Part shown: in pieces, positions 1 to 64,000 of the stretch | Layout: every line of letters starts with the position of its first letter | Numbering within the stretch: the first letter of the stretch is position 1 | From: Aureimonas sp. AU22 | GTDB lineage: Bacteria; Pseudomonadota; Alphaproteobacteria; Rhizobiales; Rhizobiaceae | Assembly: GCF_001463745.1 (NCBI RefSeq) | Contig: NZ_BBWJ01000010.1 | Span: forward strand, 1-64,000 | Direction of reading: 5' to 3' | Length of the DNA: 64,000 nucleotides | Notes under the pieces: model-generated | Database searches by the model: none | What the model was told of the DNA's origin: nothing | The model's input: the letters and a program-made list of their open reading frames with translations, nothing else | Position numbers and translations under genes: made by a program

Positions 1-108
1 GGGCACAGGATTGATGCCGGTGGACAGGTCGAGCCAGTCCTCGCGCCGCCCGCCGAAGCGCGCGATCGCCGCGCCCAGCGCCCCGCCGTGGACGAGATGC
101 GCGCTCAC
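1..108 (-). CDS. cobC: Threonine-phosphate decarboxylase-type aminotransferase, 5' end only
   Basis: Only the first 36 codons are inside the window; the gene runs off the left edge. Reading from a GTG at 108 the protein begins MSAHLVHGGALGAAIARFGG and continues to a DLSTGINPVP stretch. This is the usual N-terminus of the PLP-dependent CobC/CobD family, which supplies (R)-1-amino-2-propanol phosphate for the nucleotide loop of cobalamin. The GTG start overlaps the last codon of cobB by four bases, so the two are probably translationally coupled at the end of a minus-strand operon. The PLP lysine lies outside the window, so the call rests on the N-terminal motif and on context. Confidence 0.82.
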   Translation of the reverse strand, partial: MSAHLVHGGALGAAIARFGGRREDWLDLSTGINPVP

Positions 109-1412
109 GTGCGGTCGACCACGTGGATGTAGGAGCCGGACACGCGCCCGCGCCGAAGACCGACGCCGCCGAGGGCTTCGCCGAGCGCATCCGCGGCCTC
201 GAACAGCCGCTCGCCCTCGCCCTCCCCGACGATCGTGGAATAGTGGAACTCGTGGCCGACGAGCGGCCCTTCCCAGGGACCGCCCGGCAGCGCCGTCAGC
301 CGGCGATAGCCGAGATGGAGGCGCTGCGTGGCGAAGGAGGTGACGAGCGGCAGGAAGCCGAGCATCGGATGGCGCCGACCTCCGGCGTCCTCCAGCACGT
401 CGCCGAGAACCATGTAGCCGCCGCATTCGCCATAGATCATGGCATTTCGCTCGCGCGCTCGCGCCATGCCGGCGTGAAACCCGCCGGCCTCGGCGATGCG
501 ACCGGCATGAAGCTCGGGATAGCCCCCCGGCAGGAATACGGCATCCGCCGTGGCGTCCGGTCCTTCGCCAGCGAGCGGCGAGAAGAACGACAGCGCCGCC
601 CCCGCCTTATGCCAGCCATCGAGGAGGTGGGGATAGGCGAAGGCGAAGGCCTCGTCGCGCGCCACCGCGATTCGGGCACCGAGCGGGGCAAGGCGTGCCG
701 TCGGGGCGATGGGGTTCCGCCGTGGCTGCGCGGATCGAAGCAGCGCTTCGAAGGCCGCCGCGTCCGCGCCCTCGCCGAACCAGTCGGCCGCCCGCTCCAG
801 AAACGCGTCGAGCCCGTCGGTCTCCCCGGCGCCGACGAGACCGAGATGGCGCTCCGGCATCGCCAGCGCCTCGCGCCGGGGCAGCGCGGCGAGGATCGGC
901 AGGCCCAACGGCTCGAGCGCGCCGCGCAGCATCGCCTCGTGCCGCGCGCTGCCGACGCGGTTGAGCGCGAGGCCGCACAGGGGCAGGCCCTCGCGATGGT
1001 CGCGAAACCCTCGCACCAAGGCCGCCACCGAGTGCGACTGCCTGGCGCAATCCACCACGAGGAGCACGGGGAGCCCCAAGATCTCGGCGAGGTCGGCGGC
1101 CGAGCCCGTTCCATCCGCCGCGCCGTCGAAGAGCCCCATCATGCCCTCAACGACGAGGGCGTCGCCACCGGTCTCGGCCAGATCGCGAATCAGCGCGGGG
1201 CGCATGGCATAGGGGTCGAGATTGACGGATGCGCGCCCCGCCGCCACCGCGTGGAAAGCGGGATCGATATAGTCCGGCCCCGCCTTGGCGGGCGCGACAC
1301 CCAGCCCGCGCCGACGCGCCCAGCGCAGGAGTGCCAGGGTGAGAAGCGTCTTGCCGCTGCCCGACTGGGGCGCGGCGACGAGGAGACCGGGACGGGGCGG
1401 AACGACGGGCAT
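105..1412 (-). CDS. cobB: Hydrogenobyrinic/cobyrinic acid a,c-diamide synthase
   Basis: CobB (435 aa from this start) amidates the a and c acetate side chains of the corrin, using ATP and glutamine. The N-terminal dethiobiotin-synthetase-like domain carries the P-loop PQSGSGKT near residue 15. The C-terminal class I glutamine amidotransferase domain shows the nucleophile context YGECGGYMVLG. I chose the ATG at 1412, which gives MPVVPPRPGLLVAAPQSGSGKT as expected for the family; upstream in-frame starts add an unconserved, overly basic leader. The start faces that of cbiD 47 bp away, so the two genes share a very short divergent promoter region. The downstream gene cobC overlaps by 4 bp. The product follows CobH/CbiC in the pathway and in the aerobic route precedes CobN. 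Confidence 0.95.
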   Translation of the reverse strand: MPVVPPRPGLLVAAPQSGSGKTLLTLALLRWARRRGLGVAPAKAGPDYIDPAFHAVAAGRASVNLDPYAMRPALIRDLAETGGDALVVEGMMGLFDGAADGTGSAADLAEILGLPVLLVVDCARQSHSVAALVRGFRDHREGLPLCGLALNRVGSARHEAMLRGALEPLGLPILAALPRREALAMPERHLGLVGAGETDGLDAFLERAADWFGEGADAAAFEALLRSAQPRRNPIAPTARLAPLGARIAVARDEAFAFAYPHLLDGWHKAGAALSFFSPLAGEGPDATADAVFLPGGYPELHAGRIAEAGGFHAGMARARERNAMIYGECGGYMVLGDVLEDAGGRRHPMLGFLPLVTSFATQRLHLGYRRLTALPGGPWEGPLVGHEFHYSTIVGEGEGERLFEAADALGEALGGVGLRRGRVSGSYIHVVDRT

Positions 1413-1459
1413 GATCGGTGGCGCTTTTCGCACGGATGCGCCGCGCCTATAAGCCCCCG

Positions 1460-2578
1460 ATGGGTCTCGATCTCGGCCAGCGCCGCACAGGAACAAGCGA
1501 AACGCGGGACGGCGTGCCGCTGCGGCGCGGCTGGACCACGGGCGCCTGCGCCACCGCCGCGACCAAGGCCGCGCTCGCCGCGCTCCTCACCGGGGAATTC
1601 CCCGATCCCGTCGAGATCGTCCTGCCCAAGGGCGAGCGGCCCGCCTTCCCGCTGGCGCGCACCGCGCTCACGCAGGCGCAAGCCTTCGCCGCCATCGTCA
1701 AGGACGCCGGCGACGACCCCGACGTCACGCACCTCGCCGAAGTCGGCGCGCGCGTGCGCTTCGGCCCGCCGGGCAGCGGCATCGTGTTCCGCGCAGGGCC
1801 GGGGGTCGGCACGGTGACGCGGCCGGGCCTGCCGATCCCGCCCGGCGAGCCGGCGATCAACCCGGTGCCCCGCGCCCTGATGCGCGCCGAGGTCGAGGCG
1901 CTCTGCGCCGTCCACAGGCTTGCGCCGGACGTCGAAATCTCGATCGAGGTGCGGGACGGCGAGCGGCTGGCGGAGCGGACCTGGAACGGGCGGCTCGGCA
2001 TCCTCGGCGGGTTGTCGATCCTCGGCACGACGGGGATCGTTCACCCGTTCTCGTGCTCGGCCTGGATCCATTCGATCCATCGCGGCATCGACGTCGCGCG
2101 CGCCTCTGGGCTTGCCCATGTCATCGGCGCGACGGGTTCCACCAGCGAGGACGCGGCGCGACGCCTGTATCCCGAGCTTCCCGACATCGCCTATCTCGAC
2201 ATGGGCGACTTCGCCGGCGGCGTCCTGAAATACCTTCGCCGCCACCCGGTGCCGCGGCTGACGCTGATCGGCGGGTTCGCCAAGTTCACCAAGCTCGCGC
2301 AGGGGTCGCTCGACCTTCACTCGGGACGCAGCCAGGTGGACCCCGGCTTCCTGCTCGCCCTCATGGGCGAGGTCGCGGCCGAGACGCGGGGCGCCGTGCT
2401 CGGCGCCAACACGGCGAAGGAGGTGCTGGACCTTGCCGCCGGGGTAGGGCTGGATCTCGCCGCGCCCGTCGCATCGAAGGCGCTCGCGACGGCGCGCGAC
2501 GCGCTCGGCGATGCGCCGTGCCGCGTCGAGGTGCTGGTGACGGACCGGGCGGGCGGGGTGATCGCGCGTGCCGTCTAG
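1460..2578 (+). CDS. cbiD: Cobalt-precorrin-5B C1-methyltransferase
   Basis: CbiD (372 aa) is the SAM-dependent enzyme that methylates C1 of the ring-contracted macrocycle in the early-cobalt pathway. The diagnostic N-terminus LRRGWTTGACATAATKAA and the later GTTGIVHPFS and GGFAKFTKLAQG stretches identify it. I chose the ATG at 1460 (MGLDLGQ) over one at 1418, because the longer start would place 14 unconserved residues in the divergent promoter region shared with cobB. Its end overlaps the GTG start of cobK. The presence of CbiD rather than CobF for C1 methylation matters for deciding which corrin route is used. Length and motifs match the family. Confidence 0.93.
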   Translation: MGLDLGQRRTGTSETRDGVPLRRGWTTGACATAATKAALAALLTGEFPDPVEIVLPKGERPAFPLARTALTQAQAFAAIVKDAGDDPDVTHLAEVGARVRFGPPGSGIVFRAGPGVGTVTRPGLPIPPGEPAINPVPRALMRAEVEALCAVHRLAPDVEISIEVRDGERLAERTWNGRLGILGGLSILGTTGIVHPFSCSAWIHSIHRGIDVARASGLAHVIGATGSTSEDAARRLYPELPDIAYLDMGDFAGGVLKYLRRHPVPRLTLIGGFAKFTKLAQGSLDLHSGRSQVDPGFLLALMGEVAAETRGAVLGANTAKEVLDLAAGVGLDLAAPVASKALATARDALGDAPCRVEVLVTDRAGGVIARAV

Positions 2579-3317
2579 AGAAGCGCTCGGCGTCCTGATC
2601 CTCGGCGGCACGGCGGAAGCCACGGCGCTCGCGATCCGTCTGCACACGGAACGCCGCGTCGAGCGACTCGTGCTGTCGCTGGCCGGCCGCACCCTTCGAC
2701 CCGATCTGCCCGAAGGGGTCGAAGCCCGCATCGGCGGCTTCGGCGGCGCGGCGGGCCTTGCCGCCTATCTCGCAGCGGAAGGCATCACCCATCTCGTGGA
2801 CGCGACGCATCCGTTCGCGGCGGGTATTTCGCGCAATGCGGCGGAGGCAGCGCTTGCGGCCGGCGTGCCGCGCCTCGCGCTCCATCGCCCCGGCTGGGAC
2901 GCGCGTCCCGGCGACCGGTGGGTCCACGTCGCGTGCCTGAAGAGTGCGTGCGACGCCCTGCCCCCCGGCGCACGGCCGTTTCTGGCGCTGGGCCGGCAGC
3001 ACATCGCGCCGTTCCGCCACCGACCGGATCTGCGACCCGTCCTGCGGATGGTGGATCCGCCGGACGCGCTGCCCTTCGCGGCCGACCTCGTTCTCGGCAA
3101 ACCGGGGGACGCGGCATCCGAGATCGCGCTGTTCGCAGGAAAAGGCATCACCCACGTCGTCTGCCGCAACGCAGGCGGCGCGGCGTCCTACGCGAAGATC
3201 GAGGCTGCGGGGGCTCTCCGGCTTCCCGTCGTCCTCATCGACCGCCCGCCCGCCCCACCGCCGCCGATGGTGGCGAGCGTCGAAGAGGCGGTCGCGTGGC
3301 TCCGGAGAACGCCCTAG
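2568..3317 (+). CDS. cobK: Precorrin-6A / cobalt-precorrin-6A reductase
   Basis: CobK/CbiJ (249 aa) is an NADPH-dependent reductase of the macrocycle between C1 methylation and C5/C15 methylation. The N-terminal VLILGGTAEATALA motif is characteristic, as are the ITHLVDATHPFAAGIS and ITHVVCRNAGG blocks. The start is a GTG at 2568 inside the last codons of cbiD, which implies translational coupling. The gene converges on cobM: both stop codons are TAG and are read from the same palindromic CTAG at 3314-3317, so the genes overlap tail to tail by four bases with no room for a terminator. Confidence 0.93.
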   Translation: MPSREALGVLILGGTAEATALAIRLHTERRVERLVLSLAGRTLRPDLPEGVEARIGGFGGAAGLAAYLAAEGITHLVDATHPFAAGISRNAAEAALAAGVPRLALHRPGWDARPGDRWVHVACLKSACDALPPGARPFLALGRQHIAPFRHRPDLRPVLRMVDPPDALPFAADLVLGKPGDAASEIALFAGKGITHVVCRNAGGAASYAKIEAAGALRLPVVLIDRPPAPPPPMVASVEEAVAWLRRTP

Positions 3318-4093
3318 CCGGCCGACTTGCCGCGGACGGAGCGCAGGATATGGGGATGCGCCGCGTCGTAGAGCTTGGAGTCTATGAACCCCTCGGCGCC
3401 CAATGCCCGGCCGACCAGCACGAGCGCCGTACGGGTGAGCTTGGCCTTGCGCACCTTGCGGGCCACGGTGGCGAGCGTCGCGTGGATGAAGGCTTCGTCC
3501 GGCCAGCCGACGCGATAGGCGACGACCACCGGGCAGTCCGGTCCATAGGCCGGCAAGGGCGAGAGTTCGCGCTCGATATGGGCGAGGTTGCGGATCGACA
3601 GGTGGATCGCGAGCGTCGCGCCGCTCCGGCCCAATGTCGCCAGGTCCTCGCCCGCCGGCATGGCGGAGGACTTCATCGCCGTGCGTGTCACGATGACGCT
3701 CTGGCAGACCTCGGGGATCGTCAGCTCCTGCCGGAGCGCGGCGGCCGCCGCCGCAAAGGCGGGCACGCCCGGCGTCACGTCGTAGGCGATCCCCAGTGCG
3801 TCCAGACGGCGCATCTGCTCGGCCGTCGCGCCGTAGATCGACGGATCGCCGGAATGGACGCGCGCCACATCGAGGCCGGCCGCATGGGCGGCCTCCATCT
3901 CGGCGACGATCTCGTCGAGATGCATCGGCGCCGTGTCGAGGACGCGGGCGCCCTCGGGCGCCGCCTTCACGATCTCCTCCGGCACCAGCGACCCGGCATA
4001 GAGACAGACCGGGCAACGCTCGATGAGGCGAAGCCCGCGGACGGTGATGAGGTCGGGCGCGCCGGGTCCGGCACCGATGAAATGAACGGTCAC
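3314..4093 (-). CDS. cobM: Precorrin-4 C11-methyltransferase
   Basis: This is a 259-aa SAM-dependent tetrapyrrole methylase that methylates C11. The N-terminal loop GAGPGAPDLITVRG is the family signature, and MHLDEIV, VHSGDPSIYGA and YDVTPGVPAFAAAAAAL are conserved SAM-site blocks. The gene is the last of the minus-strand operon cbiX-cobH-cobL-cobI-cbiG/cobJ-cobM. Its ATG overlaps the stop of cbiG-cobJ by 4 bp (ATGA). The same family includes CbiF, the cobalt-precorrin-4 enzyme; sequence alone cannot separate the cobalt-loaded from the metal-free substrate. Confidence 0.95.
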   Translation of the reverse strand: MTVHFIGAGPGAPDLITVRGLRLIERCPVCLYAGSLVPEEIVKAAPEGARVLDTAPMHLDEIVAEMEAAHAAGLDVARVHSGDPSIYGATAEQMRRLDALGIAYDVTPGVPAFAAAAAALRQELTIPEVCQSVIVTRTAMKSSAMPAGEDLATLGRSGATLAIHLSIRNLAHIERELSPLPAYGPDCPVVVAYRVGWPDEAFIHATLATVARKVRKAKLTRTALVLVGRALGAEGFIDSKLYDAAHPHILRSVRGKSAG

Positions 4094-5895
4094 GATCCGA
4101 TCCCCGATCCGGCCTTCGCGGCATAGCCGCGCGGCGTGTAGGCATAGGTGCGCCCCTCACCGCTCGTGAAGGCGCGCGTGTTGGTGGAGCCGACGACGAC
4201 CACGGTCAGCATGTCGACCTCGTCGACCGCGAGATGCTGCAATTCCACGATGCGGACGCTCTCGCCCTCGCGCCCGAGATTGGTGGCGAGCACCACCGGC
4301 GTCTCGGCCGGGCGATGGCTGAGCAGCACGTCGCGGGCGTGGGCGAGTTGCGTGCGGCGGCGCTTCGAAACCGGATTGTAGAAGGCGATCACGAAGTCGC
4401 CCTCGGCGGCCGCCTTCACCCGCCGCTGGATGTCCTCCCAAGGCGTGAGGAGGTCGGACAGCGAGATCGTGCAGAAGTCGTGCCCGAGCGGCGCGCCGGC
4501 CCGCGCGGCGGCGGCCTGCAGCGCCGAGATGCCGGGCGACACTGCGATCGCGACGCGGCGCGCACTGTGAGACACGTCGCCCCGGTCGATCAGTTCGAAC
4601 ACCAGCGTCGCCATCGCGTAGATGCCGGCATCGCCCGAGCAGACGAGCGCGACGTCGCGCCCCTCCGCCGCGAGTTCCAGCGCGAAGCGCACCCGCGCCT
4701 CCTCCGCCCCGAGATCGAAGTCGTGGCGCTGCTTGCCGGTGGCCAAAGGTCCGAGAAGGTCGAGATAGAGCGAGTAGCCGACGAGATCGCTCGCGCGGGC
4801 GACCATGGCGGAGACTTCCGGCGAGCGCCATTGCGCCCCGCCCGGCCCGATCCCGACGACGAAGAGGCTGCCCCGCGCGCGGCCGATCGTGGCCGGATCG
4901 ACGGGCCGGGGCGCCCGGGCAAGGGCCGCCGTCGCGCGCGCCGACTTGCGCTTGGCAACCACGAGGGCGCCGTCCGCTCCCGCGCCGGCGAGCGCCGCGC
5001 CTTCCGAAACGCCGTGGCAGCCGGCTTCCCGGAAGACGACCTCGGATGGGTTCGCCAGCCGCGGCGTTTCCGCCTCCAACCGTGCGGCGTCGAAGAAGCG
5101 GGCGGGCACGCCGTAGCGGGCGGCGACCGCATGGATGGCGGGCTCGTCGGCCTTCAGGTCGAGCGAGGCGACGGCGGCGAGCGACAAGGGGCTGAGGCCG
5201 GATTCCGCCAGCACGCGCTCCGCCAGCGCCACGGCCTCTTCCGGCGGCGCGCCGCGCTCGGCACCGATCCCGAGCACCAGCGTCTTCGGGCGGTAGAGGA
5301 GTTCGAGCGGAGCCGGTTGCCGTGCCGCGTCCGTCACCGACAGTGACACGCGCCCGTCGTCGGAGACGGGGATGGAGGACGCTTCGAGCCAGTCCGCCCG
5401 GCCTTCGATCCAGGCATGCTCGCCGGAGAGGAGTTCGGCCATCACGCCCTTGGCGTCGGCCGGGTTTTCGAGCGCGTAGCCCTCGGGCGGCGCGTCGAGC
5501 GCCACGCCGAAACGCAGGTCGCCGGCCGTGGTGATGGCGGGCGCGACATCGAGGACAACCGCGATGCGGCGTGCGAGATCGTTGGCGCCGTGGTGCCCGC
5601 CGAGGAGCGGCACCACGGCCGAGGCATCCTCGGCCACGCAAAGGACCGGTGGCTCGGTGCCCTTGTCGGCGAGGAGCGGCGCCAGGATGCGGATCAGGGC
5701 GCCCGACGCCATCAGGGCGACGATCGGCCGCCCGGCGGCGAAGAGGGCGCGGATGTGCTCGCCGGCATGGGCAAAGGTCACGTCGGCGCCGGACACGCGC
5801 GTCGTGCCATGCACCTCGCCGCGCAAGGCATCGGCGAGACGACGTGCGAGGGTGGAGGCGGCGGGGCCGAGGCAGAGGATCGCCGGCGTATTCAT
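4090..5895 (-). CDS. cbiG-cobJ: CbiG-CobJ fusion: cobalt-precorrin-5A hydrolase / precorrin-3B C17-methyltransferase
   Basis: This 601-aa protein joins two corrin enzymes. Residues ~1-330 form CbiG: an N-terminal part (GEHIRALFAAGRPIVALMASG), a middle segment, and a C-terminal CobE-like domain starting at LVLGIGAERGA and reaching FREAGCHGVSEGAAL. CbiG opens the delta-lactone and releases the C20-derived two-carbon fragment. Residues ~350-601 form the CobJ/CbiH methylase (FVVGIGPGGAQWRSPE, VCSGDAGIYAMA, FYNPVSKRRRTQL), which contracts the ring and methylates C17. I chose the ATG at 5895, which overlaps the cobI stop by 4 bp. Fusing the two places ring contraction and lactone opening in one chain, and CobM acts between them. 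CbiG acts in the cobalt-early route. Confidence 0.94.
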   Translation of the reverse strand: MNTPAILCLGPAASTLARRLADALRGEVHGTTRVSGADVTFAHAGEHIRALFAAGRPIVALMASGALIRILAPLLADKGTEPPVLCVAEDASAVVPLLGGHHGANDLARRIAVVLDVAPAITTAGDLRFGVALDAPPEGYALENPADAKGVMAELLSGEHAWIEGRADWLEASSIPVSDDGRVSLSVTDAARQPAPLELLYRPKTLVLGIGAERGAPPEEAVALAERVLAESGLSPLSLAAVASLDLKADEPAIHAVAARYGVPARFFDAARLEAETPRLANPSEVVFREAGCHGVSEGAALAGAGADGALVVAKRKSARATAALARAPRPVDPATIGRARGSLFVVGIGPGGAQWRSPEVSAMVARASDLVGYSLYLDLLGPLATGKQRHDFDLGAEEARVRFALELAAEGRDVALVCSGDAGIYAMATLVFELIDRGDVSHSARRVAIAVSPGISALQAAAARAGAPLGHDFCTISLSDLLTPWEDIQRRVKAAAEGDFVIAFYNPVSKRRRTQLAHARDVLLSHRPAETPVVLATNLGREGESVRIVELQHLAVDEVDMLTVVVVGSTNTRAFTSGEGRTYAYTPRGYAAKAGSGIGS

Positions 5896-6623
5896 CGGGC
5901 ATTCCCCTCGTCCAGCGCGCGGAGGATCGCGGGTTCGCCCCCCTTGTAGAGAAGGATCAGCGCGAAGTAGGGCGCGCGGGCGTCGGTCTCGGCGAGCGGC
6001 AGGACGCGCTCGCCCGGCTGGCCGATGCGTTCCGCGTAGCTCGCCCGGGCGGTGAGACCCATGTCCGCGATCAATGCCTTCACCCGTTCGAAATGCCGGC
6101 CGAGCTTCAGGATCGCGACGCTCTCCGCCGCCGCGATCGCCGGCCGCAGCGCCTCGTCGGGCAGCGTCGCCGGCAGGACGCAGAAGCGGTCGCCGCGCGC
6201 GCTCAAAGGGCGGCCCGTGCGCGCCGCCGCCGCCATCACCGAGGAGACGCCGGGCACGACCTCCGTGGGATAGCGATGACCGAGGCGGGCGAAGAGCTGG
6301 AGGAACGAGCCGTAGAAGAACGGATCGCCCTCGCACAGGACGGCGACGTCCCGCCCTGAATCGAGCGCGTCGGCGATCTTCGGAGCGGCGAGATCGTAGG
6401 CCCCCTGCCCCGGCGCTCGCTCGCTCGCCATGCAAAGCGGGATCGCGATCTCGACCTGGCCGCCCGGCAGGTGCGGGGCCGCGATCGCGCGCGCAAGGCT
6501 CGTGGCGCCTTCGGACAGCGGATAGGCGATGACCGGCGCCTGGCGCAGGAGCCGCACCGCCTTCAGCGTCAGGAGTTCGGGATCGCCGGGCCCGAGGCCA
6601 AGGCCCAGAAGCCGGCCGGTCAT
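5892..6623 (-). CDS. cobI: Precorrin-2 C20-methyltransferase
   Basis: This 243-aa tetrapyrrole methylase adds the C20 methyl group to precorrin-2 (or cobalt-precorrin-2 in CbiL). The N-terminal GLGLGPGDPELLTLKAVRLL is the family signature, and later blocks VLCEGDPFFYGSF and VVPGVSSVMAAAARTG form the SAM pocket. The ATG at 6623 overlaps the cobL stop by four bases, and its own stop overlaps the cbiG-cobJ start. Size agrees with the usual ~240 aa. Whether the substrate already carries cobalt depends on the CbiX encoded upstream in the same operon. Confidence 0.95.
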   Translation of the reverse strand: MTGRLLGLGLGPGDPELLTLKAVRLLRQAPVIAYPLSEGATSLARAIAAPHLPGGQVEIAIPLCMASERAPGQGAYDLAAPKIADALDSGRDVAVLCEGDPFFYGSFLQLFARLGHRYPTEVVPGVSSVMAAAARTGRPLSARGDRFCVLPATLPDEALRPAIAAAESVAILKLGRHFERVKALIADMGLTARASYAERIGQPGERVLPLAETDARAPYFALILLYKGGEPAILRALDEGNAR

Positions 6624-7834
6624 GGAAGAGCCTTCTTCGTGACATGCCAGTGGGTGACGGGCATCGACGCCCGCCAGCCGCGATAGGGGCCGACGGGCTC
6701 GGCGGCCGCCACCGAGACGCGCAGGAGTTCGCCCCCGTGGACCTCGTGGAGCGCGAGGAGGATCGCCTCCGATTCGAGCGTCACCGCATGGGCGACCAGC
6801 CGCCCGCCGGGTTTCAGGGCGCCGAAGGCCGCGGGAAACAGCCCGTCCGTCAGCCCGCCGCCGAGAAACACGGCGTCGGGGGCGGGCAGCCCATCGAAGG
6901 CGTCCGGGGCGCGGGCGGGGACGATGGCGAGGCCGACCGGCGCGAGGCGCTCGGCGTTCTCGGCGATCATCGCCCGGCGCGCTTCGACGGGCTCGATGGC
7001 GATCGCTCGGCCACCCGGCGCGGCGCGCAGCCATTCCACCGAGATCGAGCCGCATCCGGCGCCGACGTCCCAGAGAAGCTCGCCCGGCATCGGCTCGAGC
7101 GCCGAGAGCGCCAGCGCGCGCAGGGTTCGCTTCGTCATCTTGCCGTCGTGGCGGAAGGCGTCGTCGGGCAGGCCGGCGACCGTGGAGCGGGCACGGCGGC
7201 CCGCGTCAGCCCGGCATTCGAGCGCGATCGTGTTGAGATCGGCGATGGCCTGGAGATCGAAGCCAGCTGCCTTCGCCTCGCGGATCCGCTCGGCCGCGCC
7301 GCCCATGTGCTCCAGCACATGGAGGCGGCTTGTCCCGAACCCGCGCGCCGCGACGAACGCCGCGAGGCGCGTGGCGGATGCGCCGTCCTCCGACAGAAGC
7401 AGCAGGCGCGCGCCGTCGCGCAATTCGGGGACGACCGCTTCCAGCGGCCGGCCATGGATCGACACGCAGCGCACATCCTCCAGCGCCCAGCCGAGCCGTG
7501 CGGCGGCCAGCGAAAAGGCGGAGGGTGCGGGAAGAACCGCGAACGCGCCGGGCTCGATCACCTCGCGCAGCCAGCGCGCCGGGCCGAACCAGGACGGATC
7601 GCCCGTCGCCAGCACCACCGCGCGGCGCCCGCGCGCGGCCAGGATGTCGGGTGCCGACGCGGCGAAGGGCGAGCGCCAGGGACGTCGCTCGGCCGGATGG
7701 TCCGCGGGTAGCAGCGCCAGGTGACGGGCGCCGCCGAAGACGATCTCCGCCGCGGCGAGGACGCGCGCGGCTTCGGGCGAAAGGGTCTCGATCCCGCCGT
7801 CGCCGATGCCGACGAGATGCAGCCAGGGCGTCAT
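6620..7834 (-). CDS. cobL: Precorrin-6Y C5,15-methyltransferase (decarboxylating)
   Basis: CobL (404 aa) is a two-domain enzyme. Residues ~1-200 are the CbiE tetrapyrrole methylase (LVGIGDGGIETLSPEA, VVLATGDPSWFG), which methylates C5/C15. Residues ~210-404 are the CbiT Rossmann methyltransferase (MTKRTLRALALSALEP, LLWDVGAGCGSISVEWLRA), which also decarboxylates the ring-C acetate. Both SAM sites are intact. I took the ATG at 7834 (MTPWLHLVGIGDGG); it overlaps the cobH stop by 4 bp, matching the spacing of the rest of the operon. The fused CbiE-CbiT form is typical of alphaproteobacteria. Confidence 0.95.
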   Translation of the reverse strand: MTPWLHLVGIGDGGIETLSPEAARVLAAAEIVFGGARHLALLPADHPAERRPWRSPFAASAPDILAARGRRAVVLATGDPSWFGPARWLREVIEPGAFAVLPAPSAFSLAAARLGWALEDVRCVSIHGRPLEAVVPELRDGARLLLLSEDGASATRLAAFVAARGFGTSRLHVLEHMGGAAERIREAKAAGFDLQAIADLNTIALECRADAGRRARSTVAGLPDDAFRHDGKMTKRTLRALALSALEPMPGELLWDVGAGCGSISVEWLRAAPGGRAIAIEPVEARRAMIAENAERLAPVGLAIVPARAPDAFDGLPAPDAVFLGGGLTDGLFPAAFGALKPGGRLVAHAVTLESEAILLALHEVHGGELLRVSVAAAEPVGPYRGWRASMPVTHWHVTKKALP

Positions 7835-8481
7835 GCCGGCGCGCCCTCGAGGCCGGCGGCGAGCGCGTTGACGGCGGCCGCCGCCACGGCGCTGCCACCG
7901 CGCCGGCCGGTGAGCGTCGCGAAGGGGAGCCCGCGCGGGTTCGCGGCGAGTTCCGCCTTCGATTCGGCGGCGCCGACGAAACCCACGGGAAAGCCGAGGA
8001 TCACGGCAGGGTGCGGCGCGCCTTCGTCGAGCCGTTCCAGAAGACGGAACAGCGCGGTCGGCGCGTTGCCGATGGCGACCACCGCCCCGTCGAGATCGGC
8101 GTCCCACAGATCCACCTGCGCGGCCGATCGCGTGGTGGCAACCTGTCTCGCATGCTCGGAAACGCCGGAATCGTTCAGACGGCACACCACGCGATTGCCG
8201 GCCGGAAGCCGCGCCCGGATCACGCCATGCGCGACCATCTCGGCGTCGACGAGGATCGGTGCGCCGCGCTGCAGCGCCGCCCGCCCCGCCGCCACGGCAC
8301 CCGGCGAGACGACGAGGTCGTCGATCGCATCCACCATGCCGCAGGCATGGGCGATACGGATCGCGAGGTCCTGCGCGTCGGGGGCAAGACGCGCGAGCGC
8401 GGGCGCGCCCTCCTCGCGGATGGTGCGAAAGCTCAGCGCATAGATCGCTGCGGGATCGCGCAGGTGGGCGGGCACGGGCAT
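7831..8481 (-). CDS. cobH: Precorrin-8X methylmutase
   Basis: CobH/CbiC (216 aa) moves the C11 methyl to C12 to give hydrogenobyrinic (or cobyrinic) acid. The catalytic histidine is seen in RIAHACGMVDAIDDL near residue 45. The substrate-binding blocks PILVDAEMVAHGV and VILGFPVGFVGAAESK are conserved, and the C-terminal TGRRGGSAVAAAAVNAL is typical. The gene begins 7 bp downstream of cbiX and overlaps cobL by four bases. Confidence 0.95.
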   Translation of the reverse strand: MPVPAHLRDPAAIYALSFRTIREEGAPALARLAPDAQDLAIRIAHACGMVDAIDDLVVSPGAVAAGRAALQRGAPILVDAEMVAHGVIRARLPAGNRVVCRLNDSGVSEHARQVATTRSAAQVDLWDADLDGAVVAIGNAPTALFRLLERLDEGAPHPAVILGFPVGFVGAAESKAELAANPRGLPFATLTGRRGGSAVAAAAVNALAAGLEGAPA

Positions 8482-8488
8482 CGGCGCC

Positions 8489-9634
8489 TCAGTGCCCTTT
8501 CAGCGTGCGCGGCCCGAGCGGATGGTCGGCATGCGGATAGGGATGATGCGTGTGCGCGTGCCCGTGCCCGTGGCCGTGGTCGTGCCTGTGGCTCTCGCCG
8601 TGTGCGTGGCCATGGCTGTGGTCATGGCCCGGGGCGTGATCGTGGTGGTGATCCGGACCGTGGGAATGGTCGTGCGGATGATCGTGATGATGGTGGTGCG
8701 CGTGGTCGTGACCATGCGAATGGTCGTGGTGATGCCCCGCCCCATGCTCGTGCCCCGCAGGCCCCGTGCCGATGCCCTCGACGTGATGGTGGTGGCTTTC
8801 CTGGGGCAGGCCGACCTCGGCCTCGAAGCCCAGCACCTGCTCGCGATACTTGCACATCTGGCAGTTCATGAGGTTAGTGCCCTGGAGGATCTCCTCCAAA
8901 CGGTCCACGAAGGTCTCCACCACGAGATCGTGGGCGCCGAGATACTTCGCCTTCAGGAAGCGGATGCCGGGATGGGCGGCGGCGACGCGATCCGTCGCGT
9001 CGTAGATCCGGTCGACCAGGATGCCGGTGAAGAGGAAATAGGGAAACACCACGACGCGGCCGTAGCCGAGCCGGGCGACGTGCGTGAGGCCCGGCTCGAC
9101 GAGCGGAAAGGTGACGCCGGAATAGGTCGTCTCGCCCCAGCCGAAGCCGAGGCCCTCCCACAGGAGGCGCATGACCTTGGCGACGTTGGAATTGGCGTCG
9201 GGATCGGACGCCCCCCGCCCGACCACCACCAGCATCGTGTCGTGCAGCGGCTCGCCGTCGCGCCAGCCATCGCTGCGCAGCGCCTCGCGGATGCGCTCCC
9301 CGGCGGCGCGGATCATCTTCGGGTCGATGCCGAGTTCGCGCCCGTAGGTGACGGACACGTCGTTCTGCGCGGCATAGGTGTTGAGGACGGACGGGATGTC
9401 GTTCTTGGCATGGCCGGCGGCGAACAGCATGCCCGGCAACGCCAGGATGTTCGTCGCACCCTTGGCCTTCAGCCGATCCAGCCCGTCGCGGATGATCGGG
9501 GTGGCGAATTCGAGATAGCCGTAGTCGACGCTCCAGTCGGGCAGGCGGCGCGCCATCTTCTCGGCGAGGCCGCGAAACTCGTCCACCGCGCCCCGGTCGC
9601 GGCTGCCATGGCCGCACAGCATCAAGGCCTTCAT
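8489..9634 (-). CDS. cbiX: Sirohydrochlorin cobaltochelatase, long form with Fe-S motif and His-rich tail
   Basis: CbiX inserts cobalt into sirohydrochlorin, the first step of the early-cobalt route. This long form (381 aa) has the chelatase fold over residues ~1-265 (MLCGHGSRDRGAVDEF with the catalytic histidine; VVVFPYFLFTGILVDRI in the second half). It then has MNCQMC, an MXCXXC motif shown in another long CbiX to hold a 4Fe-4S centre. The last ~90 residues are histidine- and aspartate-rich (many HDH, HGH and HHH runs) and could buffer cobalt. I chose the ATG at 9634 (MKALMLCGHGS); upstream in-frame codons extend past the intergenic palindrome. It is the first gene of the minus-strand cob operon. 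Confidence 0.95.
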   Translation of the reverse strand: MKALMLCGHGSRDRGAVDEFRGLAEKMARRLPDWSVDYGYLEFATPIIRDGLDRLKAKGATNILALPGMLFAAGHAKNDIPSVLNTYAAQNDVSVTYGRELGIDPKMIRAAGERIREALRSDGWRDGEPLHDTMLVVVGRGASDPDANSNVAKVMRLLWEGLGFGWGETTYSGVTFPLVEPGLTHVARLGYGRVVVFPYFLFTGILVDRIYDATDRVAAAHPGIRFLKAKYLGAHDLVVETFVDRLEEILQGTNLMNCQMCKYREQVLGFEAEVGLPQESHHHHVEGIGTGPAGHEHGAGHHHDHSHGHDHAHHHHHDHPHDHSHGPDHHHDHAPGHDHSHGHAHGESHRHDHGHGHGHAHTHHPYPHADHPLGPRTLKGH

Positions 9635-9671
9635 CGTCGTCCTCCGTCCTTGCATCGCCGGAGGAGGCGCG

Positions 9672-9688
9672 GCGCAAAACTTTTGCGC
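9672..9688. promoter_or_regulatory. Perfect 17-bp palindrome upstream of cbiX
   Basis: GCGCAAAACTTTTGCGC has 8-bp perfect arms around a single central C. It lies 37 bp upstream of the cbiX start in the 264-bp divergent gap between cbiX and the TSUP/cobQ pair. It resembles an operator for a dimeric regulator rather than a terminator. No cobalamin-riboswitch B12 box is visible in this gap, so this palindrome is the best visible candidate for control of the operon. Function is inferred. Confidence 0.45.
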
Positions 9689-9898
9689 AGCGAATCGATC
9701 CGCCGGTTCTCGCGTCGGCCCCCGGATTGGGTCGGCCGCCCGTGAAATCTTGAGTGTCAGAGCCTCGTTCGAGGCACCGTCAGGCCCGCGCTTCATGACG
9801 GACGGCGCGGGCTTCGTCAAATCGCCGACCGTTTCCGCTTGGCCGGACGGGCAGCCCGGCCTATGGCCTCCGGGCCCGTCCCGCGAAAGCCGCCGTCC

Positions 9899-10645
9899 AT
9901 GCCCTTCGACGACCCCTTCATCCTCCTCGTCCTGGCCGCCTTCGTGGCGGGCGTCATCGACGCGATCGCGGGCGGCGGCGGCATGATCACGGTGCCGGCG
10001 CTCCTGCTCGGCGGCCTCGACCCCTTGTCGGCGCTCGGCACGAACAAGCTCCAGTCGCTCTTCGGCTCGGCGTCCGCCACCATCACTTATGCGCGCAAGG
10101 GCCACGTGCAGCTGAAACCCCTCCTGCCGGCCGCCGCCCTCTCCTTTGGCGGCGCGTGTCTCGGCGCGCTGCTTGCCGCGTCCCTGCCGCTGGATTTCCT
10201 GCGCCGGCTCCTGCCGTTCCTCCTGATCGCCATCGCCGTCTATTTCGCGCTGAAGCCGGGGCTCTCGGACGTCGACCGCGAACGGCGCATCTCGCCGGCC
10301 GCCTTCGCGCTGTTCCTGGTGCCCCTGATCGGCGCCTATGACGGATTGTTCGGGCCGGGCACGGGGTCGTTCTTCATGCTGGCCTTCGTGTCGCTCGCCG
10401 GCTACGGCGTCCTGAAGGCGACCGCCCACACCAAGCTTCTCAACTTCGCCTCCAACTTCGGGGGTTTTGCCGTCTTCGCCCTCGTCGGTTCCATCCACTG
10501 GAAGCTCGGGCTCGCCATGGGCGTCGCGCAGTTTCTCGGCGCGCGCGTCGGCGCCGGCGTCGCCATGCGCTTCGGCGCCGGGCTGATCCGCCCGCTTCTC
10601 GTCCTCGTCTGCATCGCGCTGGCGGTGCGGCTACTGTGGTCGTGA
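9899..10645 (+). CDS. TSUP (TauE/SafE) family membrane permease
   Basis: This 248-aa polytopic membrane protein has the duplicated TSUP architecture. The first half carries [16 protein letters not shown] followed by [13 protein letters not shown]; the second half repeats it as [13 protein letters not shown]. About eight hydrophobic segments are apparent. TSUP proteins are linked to sulfite, sulfonate or small organosulfur export, and some to metals; the substrate here cannot be read. The gene overlaps the cobQ start, so it is very probably cotranscribed with a cobalamin gene, which makes a role in this pathway possible. I chose the ATG at 9899; one at 9863 would add 12 residues. Confidence 0.85.
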
Positions 10646-12132
10646 CGAGGCCCCCAGTCCCGGCCCTGATGCTGCAGGGCACGGGATCGGATGTGGGCAA
10701 GAGCGTCCTCGTGGCCGGCCTCTGCCGCCTCTTCGCCAATCGGGGGCTCACCGTGCGGCCGTTCAAGCCGCAGAACATGAGCAACAACGCGGCCGTCGCC
10801 TGGAACCCGAGCGTCGGCGAATGGGGCGAGATCGGTCGGGCGCAGGCGCTCCAGGCGCTGGCCTGCCGCGTAGCGCCGAGCGTCCACATGAATCCCGTCC
10901 TCCTCAAGCCGCAATCGGAGACCGGCTCGCAGGTCGTGGTGCAGGGACGCGTCGTGGGCGCGGCGCGGGGGCGCGACTACCAGGCGCTGAAGGCGCGCTT
11001 CCTGCCGGCCGTCCTCGACAGCTTCGCCGAGGTGTCCGCCGGCGCCGACCTCGTGCTGGTCGAGGGCGCGGGGTCGCCGGCCGAGATCAACCTGCGCGCC
11101 GGCGACATCGCCAACATGGGTTTCGCGCGCGCCGCCGGGGTGCCGGTGGTGCTGGTCGGCGATATCGACCGGGGCGGCGTCATCGCCTCGCTCGTCGGCA
11201 CGCACGCGATCCTGCCTGAAGAGGACCGCGCACCCATTCGCGGCTTCCTGATCAACAAGTTCCGGGGCGACCCGACGCTCTTCGCCGAGGGGCTTGCCGC
11301 CGTCACCCGCTTCACCGGCTGGCCGAGCTTCGGCGTGGTGCCCTGGGCCCCCGAGACGGCGCGCCTGCCGGCCGAGGACTCCGTGGCGCTGGACCGCCGG
11401 CCCACGCAAAGACCGAAGCCGGGCGACCTTCGCGTCGCGGTGCCGCGCCTGCCGCACATCGCCAATTTCGACGACCTCGATCCGCTGCTCGCGACGCCCG
11501 GCGTCTGCGTCGCGCTGGTGCGGCCGGGCGAGCCATGGCCGGACGACGCCGACCTCGTGCTCCTGCCGGGCTCCAAGGCGACGATCGCCGACCTCACGGC
11601 CCTTCGCGGCGAGGCATGGGACCGCGCGATCCTCGCCCATCACGCGCGCGGCGGTCACGTGCTCGGCCTTTGCGGCGGCTACCAGATGCTGGGACGCCGC
11701 ATCCTCGACCCCGACGGCGTCGAGGGCGACACGCGCGAGGCGGACGGCCTCGCCCTTCTCGACGTCGAGACGCGGATGCTGGGCCCGAAGACCCTCAGGG
11801 AGGTCGAGGCGATCGGGCACGGCGGCATCGCCTTCCCCGCCTACGAGATCCACATGGGGCAAAGCGAGGGGCCGGACCGCGCGCGCCCCTTCGCCCATGT
11901 CGCTTCGCAGCCCGAGGGCGCGGTGAGCGCCGACGGGCGGGTCTGCGGCACCTATCTGCATGGCCTGTTCTCGGGCGACCGTTGGCGCGAGGCCTATCTG
12001 GCCGGGCTCGGCGTCACCAAGCCAGGCCGCTCCCACCAGGGGGACGTCGAGGAAGCGCTCGACGCCCTCGCCGCGCGGTTGGAGGCCTGTCTCGACATCG
12101 CGGCTCTCGAGCGCATCGCCCGCGCGCGGTGA
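10636..12132 (+). CDS. cobQ: Cobyric acid synthase (glutamine-hydrolysing)
   Basis: CobQ (498 aa) carries out four successive ATP- and glutamine-dependent amidations of adenosylcobyrinic a,c-diamide. The N-terminal domain has the P-loop [15 protein letters not shown] and the KPQNMSNNA block. The C-terminal class I amidotransferase domain has the nucleophile [10 protein letters not shown] and the YLHGLF histidine motif. The start is GTG at 10636, or the in-frame GTG at 10642, which gives a 4-bp overlap with the TSUP stop. It lies divergent from the cbiX operon. The next gene starts 98 bp downstream behind a hairpin. Confidence 0.95.
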
Positions 12133-12194
12133 CCCGTCGCCCCGAGCGGGGGCGCAAGATGTCGAATCCGTAATTGGCAATCCATGAAAAATCG

Positions 12195-12223
12195 CTCCAG
12201 ATCTGCGCCAGCGCAATCTGGAG
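12195..12223 (+). promoter_or_regulatory. Hairpin sequestering the ribosome-binding site of the cytochrome b561 gene
   Basis: CTCCAGAT (12195-12202) is the exact complement of ATCTGGAG (12216-12223), with a nested GCGC/GCGC pair in the loop. The GGAG at 12220-12223 is the apparent Shine-Dalgarno sequence, seven bases before the GTG at 12231. A folded 5' leader would hide it. The element could be a translational switch or simply a DNA operator; only the inverted repeat and its position are observed. Confidence 0.5.
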
Positions 12224-12230
12224 ACGCCTC

Positions 12231-12815
12231 GTGGTCGCAACGTCCCTGACCGATACCCGAACCGGCTACGGCCTCGTGTCGCGCACCCTTCACTGGGGCA
12301 TGGCGCTGCTGTTCGTCTGGCAGTTCACGACGGTGTTCCTGTCCGCGGTCGCGGAGGACACGGCGGTGGAACGCTTCTTCTGGGGCACCCACTATTCGGT
12401 CGGCTTCACGCTATGGGCGCTGGTGCTCGCACGCGGCGCCTGGGGCCTGTCGCAGATCCGGCACCGGCCGCGACACGAGGGCCCGCGGCTCCTGGCCCGT
12501 GCCGCGACGCTCGGTCACCTCGCGCTCTACGTGCTGATGGTCGTGGTGCCTTCGCTGGCGATCCTGCGGGCCGCCAACAACGGTCGGGGTTTCAGCGTCT
12601 ATGGCAACCAGCTCGTCGCCCCCGGCGGTGCGGCGAACCCGTCGCTGACGGCGCCGGCCAACCTCCTGCACGGGTTTCTCGGCTGGACGCTCTTCGCGCT
12701 CATCGCCGGCCACATCGCCATGGCGCTCTGGCACGGCCTCGTGCGCCGCGATGCGACGCTGCGCCACATGACGCGCGGTCCCCAGCGGGGACCCCGCTCC
12801 CTGCGCTCGTTCTGA
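12231..12815 (+). CDS. Cytochrome b561 family protein
   Basis: This is a 194-aa membrane dihaem cytochrome b with four hydrophobic segments. Haem-ligand histidines lie in the expected places: RTLHWGMALLFVWQF (first helix), the HYSVGFTLWALVLAR segment, and LLHGFLGWTLFALIAGHIAMALWHG at the end. The family moves electrons between quinones and periplasmic acceptors. The GTG at 12231 was chosen because GGAG precedes it by seven bases; a longer frame from 12174 would add a leader translated across the hairpin. It stands alone after cobQ and converges on the SDR gene (6 bp between the two stops). The physiological partner is unknown. Confidence 0.85.
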   Translation: MVATSLTDTRTGYGLVSRTLHWGMALLFVWQFTTVFLSAVAEDTAVERFFWGTHYSVGFTLWALVLARGAWGLSQIRHRPRHEGPRLLARAATLGHLALYVLMVVVPSLAILRAANNGRGFSVYGNQLVAPGGAANPSLTAPANLLHGFLGWTLFALIAGHIAMALWHGLVRRDATLRHMTRGPQRGPRSLRSF

Positions 12816-12821
12816 CGCGGC

Positions 12822-13673
12822 TCAGTCCTCGGACGCGAAGTCCTTGAACCGGCCGGCCCAGTCCTTGTGCCAGCGCGACAGGGGCGGACGGTTCTCCACG
12901 ATGTCGCCCGCCGCCCAGCGGATGCGCTTCTCGTCGGTCCGGCGCGTGGTTTCGCCGTCCGGGCACAGGATGTAGAAGTCGCCGGCTTCGAGCCGCTCCA
13001 TCATGAAGTCGATCGTCTGGTCGGGCGTCCAGGCGCCGTCCGGCTTCTCGGTGCGGCCCTTGGCGGTGAGGCCGGTGAACACGAAGCCGGGAATCAGGAG
13101 GGCCGCCTGGACCTGATGGCCCGCCGTTTCGCGCAGTTCGTGCTGCAGCGCCTCGGTGAAGACTCTCACGCCGGCCTTCGACACGTTGTAGGCCGGATCG
13201 CCCGGCGGCGTGGTGATGCCCTGCTTGGAGCCGGTGTTGACGATCAGCGCCGGCTCTCCGTGGGCCATCATCGCCGGGCCGAAGATCCGCGTTCCGTTGA
13301 CGACGCCGCCGAGATTGATCGAAAGCACGGCGTCCCAGTTGGCCTGGTCTCCGAAGATCGACGAGCCCGGCTGGATGCCGGCATTGTTCATCAGCACATG
13401 CACCTTGCCGAGGCGCTCGGCGATATGCTCGGCGGTCTTCTGGAGGCCCGCACGATCGCTGACGTCGCAGGCGGCCGCCACGATCCGCGTCTCGTCGCCA
13501 TCGGCCAGCGCCACCAGTTCCTCATGCGCGCTCGCCAGGTCTTCCATGCGCCGGTCGACGACCGCGACCTTCAGCCCGGCCCTGGCGAAGCGCCGGGCGG
13601 CAGCGAGCCCGATGCCGGCCGCGCCCCCGATCACGACGGCGGTGTGGAGCGGTGCGATGGCGGGGTGATGCAT
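12822..13673 (-). CDS. Short-chain dehydrogenase/reductase
   Basis: This classical SDR (283 aa) has the nucleotide-binding glycine motif VVIGGAAGIGLAAA near the N-terminus, NNAG at the fourth strand, the catalytic Ser in NTGSKQGI and the YNVSK active site. The aspartate in VVDRRMEDL after the second strand suggests NAD(H) preference. The C-terminal ~50 residues (FMMERLEAGDFYILCPDGE onward, rich in Trp and Arg) extend beyond the minimal fold. The substrate cannot be assigned. The ATG at 13673 begins MHHPAIAPLHTAVVIGG. It is transcribed divergently from the ATPase at 13767. Confidence 0.85.
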   Translation of the reverse strand: MHHPAIAPLHTAVVIGGAAGIGLAAARRFARAGLKVAVVDRRMEDLASAHEELVALADGDETRIVAAACDVSDRAGLQKTAEHIAERLGKVHVLMNNAGIQPGSSIFGDQANWDAVLSINLGGVVNGTRIFGPAMMAHGEPALIVNTGSKQGITTPPGDPAYNVSKAGVRVFTEALQHELRETAGHQVQAALLIPGFVFTGLTAKGRTEKPDGAWTPDQTIDFMMERLEAGDFYILCPDGETTRRTDEKRIRWAAGDIVENRPPLSRWHKDWAGRFKDFASED

Positions 13674-13766
13674 GGAAATGGTCCTCGAGCGTCGTTCTTC
13701 GGTTCGGCGGGGACATAGCAGGCCCGCGCTCCAAGGGGAGGGCGGCGAGCGAAAGGAAGACAAGCG

Positions 13767-14309
13767 ATGACCCCACTGCGCGTCGCCTTCACCGGGGGAC
13801 CCGGCGCCGGCAAGACGACCTTGATCGACCATCTGGCCTCCACAGGTTTCGCCCATATGCCGGAGGCGGGGCGCGCCGTGATCCGCGACCAGTCCGCGAT
13901 CGGCGGACCGGCTTTGCCTTCGGGCGACCGGGCGGCCTTCGCGGAGGCGATGCTGACATGGGAGCTGCGGTCCTGGCACGAAGCGGCCGGCCTTCCGGGT
14001 CCGGTGCTCTTCGACCGGGGCCTGCCCGACCTCGTCGGCTATCTCCGCCTCTGCGGCCTTCCGGTCCCGGTCCATGTCGAACGGGCGTCGCAGCTTGTGC
14101 GCTATCATGCCCGCGTCTTCGTCGCGCCGCCCTGGGAGGCGATCTACGAGACCGACCGCGAACGCTCGCAGGACTACGCGGAAGCGGTCGCCACGCACCG
14201 CGAGGTGACGCGAGCCTGGCGCGAGTTCGGCTACGAGACGGTGCCCCTTCCGCTCGCGTCGGTCGCCGAGCGCGCCGTCTTCGTCCGCTCTCGTCTCGGC
14301 CTCGATTGA
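13767..14309 (+). CDS. Small AAA/P-loop ATPase (predicted kinase-like)
   Basis: This 180-aa single-domain protein has a Walker A motif FTGGPGAGKTTLIDHL at residue ~8 and a Walker B-like VLFDRGLPDLVGYL at ~82. Its length and the RGLPD box fit a family of stand-alone AAA ATPases related to thymidylate- or nicotinamide-riboside-kinase folds. The substrate is unknown. It lies directly upstream of the cobalamin riboswitch, but the riboswitch starts after its stop, so it need not share regulation with the cbt/cob operon. Confidence 0.75.
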   Translation: MTPLRVAFTGGPGAGKTTLIDHLASTGFAHMPEAGRAVIRDQSAIGGPALPSGDRAAFAEAMLTWELRSWHEAAGLPGPVLFDRGLPDLVGYLRLCGLPVPVHVERASQLVRYHARVFVAPPWEAIYETDRERSQDYAEAVATHREVTRAWREFGYETVPLPLASVAERAVFVRSRLGLD

Positions 14310-14340
14310 CTGGCCTCCCGCTTCGTCTATCCTCGCGCAC

Positions 14341-14550
14341 GGATGGTCTCCCCCGCCAAGTTGACGGAGGGAGCTAAGAGGGAATGCGAAGGGCCGACTT
14401 AACCCAAGGGCCCGTATCGCAGCCGACCCCGCGACTGTAGAGCGACGAGGCGCCCCCGCCGGCAGGCAACTGCTGGAAACGCCACTGGACGGTTTCGTCC
14501 GGGAAGGCAGGGGACCGCCGATGACCCGCGAGCCAGGAGACCTGCCATCC
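14341..14550 (+). ncRNA. Cobalamin (B12) riboswitch upstream of cbtB
   Basis: The leader carries the canonical blocks in order: AAGAGGGAATGCG (~14376), GACCCCGCGACTGTAGAGCGA (interrupted at ~14420-14447), GGGAAGGCAGGGG (~14500), GATGACCCGCGAGCCAGG and the B12 box AGCCAGGAGACCTGCC at 14531-14546. This is a nearly textbook adenosylcobalamin aptamer. It is followed after ~50 bases by the cbtB Shine-Dalgarno GGAGG (14582-14586), so ligand binding probably blocks translation or transcription of cbtB and the downstream cbtA-cobP-cobW-cobN-cobO run. Boundaries are approximate, since the outermost P1 helix was not resolved. Confidence 0.95.
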
Positions 14551-14595
14551 GTTGCCAAGGCGGCCATTCCGGTCGCCGTCACGGAGGTTGAACCC

Positions 14596-14769
14596 ATGAC
14601 CGCTTCGCCGATCGCTCAGAGCCGATCCATCTCCGCGCGCCTGCCGGCCGCGATCCTCGCCTTTGCCGCGGGCGCCTTTCTCCTGTGGGGCGCGGGCTTT
14701 GCCGGCGCCGACGCGCTGCACGACACCGCGCACGACGCGCGCCATGCCATGGGACTTCCCTGTCACTGA
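14596..14769 (+). CDS. cbtB: Cobalt transporter subunit CbtB
   Basis: This 57-aa protein has one membrane helix (about residues 15-38) and a short histidine-rich C-terminus, DALHDTAHDARHAMGLPCH, that suits metal binding. CbtB is the small partner of CbtA in a predicted B12-regulated cobalt uptake system. The ATG at 14596 is preceded by GGAGG ten bases upstream; a longer frame from 14521 would translate through the riboswitch B12 box and is rejected. It is the first gene after the riboswitch and cbtA follows. Confidence 0.92.
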   Translation: MTASPIAQSRSISARLPAAILAFAAGAFLLWGAGFAGADALHDTAHDARHAMGLPCH

Positions 14770-14861
14770 GGCGGCCTTCGCCGTCTTCCACATCCCCTGC
14801 GCGTTCGCTCGAAGCCCCTTGCCGGGCCGCGAACGCCTTTCCAGTGACACGGCCTCGGATC

Positions 14862-14880
14862 GGAACGCCTCGGGCGTTCC
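14862..14880 (+). promoter_or_regulatory. Intercistronic hairpin between cbtB and cbtA
   Basis: GGAACGCC (14862-14869) pairs perfectly with GGCGTTCC (14873-14880) across a three-base loop. It lies 22 bp upstream of the cbtA ATG. There is no U-run, so it is more likely an mRNA-stability or expression-ratio element than a terminator. Confidence 0.4.
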
Positions 14881-14902
14881 GCCGGGCCGAAAGGGATCTC
14901 CC

Positions 14903-15616
14903 ATGCTCGCACGCTTCTTTCTGGCCGCGCTTCTGGCCGGCATCCTCGCCGGCGTCTTCGTCACGCCGATCCAGCATCTCAAGACGACGCCGCTGATCCT
15001 CGCCGCCGAAACCTTCGAGACCGGCGGCGAGGCGCACGACCACGCCGCCCTCCTCCCGAGCCTAATATCGCCCGCCCATGCCCACGGCACGGCGGAAGCG
15101 GCAGAGCCCGGCACAGCGGCGCGGATCGGCGGCACGCTTCTCGCCAACATCGTCATCGGCGCGGCCTTCTCGCTTCTGATCCTGGCCGCGAGCCTCGGCC
15201 TCGACCGCCCCGTGACGGCCGCCAACGGCGCGCTCTGGGGGCTGGCCGGCTTCGCCGTCGTCACGCTCGCCCCGGCGATCGGCCTGCCGCCCGAACTGCC
15301 GGCGATGCCGGCGGCCGATCTCGCGGCCCGCCAGACGTGGTGGCTCGCGACGGTCGCCCTGTCGGCCGGCGGGCTGTGGCTCCTCGTGTTCCGCCGGTCA
15401 GTGCCGGCCGTGGTCGGCGGGCTGGCGCTTCTCCTCCTGCCCCATCTCGTCGGCGCCCCGCACCCAGCCGACATCGCGAGCCCCGTGCCCGCAACGCTCG
15501 CCGCCGAGTTCGCCGTCGCCTCGCTCGTCGTGTCCGCCCTGTTCTGGGCGGCGGTCGGCGGGCTTCTCGGCCTGGCGCTCGATCGTGCGCGACGTGGGGC
15601 GACCGTGCCGGCATGA
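14903..15616 (+). CDS. cbtA: Cobalt transporter subunit CbtA
   Basis: This integral membrane protein (237 aa) begins [20 protein letters not shown], then has the conserved [12 protein letters not shown] loop, a His-containing segment ([20 protein letters not shown]) and several further hydrophobic helices. CbtA is the main membrane component of the predicted cobalt importer. The ATG at 14903 follows an AAGGGA ribosome site. Its stop overlaps the ATG of cobP (ATGA), tying cobalt uptake to the cobalamin genes downstream. Confidence 0.9.
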
Positions 15617-16125
15617 GCCTTCACTTCGTTCTCGGCGGAGCGCGCTCCGGAAAAAGCGCCTTCGCCGAGCGGCTCGTCCGGGACAGCGGCCTCGAGCCGC
15701 TGTATCTCGCCACCGGCCGCGCCTTCGACGCGGAGATGGAAGCGCGCATCGCCGAGCATCGCGAACGGCGACCACCCCCCTGGACGACGGTGGAGGAGCC
15801 CCTCGATCTCGCCGAGGCGATCGGCCGCGAGGCGCGGGAGGGGCGCGCGATCCTCGTGGATTGCCTGACCCTCTGGCTGACCAACCTGATGCTGGAGGAG
15901 CGGGACATCCCCGCTGCGTTCGACGCGCTGGACGGCGTCCTGCGAACGCCCCTTCCCGGCCTCGTCGTCCTCGTCTCCAACGAGGTCGGCCTCTCCATCG
16001 TGCCGGAGAACCCGATGGCGCGGACCTTCCGCGACGATGCCGGTCGTCTCCACCAACGTGTCGCGGCCCTGGCCGGCGAGGTGACCTTCGTCGCCGCCGG
16101 TCTGCCGCTGAAACTCAAGGGCTGA
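15613..16125 (+). CDS. cobP: Adenosylcobinamide kinase / adenosylcobinamide-phosphate guanylyltransferase
   Basis: This 170-aa bifunctional enzyme (CobP, called CobU in enterics) phosphorylates adenosylcobinamide and attaches GMP. The P-loop [15 protein letters not shown] is at residue ~5, and [15 protein letters not shown] and [16 protein letters not shown] are diagnostic. Size is typical. The ATG overlaps the cbtA stop, and cobW follows after four bases, all within the riboswitch-led operon. Confidence 0.95.
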
Positions 16126-16129
16126 TCCC

Positions 16130-17206
16130 ATGCAGAAGATTCCCGCCACCGTGATCACCGGCTTCCTCGGCGCCGGCAAGACGACGCTGATCCGCAACCT
16201 CCTGCAGAACGCCGGCAGCCGGCGCATCGCACTCGTCATCAACGAGTTCGGGGACCTCGGCGTCGACGGCGACATCCTCAAGGGCTGCGGCGTAGAGACC
16301 TGCCGCGAGGAGGACGTCGTGGAACTCACCAACGGCTGCATCTGCTGCACCGTCGCGGACGACTTCATCCCAACGATGGAGAAGCTTCTGGAACGCGCCG
16401 ACCGGCTCGACCACATCGTGATCGAGACCTCAGGGCTAGCCCTGCCCCAGCCGCTCGTCGCCGCCTTCAACTGGCCCGAGGTCAAGGCGCGGGTCACCGT
16501 GGACGGCGTCGTCACCGTGATCGACGCCGCGGCGGTCGCCGCCGGGCGCTTCGCCGACGACGAGGCCAAGGTCCAGGCGGCGCGCGAGGCCGACGAGAGC
16601 CTCGACCACGACAACCCGCTGGAGGAACTCTTCGAAGACCAGATCCGCGCCGCCGACCTCCTCGTCCTCAACAAGGCGGACCTCGTGGATGCCGCGACCC
16701 TCTCCGACGTTCGCGCCAAGGTGGAGGCGGAGGCCGGGCGCAGGCTCGCCGTCGTCTCAGCCGAGAACGGCCGCCTGCCGGCCGACGTGCTGCTCGGCCT
16801 GAAGGCGGGGACGGAGGATCTCATCGGGGAGCGCCGCTCGCATCACGAGATCCACCATGCGGACGGGCACGCGCACGACCACGAGGACTTCGAGAGCTTC
16901 GTCGCGGACGGGGGCGAAGTCGCCTCGATCGAGACGCTGACCGAGGCCCTGCGGGCGATCATCGCAGGCCATGACATCCTGCGCCTCAAGGGCTTCGCCG
17001 CCATCCAGGGCAAGCCGATGCGCCTCGTCGTCCAGGCCGTGGGCCAGCGCATCGAGACCTATTTCGACCGGCCCTTCGCGCCGGGTGAAGCCCGCGAAAC
17101 GCGGCTCGTCGTGATCGGCCTGCACGATGCGATCGAGGACGGCGAAGCCGCGATCCGCGATGCCGTCCGGGCCCTCGGCGAAAGCCCCCGCGCGGCGGCC
17201 GAGTAG
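16130..17206 (+). CDS. cobW: CobW, metal-handling G3E GTPase
   Basis: CobW (358 aa) is a G3E-family P-loop GTPase proposed to deliver cobalt to the cobalamin cobaltochelatase. It shows Walker A TGFLGAGKTTLIRNLL, the metal-binding GCICCTV (CXCC), the base-recognition NKADL, a histidine cluster HHEIHHADGHAHDHED near residues 240-260, and the CobW C-terminal domain. It lies one base before the cobN TTG start, supporting a direct link with CobN. Confidence 0.95.
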   Translation: MQKIPATVITGFLGAGKTTLIRNLLQNAGSRRIALVINEFGDLGVDGDILKGCGVETCREEDVVELTNGCICCTVADDFIPTMEKLLERADRLDHIVIETSGLALPQPLVAAFNWPEVKARVTVDGVVTVIDAAAVAAGRFADDEAKVQAAREADESLDHDNPLEELFEDQIRAADLLVLNKADLVDAATLSDVRAKVEAEAGRRLAVVSAENGRLPADVLLGLKAGTEDLIGERRSHHEIHHADGHAHDHEDFESFVADGGEVASIETLTEALRAIIAGHDILRLKGFAAIQGKPMRLVVQAVGQRIETYFDRPFAPGEARETRLVVIGLHDAIEDGEAAIRDAVRALGESPRAAAE

Positions 17207-17207
17207 C

Positions 17208-20200
17208 TTGCACCTCCTCAGCCTCCAGCGCGGGACGATTGCGGACGGGCGCGAGGCGGTGGACCTCGGCCAGACGAGGGCGCGCGTCCTCGTGCTGTCG
17301 GCCGCCGATACCGAACTGGCCGCGCTGGCCTTCGCCGCCGACCGGCTGCGCCTGGGCGACGACGATCTGCGTCTCGCCAACCTCCTGCGCCTTCAGCACC
17401 CGATGTCGGTGGACACCCATGTCGCGCGCATGGCGCCGCATGTGCGGCTCGTGGTCGTCCGGCTGCTCGGCGGCGCCGCCTACTGGCCCCACGGCTGCGA
17501 GGCCTGGAGCGCGGCGGCGCGTCGACACGGCTTCGCGCTCGCCGTCCTGCCGGGCGACGACCGGCCCGACCCCGGCCTCGACCACTTCTCGACGTTGCCC
17601 GAGGCCGAGCGCGACCGGCTCTGGGGCTACCTTCGCGAAGGCGGCGCGGCCAACGCCGATGCCTTCCTGCGCTCCGCCGAGGCGCTGGCGGACGGCTTGG
17701 CGCCGGACGAGGCGCCCGCGCGTCCGATCCTCAAGGCCGGGCGGTTGGAGCGCCCCCACGCGCCCCCACCCGATCCCGCACGCCCGCTCGCGGCGATCAC
17801 CTTCTACCGCGCACTCGTTCAGAGCGGGCAGACCGACGTGGTGGAGGCCCTGGCGCAGGCGCTGGAACAGCGCGGCTTCGACGTGCTGCCCGCCTATGTC
17901 TCGGGGCTGAAGGACCCGGTCAGCGTCGAGACGCTGCGCGCCCTGTTGGCGCGGCGCCCACCCGCCGTCGTTGTCAACCTCACGGGCTTTGCGATCTCCG
18001 CGCCCGCCCGCCCCTTCGTCCCGACGGTTCTTGACGAGAGCGGCGCGATGGTGCTCCAGGGCGTTCTGGCGGGCACCACGCGCGAGGCTTGGGAGGCCTC
18101 CGCCCAAGGGCTCTCCGCGCGCGACCTCGCGATGAACGTCGCGCTGCCGGAAGTGGACGGGCGGGTGCTGACCCGGGCGCTCGCCTTCAAGTCGGCCGGC
18201 GAATGGCACGCGCGGACGCAGAGCGACATCGTCGCCCATCGGCCGGAACCCGGCCGGATCGCCTTCACGGCCGAACTGGCGGCGCGCTGGGCGGCGCTTC
18301 GCGGCACGCCGCCGCCCGAGCGGCGCGTCGCCATCATCCTCGCCAACTATCCCAACCGCGACGGTCGGCTCGGCAACGGCGTCGGGCTCGACACGCCGGC
18401 CGGCACGCTGGAAGTGCTGCGTGCCATGGCCGAGGCCGGCTACGACACTGGCGCCCTTCCGGCCAGCGGCAACGCCCTCATCGAGCATCTCCTGGCCGGG
18501 CCGACCAATGCCGGCCGGACGGCACGCGAGATCCGCGAGACGCTGTCGCTCGCGGACTACCGCCGCGCCTTCGACGCCCTGCCCTCCGCCGTGCGGAACG
18601 CGGTGACGGAGCGCTGGGGCGCGCCGGAGGACGACCCGTTCTTCGACCCCGCGCACGGCTTCGCCCTGCCGCTCGCTCGCCTGGGCCGGGTTGTCGTCGG
18701 CATCCAGCCGGCACGCGGCTACAACATCGACCCGAAGGACACCTATCACGCGCCGGACCTCGTGCCGCCGCACGGGTATCTTGCGACCTATGCCTTCCTG
18801 AGGGAGAGCTTCGGTGCGCAGGCGATCGTGCACATGGGCAAGCACGGCAACCTCGAATGGCTGCCCGGAAAGGCGCTGGCGCTCTCCGACGCCTGCTTCC
18901 CCGAGGCGGTGCTCGGCCCCCTGCCCCATCTCTATCCCTTCATCGTCAACGATCCCGGCGAGGGCAGCCAGGCCAAGCGGCGCTCGGCGGCCGTGATCGT
19001 CGACCACCTCACCCCGCCGCTGACGCGTGCGGAAAGCCACGGACCGGCGAGAGATCTCGAACGGCTGGTGGACGAATACTACGAGGCGAGCCAAGGCGAT
19101 TCCCGCCGCATCGCGCTCCTCAAGCGGCAGATCGTCGATCTCCTCGGCGAAACCGGCCTTGGCTCTGACGCCGGCCTGGCCGCGGACGAAGCCGACGACG
19201 CGGCGCTCGAAAAGCTCGACGCCTGGCTCTGCGACCTGAAGGAAATGCAGATCCGCGACGGGCTGCATGTCTTCGGGCAAGCACCCGAGGGTCGGCTCCT
19301 CACCGATCTTGCCGTCGCGCTCGCCCGCCTGCCGCGCGGGCTCGAGGCCGCCGACGCCTCGCTCCTGCGCGCGCTGGCGGGTGATCTGGTCTTGAGCGAC
19401 TTCGATCCGCTGGACTGCCTGATGGGCGAGCCGTGGGAGGGCGCGCGGCCCGCGCTTCTGCAGGACCTCACGGCCGATCCCTGGCGCACGAAGGGCGATA
19501 CCGTGGAGCGGCTGGAACTTCTTGCCGCGCGTCTCGTCTCGGGCGAGCGGGGATCCGAGCCCGGTTGGACGGCGACCCTCCCCGTGCTCCACGAGATCGA
19601 GGCGCAGTTGAAACCCGCCGTCACCGCCTGCGGCCCTGCCGAGATCGCAGGGCTCTTGGCGGGTCTCGACGGCCGCTTCGTGCCCCCCGGCCCCTCCGGC
19701 GCGCCGACGCGGGGGCGGCCGGACGTGCTTCCGACGGGGCGCAACTTCTTCTCCGTCGACACGCGCGCCGTGCCGACCGAAGCCGCCTGGACGCTCGGCC
19801 GCAAGTCCGCCGAGCTTCTCGTCGCGCGCCACCTCCAGGACCACGGCGAATGGCTGCGCGCGGCCGGTCTCACCTGCTGGGGCACCGCCAACATGCGCAC
19901 CGGGGGCGACGACATTGCCCAAGCGCTCGCGCTGATCGGCGTGAAGCCGACCTGGGACCGCGCCTCGGGGCGCGTCACCGGCTTCGAGATCATCCCCCCC
20001 GCCGCGCTCGGGCGCCCGCGCGTCGACGTGACCTTGCGGATTTCGGGCTTCTTCCGCGACGCCTTTCCCGACCAGATCGCGCTCTTCGACCGGGCGGTGC
20101 GGGCCGTCGGTGCGCTGGACGAGGACGAGGGCGACAATCCCATCGCCGCCCGCATGGCCGAGGAGACGCGCACGCTGGAGAGCGCAGGCCTCGACACTAC

Positions 20201-20921
20201 GCAAGCGAGGCGACGGGCGGGCTATCGCGTCTTCGGCTCCAAGCCCGGCGCCTACGGCGCGGGTCTCCAGGCGCTGATCGACGAGGGCGGCTGGACGACG
20301 CGGGCGGATCTGGCAGATTCCTTCCTCCACTGGGGTGGCTATGCCTACGGCGCGGATGCGGAAGGGGCGTCGGAACGCGCCGCCTTCGAGACGCGGCTCT
20401 CCGCGATCGAGGCGGTAATCCAGAACCAGGACAACCGCGAGCACGACCTTCTGGATTCCGACGACTACTACCAGTTCGAGGGTGGCATGAGCGCCGCCGT
20501 CGAGCACCTCGCCGGCCGCGCCCCCGCCGCCTATCACACCGACCACTCGCGACCCGAGCGCCCGGTGATCCGAACGCTCGACGAGGAGATCGCCCGCGTC
20601 GTGCGTGCGCGCGCCGTGAACCCGAAGTGGATCGCGGGCGTCATGCGCCACGGCTACAAGGGCGCCTTCGAGATGGCGGCGACGGTGGACTACCTCTTCG
20701 CCTTTGCCGCGACCACCAACGCGGTGGCCGATCGGCATTTCGACCTCGTCCACGCCGCCTATCTCGAGGACGAGACGGTCGCCGCCTTCATCGACGCCAA
20801 CAATCCGGCCGCGCTCGCCGAGATGCGGGCGCGCTTTGCCGAGGCCATCGCACGCGGCCTCTGGCATCCCCGCTCCAACTCGGCAAGATTTGCCGGCGAA
20901 ACCCAGGACCCGACCCGATGA
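17208..20921 (+). CDS. cobN: Cobaltochelatase large subunit CobN
   Basis: CobN (1237 aa) is the porphyrin-type binding subunit of the ATP-dependent cobaltochelatase that inserts Co(II) into hydrogenobyrinic a,c-diamide late in the aerobic pathway. The family block IVHMGKHGNLEWLPGKALAL lies near residue 545, and the length agrees with P. denitrificans CobN. I chose the TTG at 17208, one base after the cobW stop, because it yields MHLLSLQRGTIADGREAVDLGQ, the usual family start; an in-frame ATG at 17127 lies inside cobW. Partner subunits CobS and CobT are not in the window. CobO follows with a 4-bp overlap. Confidence 0.94.
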   Translation: MHLLSLQRGTIADGREAVDLGQTRARVLVLSAADTELAALAFAADRLRLGDDDLRLANLLRLQHPMSVDTHVARMAPHVRLVVVRLLGGAAYWPHGCEAWSAAARRHGFALAVLPGDDRPDPGLDHFSTLPEAERDRLWGYLREGGAANADAFLRSAEALADGLAPDEAPARPILKAGRLERPHAPPPDPARPLAAITFYRALVQSGQTDVVEALAQALEQRGFDVLPAYVSGLKDPVSVETLRALLARRPPAVVVNLTGFAISAPARPFVPTVLDESGAMVLQGVLAGTTREAWEASAQGLSARDLAMNVALPEVDGRVLTRALAFKSAGEWHARTQSDIVAHRPEPGRIAFTAELAARWAALRGTPPPERRVAIILANYPNRDGRLGNGVGLDTPAGTLEVLRAMAEAGYDTGALPASGNALIEHLLAGPTNAGRTAREIRETLSLADYRRAFDALPSAVRNAVTERWGAPEDDPFFDPAHGFALPLARLGRVVVGIQPARGYNIDPKDTYHAPDLVPPHGYLATYAFLRESFGAQAIVHMGKHGNLEWLPGKALALSDACFPEAVLGPLPHLYPFIVNDPGEGSQAKRRSAAVIVDHLTPPLTRAESHGPARDLERLVDEYYEASQGDSRRIALLKRQIVDLLGETGLGSDAGLAADEADDAALEKLDAWLCDLKEMQIRDGLHVFGQAPEGRLLTDLAVALARLPRGLEAADASLLRALAGDLVLSDFDPLDCLMGEPWEGARPALLQDLTADPWRTKGDTVERLELLAARLVSGERGSEPGWTATLPVLHEIEAQLKPAVTACGPAEIAGLLAGLDGRFVPPGPSGAPTRGRPDVLPTGRNFFSVDTRAVPTEAAWTLGRKSAELLVARHLQDHGEWLRAAGLTCWGTANMRTGGDDIAQALALIGVKPTWDRASGRVTGFEIIPPAALGRPRVDVTLRISGFFRDAFPDQIALFDRAVRAVGALDEDEGDNPIAARMAEETRTLESAGLDTTQARRRAGYRVFGSKPGAYGAGLQALIDEGGWTTRADLADSFLHWGGYAYGADAEGASERAAFETRLSAIEAVIQNQDNREHDLLDSDDYYQFEGGMSAAVEHLAGRAPAAYHTDHSRPERPVIRTLDEEIARVVRARAVNPKWIAGVMRHGYKGAFEMAATVDYLFAFAATTNAVADRHFDLVHAAYLEDETVAAFIDANNPAALAEMRARFAEAIARGLWHPRSNSARFAGETQDPTR

Positions 20922-21559
20922 GCGAGAAATCCCCGCTGCTGGCCGCCATGACCGAGGACGAACTCGACGCCCGCCACGCCGAGAAGATGAAGAAGAAGAA
21001 GGCGGCGCGCGACAAGATCCTGGCGACGAAGACGCAGGAAAAGGGACTCGTCATCGTCCACACCGGCAAGGGCAAGGGCAAGTCGACGGCCGCCTTCGGC
21101 CTCGTCTTCCGCGCGCTCGGCAACGGCATGAAGGTCGGCATCGTCCAGTTCGTGAAGGGCAAGTGGGAGACCGGCGAGCGGCAGGCGCTCGAGCGCTTCC
21201 CCGGCGAAGTCACGATCACCGCCATGGGCGACGGCTTCACCTGGGAGACGCAGGACCGCCAGCGCGACATCGCCGCGGCAAGGCAGGCCTGGGAGCGCGC
21301 CAAGGCGCTGATAACGGACGAGGAGCACCAGATGGTGGTGCTGGACGAACTCAACATCGTCCTGCGTTACGAATACATTCCCGTCGAGGAGGTCGTGGAC
21401 TTCCTTCGCGACCACAAGCCGGAGATGAAGCACGTCGTCATCACGGGCCGCAACGCGCGCGACGAACTCATCGAGTTCGCCGATCTCGTGACCGAGATGG
21501 AGATGGTCAAGCACCCCTTCCGCTCCGGCATCAAGGCGCAGCGCGGCATCGAGTTCTGA
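20918..21559 (+). CDS. cobO: Cob(I)yrinic acid a,c-diamide adenosyltransferase
   Basis: CobO/BtuR (213 aa) transfers the 5'-deoxyadenosyl group of ATP to Co(I) corrinoids. The P-loop HTGKGKGKSTAAFGL lies near residue 49, and QFVKGKWETGER and VVLDELNIVL are conserved. A lysine-rich N-terminal stretch (residues ~24-31) precedes the core. It is the last gene of the riboswitch-led operon. Its stop is only four bases from that of the convergent NDH-2 gene, leaving no obvious terminator. Confidence 0.95.
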   Translation: MSEKSPLLAAMTEDELDARHAEKMKKKKAARDKILATKTQEKGLVIVHTGKGKGKSTAAFGLVFRALGNGMKVGIVQFVKGKWETGERQALERFPGEVTITAMGDGFTWETQDRQRDIAAARQAWERAKALITDEEHQMVVLDELNIVLRYEYIPVEEVVDFLRDHKPEMKHVVITGRNARDELIEFADLVTEMEMVKHPFRSGIKAQRGIEF

Positions 21560-21563
21560 CGCG

Positions 21564-22877
21564 CTATCCGTGCAGCTTCAGGGCCGGTCCCTTGGCCGGC
21601 GAGAGCATGTCGGCGAAGATCGCGACGGTGCCGCGCAAGCGTCCGAGCACCTTCCACTGGTGGTGCCGCTGGAGCGCGTCGTAGGCGGCGGTGGCGAACT
21701 GGCCGTGGATCAGAAAGTCGTCGCCGTGGCCGGAGCCGATGCGCCCGACCGTGCCGGCCCGGCCGAGCTGCACGAGGCGGCCCCTGTTGCGGAACTCGAA
21801 AGGTTCGACCGGCTGGCCCTTGAGGAGGAGCGGGATCGTCTCGGTGAGGTAGTCCGCCTGCTGCGAGGCGGCCTGGGCGGTCGGCGGCAGCGGCTTCTCG
21901 GCGCCTTTCGCCACCATGCTCGCCGCATCGCCCATGACGTAGATGCGTTCGTCCACCGTCGAGCGCAGCGTGCGATCCACCTTGATGCGGCCCTTGTCGT
22001 CCATCTCGAAGTCGGCGAGCCGTTTCAGGACGGGATGGCCGACGAGGCCCGCCGCCCAGACCGAGACGTCGGCAGGCCAGCGCTCGCCCGAGACCGAACG
22101 GACGGCGCCCGGTTCGATCGCCGCGATCTTGGCGTCCGTCACCGTCTTGATGTCGAGCTGCTTCAGCCGCTCCACCAGCTTGGCCCGCAAGGCGTCGTCG
22201 ATACCGGGCATGATGACGGGGGCCGCCTCGAGGATGGTGATGCCGAGGAGCTTGTCGGCCCGCGCCTTGCCTCCGCGCACCAGAAAGCCGGTCTCGGAGT
22301 TGCGCAGGTGCGCGGCAAGCTCCGTGCCCGTCGCGCCCGAGCCGACGATCACGATCTCGGCCGGCACGCCGCTCGAACGGGCGCGGATCATGGTGCCGGC
22401 AAAGCGGGTGCGGAAGTCCTCCGCGTCCTCCGGTCCGTCGAGGCGTACGGCGTTCTCGGCGACCCCTTCCGTGCCGAAGTCGGGCGTTACGCCGCCGAGC
22501 GCCACGACGCAGAGGTCGTAGGGAAGGAACCGCGCCGGCGCGAGCTCGCGGCCCTCCTCGTCGTGCATGGCGCCGAGTTCCACGCGCGCGCCGGCGCGAT
22601 CGATGGCGCGCACCTCGCCCTGCTCGAAGTGGAAGCCGCGCATGCGCGCCAGCATGTAGAAGGAAATCTCGGCCAGCGTCGAGGACACGGTGCCGGCGGC
22701 GAATTCGTGCAGCCTCGGCTTCCAGAGATGGGTCATCTCGCGATCGACCAGCGTCACCTCGACGCCGCCCTTGCCCGCCAGACGGGAGGCGAGTTCGAGC
22801 CCGCCAGCCCCGCCGCCCAGGATCAAAACCCGTCGCCCCGTCGCCCGATCCGCCATGTCCATCCCTTCGCCGTCCAC
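21564..22877 (-). CDS. ndh: Type II NADH:quinone dehydrogenase-like flavoprotein
   Basis: This single-chain FAD enzyme (437 aa, or 430-432 from internal ATGs at 22862/22856) oxidises NADH and reduces quinone without pumping protons. The FAD-binding dinucleotide fold is at the N-terminus (LILGGGAGGLELASRLA), the NADH-binding fold in the middle (IVGSGATGTELAAHLR), and the second FAD contact is YVMGDAASM. The C-terminal helix region that docks to membranes is present. The small DUF3096 gene starts just upstream and points the same way, and the two may be cotranscribed. Confidence 0.88.
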   Translation of the reverse strand: MDGEGMDMADRATGRRVLILGGGAGGLELASRLAGKGGVEVTLVDREMTHLWKPRLHEFAAGTVSSTLAEISFYMLARMRGFHFEQGEVRAIDRAGARVELGAMHDEEGRELAPARFLPYDLCVVALGGVTPDFGTEGVAENAVRLDGPEDAEDFRTRFAGTMIRARSSGVPAEIVIVGSGATGTELAAHLRNSETGFLVRGGKARADKLLGITILEAAPVIMPGIDDALRAKLVERLKQLDIKTVTDAKIAAIEPGAVRSVSGERWPADVSVWAAGLVGHPVLKRLADFEMDDKGRIKVDRTLRSTVDERIYVMGDAASMVAKGAEKPLPPTAQAASQQADYLTETIPLLLKGQPVEPFEFRNRGRLVQLGRAGTVGRIGSGHGDDFLIHGQFATAAYDALQRHHQWKVLGRLRGTVAIFADMLSPAKGPALKLHG

Positions 22878-22892
22878 CCAGCGCGAAGGCGG

Positions 22893-23036
22893 CTAGGGCG
22901 AGATGGTTCCCATGAGGCCGGTGATACCGATCACGATCAGGTAGATCGCGACGATGTAGTTCAGAAGGCGCGGCATCAGCAGGATCAGGACGCCGGCGAT
23001 GAGCGCCACGACGGGCTGAACGGTGATGATTTCCAT
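22893..23036 (-). CDS. DUF3096 family small membrane protein
   Basis: This 47-residue protein is almost entirely hydrophobic: two membrane segments are separated by MPRLLNYIVAIYLIV, and it starts MEIITVQPVVALIAG. This matches the short DUF3096 family by length and pattern. A good ribosome site (GAGAGG read on the minus strand) lies upstream of the ATG at 23036. Function is unknown. It sits 15 bp upstream of the NDH-2 gene in the same direction. Confidence 0.8.
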   Translation of the reverse strand: MEIITVQPVVALIAGVLILLMPRLLNYIVAIYLIVIGITGLMGTISP

Positions 23037-23064
23037 CGAAGTCTCTCCTCTCGCTCGGGGCCGG

Positions 23065-23844
23065 TCAGCCCATGTACCATCCGTGGCTGGCGGTGATCGA
23101 CTGCCCGGTCAGCGCCGCGGAGCGGAAGCCGGCCAGGAACACGGCAAGCGCCGCGACGTCCTCGAGCGTCGTGAACTCGCCGTCCACGGTCCGTCCGAGC
23201 ATGACGGTCTTCACGACCTCCTCCGCGGAGATGCCGAGGTCGCGCGCCTGTTCCGGGATCTGCTTCTCGACCAGCGGCGTGCGCACGAAGCCGGGGCAGA
23301 TGACGTTGGAACGCACGCCGTGCTTGCCGCCCTCCTTGGCCATGGTGCGCGCGAGCCCGAGGATGCCGTGCTTGGCGGCGACGTAGGCGCTCTTGAGCGC
23401 CGAGGCCTCGTGGCTATGCACCGAGCCCATGTAGATCAGGGCGCCGGACTTTTGGCGGTACATATGCCGCACCGACGCCTTGGTGAGGAGGAACGAGCCG
23501 CCGAGATGGATGTCCACAACGCGGCGGAACTCCTCGTAGGGGAACTCCTCGATCGGATGGACGATCTGGATGCCGGCATTGGCCACCATCGCGTCGAGCC
23601 GGCCGAAGCGCTCGGCCACCGCGTCGACGCCGGCGTTGACGGCCGCCTCGTCGGTTACGTCCATCGTCACGGCCAGTGCACGACCGCCCGCGGCCTCGAT
23701 CTCGGCCGCGACCCTTCCCGCGGCGTCGGCCGCGATATCGGCGATCCCGACGCTCGCGCCTTCGCGGGCATAGGCCAGCGCGATGGCCCGGCCGATACCC
23801 GATCCCGCCCCCGTCACCACCGCGACCTGTCCCTCAAGCTGCAT
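23065..23844 (-). CDS. SDR family 3-hydroxybutyrate dehydrogenase-like oxidoreductase
   Basis: This classical SDR (259 aa from ATG 23844) has [17 protein letters not shown], the catalytic Ser in [10 protein letters not shown] and the YVAAKHG active-site motif. The segments [18 protein letters not shown] and the C-terminal [11 protein letters not shown] resemble D-beta-hydroxybutyrate dehydrogenases, which interconvert 3-hydroxybutyrate and acetoacetate with NAD. The ATG at 23844 ([16 protein letters not shown]) fits the SDR start better than a 10-residue-longer one. It ends 28 bp before the DUF3096 gene and may be the first gene of that run. Confidence 0.82.
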
Positions 23845-23996
23845 GACGCTCGTCCCTTCCCGGTCTCTCGTCACGAGATCATAGAAGGCTCGGGGCCAGC
23901 GAACAGGGCTGCTCCCGCGCCCTCGCCGATTTTGCCGCTCGCGAGCGGACGCGTGCCGTCTTATAAGCCGTGCGACGCAGCAAAAGGAGCGGCTCG

Positions 23997-24899
23997 ATGG
24001 TGGCGACGAGGATCGACGGCAAGGCGGTGGCCGAGGACGTCCTGGCGACGGTCAAGGCGGCGGCCGCCGATCTGAAGACCCGCCGCGGCATCACGCCGGG
24101 TCTTGCGGTCGTACTGGTCGGCGAGGACCCGGCAAGCCAGGTCTATGTCGGCTCGAAGGGCCGGATGGCCAGGGAATGCGGGTTCCACTCCGTCACGCAC
24201 CGCCTGCCCGCCGACGTGACCGAGGCCGCGCTCCTCGCGCTCATCGACACGCTCAACGCCGATCCCGCCATCCACGGCATCCTGCAGCAGCTTCCGCTGC
24301 CCAAGGGCCTCGACACGGACGCCGTGGTCGGGCGCATCCACCCCGACAAGGACGTCGACGGTCTGACCGTCGTCAATGCCGGCCGCCTCGCCTCGGGGCT
24401 CGTGCGGGAGGCCTTCGTGCCCTGCACGCCCGCCGGCTGCATGGTGCTGCTGCGCCGCGCGCTCGGCCAGGATCTTTCGGGCAAGCGTGCGGTCGTCGTC
24501 GGCCGCTCCAACCTCGTGGGAAAGCCGATGGCGCAGCTCCTGCTCCTTGCCAACGCCACGGTCACCGTCGCCCATTCGCGCACGGCGGATCTTCCCGCGC
24601 TGTGCCGCGAGGCCGACATCCTCGTCGCCGCAATCGGCCGCCCACAGGCACTCGGCGCCGACTGCATCAAGCCCGGCGCCATCGTCATCGACGTCGGCAT
24701 CAACCGCATCGACGCCCCCGAACGGGGCGACGGCAAGACGCGCCTCGTCGGCGACGTCGCCTTCGACGAAGCCACCGCCATCGCCTCCGCCATTACCCCC
24801 GTTCCCGGCGGCGTCGGCCCGATGACGATCGCCATGCTCATGGCCAACACGGTCACCGCCGCCTATCGCGCGGCCGACGAAACACCGCCGACGTTCTGA
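23997..24899 (+). CDS. folD: Bifunctional methylenetetrahydrofolate dehydrogenase/cyclohydrolase
   Basis: FolD (300 aa) oxidises 5,10-methylene-THF to methenyl-THF and hydrolyses it to 10-formyl-THF. Signature blocks are [20 protein letters not shown] with the catalytic YVxxK, ILQQLPLP, the NADP site [15 protein letters not shown], and [15 protein letters not shown] strong AAAGGAG lies seven bases before the ATG at 23997. The gene is followed by the first copy of the multi-hairpin repeat and converges on grpE. Confidence 0.96.
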
Positions 24900-24916
24900 G
24901 GGGCGCTGCCTGGATT

Positions 24917-25100
24917 GGCGGGGCTGCCGCCCCGGTCCCCGCTCGGGAAGGAATTCCCGAACCCTTCTTTTCATTTGATGATCTTTCCAAAAGCAAAGGG
25001 GGCCAGCGGCCCCCTTTGCTTTTGGACACTCTTCGAGTGAGGAGGGGTCCAGGGGAAATCCATTTCCCCTGGCGGGGTGCAGGGGCAGCGCCCCTGCTCG
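24917..25100. repeat. Structured dispersed repeat, copy 1
   Basis: This ~180-bp non-coding element recurs at 34216-34397. It contains five consecutive hairpins: 24920-24933; 24943-24960; a perfect 19-bp stem with a 3-base loop at 24986-25026; an 11-bp stem at 25049-25072; and an 8-bp stem at 25079-25097. It sits between the convergent genes folD and grpE and so could terminate or insulate transcription from both sides. Short motifs between hairpins (CCCTTCTTTTCATT, GGACACTCTTCGA) are also conserved in the other copy. Confidence 0.9.
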
Positions 25101-25116
25101 ATCCCATGCGCGCCGC

Positions 25117-25860
25117 TCAGGCGTCCTTCGTGCTCTCGTCCGGCACGCCGGGCTTGGTGTCGGGGCCGGGCGCGGGCGCTGCGGCCTTCGGGCCGCCCTT
25201 CGAGACGCCGACGAGGGCCGGGCGCAGGACGCGCTCGCCGATGGCGTAGCCTTCCTGGACGACCTGGACCACGGTGTTGGCGGGAAGGTCCGGGTTCGGG
25301 ATCTCGAACATGGCCTGGTGGAAATTCGGGTCGAAGCGTCCGTTGAGCGGCTCGAGCTTCTTCACGCCGTGGCGCTCCATTGCCGAGAGCATCGAACGGC
25401 CCGTCATCTCGACGCCTTCGACGAGGGCGGTGAAGCCGGCATCCCCACCCTGCCGCGCGCCGTCGGGCAAGGCCTGGAGGGCGCGGTCGAGGTTGTCGGA
25501 GACGGAGAGCATATCGCGCGCGAAGTTGGCGACGGCGAACTGGCGCGCGTCCTTGATCTCGCGCTCGGTGCGCCGGCGCAGGTTCTCCATGTCGGCGGCG
25601 AGGCGCAGCAGGCGATCCTTGACGTCGGCGTTCTCGGCCTCGAGCTCGGCGATGCGCGCGCGATCCGCTTCCGACGCCTGGCCGCCGCCCCAGGTCGACA
25701 CGGTCTCGTCACCCTCGGTCGCCGGAGCCTGGATATCGGGCGCGTTCATGTCTCCCGGCGCCGCGCCCGCGATGCCGCCGCCCTTGAAGAAAGCCTGGCC
25801 GGGGGTCGCCGTCGCCTGGTCATCGCGTTCGTTCGGCGTCTTGTCGGTCTCGCTCGTCAT
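25117..25860 (-). CDS. grpE: Nucleotide exchange factor GrpE
   Basis: GrpE (247 aa) releases ADP from DnaK. The long helix follows a disordered N-terminus of ~75 residues: [20 protein letters not shown], then [13 protein letters not shown]. The C-terminal beta-domain holds the typical [13 protein letters not shown] and [25 protein letters not shown]. The C-terminal tail of ~25 residues is Ala/Pro-rich. The ATG is at 25860. It lies 114 bp downstream of hrcA in the same direction, a common alphaproteobacterial pairing. Confidence 0.96.
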
Positions 25861-25974
25861 CGAAGAGGGCGCTCCTTGGGAAACTGGCCCGGTTCGCCCG
25901 TCGCAGCAATGGCCGACGGACGCCCCGGCCGGGATGGAAGTCGGTGCGGGATATCGAATGCCGAATGCCGAAAA

Positions 25975-27102
25975 TCAAGGCCGGCGAGGCGCAGCGGTGC
26001 CGGAAAGCAGGCGGGAGACGAGCCGGGCGGTGTAGTCCACCATGGGCACGATGCGCCTGTAGTTGAGCCGCGTCGGTCCGATCACGCCGACCGCGCCGAT
26101 CACCCGGTCCTCGCCGTCGCTATAGGGAGCGATGACGAGCGAGGAGCCGGACATGGAGAAGAGCTTGTTCTCCGAGCCGATGAAGATGCGAACGCCGTTG
26201 CCCGCCTCCGCAAGGTCGATGAGCTCCATGATCGAGCTCTTCGACTCGAGATCGTCGAACAGGTGACGCAGGCGTTCAAGGTCGGGCGCGGCGGTGACGC
26301 TGTCGAGAAGGTTGGCGCGGCCGCGCACGATCAGCCGGGAGGGGTTGCCCGCTCCTCCGCCTGCCCAGACGGCGAGCCCGGCCTCCACGAGTTCCTGCGA
26401 CAGGTGATCGAGGGCCCGGGCGGTGTCGTCCTTGAGGGCCGCGATGCGGGTGCGCGCCTCGCTGAGCGTTCGCCCGACCACGTGGGCGTTGAGGAAGTTG
26501 GTGGCCTCGACGAGCTGGGCCGCCGTGATGCCGGGCGTCAGCTCCAGGACGCGGTTCTCGACCTCGCCGTTCTCGCCCACGAGCACGACGAGGGCGCGCG
26601 CGGCGTCGAGGCGGACGAACTCGATGTGCTTCAGGCGGATGTCGGCCTTGGAAGCCAGCACGATGCCCGCCCCCCGCGACAGGCCGGACAGGAGCTGCGA
26701 GGCCTCGGTGAGGAGCGCGTCGACCGGACGCCGCTCGCCCTCGTTGCGAACCCGCTCCTCGATCTCGAGGCGCTCGCGCTCGGGCAGGTCGCCGGTTTCC
26801 AGAAAGGCGTCGACGAAGAAGCGCAGGCCGATCTCGGTCGGCAGGCGCCCGGCCGAGACGTGCGGCGCATAGATGAGGCCGAGGGCTTCGAGATCCGACA
26901 TGACGTTGCGGATGGAGGCGGGCGAGAGCGACGAGGCGAGAAGACGCGACAGATTGCGCGACCCGACCGGCTCTCCCGATTCGAGGTAGCTATCGACGAT
27001 CAGCCGGAAAATCTCGCGCGAACGCTCGTCCAGCGTCTGGCCGAGGTCGAGGCGGCGGTCCAGCGAATCACGGGATAGGGACAGGTTGGGGCCGAGCTTC
27101 AT
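25975..27102 (-). CDS. hrcA: Heat-inducible transcription repressor HrcA
   Basis: HrcA (375 aa) represses chaperonin genes by binding CIRCE. The N-terminal winged helix is clear ([57 protein letters not shown]), followed by the GAF-like and dimerisation domains, ending [15 protein letters not shown] chose the ATG at 27102 ([10 protein letters not shown]); one at 27141 would add 13 residues. No CIRCE element (TTAGCACTC-N9-GAGTGCTAA) is seen in this window, so its targets are elsewhere. It is transcribed divergently from the NCS1 permease. Confidence 0.95.
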
Positions 27103-27326
27103 CACGCCATCGAATATATGAGCCGCGCCCGGCGCGGCCAAGCGGCGCGAGGACGCGGGAGATGTGTTTTCCGCCTCCGCGACGTCCGTTCCAGCCGACG
27201 GTCGGCAGCGTTGATGCCCCTACGGCCCGTCCCTGCCCGATGCCGAGCAACCCTTTGCAACCAGCCTGAACATCACGTTACTGTGACACACGCACGTGGC
27301 GCAGACTACGGCATGGGGAGGACGGA

Positions 27327-28778
27327 ATGACGATACCGCAGGGCGCTTCGCCGCAACTCTACAACGAGGATCTCGCACCGGCCAGGGAGCGCAACTGGGG
27401 CGCCTTCTCGATCTTCAACGTCTGGACATCGGACGTGCACAGCCTTTGGGGATACTATCTCGCTGCCAGCCTGTTCCTGTTCTGCGGCAGCTTCCTGAAC
27501 TTCCTGATCGCGATCGGCATCGGCTCGCTGATCATCTTCGTGCTGATGCACATGGTTGGGCTTGCCGGGGTGCGCACCGGCGTGCCCTTTCCGGTTCTCG
27601 CCCGCGCCTCCTTCGGCATCTGGGGCGCCAACTTCCCGGCCATCGTGCGCGCGATCGTCGCCTGCTTCTGGTACGGCGCGCAGACGGCGGCGGCGTCCGG
27701 CGCGATCGTGGCGCTCCTGATCCGCAACGACAGCCTGCTCGCCTTCCATCAGTCGAGCCACATGCTCGGCCACTCCACCCTCGAGGTGATCTCCTATGTC
27801 GTCATCTGGGGCCTGCAGCTCCTGATCATCCAGAACGGCATGGAAACGGTGCGAAAGTTCCAGGACTGGGCCGGACCGGCGGTCTGGGTGATGATGCTCC
27901 TGCTGGCCGTCTACCTCGTCGTGAAGGCGGGCGGTTTCTCGTTCCAGCACACGATCCCGATGGACGTGCTTCTGGAGAAGACGAAGGATGCGGGCGTGCC
28001 CGGCGTGCCGGGTTCGATCGCCGCCCTCGGGGCCGTCGCCGCGATCTGGGTCACCTACTTCTCGGCGCTCTACCTCAACTTCTGCGACTTCTCGCGCTAC
28101 TGCCCGAGCGAGCGGTCGCTGACGGTGGGAAACCTCTGGGGCCTGCCGGTCAATCTCATCCTGTTCTCGCTGGTGGCGGGCGTCACCACCATCGCCGCCT
28201 ACACCGTCTACGGCGAGGTGCTGCTGCATCCCGACCAGATCTCGGCGAAGTTCGACAGCTGGTTCCTGGCGCTTCTGGCGGCGCTGACCTTCGCGGTCGC
28301 CACGCTCGGCATCAACGTCGTCGCCAACTTCGTTTCGCCGGCCTTCGACTTCGCCAACGTCTTTCCGAGGCACATCGACTTCAAGAAGGGCGGCTACATC
28401 GCGGCGCTGATCGCGCTCCTGCTCTATCCGTTCGCGCCCTGGGAAGGGGGAGCCGCGCACTTCGTCAACATGATCGGCAACACGATGGGTCCGATCTTCG
28501 GCGTGATGATGGTCGACTACTACCTGATCCGAAGGGGCCGGGTGGATGTGCAGGCGCTCTATCGCGAGGACGGCGAGTTCCGCTTCGACAACGGCTGGCA
28601 CGTCAATGCGCTGATCGCGGCCGCCATCGGCATCGTGTTCTCCTCGATCCTGCCGGGAATGACCTCGCTCATGCCGGCGTGGTGGGGCGTCTACGGCTGG
28701 TTCTTCGGGGTCGCGATCGCTGGCGGGATCTATTACGCGCTGCGCTCCTCGCGCATCGGAAGGCCCTATCCAGCCTGA
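27327..28778 (+). CDS. NCS1 family nucleobase/hydantoin:cation symporter
   Basis: This 483-aa permease has about twelve membrane segments. Typical NCS1 features are the N-terminal NEDLAPARERNWGAFSIFNVW, then GYYLAASLFLFCGS, GVPFPVLARASFGIWGANFP, and NFVSPAFDFANVFPRHIDFKKGGYI in the second half. NCS1 transporters import purines, pyrimidines, allantoin, hydantoin or related vitamins with a cation; the exact substrate cannot be read and no catabolic genes adjoin. A GGGGAGGA ribosome site lies before the ATG at 27327. A GC-rich hairpin follows the stop. Confidence 0.88.
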   Translation: MTIPQGASPQLYNEDLAPARERNWGAFSIFNVWTSDVHSLWGYYLAASLFLFCGSFLNFLIAIGIGSLIIFVLMHMVGLAGVRTGVPFPVLARASFGIWGANFPAIVRAIVACFWYGAQTAAASGAIVALLIRNDSLLAFHQSSHMLGHSTLEVISYVVIWGLQLLIIQNGMETVRKFQDWAGPAVWVMMLLLAVYLVVKAGGFSFQHTIPMDVLLEKTKDAGVPGVPGSIAALGAVAAIWVTYFSALYLNFCDFSRYCPSERSLTVGNLWGLPVNLILFSLVAGVTTIAAYTVYGEVLLHPDQISAKFDSWFLALLAALTFAVATLGINVVANFVSPAFDFANVFPRHIDFKKGGYIAALIALLLYPFAPWEGGAAHFVNMIGNTMGPIFGVMMVDYYLIRRGRVDVQALYREDGEFRFDNGWHVNALIAAAIGIVFSSILPGMTSLMPAWWGVYGWFFGVAIAGGIYYALRSSRIGRPYPA

Positions 28779-28800
28779 CCGGGCGCGTCGGGCGGCATCA

Positions 28801-28828
28801 TCGGGGGATCCGGGCCTGGATCCCCCGA
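28801..28828 (+). terminator. Hairpin downstream of the NCS1 permease
   Basis: TCGGGGGATCC (28801-28811) pairs perfectly with GGATCCCCCGA (28818-28828) around a six-base loop. It lies 22 bp after the permease stop. There is no T-run, so efficiency as an intrinsic terminator is uncertain, but position and stem strength favour a transcript-end role before rph. Confidence 0.5.
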
Positions 28829-28928
28829 GCCGCCTTCAAGCGCGCATCACCTGTCCCGGCGCTTCCGGTTCCCGGCGGCATGCGTTAAGGAGACCGCAAC
28901 ACTTCCCCGAGCCTTGAGCGGACATCCG

Positions 28929-29648
28929 ATGCGGCCTTCCAAACGCCAGAACGAAGAATTGCGGCCGGTTTCACTGGAGCGTAGCGTCTCGCGCCATGCC
29001 GAGGGCTCGTGCCTCGTCAAGTTCGGCGACACGCACGTGCTCTGCGCGGCCAGCCTCGAAGAGCGCGTGCCGGGCTGGCTGAAGAACACCGGCAAGGGCT
29101 GGGTGACGGCGGAATACGGCATGCTGCCGCGCGCCACGGGCGAGCGCATGCGCCGCGAGGCGGCGAGCGGCAAGCAGTCCGGCCGCACGCAGGAGATCCA
29201 GCGCCTGATCGGCCGTAGCTTGCGCGCCGTGGTGGACCTCGGGGCGCTCGGCGAGCGCCAGATCACGGTGGACTGCGACGTGATCCAGGCCGACGGCGGC
29301 ACACGCACCGCCGCCATCACCGGCGCCTTCGTCGCCCTGTCCGACTGCCTCGCCTGGATGGAAACGCGCGGCATGGTGAAGCGCGAGGCCGTCCTGAAGG
29401 ATCATGTCGCGGCGATCTCCTGCGGCATCCACCAGGGGCAGCCAGTGCTCGACCTCGACTACATCGAAGATTCGGCGGCGCACACGGACGCCAACTTCGT
29501 GATGACCGGGCGCGGCGGCATCGTCGAGATCCAGGGCACGGCCGAGGGCGAGCCGTTCTCGCGCGCCGAACTCGACGCCCTTCTCGGGCTCGCCGAGGGC
29601 GGCATCGCACAGCTGGTCGAACGGCAGAAGGCGGTGCTCGGCGCCTGA
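28929..29648 (+). CDS. rph: Ribonuclease PH
   Basis: RNase PH (239 aa) trims tRNA 3' ends by phosphorolysis. The N-terminus [21 protein letters not shown] and blocks [34 protein letters not shown], the [12 protein letters not shown] phosphate-site region and [13 protein letters not shown] are characteristic. I chose the ATG at 28929 rather than 28914. rdgB follows 38 bp later, the common rph-rdgB pairing. Confidence 0.96.
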
Positions 29649-29686
29649 GCCGCGCCCGCCGCCAGAGAACGGAAGCGTTTCCACCC

Positions 29687-30340
29687 ATGACCCACGCCCT
29701 GCCCCTCGATCCCGCCGCCGGCCCGCTGCTCGTCGCCAGCCACAACGCCGGCAAGATCGCCGAATTCCGCGAGCTGCTCGCCCCCCTCGGCTTCGAGGTG
29801 GTCTCGGCAGCCGACAAGGGCCTTCCCGAGCCCGAGGAAACCGGCGCGACCTTCGAGGAGAACGCCGGAATCAAGGCGCTCGCGGCGGCGCGAGCCACCG
29901 GCCTTCCCGCGCTGTCGGACGACTCCGGTCTCGCCGTCGATGCGCTCGGCGGCGATCCCGGCATCTACTCGGCGCGCTGGGCGGGTCCCGCCAAGGATTT
30001 CACCATGGCCATGCGCCAGGTGGAGGAGAAGCTCCAGGCAGCAGGCGCGGCGACCCCGGAGCGGCGCACGGGGCGCTTCGTCGCCGTTCTCTGCCTCGCC
30101 TTCCCCGATGGCGGGACGCGCGAGTTCCGCGGCGAGATCGAGGGCACGATCGTCTGGCCGCCGCGCGGGAGCCTCGGCTTCGGCTACGATCCCTGCTTCC
30201 TGCCTGAAAACGAGACCCGCACCTTCGGCGAGATGTCGTCGGAGGAGAAGCACGGCTGGGTGCCGGGCGAGGAGCGGGCGCTGTCGCACCGCGCGCGGGC
30301 CTTCCGCCTCTTCGCGCGAGAGGCTCTCGGCGTCTCGTGA
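29687..30340 (+). CDS. rdgB: XTP/dITP diphosphatase (HAM1 family)
   Basis: This 217-aa house-cleaning enzyme hydrolyses ITP, dITP and XTP to monophosphates. Diagnostic motifs are the [14 protein letters not shown] start, the catalytic [26 protein letters not shown] (split across residues ~72-98) and [11 protein letters not shown]. Its stop overlaps the GTG start of hemW by four bases. Confidence 0.95.
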
Positions 30341-31536
30341 CCGTGGCCCTGCGCTCCCTGTCGGCGATCCGCCCCTACACGCCGCCGGCCGGCGATCCCG
30401 GCTTCGGGGTCTATGTCCATTGGCCGTTCTGCGCGGCCAAGTGCCCGTATTGCGACTTCAACAGCCATGTCCGCCACGAGCCGGTCGACCAGGCGCGCTT
30501 CGTCGCCGCCTTCCGGCGGGAACTGGCGACCCAGGCGAAGCGCTCCGGCGGCGAGACGGTGACCTCGATCTTCCTGGGCGGTGGAACGCCGAGCCTGATG
30601 GAGCCGGGAACGGTCGGCGCGATCCTCGACGAGATCGCGAGCCTCTGGACGGTCGCCGACGGTGCCGAGATCACGTTGGAGGCGAACCCCTCCTCCGTCG
30701 AGGCCGATCGCTTCCGGGGATACCGCGCGGCGGGCGTCAACCGCGTCTCGCTCGGCGTCCAGGCGCTGAACGACGTCGATCTGCGCCGTCTCGGGCGCCT
30801 CCACGACGTGTCGCAGGCGCTCGGCGCGATCCGGCTGGCGCGCGAGATCTTTCCGCGCCTGTCCTTCGACCTGATCTATGCCCGGCCGGGCCAGAGCGTC
30901 GCGGCCTGGGAGGCCGAGATCCGACAGGCGATCGGGCTCGCGGCCGATCACCTGTCGCTCTACCAGCTGACGATCGAGGAGGGCACCGCCTTCCATGCCC
31001 TTCACAAGGCCGGCAAGCTCCTCGTGCCGGACGGCGAGCTTTCGGCCGAACTCTACGAGGCGACGCAGCAGATCACGTTGTCTCACGGCCTGCCGGCCTA
31101 CGAGATCTCCAACCACGCGGTGCCGGGAGCGGAATCGCGCCACAACCTCACCTACTGGCGCTACGGCCTTTATGCCGGCGTCGGCCCCGGCGCGCACGGA
31201 CGGCTTCCGGGGCCGGACGGGGCGCGCCATGCCGTCGCCAACGAGAAGCACCCGGAAACCTGGCTGCGCATGGTCGAGGACTGGGATTCGGGCCATGTCG
31301 AGGACTTGCCCCTGGCTCTTCACGAGCAGGCGGACGAGCTGATGCTGATGGGCCTTCGCCTCGCGGAGGGCATGGACCTCCAGCGCTGGCAGGCGCTTTC
31401 CGGCCGCGATCTCGACCCCGAGACGGTCGCCGAGCTGACACGTCACGGCATGATCCAGCGTCTCGGCCGCGACCGCATCCGCGCGACGCCGGCCGGCATG
31501 CTGGTGCTCGACGCCGTGGTGGCGGATCTCGCGTGA
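30337..31536 (+). CDS. hemW: HemW, radical SAM heme chaperone-like protein
   Basis: This 399-aa radical SAM protein was formerly called coproporphyrinogen III oxidase-like. The cluster motif is [10 protein letters not shown] (CxxxCxxC), preceded by YVHWPF. Later blocks are [21 protein letters not shown] and the HemN C-terminal domain ([20 protein letters not shown]). HemW lacks the HemN N-terminal extension and is thought to deliver heme rather than oxidise coproporphyrinogen. Start is GTG at 30337, coupled to rdgB. Confidence 0.92.
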
Positions 31537-31874
31537 TCGCCTTCCCCGCCCCGACGCTGGCGGTCTACGCCCTCGCCGCGCTGGCCGAGATCGCCGGATG
31601 CTTCGCGCTCTGGGCCGTCCTCCGGCTGGACGCGTCGCGCTGGTGGCTCCTGCCGGGGCTCCTCTCGCTCGCCCTCTTCGCCTACGCGCTGACGCTGGTC
31701 GAGACCGAACACGCCGGCCGCGCCTACGCCGCCTATGGCGGCGTCTACATTCTCGGCTCGCTTCTGTGGTTGTGGGGCGCGGAAGGAGCGCGGCCGGACC
31801 GCTTCGACCTCGCCGGCGCAGCGCTCTGCCTCGTCGGCGCGGGCATCATCCTCTGGGCACCGAGAGGCGCATGA
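31533..31874 (+). CDS. ynfA: YnfA/UPF0060 family small membrane protein
   Basis: This 113-aa protein has four membrane helices. The [16 protein letters not shown] segment, [17 protein letters not shown] and [20 protein letters not shown] match the UPF0060 family, which resembles small multidrug resistance transporters. Start is GTG at 31533, overlapping the hemW stop; its own stop overlaps the rsmI ATG. All genes from rdgB to yraN are joined by 4-bp overlaps, so this is a single transcription unit. Confidence 0.9.
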
Positions 31875-32800
31875 GCGAGGCGGACGGGTTCGAGGATACG
31901 CCGGGTGGCGTTCCCGAGGACGGGCGGACCGGCTACTCGGTGCGCGGCACGGCCTTCTCCGCCCCCCGGCCGGAGCCGGCGCTCTATCTTGTGGCGACGC
32001 CGATCGGCAACCTCTCCGACATCACCCTTCGCGCGCTCGAAACGATCGCCGGGGCCGACATCCTCGCCTGCGAGGACACGCGCCAGACCGGCAAGCTCCT
32101 GCAGCGCTACGGCATCCGGCGCCGGGCCTGGTCCTATCACGAGCATTCCGCCGCGAGCGCCGACGAGGCACTCCTCGCCGAGCTCGCGGCCGGTCGTTCC
32201 GTCGCGCTGGTCTCGGACGCCGGCACGCCGCTGGTCTCCGATCCCGGCTACCGGCTGGGCCGGGAGGCGATCGCGCGTGGGTTGCCTGTCATCCCCATCC
32301 CCGGAGCGTCCGCGCCCCTTGCCGCCCTCCTCGCCTCGGGCCTGCCGTCCGACGCCTTCTTCTTCGCCGGGTTCCTGCCGGCCCGGGAAAGCGGCCGCCG
32401 CGCGCGCCTGGAAAGCCTTGCCCGCGTGCCCGGCACGCTCCTGTTCTTCGAGGCGCCGCACCGGATCGCCGACAGCCTCGCCGACATGGCCGCCGTGCTC
32501 GGCCCCCGCCCGGCCGCCGTCTGCCGCGAGCTGACCAAGGCGTTCGAGACCATCTATCGCGGGCCATTGCCCGACCTCGCCGCCGAGTTCGCCACGATCG
32601 AGCGAGTGCGCGGAGAGATCGTCGTCTGCGTCGGCGGACCGGCGGACGAGGCCGACGAGGCGCCCGTCGACGTGGACGCGATCCTGCGCGGGCTGCTGGC
32701 CGAGATGAAGCCGGCGAAGGCCGCGCAAGAGGCGGTGAAGCTCACCGGCCTCTCCCGGCGCGACCTCTACCAACGCGCCCTGGCGCTCAAGGGCGAATGA
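31871..32800 (+). CDS. rsmI: 16S rRNA (cytidine-1402 2'-O) methyltransferase
   Basis: RsmI (309 aa) is a SAM-dependent ribosomal methylase with the tetrapyrrole-methylase fold. After a ~35-residue acidic N-terminal extension the family core begins [21 protein letters not shown]. Further blocks are [33 protein letters not shown] and [11 protein letters not shown]. The C-terminal [20 protein letters not shown] helix is typical. It overlaps yraN by four bases, the usual neighbour. Confidence 0.95.
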
Positions 32801-33171
32801 GTTCCGACCGCTTGACCGAGCGCCGCGCGCGCTTCGCCAAGGGCCACCGCGCCGAATGGCTGGCCGCCTGGGCGCTGCGCCTCAAGGGCTACCGCATCCT
32901 CGCCGTGCGCCACCGCACCCGGCTCGGCGAAATCGACCTCGTCGCGCGACGGGGCGACACGGTCGCGATCGTCGAGGTAAAGGCACGCGCCACGCTGGTA
33001 GCCGCCATGGATGCCGTCACCCCGACCGCGCAGGCACGCATCGAGCGCGCCGCCGACCTCTGGCTGGGCAAGCAGCCCGACCACGCGCGCCTGTCGCTGC
33101 GCTTCGACATCGTCGCCGTCCTGCCCCGCCGCTGGCCGGTCCACGTCCCCAACGCCTGGGGCTCCGCCTGA
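32797..33171 (+). CDS. yraN: UPF0102 family nuclease-fold protein YraN
   Basis: This 124-aa protein has the endonuclease-like core [20 protein letters not shown], then [21 protein letters not shown], where the E, D and EVK residues form a PD-(D/E)XK-type active site. Family function is uncertain, though the fold suggests a Holliday-junction-resolvase-like nuclease. It begins in the rsmI stop codon, and an adenosine kinase follows 29 bp later. Confidence 0.92.
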
Positions 33172-33200
33172 CCTTTCCCCAACAAGGGCTTCCGTTCCGC

Positions 33201-34199
33201 ATGGCCGACTACGACCTTCTGACGATCGGCAACGCCATCGTCGACATCATCGCGCGCACCGACGACGCCTTCCTCAGGGAAGCCGGCATCGAGAAGGGCG
33301 CGATGACCCTGATCGACGCCTCGCGCGCCGAGGACCTCTACGCCCGGATGGGACCGGCGACGGAAATGTCCGGCGGCAGCGCAGGCAACACGGTGGCCGG
33401 CCTCGTCTCGCTCGGCGGCACGGGCGCCTATTTCGGCAAGGTCTGCGACGATCAGCTCGGCCGCATCTTCGCCCACGACATCCAGTCGCTCGGCATCCGC
33501 TACGAGACCACGCCGCTGGTCGGCGAGCCGCCCACCGCCCGCTCCATGATCCTCGTCACCCCCGACGGCGAGCGGTCGATGAACACCTATCTCGGCGCCT
33601 GCGTCGAGCTTTCGCCCGCCGACGTCGTGGCGGAGATCGTGGCCGCCTCGCGCGTCACCTATTTCGAGGGCTATCTCTGGGATCCGCCGCGCGCCAAGGA
33701 CGCGATCCTCCAGGCGGCGAAGATCGCGCACGACGCCGGCCGCGAGGTCGCCATGACCCTGTCGGACAGTTTCTGCGTCCACCGCTACCGCGCCGAGTTC
33801 CTCGACCTCATGCGCTCGCGGACCGTCGACATCGTCTTCGCCAACGAGGCGGAGGCGCTCGCCCTCTACCAGACCGAGATCCTCGAGGAAGCGCTCCATC
33901 ATCTCGGCCAGGACGCCGGGCGCCTCGCCGTGGTCACGCGCGGACCGGACGGCTGCGTCACCGTCGAAGGTTCGACGATCCAGGCCTTTCCGGCAACCTT
34001 CGTGCCCCATGTCGTCGATACCACGGGCGCCGGCGATCTCTTCGCCTCGGGCTTCCTGCGCGGCTACACCGCCGGCCTCGACCACGCCCGCTCGGCGCGC
34101 CTCGGCGCCATCGCCGCCGGCCACATCATCAGCCAGATCGGCCCCCGCCCTCAGGTGCCGCTCGCCGCGCTGCCGGAGGTCCGGGCGATCCTGGGATAG
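33201..34199 (+). CDS. Adenosine kinase (PfkB family)
   Basis: This 332-aa carbohydrate/nucleoside kinase of the ribokinase superfamily begins MADYDLLTIGNAIVDIIART. It has the GGSAGNTVAGLVSLGG substrate block, the lid region (TARSMILVTPDGERSMNTYLGA), and the catalytic anion-hole motif VDTTGAGDLFASGFLRG. These are the usual features of alphaproteobacterial adenosine kinases, which salvage adenosine to AMP. The second copy of the structured repeat follows its stop directly. A different PfkB substrate is possible but less likely. Confidence 0.85.
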   Translation: MADYDLLTIGNAIVDIIARTDDAFLREAGIEKGAMTLIDASRAEDLYARMGPATEMSGGSAGNTVAGLVSLGGTGAYFGKVCDDQLGRIFAHDIQSLGIRYETTPLVGEPPTARSMILVTPDGERSMNTYLGACVELSPADVVAEIVAASRVTYFEGYLWDPPRAKDAILQAAKIAHDAGREVAMTLSDSFCVHRYRAEFLDLMRSRTVDIVFANEAEALALYQTEILEEALHHLGQDAGRLAVVTRGPDGCVTVEGSTIQAFPATFVPHVVDTTGAGDLFASGFLRGYTAGLDHARSARLGAIAAGHIISQIGPRPQVPLAALPEVRAILG

Positions 34200-34215
34200 G
34201 CTTGCGGCCAGGAAC

Positions 34216-34397
34216 GGCAGGGCTGCCGCCCCGGGCCCCGCTCGGGAAGGAATTCCAGAACCCTTCTTTTCATTCGACGATCTATCCAAAACGAAGGGGG
34301 CCGGTGGCCCCCTTCGTTTTGGACACTCTTCGAATGAGGTGGGGCCCAGGGGACATCATGTCCCCTGGCGGGGCGCAGGGGCAGCGCCCCTGCTCGC
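34216..34397. repeat. Structured dispersed repeat, copy 2
   Basis: This is the second copy of the element at 24917-25100, again between convergent genes (adenosine kinase and the comM-type ATPase). The central stem is a perfect 18-bp pairing (34285-34302 with 34306-34323), the next is 11 bp (34346-34368), and the last 8 bp (34375-34393). Both long stems differ in sequence from copy 1 but keep full pairing through matched changes on both arms. The second hairpin (around 34243-34259) has one mismatch here. Confidence 0.9.
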
Positions 34398-34413
34398 ATC
34401 CCGAACGCATACC

Positions 34414-35946
34414 CTACCCCACGACCGCAGGGCGCTCCGTCGCGACGCGGTAGCTGATGGCTTCGGCAAGGTGGGGGCGCCCGACGGTGTCGGCGCCGGC
34501 GAGGTCGGCCAGCGTGCGGGCGACCTTAAGGATGCGGTGGTAGGCTCGGGCCGAGAAGGCCATGCGCTCGGCGGCCTCGCGCAGGAGCTTGGCACCGGCC
34601 GCATCCGGCGCGGCGACGCGCTCGACGAGCGACGCCGAGCAGTGGGCGTTGAGGGTCGTCGCGGGCAGGCCAAGGGCCTCGTAGCGCCGGGCCTGGATCT
34701 GGCGGGCGTTTTCCACGCGGGCGCGCACCGTGGCGGAGGGCTCGGACGGGGCGACGGTGATGAGGTCGGCGGCAGTCACGGCGGGCACGTCGATGCGGAT
34801 GTCGATGCGATCGAGGAGCGGGCCCGAGATCCGGGCCTGGTAGTCCGAGGCGCAACGGGGTCCGCGCGCGCAGGTGTGGCCCGGCTCGCCGGCCATGCCG
34901 CATCGGCAGGGGTTCATGGCGGCGACGAGCTGGAAGCGGGCGGGATAGGTGACGCGGTAGTTGGCGCGCGCGATGACGCTTTCGCCGCTCTCGATCGGCT
35001 GGCGGAGCGAATCGAGGACGGCCGGCGAGAACTCCGGCAGCTCGTCGAGGAACAGGACGCCGCGATGGGCAAGCGACACCTCGCCGGGCCGGGTGCGCTG
35101 GCCGCCGCCGACCATGGCGGCCATGGAGGCGGAATGGTGGGGCGCGCGGAACGGCCGGCGGTCGGACAGGCGACCGTCGGAGAGTTCGCCCGCGATGGAG
35201 GCGATGCGCGACACGTCGAGGATCTCGGCCGGCACGAGCGGCGGCAGGATGGAGGGCAGGCGCCCAGCGAGCATCGACTTGCCCGAGCCGGGCGGCCCGC
35301 ACATCAGCATGTTGTGACCGCCGGCGGCCGCCACCTCCAGCGCGCGACGCGCGGAGGCCTGTCCGCGAATGTCGGCGAGATCGGGCAGGTCGGCGGCGGC
35401 GACGCGCACGGCGGGCTCGGGCCGGCCGAGAACCTGCGTGCCGCGGAAATGGTTGGCGATCTGGATCAGGCTGCGGGCGGCGACGATGGGCATGTCGACG
35501 CTGGCCCAGGCAGCCTCCGGACCGCCGGCCTCGGGACAGATCAGGCCGAGCCCGAGGTCGTGTGCGGCCATCGCAGCGGGCAGGACGCCCGCGACCGGCG
35601 AGACGGTGCCGCCGAGCGACAGTTCGCCGAGAACGAGGTACTCGGCAAGCTTCTCCGCCGGCAGCGCGCCGAGCGCGGCCATCAGCCCGAGCGCGATCGG
35701 CAGGTCGTAGTGCGAGCCCTCCTTCGGCAGGTCGGCCGGCGCGAGGTTGATCGTCACGCGTTTGGGCGGCATCGCCAGGCCCGAGGCGTGAAGGGCGGCC
35801 TGCACGCGCTCTCGGCTTTCCGCCACCGCCTTGTCGGCGAGGCCGACGATCTGCATGCCCATCTTGCCGGGCGCGACCATCACCTCGACGTCGACCGGAA
35901 TGGCGTCGACGCCCTGGAAGGCGACGGTCCTGACGCGTGAGATCAT
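34414..35946 (-). CDS. comM: YifB/ComM-type Mg-chelatase-like AAA ATPase
   Basis: This 510-aa protein has the ComM architecture. An N-terminal Lon-protease-like ChlI domain (DVEVMVAPGKMGMQIVGLADKAVAESRERV, split here over residues ~17-50) precedes the AAA core with Walker A GPPGSGKSMLAGRLPSILPP and Walker B VLFLDELPEF. A cysteine-bearing segment (NPCRCGMAGEPGHTCARGPRC) and a C-terminal Mg-chelatase domain follow. ComM helicases promote branch migration during natural transformation, but the gene is also widespread in species not known to be competent. The ATG is at 35946. Confidence 0.93.
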   Translation of the reverse strand: MISRVRTVAFQGVDAIPVDVEVMVAPGKMGMQIVGLADKAVAESRERVQAALHASGLAMPPKRVTINLAPADLPKEGSHYDLPIALGLMAALGALPAEKLAEYLVLGELSLGGTVSPVAGVLPAAMAAHDLGLGLICPEAGGPEAAWASVDMPIVAARSLIQIANHFRGTQVLGRPEPAVRVAAADLPDLADIRGQASARRALEVAAAGGHNMLMCGPPGSGKSMLAGRLPSILPPLVPAEILDVSRIASIAGELSDGRLSDRRPFRAPHHSASMAAMVGGGQRTRPGEVSLAHRGVLFLDELPEFSPAVLDSLRQPIESGESVIARANYRVTYPARFQLVAAMNPCRCGMAGEPGHTCARGPRCASDYQARISGPLLDRIDIRIDVPAVTAADLITVAPSEPSATVRARVENARQIQARRYEALGLPATTLNAHCSASLVERVAAPDAAGAKLLREAAERMAFSARAYHRILKVARTLADLAGADTVGRPHLAEAISYRVATERPAVVG

Positions 35947-36063
35947 GCTGGCCTGCCCCCGACCGGCTCAGCCGGCAGGGACACCGGCGCCAGAGGCTAA
36001 TCCGCCGAGGGTGGGCAAGGCAAGAACAGGAAGGGAACGAACTGGTGATCGTCCCCAGCGAAA

Positions 36064-36085
36064 AGGGGCGGCTCCCGCCGCCCCT
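36064..36085 (-). terminator. Intrinsic terminator of the SH3-domain gene
   Basis: The perfect 9-bp stem AGGGGCGGC / GCCGCCCCT has a four-base loop. Read on the minus strand it lies 18 bp past the SH3-protein stop and is followed by TTTT, so it fits a rho-independent terminator for that gene. Confidence 0.7.
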
Positions 36086-36103
36086 CGTATCCGTCCCGGC
36101 CGA

Positions 36104-36769
36104 TCAGTAGTCCCGGTCGTAGCGCTCGCCTTCCGGCTCGAAGGGACCGGCGTCCGTTCGCTGCCAGCGCGGCGGGGGCGGACCGTCCTCGAACCGGTCG
36201 CGGCGATCCTCCCAACGCTGGCGCCGATCGTCGCGACGGTCCTCCCAGCGATCCCGGCGGTCCTCGCGCCGCTCGTCCCAGCGGCGGTCGTCGCGGCGAG
36301 CATAGGGCGGCGGCGGCCCGTCGCGCCATTCGCCGCGCGGCGGTCCGCGGTCGAAGATGCGGGGCCCGTAGATGCCGTCCCAGCGCTGGCGGTCGCGGTA
36401 GAACGGCCGGTCGCGGTAGTGGCGGTCCCAGTAGTTACCGAAGGAATAGGTGATCACCGGGGCGCCGAGATAGCGCACCGAGCGCTCGCCGGTGTAGCGC
36501 GTGCCGCCACGCACGAAGGCGAGGTAGTTCGACGACATCCAGCCGCGCTGGCCGTAGAAGTCGACGTCGCACCACGAGCGGTTGGCGAGGCATCCGTAGA
36601 CGCGCACGTCCTCGCCGCCGCGCACGACGTTGACGGGCGGATAGGCGGTGGAAGGACCGGCGCGCAGGTTGACGTTGGTGGTGGCGATCGCGGTCGCGGC
36701 CTGGGCGATGCCCGGCAGCGCGAGAGCGCCGAGGAGAAGGGCGGATCGGAGGAAAGTGAGGCGGGGCAT
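36104..36769 (-). CDS. Exported bacterial SH3-domain protein with charged repetitive tail
   Basis: This 221-aa protein begins with a signal peptide (MPRLTFLRSALLLGALALPGIAQA). An SH3b-type domain covers residues ~27-85 (TTNVNLRAGPSTAYPPVNVVRGGEDVRVYGC in two parts, then WCDVDFYGQRGWMSSNYL), with two cysteines probably forming a disulphide. The rest is low complexity, rich in Arg, Asp, Trp and Pro, with near-repeats of RWDERREDRRDRWEDRRDD. Such proteins often bind cell-wall or other peptides in the periplasm; no specific role can be given. I chose the ATG at 36769 for the signal peptide; 36805 is an alternative. Confidence 0.82.
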   Translation of the reverse strand: MPRLTFLRSALLLGALALPGIAQAATAIATTNVNLRAGPSTAYPPVNVVRGGEDVRVYGCLANRSWCDVDFYGQRGWMSSNYLAFVRGGTRYTGERSVRYLGAPVITYSFGNYWDRHYRDRPFYRDRQRWDGIYGPRIFDRGPPRGEWRDGPPPPYARRDDRRWDERREDRRDRWEDRRDDRRQRWEDRRDRFEDGPPPPRWQRTDAGPFEPEGERYDRDY

Positions 36770-36873
36770 GGCAGCCGTCCGGTGAAAAGGCTTCGATGGA
36801 GACATTCAAGCACGGTCGGAGCGAACGGTTCCCGAACGCCCCGTTCATCCGGCGTTCAGGAACCCGGAGCGGT

Positions 36874-37812
36874 TCAGCGCTTGGCCTCGACGGCGTCCCA
36901 GTAGAGCGCGGCGATGTCGGCGCCGCCGAAGCGCTTCACCTCGCGGATGCCGGTGGGGGACGTCACGTTGATCTCGGTGAGGTAGTCGCCGATCACGTCG
37001 ATCCCGACGAAGAGCTGGCCGCGCTCCTTCAGCGCCGGGCCGATCCGGGCGCAGATCTCGCGCTCGCGCTCGGTGAGTTCGGTCGCCTCGGCGCGCCCGC
37101 CGACATGCATGTTGGAGCGCGCGTCCGTTTCGGAAGGAACGCGGTTGATCGCGCCCACCGGCTCGCCGTCGATCAGGATCACGCGCTTGTCGCCCTTGCG
37201 CACGTCCTTCAGGTAGCGCTGCACGATGAAGGGCTCGCGGAACAGGAGCGCGAAGGTCTCCATGAAGGAGGACAGGTTGCGGTCCTCCTTCGTCAGGTGG
37301 AAGACGCCCGCGCCGCCGTTGCCGTAGAGCGGTTTCATCACGATCTCGCCGAACTCCGCGCGGAAGGCGGCGACCTCCTGGGGGTCCTTGGTGATGATCG
37401 TCTCCGGCATCAGGTCGGCGAACTCGGTGACGAAGATCTTCTCCGGCATGTTGCGCACCCAGGCCGGGTCGTTGACCACCAGGGTCTTGGGGTGGATGCG
37501 CTCCAGGATGTGGGTCGAGGTGATGTAGTTCATGTCGAAGGGCGGGTCCTGGCGCAGGAGCACCACGTCCATGTCCGACAGGTCGACCTTCTCCTGGGGC
37601 CCCAGCACGAAGTGCCGGCCCTGTTCCTCCACGAGGTTCAGCGTCTCGACGCGCGCCGTCGCGCGCCCGTCGCGGAGCGACAGGCGGTCGGGCGTGTAGT
37701 GGAAGAGCTGGTGCCCCCGGCGCTCGGCCTCCAGGCACAGGGCGAAGGTCGAATCGCCCTTGATGGTGATTCCCGACACATGGTCCATCTGGACCGCGAC
37801 CTTGAGCGACAT
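36874..37812 (-). CDS. gshB: Glutathione synthetase
   Basis: GshB (312 aa) is the ATP-grasp ligase joining gamma-glutamylcysteine to glycine. Family blocks: [55 protein letters not shown], and [21 protein letters not shown]-type residues near the C-terminus (here [11 protein letters not shown]). Length is normal. In many Hyphomicrobiales gshB follows yraN directly; here the adenosine kinase, repeat, comM and SH3 genes lie between and gshB is on the opposite strand. Confidence 0.95.
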
Positions 37813-37951
37813 GGGGCTTCCTCGGCTGGAAAGGGCGTCTTCAGCGGCGAGGTAGCGGGGAACGGGGACCAAGTCCACTTGGAGAGCCCATTGCTGGTGC
37901 GCCGCGCCTGTCCCATCTCAAGCGGCGAGACCCACGAGGAGCCTCCCCAAG

Positions 37952-38740
37952 ATGATCCTGGCCTCGGCCGCCCGCGCCCTGCGCGATGTCTTCTCCCCGC
38001 CCTTCCGGGCCGCGCTCTGGAAGTCGCTCGGTCTCACCGCCGTCGTCCTGATCGCGCTGTGGTTCGCGGTGCGCTGGCTCTTCGAGGTCGTGGCGATCCC
38101 GTTCTTCTCGCGCTTCACGCCGGACATGCCGGCCTGGGTCGACAATGCCGGAACCTTCGCGGGCTGGGCGGCGGGCATTGCGCTCGCCTTCCTCCTCGCC
38201 TTCCTGATCGCGCCCGTCTCGGCGGTGATCGCCGGGCTCTTCCTCGACGACGTGGCCGAGGTCGTGGAGCGGGACGACTATCCCGGTCAGGCAGTCGGCC
38301 GCGCCCTGCCGCTCGGCCGCTCGATCGTGCTGTCGGCGAAGTTCTTCGGCGTGGTGATCCTCGGCAACCTCCTCGCTTTCGCATTGCTTCTGGTGCCGGT
38401 GGTCAATTTCGGCGCCTTCTTCGTGATCAACGGCTATCTCCTCGGCCGCGAATATTTCGAGTTCGCGGCGCTGCGCTACCGCTCGGAGGAAGACGTGCGG
38501 GCCCTCAGGAGCCGATATGGTGGAACGGTCTTCGCCGCCGGCCTCCTGCTCGCCGCCTTCCTCGCGATCCCGATCCTCAACCTCCTGACGCCGCTCTTTG
38601 CCGCCGCCCTGATGGTGCACCTCCACCAACGCGTGTCGCAGCGCGAGGGCGGGCTGCCGATCGCGTCGACAACACCGGAGTCGATCGAGGGCGTCCCGGT
38701 TCAGCCGCCCGGTCGCTTCGCCCCCGGCGGCAGGGGCTGA
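37952..38740 (+). CDS. EI24/CysZ-like membrane protein
   Basis: This 262-aa integral membrane protein has about four long hydrophobic helices. The pattern of SAARALRDVFSPPFRAALWKSLGLT, AGIALAFLLAFLIAPVSAVIAGLFLDDVAE, and LLVPVVNFGAFFVINGYLLGREYFE matches the EI24 family that includes CysZ, associated in E. coli with sulfate uptake. A sulfate role is not shown for this branch. Its last 40 bases overlap the 3' end of nth on the other strand, so the two genes are transcribed into each other. Confidence 0.82.
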   Translation: MILASAARALRDVFSPPFRAALWKSLGLTAVVLIALWFAVRWLFEVVAIPFFSRFTPDMPAWVDNAGTFAGWAAGIALAFLLAFLIAPVSAVIAGLFLDDVAEVVERDDYPGQAVGRALPLGRSIVLSAKFFGVVILGNLLAFALLLVPVVNFGAFFVINGYLLGREYFEFAALRYRSEEDVRALRSRYGGTVFAAGLLLAAFLAIPILNLLTPLFAAALMVHLHQRVSQREGGLPIASTTPESIEGVPVQPPGRFAPGGRG

Positions 38741-39528
38741 GGCCCCGGCGGCGCGTCCGGCAGGGCGACGAGGGGCGCGGCCGTGTCGCACCACTTCTCG
38801 TTGGCCTTGCAGAGGTCCGCGATGATGCAGACGGCGCAGTCGGGCTTGCGCGCCTTGCACACGAAGCGCCCGTGCAGGATCAGCCAGTGGTGGGCATGGC
38901 GCAGGAACCCCTCCGGAATGATCTTCAGGAAGCCCTCTTCGACAGCCTCCGGCGTCTTGCCGGGCGCGATCTTGATGCGGTTGCCGATGCGCAGGATGTG
39001 CGTGTCGACCGCCAGCGTCTCCTGCCCGAACGCCGTGTTCATGATGACGTTGGCGGTCTTGCGCCCGACGCCGGGCAACGCTTCCAGCGCCGCCCGCTCG
39101 CGCGGCACCTCGCCGCCGTGCTGGTCACGCAGCATTTCCGACAGGCGCTGAACGTTCTTCGCCTTGGTGCGGAAGAAGCCCACCGTCTTGATCGCCTCGC
39201 GGATGGCGTCCTCGCCGAGAGCCGCCATCGCCTCCGGCGTCGAGGCGCGGGCGAAGAGATCGCGCGTCGCCCGGTTGACGCCGGCATCCGTCATCTGCGC
39301 CGACAGCACCACGGCGACGAGCAGCGTGAACGTGTTGCGGTGTTCGAGCTCCGAGGTCGGATGCGCGCGCTGGACGGCGAAGCGGCGAAAGATTTCCGCG
39401 ACCTCTTCGGCCGAGTAGGGGATCTTCGGAGCCCTGGCCTTCGCTTTGGCACGGACGGCCTTCGCGACCGGCTCGGCCTTTTCGGCCGATCGCGTCGCGC
39501 GCTTGGTCGCAGGCGCTTTTTCCGCCAT
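38701..39528 (-). CDS. nth: Endonuclease III (DNA glycosylase/AP lyase)
   Basis: This 275-aa base-excision repair enzyme acts on oxidised pyrimidines. After a Lys/Ala-rich N-terminal extension of ~35 residues the core shows LEALPGVGRKTANVIMNTAF (helix-hairpin-helix with catalytic Lys), TLAVDTHILRIGNRI (catalytic Asp) and the 4Fe-4S ligands in VCKARKPDCAVCIIADLC (C-x6-C-x2-C-x5-C). The ATG at 39528 (MAEKAPATKRA) was chosen. It converges with the EI24 gene with a 40-bp overlap. Confidence 0.95.
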   Translation of the reverse strand: MAEKAPATKRATRSAEKAEPVAKAVRAKAKARAPKIPYSAEEVAEIFRRFAVQRAHPTSELEHRNTFTLLVAVVLSAQMTDAGVNRATRDLFARASTPEAMAALGEDAIREAIKTVGFFRTKAKNVQRLSEMLRDQHGGEVPRERAALEALPGVGRKTANVIMNTAFGQETLAVDTHILRIGNRIKIAPGKTPEAVEEGFLKIIPEGFLRHAHHWLILHGRFVCKARKPDCAVCIIADLCKANEKWCDTAAPLVALPDAPPGPQPLPPGAKRPGG

Positions 39529-39610
39529 GGTTCTCACCCTATGATCCGCCGGCAAGGCCGATGAGCCGGCCTTTCATTGGAACGGATCCAGCCTGCGAGG
39601 CAAGACGCGG

Positions 39611-40090
39611 ATGACAGACGGCTCCGATCGCACCGTCTTCCATGCCCTTCTCACCCCCTACCGGTCGCTGGGGAAGCGGGGCTTCAACATCACGATGGCC
39701 CTGTTCGGGGGCTTGAGCCTCCTGTCCGGCGCGGTCTTCGTCTCGCACGGGGCGTGGCCGGTGGTCGGCTTCTTCGGGCTCGACGTCCTTCTTCTCTGGG
39801 TAGCGCTGAAAGCGAGCTTCCGCTCGGCGCGGGCGTCCGAGGAGGTCCGCGTCTCGCGCACCGAGCTCACCATCCGCAAGACCTCGGCGCGCGGCGCGGT
39901 CCGTGAGGCCCGCTACAACCCGTTCTGGACGCGCTTTCTGGTGCGCCGGCACGAGCTTGCCGGCGTCACCCACATGGCGGTCTCGGGCGAAGGGCGGCAG
40001 ACCGAGATCGGCGCCTTCCTCAACCCGGAGGACCGCGAGAGCTTCGCCGTGGCCTTCGGCCGGGCGCTCAACGAGGCCAAGCGCGGCTGA
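39611..40090 (+). CDS. DUF2244 domain membrane protein
   Basis: This 159-aa protein has two adjacent membrane helices near residues 25-70 (FNITMALFGGLSLLSGAVFV; GFFGLDVLLLWVAL), followed by a soluble C-terminal part with YNPFWTRFLVRRH and TEIGAFLNPEDRESFA. This matches DUF2244, common in alphaproteobacteria and of unknown function, often encoded near nth or heme-copper oxidase genes. It is divergent from nth and precedes the ada-like gene by ~80 bp. Confidence 0.85.
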   Translation: MTDGSDRTVFHALLTPYRSLGKRGFNITMALFGGLSLLSGAVFVSHGAWPVVGFFGLDVLLLWVALKASFRSARASEEVRVSRTELTIRKTSARGAVREARYNPFWTRFLVRRHELAGVTHMAVSGEGRQTEIGAFLNPEDRESFAVAFGRALNEAKRG

Positions 40091-40171
40091 CGCCGACGCG
40101 AGGGAAAACGGGTGGTTTCGAGGCGCAGCGCGGTCCAAATTCGGCCGGACGATCTTTCACGGAGCGATCCG

Positions 40172-41092
40172 ATGACGCGACACGCCCCCTCCCCCGTCGA
40201 GGCCGAAGCGCTGGCCCCGGTGTCCCGCGGCCTGACCGAGCTACCGCCCCCGTCCGACTATCCGCTCGTGCGCGCGGCGATCGAGTTCATCTCGACCGAA
40301 TATCGCAGCCAGCCCTCGCTCGACGCGGTGGCGGAAGCCTGCGGCGTCACCGCCCAGCGCCTCGAATCGGCCTGCCGTCGCTGGGCGGGGCTCAGCCCCA
40401 AGGCCTTCCTCCAGGCCGTGACCATCGACCACGCGCGCCGGCTCCTGGGAGATGGCCTGCCGCTCCTCGACACCGCGCTCGAGGTCGGTCTCTCCGGTCC
40501 CTCGCGCCTCCACGACCTCTTCGTCAAGCACGAGGCGATGAGCCCCGGCCTGCACAAGGCGCGGGGTGAGGGTCTCGCCCTCACCTATGGTTTCGCCGAC
40601 ACGCCCTTCGGCCGGGCCCTCGCCATCTGGACCGAACAGGGGCTCGCCGGCCTCGCCTTCTCCGACGAGGACCGGGGCGGCGACGCCCATGCCCTGTCCG
40701 ACATGCTGGGCCGCTGGCCGCGCGCGGCGGCAATGCGTAGCGACGAGGGGGCGGCGCGTCGTCTCTCCCGCATCTTCCGTCCGGCGGAATGGGGCGCGGC
40801 GGCTCCCCTGCGTGTCGTTCTGATCGGCACCGACTTCGAGGTCCGCGTCTGGGAGCGGCTGCTCGCGATCCCCTTCGGCGGGGCGCACACCTATTCCGGC
40901 ATCGCCGCGGAAATGGGCTGCCCGAAGGCTTCGCGCGCGGTGGGAGCGGCGGTCGGGCGCAACCCCATCTCCTTCGTGGTGCCCTGCCACCGCGTCGTCG
41001 GCAAGTCGGGCGCGCTCACCGGCTACCACTGGGGCCTGGCGCGCAAGCGCGCCATGCTCGGCTGGGAGTTCGCGATGCGGGGCCCGGGCTGA
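40172..41092 (+). CDS. Ada-like protein: AraC-type HTH fused to O6-methylguanine-DNA methyltransferase
   Basis: This 306-aa protein has an AraC-type helix-turn-helix region (residues ~30-130; SLDAVAEACGVTAQRLESACRRW, LLDTALEVGLSGPSRLHDLF, split by a linker) and a C-terminal suicide methyltransferase domain with the acceptor cysteine in FVVPCHRVVGKSGALTGY. The N-terminal Ada zinc/phosphotriester domain with its four cysteines is absent, so it cannot be switched on the way E. coli Ada is. It may regulate its own locus or act only as a repair enzyme. I chose the ATG at 40172. Confidence 0.9.
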   Translation: MTRHAPSPVEAEALAPVSRGLTELPPPSDYPLVRAAIEFISTEYRSQPSLDAVAEACGVTAQRLESACRRWAGLSPKAFLQAVTIDHARRLLGDGLPLLDTALEVGLSGPSRLHDLFVKHEAMSPGLHKARGEGLALTYGFADTPFGRALAIWTEQGLAGLAFSDEDRGGDAHALSDMLGRWPRAAAMRSDEGAARRLSRIFRPAEWGAAAPLRVVLIGTDFEVRVWERLLAIPFGGAHTYSGIAAEMGCPKASRAVGAAVGRNPISFVVPCHRVVGKSGALTGYHWGLARKRAMLGWEFAMRGPG

Positions 41093-41158
41093 TCGCCGCA
41101 CGGGGGAACCCGTTGGCCGGCAAACCGTCTTGCCCCCGCAGCGGATCGGGAGGGCGGA

Positions 41159-41878
41159 ATGGACGCACGACGCGAGGAAACGGTGGATCGAGGCGCCCTC
41201 AGCGCGCCCGAGCGCGAGGAGGCCTTCCGGCGCCTCAGCACCCACATGCCCGGCCGCACGCCGGACGCCAAGGGTCCCAAGGACCAGCCCGATCCGTTCC
41301 GCTCCGTGGTGTCCTGCCTCCTGTCCGCCCAGAGCCGCGACGTCAACACCGCCGCCGCGGTCCGGGCGCTTTTCGCACTGGCGACGACGCCGGACGAGAT
41401 GCTGAAGCTCTCGGACGACGAGATCGCGCGAGCGATCAAGCCCTGCGGCCTCTACAACATGAAGGCGAAAAGCATCCGCCGCCTCTGCGCGGCGCTGATC
41501 GACGAGCACGGCCGCGTGGTGCCGCAGACGCGCGAGGGGCTGATGAGCCTGCCCGGCATCGGGCGCAAATGCGCCGACATCGTCATGAGCTTCACCTTCG
41601 ACGAGGACGTGATCGCCGTCGACACCCATGTCTTCCGCGTCTGCAACCGCTTGGGGCTGACGGACGAGCGCACCGCCGACAAGACGGCGGCGGCGCTGGA
41701 GCGCGACGTCCCCGACTGGGCGCGGCGCGACGGCCATTTCTGGCTGCTCCAGTTCGGCAAGAGCATCTGCCTGTCGCGCCGCCCGCGCTGCGAGACCTGT
41801 TTCCTCAACGACCTTTGCCGCTGGTTCGCCGCGACGCGCGACGCGCCCCCTGTCACGTCTGAATATCAGGACACCTAG
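41159..41878 (+). CDS. Second endonuclease III-type HhH-GPD DNA glycosylase
   Basis: This 239-aa nth paralogue has VVSCLLSAQSRDVNTAAAVRALF, the hairpin LMSLPGIGRKCADIVMSF with the catalytic lysine, DVIAVDTHVFRVCNRL with the catalytic aspartate, and a full 4Fe-4S site ICLSRRPRCETCFLNDLC. It differs from the nth at 38701 in lacking the Lys/Ala-rich extension and in KCADI for KTANV. It follows the ada-like gene by 66 bp, suggesting a small DNA-repair unit. The TAG stop (41876-41878) coincides with the edge of an insertion-sequence remnant, so the true C-terminus may have been altered. Confidence 0.88.
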   Translation: MDARREETVDRGALSAPEREEAFRRLSTHMPGRTPDAKGPKDQPDPFRSVVSCLLSAQSRDVNTAAAVRALFALATTPDEMLKLSDDEIARAIKPCGLYNMKAKSIRRLCAALIDEHGRVVPQTREGLMSLPGIGRKCADIVMSFTFDEDVIAVDTHVFRVCNRLGLTDERTADKTAAALERDVPDWARRDGHFWLLQFGKSICLSRRPRCETCFLNDLCRWFAATRDAPPVTSEYQDT

Positions 41879-42258
41879 GGCCAGGACTCATAGCTCAGAG
41901 CCAAGATAGAACATGGCGGCGAGCGTGATGGCGGAGAAGAAGAGCGTTGGGCATCGGTCGTGGCGTGTTGCGACGCGGCGCCAGTCCTTCAGCGGCCCGA
42001 ACATGAGCTCGATGCGGTTGCGACTTCGCGGGCCCATAGTCCCGTGGTGCGTCGCGCCAGCGCAGACCGTTGCGGTTGCCGAAGATGATGCCGCTGAGAA
42101 CCCGCTGGTCGTCGACACGTGGCCTGCCGTGGCTCTTGGGAGAGAACGGACGAAGCCGCTCCATCTGCTCGTCCGTCAGCCAGTACAGGTCGCTCATATC
42201 CAGTCCTCCCGCAGAGCCTGATTCAGACGGCACTCCTCGAATCAATGGGTCCCGACCC
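41878..42258 (-). mobile_element. IS5-family insertion sequence remnant with internally deleted transposase
   Basis: The minus strand encodes the start of an IS5-type transposase from an ATG at 42197 (MSDLYWLTDEQMERLRPFSP, then GRPRVDDQRVLSGIIFGNRN and RWRDAPRDYGP). It then jumps, in another frame, to the family's C-terminus (RNRIELMFGPLKDWRRVATR ... AMFYL, to 41888). The central ~150 residues with two of the three DDE residues are gone, so it is inactive. Imperfect terminal inverted repeats are visible: GGGCCAGGACTCAT at 41878-41891 and ATGGGTCCCGACCC at 42245-42258 (11 of 14 match when inverted). No target duplication was recognised. Confidence 0.85.
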
Positions 42259-42430
42259 CAGGGGCTCAGCCTCCATACTTGTAAGTCGATTGGCGCTGAC
42301 GGAACAGAGAACGGTAGCGGTCGATCGCTTCCGTGCCTGCCCCGATCGGGAGACCCCAGAGCTTGGGCGGACTGTATGGACGTCATGGGACGAATTCCCT
42401 CGTAGAGCAGCCGGTCCGCATGCCGGTTCT

Positions 42431-43138
42431 TTACCCATCCTGCCCGTCGAACATGCGTCTGCGGGCATTGCGGATATGGGTCGACATCGCTTCGGCTGCC
42501 TTGATCGCGTCCCGATGCTCGATCGCTTCCACGATCGCGTCGTGTTCGGACTGGACGATCTGCGAACGCATGGCCGGCTTCAAAAGCGAGAGGTTGCGGG
42601 CCAACTGCATGCCGACCTTGATATTGGCTTCCAGCGAGGTCTGGACCGACACGTAGTAGGGATTGCGCGTGGCCTGGGCGACGGCGCGATGGAAATGCGC
42701 ATCGGCTTCGACGGCCAATTCGCCTCCCGATAGCGCACGGCCCATCTCGGCATGGGCGGATTGCAAATCGGCGAGTTCATCGTCGCGCCAGGCGGTTGCC
42801 GCCAAGGCTGCGGAGGCGGCTTCGAAACCGATGCGGAAATCGTAGCAACGCTGGATGTCGCTGACCGAGCCGATTTCGACGAAGCGCAGCACATCGGCGT
42901 CCGGCTTGCGCCTCACGAAGCTGCCCGACCCTTGCCGAGACTGCACGAGCCCATCGTCCCGCAGCCGAGCCAACGCCTCGCGGACCACGGGTCGCGAGGC
43001 GCTGAAGCGCCGGCCGAGTTCGAGTTCGCTCGGCAGGCGGGCATTCTCGGCATACTCGCCGGAGGCGATCAACGAGAAGATCCCGTCGTAGACATAGTCG
43101 CCGAGCTTGCGGTCGGCGGCGGGTCGATCCCTCTGCAT
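42431..43138 (-). CDS. GntR family (FCD-type) transcriptional regulator
   Basis: This 235-aa regulator has an N-terminal winged HTH (DYVYDGIFSLIASGEYAENARLPSE, then RRFSASRPVVREALARLRDDGLVQSRQGSGSFV) and a C-terminal all-helical FCD ligand domain with metal-binding histidines (DAHFHRAVAQATRN; EHDAIVEAIEHRD). FCD regulators bind organic acids or sugar acids. The gene lies downstream of, and in the same direction as, the DHDPS-like gene, and is close to the tripartite transporter. It therefore probably controls that locus by binding sites such as TTGTAAGACAA at 44426. I chose the ATG at 43138. Confidence 0.9.
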   Translation of the reverse strand: MQRDRPAADRKLGDYVYDGIFSLIASGEYAENARLPSELELGRRFSASRPVVREALARLRDDGLVQSRQGSGSFVRRKPDADVLRFVEIGSVSDIQRCYDFRIGFEAASAALAATAWRDDELADLQSAHAEMGRALSGGELAVEADAHFHRAVAQATRNPYYVSVQTSLEANIKVGMQLARNLSLLKPAMRSQIVQSEHDAIVEAIEHRDAIKAAEAMSTHIRNARRRMFDGQDG

Positions 43139-43292
43139 GCTGGACACCGCCCCTACGGCACGAGCCGATCGCCGGCCCGATCGATGATCTGCCTGTCTAC
43201 ATAGCTGCCAGGACGGCGCAGAAAAAGCGCCGGGCGCTCGATTCAATTCTTCCGGAAAGGAAGGGAACCGAAGCGCCCGCCGGAGCCAGCCC

Positions 43293-44246
43293 TCACTCCG
43301 CAGCGGCGGCCGATCGCGTGCCGGCCTCGCGCGCCGCCATTTCCGCCGCGAGGAGCTCGCGCGCGGCCGTCTCGATACGCGGCCAAAGGTGCTCTTCGGC
43401 CGGGGTCAGCATCGGCAGGGCCGGCCCCATGTCGGCGATGCCGGCAAGGCCGATCGCGGAGTGGAGAACGCGAATCGGATCGCCCTCCTCCCGCAGCGCC
43501 TCCAGCGGCGCGAAGATCGCGAGCAGGCGTTCGGCCTCGGCAAGATTCTCCGTCTTCAGCGCCCGCAGGAAGGCCTGCGACAGGGTCGGAGCGATGCACA
43601 CGCAGCCGGCGGTGAAGCCGGCAAGCTTCTGGTGGCGCAGGTGCGGCAGCGCCGGCGGCTCGCCGAAGCCGCTGACGATGCGCTCCCGGCCGATGGCGCC
43701 GATCAGTTCATCGAGAACCGGATCGACGGCGGGATCGACGCGCGGGATCGCGTATTTCACCGAGAACAGGCTGCCGTCGGCAACCAGCGTCGCGACCGTC
43801 CGCGCTGACACGTAATCGTCCGACTTGATGTAGAGGATCGCTTGCATGCCGGCGGCCTGCGCGAAGTCGCGCACGGCGCGCGAAAGGCCGGCCTCGGTGC
43901 GCGGACCGGCGAAGGGCAGAAACATCGCCGCGGGATAGCGGCGCTTGGCCAGGAGCGCGGCTTGGTCGCGCAGCTTGCCGCCATCCGGTCCGACCGACGG
44001 GATCACCCATGTGTCACCTGCCGCACGGGCCTCGATCGCATCCATCCACTCACCGTAGACGGATACCGGCCAGTTCTGGACGTTGGCGTTCCCGCCATAG
44101 AGCAGGGTCGATACGCCGCCCGCCTCGATATGCCGGATCAATCGGCCGTTGGCCTCCTCCGCGATGGCCAGATCCGGCGTCGCCGCAAAGGGCGGGACGG
44201 CGATGACGGACCGGGCCAGATCGTCGAGCGAGAGGATCGTCTTCAT
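43293..44246 (-). CDS. Dihydrodipicolinate synthase-family aldolase/lyase
   Basis: This 317-aa DapA-superfamily TIM-barrel protein shows VIAVPPFAATPDLAIAEEAN at the N-terminus, the STLLYGGNANVQNW loop in place of the canonical GTTGE, and a lysine in FSVKYAIPRVDP at the expected Schiff-base position. The family cleaves or condenses pyruvate-containing substrates; departures at the GTTGE loop argue against true DapA. The gene is divergent from the tripartite transporter and shares its operator region, so the substrate is probably the organic or sugar acid imported there. The specific reaction is not identified. Confidence 0.8.
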   Translation of the reverse strand: MKTILSLDDLARSVIAVPPFAATPDLAIAEEANGRLIRHIEAGGVSTLLYGGNANVQNWPVSVYGEWMDAIEARAAGDTWVIPSVGPDGGKLRDQAALLAKRRYPAAMFLPFAGPRTEAGLSRAVRDFAQAAGMQAILYIKSDDYVSARTVATLVADGSLFSVKYAIPRVDPAVDPVLDELIGAIGRERIVSGFGEPPALPHLRHQKLAGFTAGCVCIAPTLSQAFLRALKTENLAEAERLLAIFAPLEALREEGDPIRVLHSAIGLAGIADMGPALPMLTPAEEHLWPRIETAARELLAAEMAAREAGTRSAAAAE

Positions 44247-44299
44247 GGGAGCTCCTGGGGATCGATGTGGCCCGCTTCTAATCGACGTGACATATTTTT

Positions 44300-44317
44300 A
44301 CAAGTTGCGAGTCTTGT
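44300..44317. promoter_or_regulatory. Inverted repeat upstream of the DHDPS-like gene, possible GntR site
   Basis: ACAAG (44300-44304) and CTTGT (44313-44317) form an inverted repeat with an eight-base spacer, 54-71 bp upstream of the DHDPS-like ATG. The half-sites match those of the site at 44426. Assignment to the GntR protein is inferred. Confidence 0.4.
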
Positions 44318-44425
44318 GAACGATCTGAGACCAGTTGACGGGGACATGATCTCGGCAGAATTTCTAGAGAGCCGGTATCCCAATGAGGATGATGAGTGCC
44401 TCTTGCATGTCTGCCAACTCCATGC

Positions 44426-44436
44426 TTGTAAGACAA
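44426..44436. promoter_or_regulatory. Palindromic TTGT-N3-ACAA site, likely GntR operator
   Basis: TTGTAAGACAA is a perfect palindrome around a three-base centre, 35 bp before the solute-binding protein ATG. FCD-type GntR regulators recognise short palindromes of this kind. It lies in the 225-bp divergent gap between the DHDPS-like and transporter genes. Confidence 0.5.
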
Positions 44437-44471
44437 CTATGGCGGCAAGGAGAGCCGCGTTGGGAGGTTCC

Positions 44472-45443
44472 ATGCACAGACGACTTCTGATTGCCGCAAT
44501 CAGTGCGGCCGCCCTCAATGTCTCCCTGCCCGCCGGGGCGCAGGATTTTCCGGCCCGCCCCATCACCCTGATCGTGCCTTGGAGCGCGGGTGGCGGTTCG
44601 GACGCCACGGCGCGCATCGTGGCCGGCGGACTGGAGCGCGAACTCGGCCAGCCGGTCAACGTCGTGAACCGCACCGGCGGCAACGGCGTGGTGGGCCACC
44701 AGGCGATCGCCAGCGCCCGGCCGGACGGCTACACGATCGGCCTCGTCACCGCCGAGATCAACATGCTGCATCGGCTGGGCCTTACCCAGTTGACCTACGA
44801 AGCCTATCGTCCGGTCGGCTTGGTCAACACCGATCCTGCCGCCATCCATGTCGGCGCCGACTCGCCCTATGGCACGGCCAAGGACCTGCTGGAGGCGATC
44901 CGCAGCGGCCAGACGGTTCGCTTCAGCGGCTCGGGCCAGGGCTCGATCTGGCATCTGGCGATGGCCGGGCTTCTGGTCCGCGCGGACGTGCCCGGCACGG
45001 CGGCGGTCTGGGTGCCCAGCCAGGGCGCGGCCCCGGCGCTCCAGGAGCTGGCTTCAAGCGGCGTCGACGTCGTCGTGTCATCCCTACCCGAGGCGCAGGC
45101 GATGACCGAGGCCGGACGCGTCAAGACGATCGGCCTGATGGCGGCCGAGCGCAGTCCCAAGGGGCCCGACATCCCGACGCTCGCGGAAAGCGCCGGCGTG
45201 GACTGGACCGTCGCCTCGTCCTGGCGGGGCATCGTCCTGCCCGCCGGCGCGCCGGACGACGTGGCCGAGCGGCTCGGGACGGCTCTCAAGACCGTCTACG
45301 ACAGCGCCGAGTACCAGGACTTCATGAAGGGCCGCGGCTTCGGCACGGTATGGGCCGACGCCGACGGCATGTCCGCCTTCATGAAGGACAAGGAAACCCA
45401 GTTCGCCGAGGTGATGACGGCAGCCGGGCTCGTCTCGAACTGA
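44472..45443 (+). CDS. Tripartite tricarboxylate transporter solute-binding protein
   Basis: This 323-aa TctC/Bug-family periplasmic receptor has a signal peptide (MHRRLLIAAISAAALNVSLP, then AGAQDFPARP), followed by the family signature ITLIVPWSAGGGSDATARIV and GGNGVVGHQAIASARPDGYT. Bug proteins bind carboxylates such as citrate, pyrroline or nicotinate derivatives; the ligand is unknown. GGGAGG lies five bases before the ATG at 44472. The membrane subunits TctB and TctA follow. Confidence 0.9.
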   Translation: MHRRLLIAAISAAALNVSLPAGAQDFPARPITLIVPWSAGGGSDATARIVAGGLERELGQPVNVVNRTGGNGVVGHQAIASARPDGYTIGLVTAEINMLHRLGLTQLTYEAYRPVGLVNTDPAAIHVGADSPYGTAKDLLEAIRSGQTVRFSGSGQGSIWHLAMAGLLVRADVPGTAAVWVPSQGAAPALQELASSGVDVVVSSLPEAQAMTEAGRVKTIGLMAAERSPKGPDIPTLAESAGVDWTVASSWRGIVLPAGAPDDVAERLGTALKTVYDSAEYQDFMKGRGFGTVWADADGMSAFMKDKETQFAEVMTAAGLVSN

Positions 45444-45464
45444 CGCCGGCCGCACGAACGAACG

Positions 45465-45493
45465 ATGCGGCTGCTTGGGAGATGCAGCCGCAT
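45465..45493 (+). promoter_or_regulatory. Intercistronic hairpin after the TTT solute-binding protein gene
   Basis: ATGCGGCTGC (45465-45474) pairs perfectly with GCAGCCGCAT (45484-45493), with a nine-base loop, between the binding-protein gene and tctB. With no U-run it probably stabilises the upstream message so that the receptor is made in excess over the membrane subunits. Confidence 0.6.
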
Positions 45494-45555
45494 GTCTGCG
45501 CCAAAAGACAAGGCAGCGCGCCCGCCCGGGCAGCTGCGGTTCTCGGGAGGGCATC

Positions 45556-46020
45556 ATGACGACCACAGCCGATCGGATCGGTGGCCTCGCCCTGGCGGGC
45601 CTCGGAGCGGCGACCATCACCGCCGCCGCGCAGCTTCCATCCGTTCCCGGCCAACCGATCGGGCCGGCCGTCTTCCCCTATGTGATCGGCGCGGGCCTTT
45701 GCCTTTGCGCGCTCTTGATCCTGTTCTCCGCCGGCGTGAGCGAGGAGGAGGAGCCCGTCGACCTGGCTCGATCGCGCGGCGCGACGCTGCTGCGGCTGGC
45801 GCTGCCGTCCCTGCTTCTCGTGTTCTACGTCTATTCGGTGGAAACGCTCGGCTTCCTCCTGTCGGGCTTCGTGGTGGTGCTCGCCGCCTCTTTGCTTCTC
45901 GGCGCACGACCGCTTGTCGCCCTGCCGTTGGCCGTCGTGATGCCGGCCCTGATCCATACGATCTTCTCAAGCCTTCTGCGGGTGCCGCTCCCGGCGGGCC
46001 TTCTCACGCTGCCCTGGTGA
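45556..46020 (+). CDS. TctB family small membrane subunit
   Basis: This 154-aa protein has four hydrophobic segments: GLALAGLGAATITAAAQL, FPYVIGAGLCLCALLILFSAG, LLRLALPSLLLVFYVYSVETLGFLLSG (in two parts), and a C-terminal pair ending SSLLRVPLPAGLL. This is the TctB pattern. GGGAGGG lies six bases before the ATG at 45556. tctA begins five bases after its stop. Confidence 0.88.
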   Translation: MTTTADRIGGLALAGLGAATITAAAQLPSVPGQPIGPAVFPYVIGAGLCLCALLILFSAGVSEEEEPVDLARSRGATLLRLALPSLLLVFYVYSVETLGFLLSGFVVVLAASLLLGARPLVALPLAVVMPALIHTIFSSLLRVPLPAGLLTLPW

Positions 46021-46024
46021 TCCG

Positions 46025-47533
46025 ATGGACGTTATCGCTTCCTCGTTTCAACTCATCGCCACGCCCGAAGTCGCGCTGGTCGTCCTCCTCTCCTCCATCT
46101 ACGGACTGGTGATCGGCTGCATCCCGGGCTTGTCGGCCACCATGGCGACGGCGCTGCTGGTGCCGATCACCTTCTATCTCTCCCCGATCGCCGCGGTCGC
46201 GGCGATCATCTCGTCCTCCGCCATGGCGATCTTCTCCGGCGACATTCCGGGCACGCTGCTGCGCATTCCCGGCACGCCCGCTTCGGCCGCCTACACGCAG
46301 GAAGCCTATGCCTTCACCAAGCGCGGCGAGCCCGAGATCGCGCTCGGCGCCGCGCTGTGGTTCTCCGCCATCGGCGGCATCGTCGGCACGCTGGCGCTGG
46401 TCCTGATCGCCCCGTCTCTGGCCGAGCTGGCACTGGAGTTCTCGAGCTACGAGTATTTCTGGCTGGGGTGCCTCGGCCTTCTCTGCGCCACTCTGGTCTC
46501 GTCCGGCTCCCAGACGAAGGCCATGGCGGCGATGCTCGTCGGGCTGCTCGTCTCCTGCGTCGGCATGGAGAATGCCGCCGGCACGCCCCGCTTCACCTTC
46601 GGGTCGATCGACCTCCTGTCCGGGATCGACGTGATCGCGGTGCTGGTGGGCGTCTTCGCGGTCGCCGAAGTGATGCGCGCCATGACGACGCCGCCTCCTC
46701 CCAAGCTGCCGCGCCGCCGGTTCGGCAGCATCCTGGGCGGCCAGTGGGCGCTCACGCTGCGCTATCGCTGGCAGATGCTGCGCGGCAACGTGGTCGGGGT
46801 CATCATCGGCGTGCTGCCGGGAGCCGGCGCCGACATGGCGGCCTGGGTTTCCTACGCCATCTCCAAGCGCTTCTCGAAGACGCCGGAGAAGTTCGGCACG
46901 GGCCACGCCGAAGGCCTCGTGGAAGCGGGCGCCAGCAACAACGCCTCGCTCGCCAGCGGCTGGGTGCCCTCGCTCCTGTTCGGCATCCCCGGCGACACGA
47001 TCACCGCCATCGCCATCGGCGTCCTCTACATGAAGGGCCTGAACCCCGGCCCGACGCTGTTCACGCAGAACGCGGCCAGCATGTACGCGATCTACTGGAT
47101 CTTCCTCGTCGCCAACATCATCATGATCCCGCTGGGCATCATGATGATCCGGGGCACGAGCTATGTCCTCGAGGTACCCCGCTGGGCCATCATGGCGTCG
47201 GTCCTCCTGTGCTGCGCGGTCGGCGCCTATGCCGTCACCAACAGCCCGTTCTCGATCCTCGTCGTCGCGGCCTTCGGCGTGGTCGGCTTCACCATGGACC
47301 GCTTCGGCTATTCGGTCGCCGCCTTCGTGCTGGGCCTCGTGATGGGGCCGATGGTGGAGCAGAACTTCGTCACCTCGCTGATCAAGTCGGGCGGCAGCCT
47401 CATGCCCTTCGTCGACCGCCCGGTCGCCGCGATCCTCGCCATGCTGACCATCGGCGCGCTCGTGGCGCCGCTCGTCGCCCGGCTCCTGCCTCAACGCGCC
47501 GATCGGCCGGCATCCGCCTCCTCAGGAAAGTGA
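46025..47533 (+). CDS. TctA family large membrane subunit
   Basis: This 502-aa permease has about twelve membrane helices. Both conserved family loops are present: GLVIGCIPGLSATMATALLV near the N-terminus and GVLPGAGADMAAWVSYAISK in the middle, followed by VEAGASNNASLASGWVPSLL and FGIPGDT. It forms the sodium- or proton-driven translocator with TctB. The dehydrogenase gene starts eight bases after the stop. Confidence 0.92.
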   Translation: MDVIASSFQLIATPEVALVVLLSSIYGLVIGCIPGLSATMATALLVPITFYLSPIAAVAAIISSSAMAIFSGDIPGTLLRIPGTPASAAYTQEAYAFTKRGEPEIALGAALWFSAIGGIVGTLALVLIAPSLAELALEFSSYEYFWLGCLGLLCATLVSSGSQTKAMAAMLVGLLVSCVGMENAAGTPRFTFGSIDLLSGIDVIAVLVGVFAVAEVMRAMTTPPPPKLPRRRFGSILGGQWALTLRYRWQMLRGNVVGVIIGVLPGAGADMAAWVSYAISKRFSKTPEKFGTGHAEGLVEAGASNNASLASGWVPSLLFGIPGDTITAIAIGVLYMKGLNPGPTLFTQNAASMYAIYWIFLVANIIMIPLGIMMIRGTSYVLEVPRWAIMASVLLCCAVGAYAVTNSPFSILVVAAFGVVGFTMDRFGYSVAAFVLGLVMGPMVEQNFVTSLIKSGGSLMPFVDRPVAAILAMLTIGALVAPLVARLLPQRADRPASASSGK

Positions 47534-47541
47534 CCACGCGT

Positions 47542-48570
47542 ATGGACATCTCGAACGATCTGCGTATCGGCGTTGCCGGGGCGGGCGCTATCAGCCGCTT
47601 CCATCTCGCGGGCTGGGCGGCGGCCGAGGGCGCCGTCGTCGTCGCCATATGCGATCCGGACCGTGCCAAGGCGGAGGCCGCCGCCGCGGAGTTCGGCATC
47701 GGCGCGGTCTACACCGATGTCGGCGAGATGCTGGCGCGGGAACGGCTGGATGCACTCGACATCATCACGCCGGTCGGCCTTCACGCGCCGCTCGCCCGCC
47801 TTGCGGCCGACCATGGCGTTCATATCGTATGCCAGAAGCCGATGACCCCGACCGTCGCCGAGGCGGAAGCGCTGATCCGCGACATCGGCGATCGCGTGCG
47901 CTTCTGCATCCACGAGAATTACCGCTTCCGCCCGCACTACGCCGAGGTGCGCGAATGGATCGCCGCAGGGCGGATCGGAAAGGTGCAGCACGTGCGCCTG
48001 ACCATGCGCTCCGCCTCCATGGTGGCCCGCGAGGGCGAGACGCCCTTCCTCCTCGGGCGTCAGCCCTATCTCGCGCGCTTCGAGCGGCTGTTGATCTTCG
48101 AGATGCTGATCCATCAGCTCGACGCGCTGCGCGCCATGCTGGGCGAGCTCGACGTGATGTCCGCCTATACCGCCCGCACCAACCCGGATCTGGCGGGCGA
48201 GGATGTCGGCGTCATCATGATGCGCGAGCGTGCCGGCGGCGCTTCGGTGGTCCTCGATGGCAACATCTCGGCCATGGGCTATCCGCCGCTGCCGACCGAC
48301 CGGCTCGAAGTGATCGGCTCGGCCGATACGCTGATCCTCGACCGCGACGAGATCTATCTCGTCAGCCGGCCAGAGGATCGGCACAAGCACGATCTCGCGG
48401 CCAACTACCAGGCGTGCTTCTCGGGCCTGATCGCCTCGTTCGTCCAGGGCCTGCGAACGGGCAAGCCATTCCCGACCGATCGGCTGGACAATCTCGAGAC
48501 GCTACGCCTGATGGAAGCGGCTTACACCTTCGCTGGACGGGGGAGACGGGCGGACGACATCGAAGCTTGA
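47542..48570 (+). CDS. Gfo/Idh/MocA family oxidoreductase
   Basis: This 342-aa NAD(P)-dependent dehydrogenase has the Rossmann motif GVAGAGAISRFHLAGW, followed by DIITPVGLHAPLARLAADHGVHIVCQKP. The usual EKP dinucleotide-site motif is QKP here. The C-terminal domain carries LIFEMLIHQLDALRAMLGEL with the conserved H-x2-D pair. Members oxidise sugar and polyol derivatives. Its place at the end of the tripartite-transporter operon suggests it works on the imported compound or its product. Confidence 0.86.
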   Translation: MDISNDLRIGVAGAGAISRFHLAGWAAAEGAVVVAICDPDRAKAEAAAAEFGIGAVYTDVGEMLARERLDALDIITPVGLHAPLARLAADHGVHIVCQKPMTPTVAEAEALIRDIGDRVRFCIHENYRFRPHYAEVREWIAAGRIGKVQHVRLTMRSASMVAREGETPFLLGRQPYLARFERLLIFEMLIHQLDALRAMLGELDVMSAYTARTNPDLAGEDVGVIMMRERAGGASVVLDGNISAMGYPPLPTDRLEVIGSADTLILDRDEIYLVSRPEDRHKHDLAANYQACFSGLIASFVQGLRTGKPFPTDRLDNLETLRLMEAAYTFAGRGRRADDIEA

Positions 48571-48606
48571 GCGCAAGCGCGTAGTCCATCTGATTGGTCC
48601 TGACCC

Positions 48607-49289
48607 ATGAAACGGGTCCGGACCACCGCCGCGCTCGGCACCTCGAAGTCCAACCTCAGTCTTACGATCCGTCGACAGGAGGCGTCGCTCGGATACCGCC
48701 TGCTCCAGCGCACAAGCCGGAGCGTCGCACCGACCGAGGCTGGCGAGACGCTTCTGTCGACCCTCTCACCGGTGCTGGAGACGATCGGCTCGACGCGGGC
48801 ATTCGCCTCGGGGAGAAGCTGGAGCAGGACATGATCGCGCTGCGCGTCGGGCCGGACCTTCGCATGGCCGTCGTGGCCGCCCCGTCCTACCTCCGGGAAA
48901 ACCGTTCACCGCTGCGCCACCCTCGCGACCTGATGGCGCATCGCTGCATCAACTATCGCATGGTCGGTGCGGGAACGATCTACGCTTGGGAGTTCGAGCA
49001 GGACGGGCGCGCGATCGACGTCCAGGTGTCGGGGCCGCTGACGTTCAATGAGCCCGAACTGATGCTGGCGGCCGCATTGGACGGCTTGGGGGTCGGCTAC
49101 CTTCTCGACCATGAGGTCGCGCCGCACGTCGACGCCGGACGCCTCGTGAGGATCCTGGACGACTGGACCCCGCCCTTTCCCGGGTTCCACCTCTACTACC
49201 CCTCCCGGCGCCAGATGCGGCCGATACTGCGCGCCTTCATCGACTGCGTGAGACAGAGCCAGGACAAGGCGGGGACCCCGTCTCGTTGA
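48607..49289 (+). pseudogene. Decayed LysR-type regulator
   Basis: Two frames are needed to read this gene. From 48607 the HTH region is seen (ALGTSKSNLSLTIRRQEASL, LLQRTSRSVAPTEAGETLLS), lacking the usual first ~20 residues. It then stops making sense near 48800 and the next frame continues with the effector domain (VGPDLRMAVVAAPSYLRENR ... LMLAAALDGLGVGYLLDHEV ... DWTPPFPGFHLYYPSRRQM) to 49289. About 90 residues between the two parts are missing, so this is an internal deletion with frameshift, not a sequencing slip alone. It lies at the end of the transporter locus and may once have regulated a neighbour. Confidence 0.85.
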
Positions 49290-49370
49290 TGCGAGCGACG
49301 CCGCGCATGGAGCGGCCGCCGCGCTCCTGAGTTGGCGAAACGCGCCGCGGTCAGGAGCCGAACCCGGCCA

Positions 49371-50681
49371 TCATTCCTGTTTCAGATAGTTCGACCCGTC
49401 GATCACGAGCAGGCTGTCCGAACCCTTGTCCGGCGCGAAGATCGAGTGGCGCTCGGTGGTCCCGTCGTCGCCGACGAGTTCCAAGGTATAGTTCTTCACG
49501 CGGTACCGCCCGCTCTCGGCGGGACGCTCGCCGCCCGAGGCAAATCCGACGCGCGATCCGCCGATCTCGTTGCTCGACATCACGCCCGTCGACCCCGTCC
49601 GCCGGAACGATCCGTCCCGGCCGAGCGTCACGATCCGCTCCGAGCTGACACCGCCCGAACTCGTCGCCGTCGTCCCGGACGAGGCGAAGAACGAGCGCCA
49701 CCGCCCTTCGAACGGCGTGCCCTCCGGGAACGGCGGCACGAGAGCATAGTCCGCCTCCCCGATCACGAGGTCCTTGCCGGACCGCTTGAACGGCTTCGTC
49801 TCGGCAGCGAGCGTTCCGAAGTCGTCGTCGACGGCCCGCATCTCGATCTCGTTCTCAAGGGAAAAGAGCCCCCCGCCCTTCAACGCGTAGATCCCGCAGT
49901 CTCGTGGCTTTTCCCGGCAGTGCGCGGAGAGATCCCCGTCCGCAGGCATTTCGGTCGTGAACAGCCCGGAGGGGTCGAACACCGTGACGTTGCTGTCGGA
50001 GTAGAAGTCCACGCCACCGAAAGCGTTGGGCCTCAGCCCGGTCTCGAGATGGGTGTAGACCCCATCCAGCCCGCCATCGCCCGCCTTCGGGACGAGCTCG
50101 AACGGCCGGTCGCTCTCCTCCAGCTTTAGCGAACGGACGAGCGCGGCAAAGTCCGCCTCGGCACTGTCCTGCGCGTCGCCGCGAAGCTGCAAGTCGAGCA
50201 GCGCAAAAAAGGCCTGTTTGCCCTGGGAGGCCAAGCCGACGACGCGCTGGCCGGCCGACAGCTCGTTCAGGCGGCCGCAGCAGCGGTACTCGTGCCGGAT
50301 CCGATGCCCGTTGATCGTTGTGCCGTTCGACTTCGTCGTGACATCTTCGGCGGGCATGCCCTTGATGAGCCCCACCACCGTGTCGAAGCCCTTGTCGAAC
50401 GACCCCGGCGGGTCGGCGAAGGGACCGACGACCTGGATGACGGCCGCTCCCTTGCGGCGGTTGTCCTCGGTCTTCGGAAACTCTTTCTGGAGGATGAAGC
50501 CATCCTTGAGCCGCTGGGCCTTCCATCCGGAGCGCGCATCGGGAAGATCGAAACTCATCGATCCGATCGTCATCGTCTCCGCTGCGGCGCCGGTCGGTGC
50601 GATCGCGCCCGATGAGGCGAGGACGAGCGCTGCCGCGTATCGTAGAAACCGACGTTGGCTTGACGGCGGGTGGACCGTCAT
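49371..50681 (-). CDS. Exported protein of unknown function
   Basis: This 436-aa protein starts with a signal peptide (RRFLRYAAALVLASSGAIAP, cleavage near AAAETM). I do not recognise the family. Residues ~38-195 form a compact region beginning MTIGSMSFDLPDARSGWKAQ with one CC pair (EYRCCGRLNEL). Residues ~210-436 carry short beta-rich repeats of the type DGxFxxTxS and GRYRV, ending VIDGSNYLKQE, which resemble a lipocalin-like or META-like barrel that reports on 'default' conditions. Two further cysteines (HCREKPRDCG) could form a disulphide. ATG at 50681. It is divergent from the gene at 50842 across 160 bp. Confidence 0.7.
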   Translation of the reverse strand: MTVHPPSSQRRFLRYAAALVLASSGAIAPTGAAAETMTIGSMSFDLPDARSGWKAQRLKDGFILQKEFPKTEDNRRKGAAVIQVVGPFADPPGSFDKGFDTVVGLIKGMPAEDVTTKSNGTTINGHRIRHEYRCCGRLNELSAGQRVVGLASQGKQAFFALLDLQLRGDAQDSAEADFAALVRSLKLEESDRPFELVPKAGDGGLDGVYTHLETGLRPNAFGGVDFYSDSNVTVFDPSGLFTTEMPADGDLSAHCREKPRDCGIYALKGGGLFSLENEIEMRAVDDDFGTLAAETKPFKRSGKDLVIGEADYALVPPFPEGTPFEGRWRSFFASSGTTATSSGGVSSERIVTLGRDGSFRRTGSTGVMSSNEIGGSRVGFASGGERPAESGRYRVKNYTLELVGDDGTTERHSIFAPDKGSDSLLVIDGSNYLKQE

Positions 50682-50841
50682 CGGCCTCTCCTTCGTTCGG
50701 TGGGCAAAGCTAGTGCAATCCAATGACGACGAGAATGCCAAACCCGTGCCTTGGCTCCGCGCAGACCTCTCCGGACGTCCCACGATGGGCAGATCGGCCG
50801 CCCGGAACGTCTTGCGTTTTCCCCTGTCGGATCCCCGACGC

Positions 50842-51738
50842 ATGGAGACCCTCATGCCCTCGAAGCGTGAACTCTGGGCAGGCATGGCGTTCTTCGCCCT
50901 TGCGGCCGCCGCACTCGTCCTCTTGCGACGACCGTTCGACGCCATCGGTTGGGCTAGCCTTGCCGCCTGTCTCGGCTTCGTGGTCCTTGCGGGCATCGGC
51001 CTCGTGAAGCCGGACATCGGCAGGGCGAAACCGCGCATCGAGGACGGGCGAGAGGCTACCGCCGCCCCGGCCCTATTCGGTCACCATCGGACTCACGAGA
51101 ACGAGCCGGTCGAGGTCGAGGACGTTCCCATCGGCGATCCCTCGCCGGACGAACTGCGAATCCTCCAGGCCACGGTCGCAGCGCTCGAGGCCGTCGGCGG
51201 CCTGGAGGTCGGCGAGATCGATGCGGGTTCGCTGTGGAACGCAGCCCAGCGACAGGATCCTGGCCATCCCATCGGTGTCCATGAGGCCATCGGCTCGTTT
51301 GCGGCGCTCTACGACGACCGATATCACGACGATGGGCACCCCCGCATCGGACGCCTCACGTTCGTGCCGGCGCACACAGAATACGACGCTCCCCTCCTCG
51401 CCGAGATCACCGCATCCGTGCTTGCCTCGCTCGGCCACGCCGTGCAGCCGCGCGACGTCACCGCGATGCTTCCACCGGACGGCGCGCAGGGAACGGCCGA
51501 GATCGCCTTCCCGATCGACGGCACCACCCGGACGGTGAGTTGCGAATACCTCTGGAAGTATCCGCCGGCCGACCTCATTCCCGCGCTGGGCCGCTTCCAG
51601 AAGCGCGAGGACCCGCGCGATTTCGTCTGCGGCGATTCGGGTGACCAGACGCTTGTCTATGCCGCGATCCGGTCGGGAACGTTGGCGGAACTGAACCGTC
51701 GCCTACCGGCGGAGGAGGATCTCTTCAGCAAGGCATGA
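50842..51738 (+). CDS. Membrane-anchored protein of unknown function
   Basis: This 298-aa protein has two hydrophobic segments near the N-terminus (about residues 12-28 and 33-53; MAFFALAAAALVLL, SLAACLGFVVLAGIGL). A soluble domain of ~230 residues follows, with FVPAHTEYDAPLLAEITASV, then ALGRFQKREDPRDFVCGDSG near the end. No family was recognised. The start could be the ATG at 50842 or 50854. It is divergent from the exported protein at 49371 and convergent with the ankyrin gene. Weak similarity to immunity-like proteins was considered but cannot be supported from sequence alone. Confidence 0.65.
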   Translation: METLMPSKRELWAGMAFFALAAAALVLLRRPFDAIGWASLAACLGFVVLAGIGLVKPDIGRAKPRIEDGREATAAPALFGHHRTHENEPVEVEDVPIGDPSPDELRILQATVAALEAVGGLEVGEIDAGSLWNAAQRQDPGHPIGVHEAIGSFAALYDDRYHDDGHPRIGRLTFVPAHTEYDAPLLAEITASVLASLGHAVQPRDVTAMLPPDGAQGTAEIAFPIDGTTRTVSCEYLWKYPPADLIPALGRFQKREDPRDFVCGDSGDQTLVYAAIRSGTLAELNRRLPAEEDLFSKA

Positions 51739-51855
51739 GGCCTCTCATCGACGACCGCCGGCCGCGACCTCTTGCTGCCTCATGGGAGGAGACGGACGCG
51801 CCGGCGGCTACGCTTTGTCGAGAGGGGAACGCGTTCGGTCGCCCGGTGCAGGCGT

Positions 51856-52776
51856 TCAGCGTGGGGCACCCAAAGCTTGGAGAACCGCCGGGGGCGGCGT
51901 GGTGGCGCCGGCCCTGGCAAGAGCGCCCGGCGGCCAGCGCCCGTCGCGGATCGCCGCCTTCACCTCGACGGGACTGGGTGCCGGCCACGTCGTCGCCACG
52001 GCGCGCAACTTCGCCTCCAGCCGCCTGCGCGCCGCCTCCTCGGCAGGCGATCCCAGCGCCAGCGGCTGGCCGATCCCATAGGCCGGCAACGCGCCGCCCG
52101 CACCGACGGCCCAGGGGTTTGCCCCCGCTTCGATCAGCGCCTCGGCGACCTGCATCGAATCCATGTCGACCGCGTCCTGCAACACGGTGCTGCCGGTCGC
52201 GTCGACGCGATCCAACTGCGCCTTGTAGGCGATCAGCAACGTCGCGGCCTCGGGATCGGCGACGCGCGCAGCGGTGCGCAGCGGCCACTTCGCGTCCGGG
52301 CCGCCGGGGTCGGGGGATGCCCCCGCCGCCAGCAGAATTCGCATGGCCGTCAGGTCGTGCGCGGCGACGGCGGTGTCCAGCGGCAGACCCGGCACCGAGC
52401 CGTTCGGCGCCGCCCCTGCCGCGAGCAACGCCTCGAGCATCGCGGTGTCGCAACGCGCCACGGCGATCGACAGGAGGTCGCCCCATTGGCCATCGGGACG
52501 GAAATCCGGGTAGCGGGCCGGAGGCACATGCGTCGTCAGGAGCGCCGGGTCGCGTTGCGACAGCGCACGTACGGTCGCCCGATCGCCGGAGAACACCGCC
52601 GCGACCATGTCGCGCCCGGACTGTCCGTTCGTCACGGCCTCGAGGACGAGGCGCTCGGTGGGCTGCGAGGTCGCAGCCGCATGCGTGCATTCGCGGGCGC
52701 TCGGCGATGCGGCGCGTGGAGCGACGACAGGCATGACGCCCGATAGCGCCGCCGTGAGGACAGCGAACCGCGCCAT
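51856..52776 (-). CDS. Exported ankyrin-repeat protein
   Basis: From the ATG at 52776 this 306-aa protein starts with a signal peptide (MARFAVLTAALSGVMPVVAP). Residues ~85-230 hold four to five ankyrin-like repeats, such as LLSIAVARCDTAMLEALLAA, GLPLDTAVAAHDLTAMRILL, KWPLRTAARVADPEAATLLI and TVLQDAVDMDSMQVAEALIE. The C-terminus is Ala/Pro-rich. Such proteins scaffold protein contacts, here probably in the periplasm. Upstream in-frame ATGs at 52848 and 52878 would hide the signal peptide behind 24-34 residues. Confidence 0.75.
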   Translation of the reverse strand: MARFAVLTAALSGVMPVVAPRAASPSARECTHAAATSQPTERLVLEAVTNGQSGRDMVAAVFSGDRATVRALSQRDPALLTTHVPPARYPDFRPDGQWGDLLSIAVARCDTAMLEALLAAGAAPNGSVPGLPLDTAVAAHDLTAMRILLAAGASPDPGGPDAKWPLRTAARVADPEAATLLIAYKAQLDRVDATGSTVLQDAVDMDSMQVAEALIEAGANPWAVGAGGALPAYGIGQPLALGSPAEEAARRRLEAKLRAVATTWPAPSPVEVKAAIRDGRWPPGALARAGATTPPPAVLQALGAPR

Positions 52777-52987
52777 GGCCGCGAACCGGCCGGAGCCCAC
52801 CCTGCCCGGTTCTGGACGATCGGCGGCTGGGGTGGCTTGCATTCGCATCGATCGGTCTCTTCGCACCACGGCGTCCATCGAAAGCGCGTACCATAGGCTT
52901 CCGGCGTGCCCAACCGCACGGCGCCTCGAGGCCTACGCGACCACCGCGCGGAACTCCCATGCGTTCGGCATTAGACATCCGCGCGGG

Positions 52988-52999
52988 GCAGTCATATGA
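52988..52999. promoter_or_regulatory. Half-site matching the kdgD operator, upstream of the gntR gene
   Basis: AGTCATATGATG differs at one base from the right arm (AGTCGTATGATG) of the inverted repeat before kdgD. It lies 64-75 bp upstream of the gntR TTG start, where autoregulation would act. Inferred from the match only. Confidence 0.45.
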
Positions 53000-53062
53000 T
53001 GATTGGGCGAACCATCTGAAGGTTTCGCGAGCAGGGCCACCGCGCAGTGGCGGAGGTAGACA

Positions 53063-53806
53063 TTGGCTCGAGCACCCGTTGCATCCCAAGCCCGTTCCTT
53101 GCGGGATGTCGTCATCGACGCGCTTCGGCAACAGATCGTGGACGGCGACTACGCCCCGGGCGATCAGCTCCCCACCGAGCCGGTCCTGGTCTCGCGCTTC
53201 GGCTACAGCCGGACCGTCATCCGGGAGGCGATCGCAGCGCTCCGCGCGGACGGTCTGGTCGATTCGCGCCACGGCGTCGGCGTCTTCGTGATCGGTCCGA
53301 AGCGGCCGAGCGCCGAGTTGGAACTCTTCCGGCAAGCCACCGACAAGATCTCGGACATCATCGAGGAATTGGAACTTCGCATCGGCGTCGAGGTGGAGGC
53401 TGCCGGGCTTTCGGCCCTGCGCGCCTCGCCCGCACAGGAGGCAGAAATCCTGTCGCTCGTCGACGAGTTCCGCGAGCGGGTGGATCGCGGCGAGCCGACC
53501 GACGAGGCCGACTTCGCCTTCCACATGGCCATTGCCAAGGCGACGAACAACACGCGCTTCCAGGCCTTTCTGGAGCACATCGGCAAGCGGATCATCCCGC
53601 GCGTGAAGTTCCGGACCGTGATGGGTGGCGTCGACCCGCTTCCGAACCGCGACCGCCTCATCCTCAAGGAGCACGAGGCGGTGGCCGACGCGATCTCCAG
53701 GCGCGACCCCGAGGGCGCAAGGGAGGCCATGCGCCATCATCTGCAGGGCGGGATCAAGCGCTACCGCGCGCTGACTCGCATCCGGCCAGTCGAAAAGACC
53801 GGTTGA
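53063..53806 (+). CDS. GntR family (FCD-type) regulator of the kdgD locus
   Basis: This 247-aa regulator has a winged HTH (RDVVIDALRQQIVDGDYAPG, LVSRFGYSRTVIREAIAALR, DSRHGVGVFV) and an FCD domain with the metal/ligand residues FAFHMAIAKATNN and LKEHEAVADAISRRD. I chose the TTG at 53063: GGAGG ends six bases upstream and it yields a normal N-terminus. It is the first gene of a co-directional run and probably senses a sugar acid that feeds KdgD. The inverted repeat after it is the likely operator. Confidence 0.88.
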   Translation: MARAPVASQARSLRDVVIDALRQQIVDGDYAPGDQLPTEPVLVSRFGYSRTVIREAIAALRADGLVDSRHGVGVFVIGPKRPSAELELFRQATDKISDIIEELELRIGVEVEAAGLSALRASPAQEAEILSLVDEFRERVDRGEPTDEADFAFHMAIAKATNNTRFQAFLEHIGKRIIPRVKFRTVMGGVDPLPNRDRLILKEHEAVADAISRRDPEGAREAMRHHLQGGIKRYRALTRIRPVEKTG

Positions 53807-53820
53807 CCCCTGCACGTCGT

Positions 53821-53853
53821 CATCATACGACTACCGCATCGAGTCGTATGATG
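53821..53853. promoter_or_regulatory. Perfect 12-bp inverted repeat before kdgD, likely GntR operator
   Basis: CATCATACGACT (53821-53832) is the exact inverse complement of AGTCGTATGATG (53842-53853), nine bases apart. The second arm ends nine bases before the kdgD ATG. In RNA it would form a hairpin just ahead of the start codon. A one-mismatch copy of one arm precedes gntR at 52988. Confidence 0.7.
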
Positions 53854-53856
53854 TGA

Positions 53857-54765
<909 letters not shown>

Positions 54766-54846
54766 GAGCGCCTGACAACACGTCCGGGCGGCCGCGCGGG
54801 AGGCGTCGGCCGTCTCGAACCTGACGACACGAACGGGAGGATCATC

Positions 54847-56355
54847 ATGAGACCAACGACGATTGCCGGGATGGCCCTCGCGGCCCTGGCCGGCACCATC
54901 GCGCAGCCCGCCCTCGCGCAAGGCTCGCCCGGCGAGATCACCATCGTCCTGCCGGAGCAGCCGAGCAACCTGGAGCCCTGCGGCTCGATCCTGACCGATG
55001 TCGGGCAGGTGCTTAGCCAGAACATCACCGAGACCCTGACGGTGGTGGATCCGGCCGATGGCTCGGTCGACCCCAAGCTCGCGACGTCCTGGGAACAGGT
55101 CGAGCCGCTGACCTGGCGCTTCAAGCTGCGCGAGGGCGTCAAGTTCGGAGACGGCGAGACCTTCGACGCCGAGGCGGTCAAGTTCTCGATCGACCGCATG
55201 ACGTCCAAGGCCTTCACCTGCAACAACCTCGCCAAGTTCGGCAACGACACGATCACCGTCGAGGTGGTCGATCCCGCCACCGTCGACGTGAAGTCCACGC
55301 AGCCGCAGCCGATCCTGCCGACGCTGATCAGCGTGGCGATGATCGTCTCGCCCAAGACCGCGGCGACGCAGGCGACCAACGCGCCGGTCGGCACCGGGCC
55401 CTATGTGCTGAAGGAGGCGAGCCCCGAGCGCATCGTCCTCGAGCGCTCCGACGGCTATTGGGGCGAGGCGCCGGCGGTGACGAAGGCCACCTATGTCTGG
55501 CGCGGCGAATCCTCGCTGCGGATCGCGATGATTCAGACCGGCGAGGCCGACCTAACGCCGACGATCGCGCTCCAGGACGCGACCGACCCCGCCCGCGACG
55601 TCTCCTACCTCAACTCGGAGACGACGGCGGTCCGCATCGACATGGACTATCCCCCGCTCGACGACGTGCGCGTGCGCAAGGCGCTCAACATGGCGATCGA
55701 CTGGGACGGCATGGCCGGCCTCTTCGGCGACGAGGCGTTGCGCGCCTCGCAGATGGTGCCGCCCGGCATCAACGGCCACGACAAGGACCTGAAGCCCTGG
55801 GCCTTCGATCCCGACGGGGCGGCCAAGCTCCTGGAGGAAGCCCGTGCGGCGGGCGTTCCGGTCGACACCGAGATCAACCTCGTCGGGCGCAACGGCATCT
55901 ATCCCAACGGCACCGAGGCCATGGAAGCCATGATGGCCATGTGGAACGATGCCGGCTTCAACGTGAAGCTGACCATGCTCGACGTGGCCGACTGGACCCG
56001 CTACCTCCAGAAGCCGTTCCCGGCCGAGCGCGGCCCGACGCTTCTTCAGATCCAGCACGACAACAACAAGGGCGACGCCGCCTTCACCGTGCCGCTGCTC
56101 TATCGCTCGTCCGGCAGCTACTCGACGCTGAACGACCCGGCGATGGACGCCGAGATCGACACGGCGCTGGCGGCGACCGGGGACGAGCGCGGACGAGCGT
56201 TCCGCGCGGTCTTCGGCAAGGTCCACGACGAGATCGCCGCCGACGTGCCGATGTTCCACATGATCGGCTATACCGCCGTCGGCCCGCGCATCGACTGGCG
56301 TCCGAGCCTTGCCACCAACAGCGAGATTCCGCTCTCGCAGATCCGCTTCAAGTAG
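54847..56355 (+). CDS. ABC transporter solute-binding protein, family 5
   Basis: This 502-aa periplasmic SBP_bac_5 protein has a signal peptide (MRPTTIAGMALAALAGTIAQ, cleavage near PALAQG). Typical blocks are ITETLTVVDPADGSVDPKLA, TWRFKLREGVKFGDGETFDA and the C-terminal DVPMFHMIGYTAVGPR. The family binds oligopeptides, nickel, glutathione or oligosaccharides; the ligand is not predictable. A GGGAGG ribosome site precedes the ATG at 54847. With kdgD beside it, a sugar-acid-containing oligomer is conceivable. Confidence 0.9.
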   Translation: MRPTTIAGMALAALAGTIAQPALAQGSPGEITIVLPEQPSNLEPCGSILTDVGQVLSQNITETLTVVDPADGSVDPKLATSWEQVEPLTWRFKLREGVKFGDGETFDAEAVKFSIDRMTSKAFTCNNLAKFGNDTITVEVVDPATVDVKSTQPQPILPTLISVAMIVSPKTAATQATNAPVGTGPYVLKEASPERIVLERSDGYWGEAPAVTKATYVWRGESSLRIAMIQTGEADLTPTIALQDATDPARDVSYLNSETTAVRIDMDYPPLDDVRVRKALNMAIDWDGMAGLFGDEALRASQMVPPGINGHDKDLKPWAFDPDGAAKLLEEARAAGVPVDTEINLVGRNGIYPNGTEAMEAMMAMWNDAGFNVKLTMLDVADWTRYLQKPFPAERGPTLLQIQHDNNKGDAAFTVPLLYRSSGSYSTLNDPAMDAEIDTALAATGDERGRAFRAVFGKVHDEIAADVPMFHMIGYTAVGPRIDWRPSLATNSEIPLSQIRFK

Positions 56356-56366
56356 CAAGGTCGCGC

Positions 56367-56394
56367 GCCGGAGGGTGGCCTCCCGCCCTCCGGC
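56367..56394 (+). promoter_or_regulatory. Intercistronic hairpin after the ABC solute-binding protein gene
   Basis: GCCGGAGGG (56367-56375) pairs perfectly with CCCTCCGGC (56386-56394), loop ten bases, starting 11 bp after the binding-protein stop. No U-run follows and the permease gene starts 31 bp later, so a message-stability role is more likely than termination. Confidence 0.6.
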
Positions 56395-56425
56395 CGACCG
56401 TCGCCTTTCCGGACGCACGCACCCC

Positions 56426-57340
56426 ATGCTCGGTTTCATCGGCAAGCGCGCCTTCAACAGCGCGGTCTCCATTCTTGGTCTCCTGGTCCTCGTCTTCGTG
56501 CTGACGCGCCTGACGGGCGATCCGGCGGCCCTGTTCCTGCCGCTCGACTCCTCGCTGGAGGCGCGCCAGGAGTTCAACCGGCTGAACGGTTTCGACCAGC
56601 CGGTCGTCAGCCAGTTCCTCGCCTATCTCGGCGACCTCCTCCGCCTCGATTTCGGCATGTCGCTCCGGCAGAACCGGCCGGCGATGGAAGTGGCGCTGGA
56701 AGCCTTCCCGCGCACGCTTCAACTCGCGTTCTTCGCCATCCTCCTGTCCTTCTCGCTGGCGCTCGTGGTGGGGGCGCTTGCCGCGGCCCGGCCCGGCGGC
56801 TGGTTCGATCGCCTGTCGAGCTTCGTCTCGCTGGCAGGCGCCAGCGCCCCGGACTTCTGGGTGGCGATCGTCGGCGTCCTCGTCTTTTCGGTCGGCCTCG
56901 GCCTTCTGCCGACGTCGGGCACCGGGGGTCTCGCCTACTGGATCCTGCCGGTGGCCGTGCTGACGCTCCGCCCCTTTGGCCTCCTCGTCCAGGTGGTGCG
57001 CGGCACGATGATCGGCGTCCTCGCCCAAGCGCACGTCAAGACCGCAAAGGCGAAGGGCCTTGCCCCACGCACGATCCTGCTGCGCCACGGGTTGCGCAAT
57101 TCGATGCTGCCGGTGGTCACCGTCGCCGGCGATCTGGCGGCCAGCCTCGTCAACGGCGCGGTGGTGGTGGAGACGATCTTCGGCTGGCCCGGCATCGGCA
57201 AACTGATGATCGACAGCATCGTTCAGCGCGACTTCGCGGTGGTCCAGAGCACGATCCTCGTCACCGCCTGCGCGATCTTCATCCTCAACATCCTGATCGA
57301 CCTCCTTTATGCCGCGCTCGACCCGCGCATCCGGTACTGA
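56426..57340 (+). CDS. ABC transporter permease, DppB-like
   Basis: This 304-aa permease has six membrane helices. The first periplasmic loop (LDSSLEARQEFNRLNGFDQPVV) and the cytoplasmic EAA-type loop VKTAKAKGLAPRTILLRHGLRNSMLPVV are typical of the DppB group. The start is ATG 56426. The partner permease begins four bases after the stop. Confidence 0.92.
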   Translation: MLGFIGKRAFNSAVSILGLLVLVFVLTRLTGDPAALFLPLDSSLEARQEFNRLNGFDQPVVSQFLAYLGDLLRLDFGMSLRQNRPAMEVALEAFPRTLQLAFFAILLSFSLALVVGALAAARPGGWFDRLSSFVSLAGASAPDFWVAIVGVLVFSVGLGLLPTSGTGGLAYWILPVAVLTLRPFGLLVQVVRGTMIGVLAQAHVKTAKAKGLAPRTILLRHGLRNSMLPVVTVAGDLAASLVNGAVVVETIFGWPGIGKLMIDSIVQRDFAVVQSTILVTACAIFILNILIDLLYAALDPRIRY

Positions 57341-57344
57341 CCCC

Positions 57345-58271
57345 ATGAGCGAGATCACGACCCTCCCCGATCGGCCGGCATCGCGCACGGCGCAGCTCGG
57401 CACCTGGGCTGCTTGGCTCCGGCGCGACAAGCTGGCTTTGGCCGCCGTGCTGTTCCTCGTGGTGCTGGCAGTCGCCGCCGCGCTGTCGCCGTTCCTCCTC
57501 GATGCCGCGGCCACGCGTCCGGGCCTTCGCCAGCGCAATCTCGCGCCCTTCACGTTAAGTGCCGGCTGGCTCTACGTGCTCGGTGCCGACACGCTGGGCC
57601 GGCCGATGCTGGCGCGCCTCCTCGTCGGCGCCGGCACGACGCTCGGCATCGCGGCGAGCGCGGTGCTCGGCTCGATGGTGCTCGGCGGCTGCCTTGGCCT
57701 GGTGGCGGGTTATTCGCGGCGCTGGTTCGCGCAAGCCATCATGCGCGTCGCCGACGTCATCATGAGCTTTCCCTCGCTCCTGCTGGCACTGATCGTCCTC
57801 TATCTCCTCGGTCCCAGCATCACCAATCTCATCATCGTCCTCGCCGTCACGCGCGTGCCGATCTACCTGCGCACGACGCGGGCGGAGGTGCTGGAGCTGC
57901 GCGAGCGCATGTTCGTGCAGGCGGCGCGCTCGATGGGCGCCGGGCACGGGCGCATCCTGTTCCGGCACATCGCGCCGCTCACCATTCCGACACTGGTGAC
58001 CATCGGCGCGATCGACTTTGCCGCCGTGATCCTCGCGGAATCGGCGCTGAGCTTCCTCGGCCTCGGCATCCAGCCGCCGGCCTTCACCTGGGGCGCGATG
58101 GTGGCGACGGGGCGCGGCTACCTGCAGACCGCGTGGTGGATCGCCTTCTGGCCGGGGCTCCTGATCATGCTGACGACGCTGTCGCTCAACATCGTTGCGA
58201 GTTGGGCCCGCGTCGCCTCCGATCCCCACCAGCGCTGGCGGCTCCAGTCGCTGAGGAGAGCGCCGAAATGA
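57345..58271 (+). CDS. ABC transporter permease, DppC-like
   Basis: This 308-aa permease has the DppC N-terminal extension, the LGADTLGRPMLARLLVGAGT block and the EAA loop FVQAARSMGAGHGRILFRHI, followed by AESALSFLGLGIQPPAFTWG. The start is ATG 57345 (MSEITT); an in-frame ATG inside the previous gene was rejected. Its stop overlaps the ATPase start by four bases. Confidence 0.92.
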   Translation: MSEITTLPDRPASRTAQLGTWAAWLRRDKLALAAVLFLVVLAVAAALSPFLLDAAATRPGLRQRNLAPFTLSAGWLYVLGADTLGRPMLARLLVGAGTTLGIAASAVLGSMVLGGCLGLVAGYSRRWFAQAIMRVADVIMSFPSLLLALIVLYLLGPSITNLIIVLAVTRVPIYLRTTRAEVLELRERMFVQAARSMGAGHGRILFRHIAPLTIPTLVTIGAIDFAAVILAESALSFLGLGIQPPAFTWGAMVATGRGYLQTAWWIAFWPGLLIMLTTLSLNIVASWARVASDPHQRWRLQSLRRAPK

Positions 58272-59914
58272 CCGCGATCGAACCTCCCGTTCTCGAGATC
58301 CGCGACCTGACCGTCGACTTCCTGTCGGACGAGGCGCCGGTGCGCGCCGTCGACGGCGTCAGCCTGGAGGTGCGGCGCGGCGAAACGCTCTGCATCCTGG
58401 GGGAAAGCGGCTCGGGCAAGAGCGTCAGCTCTTCCAGCGTGCTCGACATCCTCGACACGCCGCCGGCGGAGATCGTCTCGGGGCAGATGCTCTTCGAGGG
58501 CCGCGACCTCGCAGGCATGACGCCCGAGGAGCGGCGGCGGATCAACGGCCGGAAGATCGCGATGATCTTCCAGGACCCCCTCGCCCATCTCAACCCGGTC
58601 TACACGGTCGGCGCTCAGATTTGCGAGGTGTTCCGCGCCCACCGCATCTGCGACGGGGCCGAGGCGCGGCGGCGCGGCATCGAACTCTTCGGCCGGGTCG
58701 GCATTCCCGAACCCGAGGCGCGCTTCGACCGATACCCGCACGAGTTCTCCGGCGGCCAGCGCCAGCGCGTCATGATCGCCATGGCGATCGCCCTCAAGCC
58801 CTCGCTTCTCATCGCCGACGAGCCGACCACCGCGCTCGACGTCTCCGTGCAGGCGCAGATCCTCGCGCTCCTCGCCGACCTCCAGCGCGAGTTCGGCATG
58901 GCGCTGGTGATGATCACCCACGATCTCGAAGTCGCGGCTTCGATGGCCGATCGCGTCATCGTCATGCGGCGCGGGCGTATCGTCGAGGCGGGCGAGGCGC
59001 GTGCCGTCTTCACGCGGCCGAGCGACGACTACACGCGCCGGCTGATGGCCGCGATCCCCTCGCACGACGGCGAGGGCGGCCGTCGCTCCAGGGCGCCGGC
59101 CGCGGAGACGCTTCTCGACGTTCAGGGGCTCACCAAGGTCTACCAGGTCACCAGCGGGCTCTTCGCCGCGCCGCGGAGCGTGGCGGCGGTGGAGGACGTG
59201 TCGTTCCGGGTCGGGCGCGGCGAGACGCTCGGCATCGTCGGCGAGTCGGGATCGGGCAAGTCCAGCGTCGCCAAGATGCTGCTCCGGCTCGTCGAGCCGA
59301 CCGCCGGTCGGGCGCTGTTCCGGGGCGCGGACATCTACGGCCTCGAAGGGTCGGATCTCATGGCGCTGCGCCGAAAGGTGCAGATGGTGTTCCAGGACCC
59401 CTACGGCTCGATGAACCCGCGCATGACCGTCGAGGCGATCATTTCGGAGCCCTGGCGCATTCATGGCGACATCCTGCCGAAGGCGCAGTGGCGCGCCCGT
59501 GTGCGCGAGCTTCTCGACCTCGTCGGCCTGAACCCGGACTGGGCGGGCCGTCACCCGCATCAGTTTTCCGGCGGACAGCGCCAGCGCATCGCGATCGCCC
59601 GGGCACTCGCCTGCGATCCCGAACTCATCGTCTGCGACGAAGCCGTCTCCGCGCTCGACGTGTCGGTCCAGATGCAGGTGATCGACCTCCTGGCCGACCT
59701 TCGCGACCGCCTAGGCCTCGCCTACGTCTTCATCACCCACGACCTGCCGGTGGTCCGGAACTTCGCCGACCGCATCATCGTCATGCGCGGCGGCAAGGTC
59801 GTCGAGGAGGCGGATACCGAGACCCTGTTCGCGGCCCCCCGACACGACTACACCCGAACCCTCCTCGCCTCGTCACCCCGGCCGAAATGGGAACCGGCGT
59901 CGGGGACGCCTTGA
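58268..59914 (+). CDS. Fused double ABC ATPase, DppD-DppF type
   Basis: This 548-aa protein contains two complete nucleotide-binding domains in one chain. The first (residues ~8-265) has Walker A LGESGSGKSVSSSS, signature FSGGQRQRVMIAMAIAL and Walker B LLIADEPT. The second (~280-540) has VGESGSGKSSVAKML, FSGGQRQRIAIARALA and LIVCDEAVSALD, in which the usual DEPT is replaced by DEAV. Each carries the oligopeptide-type C-terminal segment. It completes the importer with the preceding binding protein and permeases. Confidence 0.93.
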   Translation: MTAIEPPVLEIRDLTVDFLSDEAPVRAVDGVSLEVRRGETLCILGESGSGKSVSSSSVLDILDTPPAEIVSGQMLFEGRDLAGMTPEERRRINGRKIAMIFQDPLAHLNPVYTVGAQICEVFRAHRICDGAEARRRGIELFGRVGIPEPEARFDRYPHEFSGGQRQRVMIAMAIALKPSLLIADEPTTALDVSVQAQILALLADLQREFGMALVMITHDLEVAASMADRVIVMRRGRIVEAGEARAVFTRPSDDYTRRLMAAIPSHDGEGGRRSRAPAAETLLDVQGLTKVYQVTSGLFAAPRSVAAVEDVSFRVGRGETLGIVGESGSGKSSVAKMLLRLVEPTAGRALFRGADIYGLEGSDLMALRRKVQMVFQDPYGSMNPRMTVEAIISEPWRIHGDILPKAQWRARVRELLDLVGLNPDWAGRHPHQFSGGQRQRIAIARALACDPELIVCDEAVSALDVSVQMQVIDLLADLRDRLGLAYVFITHDLPVVRNFADRIIVMRGGKVVEEADTETLFAAPRHDYTRTLLASSPRPKWEPASGTP

Positions 59915-60297
59915 AGCTGGCGACCCGCCGACGCTTTCCATCCGCTCACCGGGAGCAGCCTTCGATCCGCGGGAGCCGATAGTTCGAAGAGTTCTCCTCT
60001 TGACCCGGGATTCCGAGCCCCCGAGGGCGCGAACCCGGGATCCCCCTCCGAAAGCACATGCATTGGCGCCGCGTCGAGCACGCGGTTCCGAGGAGGCGAC
60101 GCCGACATCTGGGAACCGGCCAAGCGATACCCACGCTCCGGGAACTCTTGCTCGAGTCATCTCAAGGCTCACGGCCATTATGCCGGGGTCGCTTCGCCGA
60201 CGATCCAAGACATGCCGCCAAGTCCTCCTTAACGGTTGGAAGCGTAACCTGGAGTGGTGCTCGGACGAGTTGGACCAGGTCGGGCGGAGGGCTGTTC
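59915..60297. other. 383-bp gap between the ABC operon and the chemoreceptor
   Basis: I see no convincing gene here. It contains two near-direct copies of CCCGGGAT (about 60004 and 60035) and a possible weak hairpin nearby that could end the ABC transcript. The last ~60 bases probably hold the chemoreceptor promoter, and GGAGG at 60286-60290 is its ribosome site. Confidence 0.5.
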
Positions 60298-62013
60298 ATG
60301 CGCATGCTTTCTGGAAATGCGGAGCGGGTTCTCGAAGCGCTCGGCCGATCGCTGGCGGTCATCGAGTTCACGCCGAAAGGGGACATCCTCTCGGCCAATG
60401 CCAATTTCTGTGCGGCCCTCGGCTACGAGCCCGACGAGATCGTCGGCAGACATCATCGGATGTTCGTCGAGCCGCAGGTCGCATCGTCCGCCCAGTACCA
60501 GGACTTCTGGACGGCTCTCGCGCAGGGCGCCTACGTATCCGACGCCTTCAAGCGGATCGCGAAGGGCGGACGCGAGATCTGGATCCGGGCAACCTACAAT
60601 CCCGTCCTGAACTCCCGGGGCCGTGTCGTCAAAATCGTGAAACTCGCGTCCGACATCACCGAGACGAAGCGGGCCGCGATGGAGAACGCGGAAAAGCTCG
60701 AGGCTCTGTCGCGCTCGCAGGCCATCATCGAATTCGAACCCGACGGCACGATCCTCAGGGCGAACGACAAATTCCTGGCGACGCTGGGTTATGGCTTGGA
60801 GGAGATCGTCGGCGAACACCACCGGATGTTCCTCGACCCGGCGCAGGTCGCCGATCCCGACTATGCGACATTCTGGAACGATCTGCGGGCGGGTCGGTAC
60901 CGGGCGGCCGACTTCAAGCGGATCGGCAAGGGGGGCCGCGAGGTCTGGATCCAGGCCTCCTACAATCCCATCCGCGACGAGAACGGGGTGGTCGTCAAGG
61001 TCGTGAAATTCGCCACGGACCTCACCGACCGCATGACGGCGCTCGACACGCTGGGGACCGCGTTGTCCAAACTGGCCGACGGGGATCTTACCCAGCGCCT
61101 GGACACACCGTTCGTCCCGTCGCTGGAAGGCATCCGCCACAGCTTCAACGGGGCTCTCGATTCGCTCGGCGAGGTGATGCAGGCCGTCCTGCAGAGCAGC
61201 GGGGTCATGCACGCGGGAACCAACCAGATCCGGATGGCGGCCGACGACCTCGCCCGGCGAACCGAGCAGCAGGCTGCCGCGGTCGAGGAAACCACCGCCG
61301 CGATGACCGAGATTTCCGGAAATGTCCGTCAGTCGAGCGTCCAGGCCGACGACGCCGGATCGCTCGTGTCTAACACGAGGTCCGTCGTGATGGCCTCCGG
61401 CGACGTCGTTCGCCAAGCGGTGGACGCGATGGCCGAGATCGAACGCTCGTCCGCCGAGATCGGCAAGATCATCGGCGTGATCGACGAAATCGCCTTCCAG
61501 ACCAATCTTCTCGCCTTGAACGCGGGGATCGAGGCGGCCCGTGCGGGCGACGCGGGGCGCGGCTTCGCGGTGGTGGCCCAGGAAGTGCGCGGCCTCGCCC
61601 AGCGTTCGACGGAAGCGGCCAAGGATATCAAGTCGTTGATCGAGGGTTCCCGGCGCCAGGTGGCGCACGGCGTGGAGCTCGTCGGCAAGACGGGGTCCGC
61701 GCTCGACGGGATGCTGGGCAAGTTCGCCGAGATCGACGGCAACATCCGCGGCATCGTCGCCGGCGTGAAGTCCCAGTCGATCGCGCTGAGCGAGATCAGC
61801 ATCGCCATGGAGACGTTCGACAAGGGCACCCAGCAGAACGCCGCGATGGTGGAGCAGTCGACCGCCGCCAGCAACGACCTTGCCAACGAGGCGACGCGGC
61901 TTCGCGACCTGCTCCAGCGGTTTCAGCTGCCGCCGGACGCCGATACGGGACGAGCGCAGGTTCCCTCGCCCGTCCACGTCCTGCGCTCCCGTATCGCCTT
62001 GGGCGTGCGGTGA
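60298..62013 (+). CDS. Soluble chemoreceptor with tandem PAS domains
   Basis: This 571-aa methyl-accepting chemotaxis protein has no membrane segment. PAS 1 spans about residues 8-120 ([42 protein letters not shown]) and PAS 2 about 130-242 ([42 protein letters not shown]), near-duplicates of each other. A HAMP-like linker is at ~243-290. The signalling domain carries the hairpin tip [34 protein letters not shown] (in two parts). A cytoplasmic signal such as redox state or oxygen is plausible through PAS cofactors. GGAGG precedes the ATG by seven bases. Confidence 0.92.
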
Positions 62014-62232
62014 CCCCAACCCCAGGCTCCGACCTGGGCGAAGTGCGCACACGGACATCCGGAGCGGGCGCTCAGCCGCGATCGATCCGAAACCGTCGGC
62101 GGGCCCCGACGCGCTGACCGCCTGCTTCACGCGTTCGACATCCGTGGCTTCCCCACCGCGCAGCCGTTCGAGACTGCGCGCCACTTTGGAACACCGCCGA
62201 ACCGATCGATTTCCGCTTCTCCGCGCGACCGC

Positions 62233-62478
62233 TCACCCGCGGCCGGATCGCGCCTCCGTCAGTGGGTCGAGGTTGGCGAGGAGCCGGGTCAGGACGTCGC
62301 AGAACTGCGCCGCCTCCTCGTCCGTGAAGCCCGCCAGCGCATCGCGGTTGCCTTGGAACAGCACGGCGATCGCTTCCGGCAGGCGCGCGAGCGCCGCGTC
62401 CGTCAGGACGACGCGCTGGGTGCTGGCCTCCCCGTCCCGCAGCGCGACGAGGACCGCACCCGCCGTTTCGACGCCTCG
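62233..62478 (-). pseudogene. C-terminal remnant of a MarR-type regulator
   Basis: About 80 codons read like the wing and dimerisation end of a MarR protein: RDGEASTQRVVLTDAALARL, then FQGNRDALAGFTDEEAAQFC and VLTRLLANLD. No HTH region precedes it: the upstream minus-strand frame runs into sequence without MarR features and then into the HxlR gene. It is best read as a truncated leftover. Confidence 0.55.
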
Positions 62479-62507
62479 ATGAACCTCGCGGATGGTGCGC
62501 GTCGCGC

Positions 62508-62912
62508 TTAGCGCTCGGCTTTCGCGTGGTCGAAGCGGGTGCCGGCCTGTTCGATATCCGGGCCATGGGTGAGCGCCCAGACGCAAAGCGCCTCGAAGGG
62601 CTCGCGGAGCGAGTGGCCCAGCGGCGTGATCGCGTATTCCACGCCGATCGGCGCGGTCGGCAGCACCGTCCGCGTCACGAGGCCATTGCGTTCCAACCGC
62701 TTCAAGGCGTCGGCGAGGGCCTTGTGGGTGACCCCGTTCAATCGCCGCTTGATCTCGTTGAACCGCGCCGGCCTGGGGCACACCACGGTCAGGATCATGA
62801 TCGTCCATTTGTCCGCGATCCGGTCGAGAACGGGCCGAATGCGTACCATGTCGGCGCGCGCCTTTTCCGACAGGATCTCGAGCTCGGTATCGTCCGTCAT
62901 ATCTAGGCTCAT
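62508..62912 (-). CDS. HxlR family transcriptional regulator
   Basis: This 134-aa single-domain winged-helix protein (130 aa from the second ATG at 62900) reads RIADKWTIMILTVVCPRPAR, FNEIKRRLNGVTHKALADAL, GLVTRTVLPTAPIGVEYAIT, PLGHSL. This is the HxlR pattern; a lone cysteine sits in the loop after the first helices, the position used for redox or aldehyde sensing in some members. It is divergent from the SDR gene across 70 bp that contain an inverted repeat, the typical layout of a regulator beside the enzyme it controls. Confidence 0.9.
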   Translation of the reverse strand: MSLDMTDDTELEILSEKARADMVRIRPVLDRIADKWTIMILTVVCPRPARFNEIKRRLNGVTHKALADALKRLERNGLVTRTVLPTAPIGVEYAITPLGHSLREPFEALCVWALTHGPDIEQAGTRFDHAKAER

Positions 62913-62938
62913 CCAAGTGCGTTCTTGCGACTAGATAT
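62899..62938. promoter_or_regulatory. Inverted repeat in the HxlR/SDR divergent gap
   Basis: ATATCTAG (62899-62906) and CTAGATAT (62931-62938) are exact inverse complements 24 bases apart. The left arm overlaps the possible second start codon of the HxlR gene. It is a likely operator for the divergent pair; binding is inferred from position. Confidence 0.55.
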
Positions 62939-62982
62939 CCGTCGTATATCTCGATGCCATCGCTGCACAAGGAGAACGTGCG

Positions 62983-63714
62983 ATGGGTCGGGTTGAGAAC
63001 AAGATTGCCCTCGTGGTCGGGGGCGCAAAGGGCATCGGTCTGGCGATCGCCGAGCGGCTGTCGCAGGAAGGTGCGACCGTCTTTCTGACCGGGCGACGCG
63101 CCGGCGAGGTCGAGGCGGCGGCTCGGAAACTGAACCGACAGGGGCATGGGCTCGTCGGCGACGCCGGTTCGCCGGAGGACCTTTCGCGTATGGTCGCGAC
63201 AGTGCGGGAAGCCCACGGGCGCCTGGACCTTCTCGTCCTCAACGCCGGCTTGTCGGAGCCCGCCCCACTCACGGACGAGACGCCCGAGCACTTCGACCGC
63301 CACTTCGCGGTCAACGTGCGCGGGATGGTGTTCGGCCTTCAGGCGGCGCTCGGCGCGATGGGCGATGGCGGCTCGGTGGTTCTGATGGGATCGATCGCGG
63401 ATACGATGGGCATCCCGCCCTACGGCACCTACGCGGCCACGAAGGCGGCGGTCCGCTCCTACGCCCGGACCTGGGCCGCCGAACTGGCGCCGCGGGGCAT
63501 CCGCGTCAACGTCGTCGCCCCCGGTCCGACGGATACCGACATGATGGCGGCAGTACCGGAGGACGGGCGGGCAGCCCTTGTCGCGCCGATCCCCATGGGC
63601 CGCATGGCACGACCCGACGAAGTGGCGTCCGCAACGCTGTTTCTCCTCAGCGACGAAGCCAGCTTCATCACCGGCGCGGAGCTGTGCGTCGATGGAGGCA
63701 TGCAACAGGTCTAG
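62983..63714 (+). CDS. Short-chain dehydrogenase, HxlR-linked
   Basis: This 243-aa SDR has VVGGAKGIGLAIAERLS, an arginine pair after strand two (TGRRAGEVE) favouring NADP(H), LNAGLSEP, the active site MGSIADTMG with YGTYAATK, and the common C-terminus SFITGAELCVDGGMQQV. AAGGAG lies eight bases before the ATG at 62983. HxlR-SDR pairs often detoxify aldehydes or quinones, but the substrate here is unknown. Confidence 0.9.
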   Translation: MGRVENKIALVVGGAKGIGLAIAERLSQEGATVFLTGRRAGEVEAAARKLNRQGHGLVGDAGSPEDLSRMVATVREAHGRLDLLVLNAGLSEPAPLTDETPEHFDRHFAVNVRGMVFGLQAALGAMGDGGSVVLMGSIADTMGIPPYGTYAATKAAVRSYARTWAAELAPRGIRVNVVAPGPTDTDMMAAVPEDGRAALVAPIPMGRMARPDEVASATLFLLSDEASFITGAELCVDGGMQQV

Positions 63715-63738
63715 CCGCGATCGTCGGCGGCCGATCCC

Positions 63739-63772
63739 GTCCGCTTCCGGCAGTCCCGGCTCGGAAGCGGAC
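63739..63772 (+). terminator. Hairpin downstream of the last SDR gene
   Basis: GTCCGCTTCCG (63739-63749) pairs perfectly with CGGAAGCGGAC (63762-63772), loop twelve bases, starting 24 bp after the stop. No T-run follows, so it is a probable but unproven transcript end. Confidence 0.55.
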
Positions 63773-63795
63773 ACGGCGCGTTCCGGGATCATCCC

Positions 63796-64000
63796 ATGCG
63801 CATGTCGGCGATCTTCCGTGTCGTCACGCGCCACGCCGAGAGTGAGACCGTCGGCGGCTGGGTGGGCGGCCGTGCCCTGGCGCCTCTCGCGGACGCGGCA
63901 CCCTCGTGTCCGCGCGTCGATGCGCGGCGAGGCTTCGCACAGCCCGCCCTTGCGCAGTCCCCGCTGGTGGAACTCCGGGCCATCACGCTGACCGGACGGC
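63796..64000 (+). other. Open frame running off the right edge, uncertain
   Basis: From an ATG at 63796 a frame stays open to the window end (MRMSAIFRVVTRHAESETVG ... QSPLVELRAITLTGR). The last residues resemble the first strand of an ABC ATPase, but no P-loop is reached and there is no clear ribosome site. It may be the start of a gene or only a non-coding stretch of 286 bp after the SDR. Confidence 0.25.

What the first reader, a model, noticed from the sequence alone, without database searches (positions are those of the whole stretch)
1..21559. Mixed cobalamin pathway: early-cobalt and late-cobalt enzymes encoded together
The window encodes CbiX (early cobalt insertion), CbiD and CbiG, which belong to the 'anaerobic' route, together with CobN, CobW, CobO and a CobB/CobQ set that fit late ATP-dependent cobalt insertion. 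Neither cobG (precorrin-3B synthase) nor cobF is visible. Either the cell uses an early-cobalt route and CobN has another job, or it switches between routes with oxygen.
Basis: partly seen in the sequence, partly recalled or inferred. Interest (0 to 1): 0.72.

Follow-up and report, generated by a model that had tools for sequence, protein, structure and literature searches.

The report
Two cobalt-loading systems, one B12 cluster
This bacterium (probably an Aureimonas) carries both known machines for putting cobalt into vitamin B12: the early one sits where relatives keep an oxygen-using enzyme, and the late one is still there and looks intact, so why both are kept is a sharp and testable puzzle.

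Summary
The gene content is as described: CbiX, CbiD, a CbiG-CobJ fusion, the other Cob enzymes, CobW, CobN and a B12 riboswitch lie at 105-21559. The near-complete genome also has CobS and CobT, but no CobG, CobF or CobZ.

It is not a one-off. In 249 genomes of the order, CbiX (85) never occurs with a true CobG, yet CobN is in 85 of 85. cbiX takes the cobG slot beside cobH. In 26 matched genomes the ring-building enzymes split into a CbiX and a CobG group, while CobN does not (p-AU 6e-47). So cassettes were exchanged around a resident CobN, with no fixed residue difference between backgrounds.

Best reading: ring contraction is oxygen-free and cobalt-early through a CbiX-L-type chelatase, and CobNST-CobW has a retained B12-linked job whose nature is open. 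Oxygen switching is not supported, since no oxygen-using ring-contraction enzyme was found in this genome. The Paracoccus-type siroheme ferrochelatase is excluded by active-site layout; a SirB-like metal preference is not. Mixed gene sets are already in print; I did not find the exchange pattern in the papers I could search.

The parts
105..1412 (-). cobB/cbiA, a,c-diamide synthase
   Evidence: NF002204 446 bits over cut-off 254; Pfam CbiA and GATase_3; start chosen by eye
1418..2578 (+). cbiD, C1-methyltransferase
   Evidence: NF000849 478.8 bits, cut-off 348
2568..3317 (+). cbiJ/cobK, precorrin-6A reductase
   Evidence: NF005968 263.6 bits, cut-off 231
3314..4093 (-). cobM/cbiF, C11-methyltransferase
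   Evidence: TIGR01465 312.9 bits, cut-off 259.65
4090..5895 (-). cbiG-cobJ fusion: lactone hydrolase plus C17-methyltransferase (ring contraction)
   Evidence: Pfam CbiG_N, CbiG_C, TP_methylase; TIGR01466 285.1 bits, cut-off 246.35
5892..6623 (-). cobI/cbiL, C20-methyltransferase
   Evidence: TIGR01467 193.8 bits, cut-off 163.25; best model NF004647 (precorrin-2 type) 226.5 vs best cobalt-factor-II model 107.9, both under their own cut-offs
6620..7834 (-). cobL (CbiE-CbiT)
   Evidence: TIGR02467 140.6 and TIGR02469 95.7 bits, both over cut-off
7831..8481 (-). cobH/cbiC, precorrin-8X methylmutase
   Evidence: NF006136 291.7 bits, cut-off 276
8489..9634 (-). cbiX, long class-II chelatase with MNCQMC motif and His-rich tail
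   Evidence: PF01903 165.5 bits over cut-off; motif, His pair and tail
10636..12132 (+). cobQ, cobyric acid synthase
   Evidence: NF001989 608 bits, cut-off 273
14327..14563 (+). cobalamin riboswitch, upstream of cbtB-cbtA-cobP-cobW-cobN-cobO
   Evidence: RF00174 97.4 bits, gathering 31.5
14596..14769 (+). probable cbtB, cobalt transport
   Evidence: open frame with a C-terminal MGLPCH; name by position and recalled motif, not family-scanned
14903..15616 (+). cbtA, cobalt transporter subunit
   Evidence: TIGR02458 231 bits, cut-off 183
15613..16119 (+). cobP/cobU, adenosylcobinamide kinase
   Evidence: NF004469 202 bits, cut-off 161; end set by the in-frame stop near 16119
16130..17206 (+). 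cobW, cobalt metallochaperone GTPase
   Evidence: TIGR02475 527 bits, cut-off 332
17127..20921 (+). cobN, large subunit of the late cobalt chelatase (start not settled; the frame overlaps cobW)
   Evidence: TIGR02257 1645 bits, cut-off 822
20918..21559 (+). cobO, corrinoid adenosyltransferase
   Evidence: TIGR00708 235.9 bits, cut-off 167.75; PF02572 240.7

Best explanation
The cluster is an early-cobalt, oxygen-independent ring-building cassette (cbiX-cobH-cobL-cobI-cbiG.cobJ-cobM, with cbiD, cobK, cobB) set into a late-cobalt framework (riboswitch-cbtBA-cobP-cobW-cobN-cobO here, cobS-cobT on another contig). CbiX, a CbiX-L-type class-II chelatase, most likely loads cobalt into sirohydrochlorin, which lets CobJ contract the ring without CobG; CbiG opens the lactone and CbiD methylates C1. 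Historically the cassette and the CobG cassette were exchanged around a resident CobN. CobNST-CobW is not debris: it has been kept in every CbiX-L genome sampled in the order and does a B12-linked job at the a,c-diamide stage. Shown: gene content, absences, exclusion of CbiX and CobG, constant CobN, cassette exchange, conserved CobN residues. Inferred: that CbiX inserts cobalt, the order of reactions, and any present job of CobN (loading or reloading of metal-free a,c-diamide, or holding the a,c-diamide for CobO).
For: Complete early-route gene set and no CobG/CobF/CobZ in a 99.83% complete genome. In 61 genomes CbiX 31, CobG-type hits 20, overlap 0. In 249 genomes of the order CbiX 85; 3 overlap with the CobG model list and all 3 are NirA by scan (640-647 bits, over cut-off). 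CobN in 85 of 85, including six genomes of 1.3-1.5 Mb (G039, G090, G127, G161, G214, G237); CbiG in 82 of 85. cbiX directly 5' of cobH in 93 of 96 CbiX loci with a cobH (3 at a contig edge), cobG there in 19 of 21 CobG loci. Same 26 genomes: cassette tree has CbiX rows on one side of a branch, support 100, one change; CobN tree needs 4 changes and one group is rejected, p-AU 5.8e-47. CobN: 129 columns invariant in 22 CobG-genome proteins, 109 of these also invariant in 24 CbiX-genome proteins, 0 with another residue. CbiX: N-terminal His pair, MxCxxC in 102 of 104, His-rich tail, as described for CbiX-L (PMC7689651, passages).
Against: The only cobalt job known for CobN is late insertion, which an early route makes needless. 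The His layout is shared by SirB, and the best solved relatives are SirB ferrochelatases (92.7 bits); CbiX reaches no NCBIfam cut-off (best 65.6 of 120). CobI and CobH score best with precorrin-type models. At X/G-discriminating positions an outside early-cobalt panel sided with the CbiX group at 30 and with the CobG group at 25: not decisive. G059 has CbiX and a CobZ over cut-off. 126 of 164 CbiX-less genomes also have CobN, 14 of them with no CobG-model hit. CobN of G222 has one in-frame TGA. In G047 an early-type cluster with a distant CbiX (31% identity) has no CobN.
Confidence: 0.5

Rival explanations
1. Hybrid route: CbiX takes over CobG's place in enabling ring contraction, but the cobalt of the finished vitamin is put in late by CobNST with CobW, as in CobG genomes.
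For: CbiX excludes CobG, not CobN. CobN shows no fixed residue difference between backgrounds. Among positions conserved in both groups, CobI, CobJ and CobM differ at 35 of 226 and the later enzymes CobK, CobL, CobH and CobB at only 6 of 287 (Fisher p 2.5e-8; sites share a tree, so p is nominal): the later enzymes look as if they meet the same ring in both. CobW, tied to late and not early insertion in PMC10206600 (abstract and passages), is kept in the riboswitch operon. Four Aureimonas genomes pair CbiX with CobF.
Against: No known chemistry gives a metal-free contracted ring without CobG or CobZ; it would need metal removal or an unknown enzyme, for which I saw no candidate gene. The later enzymes may simply be indifferent to the central metal.
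Confidence: 0.2
2. CobN is a leftover kept by operon position, with no present function.
For: cobN lies beside cobO and cobW in a shared operon in the window and upstream of cbiX on one strand in 48 of 95 loci.
Against: 85 of 85 CbiX genomes keep it, also strongly reduced ones; conserved residues are kept; pairwise dN/dS in ten Aureimonas CbiX genomes median 0.30, 0.09-0.44, untrimmed alignment.
Confidence: 0.08
3. CbiX is a sirohydrochlorin ferrochelatase for siroheme, and an unknown enzyme replaces CobG in a late-cobalt pathway.
For: Alphaproteobacterial CbiX of Paracoccus type is the siroheme ferrochelatase (PMC4063343, abstract and sections 8-9); best solved relatives here are SirB.
Against: The Paracoccus type has its His pair in the C-terminal half, here it is in the N-terminal half, with R and T in the other half. 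The genome has its own CysG (520.7 bits, cut-off 400). 19 of 30 CbiX-less genomes of the 61 still show a sulfite/nitrite-reductase-type hit (hand count), so siroheme need does not follow CbiX. cbiX sits in the cob operon and excludes CobG.
Confidence: 0.1
4. The cell switches between an early and a late route with oxygen.
For: Both chelatases are encoded; in the window only the cobN operon follows the riboswitch found by Rfam.
Against: No CobG or CobZ in the genome; without one no known late route exists. In 3 of 6 other loci scanned one riboswitch precedes cbt-cobW-cobN-cobO and then cbiX on the same strand, so the split is not general.
Confidence: 0.05

Closest known systems
Early-cobalt (anaerobic) pathway with CbiX-L, as in Bacillus (Priestia) megaterium
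   Same: Full step set including CbiX, CbiG, CbiD, CbiJ; CbiX with N-terminal His pair, MxCxxC and His-rich tail (PMC7689651, passages)
   Different: CobN, CobS, CobT and CobW are also present and CobN always accompanies this cassette in the order
Late-cobalt (aerobic) pathway of Pseudomonas denitrificans / Rhodobacter
   Same: CobN, CobS, CobT, CobW, CobH slot order, riboswitch operon
   Different: No CobG, CobZ or CobF; cbiX in the cobG slot
CobG genomes with CbiD and a CbiG-CobJ fusion (here G036, G054, G069; P. aeruginosa is recalled as similar)
   Same: CbiG-CobJ fusion, CbiD, CobN
   Different: They have CobG and no CbiX; their CobI, CobJ group with CobG genomes
Published mixed gene sets: Halonotius (PMC6719526) and Antarctic Chlorobium (PMC8620254), passages seen
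   Same: Genes of both routes in one genome; CobG missing in Halonotius; cobN beside an early set in Chlorobium
   Different: Other phyla; no cassette exchange or CbiX/CobG exclusion reported in the passages I saw
Paracoccus-type CbiX siroheme ferrochelatase (PMC4063343)
   Same: Same chelatase superfamily and gene name
   Different: Active-site histidines in the opposite half; no report there of an MxCxxC/His tail in the sections I read

Membership tests
CbiX-L cobaltochelatase | Two-domain class-II chelatase with the active-site His pair in the N-terminal half | tested here: met
   GHGS in 103 and the second His motif in 100 of 104 CbiX loci; window sequence; shared with SirB, so not specific
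CbiX-L cobaltochelatase | MxCxxC motif and His-rich tail | tested here: met
   MNCQMC in the window; MxCxxC in 102 of 104 loci, 12-53 His after it in those 102
CbiX-L cobaltochelatase | Inserts cobalt into sirohydrochlorin | not testable with these tools
   Metal preference cannot be read from the sequence; nearest solved relatives are ferrochelatases
Paracoccus-type CbiX ferrochelatase | Essential His pair in the C-terminal half | tested here: not met
   C-terminal half has R and T at these places; definition from PMC4063343 section 8
Early-cobalt pathway | Chelatase plus CbiL/H/F/G/D/J/T/E/C/A equivalents | tested here: met
   CbiG by Pfam cut-offs only
Early-cobalt pathway | Ring-building enzymes of the cobalt type | tested here: inconclusive
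   30 positions for, 25 against; CobI and CobH prefer precorrin-type models
Late-cobalt pathway | CobG or CobZ for the oxygen-dependent step | tested here: not met
Late-cobalt pathway | CobN, CobS, CobT and CobW | tested here: met
   All over cut-off
CobN cobaltochelatase | Over TIGR02257 cut-off with conserved residues of CobN from CobG genomes | tested here: met
   1645 bits; 109 of 109 shared invariant columns identical

The most novel reading that the evidence does not exclude
In this order B12 is made by a third, hybrid route: a CbiX-L chelatase replaces CobG in the same operon slot and makes oxygen-free ring contraction possible, while CobNST-CobW still inserts the cobalt that ends up in the vitamin. 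CbiX and CobN would then be sequential partners, not alternatives, which explains why CbiX-L never occurs without CobN and never with CobG, and why only CobI, CobJ and CobM, not the later enzymes, differ between the two cassettes.
Probability: 0.2. Interest if true: 0.88.

Novelty: new variant of a known kind. Interest (0 to 1): 0.62.

Why it matters
The two cobalt chelatases are taught, and used in genome annotation, as markers of two separate B12 routes (for example the CbiK/X versus CobN rule in PMC6593275, passages). Here they are found together in every CbiX genome of a 249-genome sample of an order of common soil, plant and marine bacteria, while the oxygen-using enzyme is what gets replaced. 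That turns a vague 'mixed pathway' into a clear question: what does CobN do in a cell with CbiX? It also says that CbiD, CbiG or CobN alone cannot be used to call the route, and that the CobG model's cut-off admits NirA nitrite reductases.

Tried and rejected
Rejected: the 144.9-bit CobG hit of the own genome (sulfite/nitrite-reductase type). Rejected: three apparent CbiX+CobG genomes (NirA). Rejected as a marker: CobS, present in 61 of 61 genomes and in Caulobacter. Tried without a decision: comparing the positions that separate CbiX from CobG cassettes with outside early and late enzymes (30 to 25; all 60 positions late-like in the late panel, early panel mixed). The early panel was named by absence of cobG near the gene; Haloarcula and Kovacikia records carry no annotation, and Kovacikia CobJ is late-like at several positions. 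Tried: phmmer against solved structures for CbiX, CobJ, CobM, CobI; CobM carries GDPxxYG like B. megaterium CbiF, not the R. capsulatus CobM letters, although overall score favours the latter (294.7 against 169.9 bits). Literature: 8 searches; Rodionov 2003 is not held, so its statement that cobalt insertion and the CobG/CbiG and CobF/CbiD steps vary is recalled only.

Limits: one search scored at most 7 candidates a genome, at most 23, at most 8. Only 46 CobN and 26 matched genomes were put on trees. The 8-change count on the 46-row CobN tree is from a FastTree run with midpoint root. Structure prediction and fold search were not used.
Full report
What is there. The window is G000:C10:1-64000 of a 4.63 Mb, 85-contig, 99.83% complete assembly. 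The cluster runs from cobB (105) to cobO (21559): a minus-strand block cbiX-cobH-cobL-cobI-cbiG.cobJ-cobM, a short plus-strand pair cbiD-cobK, cobB on the minus strand, and a plus-strand block riboswitch-cbtB-cbtA-cobP-cobW-cobN-cobO, with cobQ, TauE, a cytochrome b561, an SDR and an AAA_28 ATPase between. CobS and CobT lie on contig C12 and CysG on C6.

Absences. CobG, CobF and CobZ were sought in the whole genome: best 144.9, 29 and 28.8 bits under cut-offs of 234.8, 195.8 and 372.6. The CobG-model hit is a sulfite/nitrite-reductase-like protein. chlI and chlD were not searched.

How general it is. In the window's genome and 60 relatives, CbiX (window core as query) is in 31, CobG-type hits of 184 bits or more in 20, overlap none; CobN is in 30 of the 31, the exception being G047, whose CbiX is distant (31% identity). 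Of the 31, 26 have CbiD, 4 (all in the window's genus) have CobF instead, one fragmented assembly shows neither. In 249 genomes of the order (tallied), 85 have CbiX at E 1e-40. Three of them also appear in the CobG list; I fetched these and all are NirA. CobN is in 85 of 85, and in 126 of the 164 others. CbiG is in 82 of 85; the three misses are G150, G180 and G221 (61-93% complete). The pattern includes six genomes of only 1.3-1.5 Mb. Against a neat story: G059 has both CbiX and a CobZ over cut-off, in an assembly with 6% contamination; 14 CobN genomes have neither CbiX nor a CobG-model hit; one CobN has an in-frame TGA. CobZ was not sought in the 249.

Slot and exchange. Of 80 named loci around the fusion (up to 10 kb each side), none shows CobG by tblastn. 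cbiX is directly 5' of cobH on the same strand in 93 of 96 loci that have cobH (3 edge cases); in CobG loci the gene there is cobG in 19 of 21, with one divergent case and one edge. In 48 of 95 cbiX loci cobN and cobO lie upstream on the same strand; cobO or cobQ is the next recognised gene in 17, at 336-6467 bases. A conjugative plasmid of Rhizobium leguminosarum carries the CobG cassette without cobN, which shows that the cassette can travel alone.

Trees. For the same 26 genomes (8 CbiX, 18 CobG), the joined CobI, CobJ, CobM, CobL and CobH rows put the CbiX genomes on one side of one branch (support 100, one change). CobN needs four changes, all forced by well-supported branches, and holding the CbiX rows together is rejected (p-AU 5.8e-47). 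So the ring-building cassette and CobN have different histories. CobN residues: 129 columns invariant among 22 CobG-genome proteins, 109 of these also invariant among 24 CbiX-genome proteins, none with a different letter; no discriminating column by the rule used. All 24 CbiX-genome CobN rows are of the long form; 9 of 22 CobG-genome rows are short, lacking about window residues 734-830. dN/dS in ten Aureimonas CbiX genomes is 0.09-0.44, median 0.30, on an untrimmed alignment.

Where the two cassettes differ. In a matched set (31 thinned CbiX loci of 57 complete, 10 CobG loci), of positions conserved within both groups CobI differs at 7 of 46, CobJ 16 of 76, CobM 12 of 104, but CobK 1 of 48, CobL 2 of 75, CobH 2 of 54, CobB 1 of 110 (Fisher p 2.5e-8 for the first three against the rest; nominal, since sites share a tree). 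The chemical difference therefore lies mainly in C20 methylation, ring contraction and C11 methylation. This fits an early-cobalt cassette whose later enzymes do not care about the metal, and fits equally a hybrid in which the later rings are alike. A direct comparison with outside early and late enzymes was not decisive (30 positions to 25).

What CbiX is. Core 279 aa plus MNCQMC and a His-rich tail. The His pair is in the N-terminal half, as PMC7689651 (passages) gives for B. megaterium CbiX-L; the Paracoccus siroheme ferrochelatase has it in the C-terminal half (PMC4063343, section 8). SirB shares the N-terminal layout and is the nearest solved relative, so metal choice is not proven. CysG in the same genome and siroheme-type reductases in 19 of 30 CbiX-less relatives (hand count) make a sole siroheme role unlikely.

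Mechanism. Shown: complete early set, missing oxygen enzyme, cassette exchange, constant CobN. Inferred: sirohydrochlorin is metallated by CbiX, C20-methylated by CobI, contracted by CobJ, C11-methylated by CobM, opened by CbiG, C1-methylated by CbiD, then CobK, CobL, CobH, CobB. CobNST-CobW acts, if at all, at the a,c-diamide. I hold the early route with a retained CobN job at 0.5, the hybrid with late insertion at 0.2, siroheme CbiX at 0.1, leftover CobN at 0.08, oxygen switching at 0.05.

Known and new. Mixed gene sets are in print (Halonotius PMC6719526, Chlorobium PMC8620254; passages only), and PMC8123684 warns that cobNST and cbiX/K annotations can be nonspecific (passages). In eight searches of the held library I saw no report of CbiX/CobG exclusion with obligate CobN or of cassette exchange; most subscription papers, including Rodionov 2003, are not held.

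Noticed in passing
L016 (G055), L207-L209 (G120, G211, G255): The curated cut-off of the CobG model TIGR02435 (234.8 bits) is passed by NirA-family proteins (316-395 bits for CobG, 640-958 for NirA): automatic CobG calls in this order need a second look.
   Followed up: yes
L110 and L112 (G004), L095 (Aureimonas altamirensis): These CbiX clusters lack cbiD and show no cobH at its usual place; G004 has a CobF elsewhere (268 bits over cut-off). CobF may replace CbiD beside CbiX and CbiG. CobH elsewhere was not searched.
   Followed up: partly
CobN of 9 of 22 CobG genomes (L143-L151): Short CobN form lacking about window residues 734-830; all 24 CbiX-genome CobN rows are long.
   Followed up: partly
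61 genomes: CobS is over its cut-off in 61 of 61 genomes, also where CobN is absent, and in Caulobacter: it probably has another role there.
   Followed up: no
L210 (G222): A CbiX genome whose CobN reading frame has one in-frame TGA.
   Followed up: no
window 9896-10645 +: A TauE/SafE permease next to cbiX; it recurs beside cbiX in many named loci and near the CobG-type cluster of G036.
   Followed up: no
L206 (Deinococcus taeanensis plasmid): The nearest CbiX outside Proteobacteria on plasmids (40-41% identity) sits in one gene annotated precorrin-8X methylmutase, so probably a CbiX-CbiC fusion, beside a GTP-binding protein.
   Followed up: no
window 21564-22877 -: An NDH-2-like FAD oxidoreductase follows cobO; a homologue is also near the cluster in G004, L027 and L066.
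   Followed up: no
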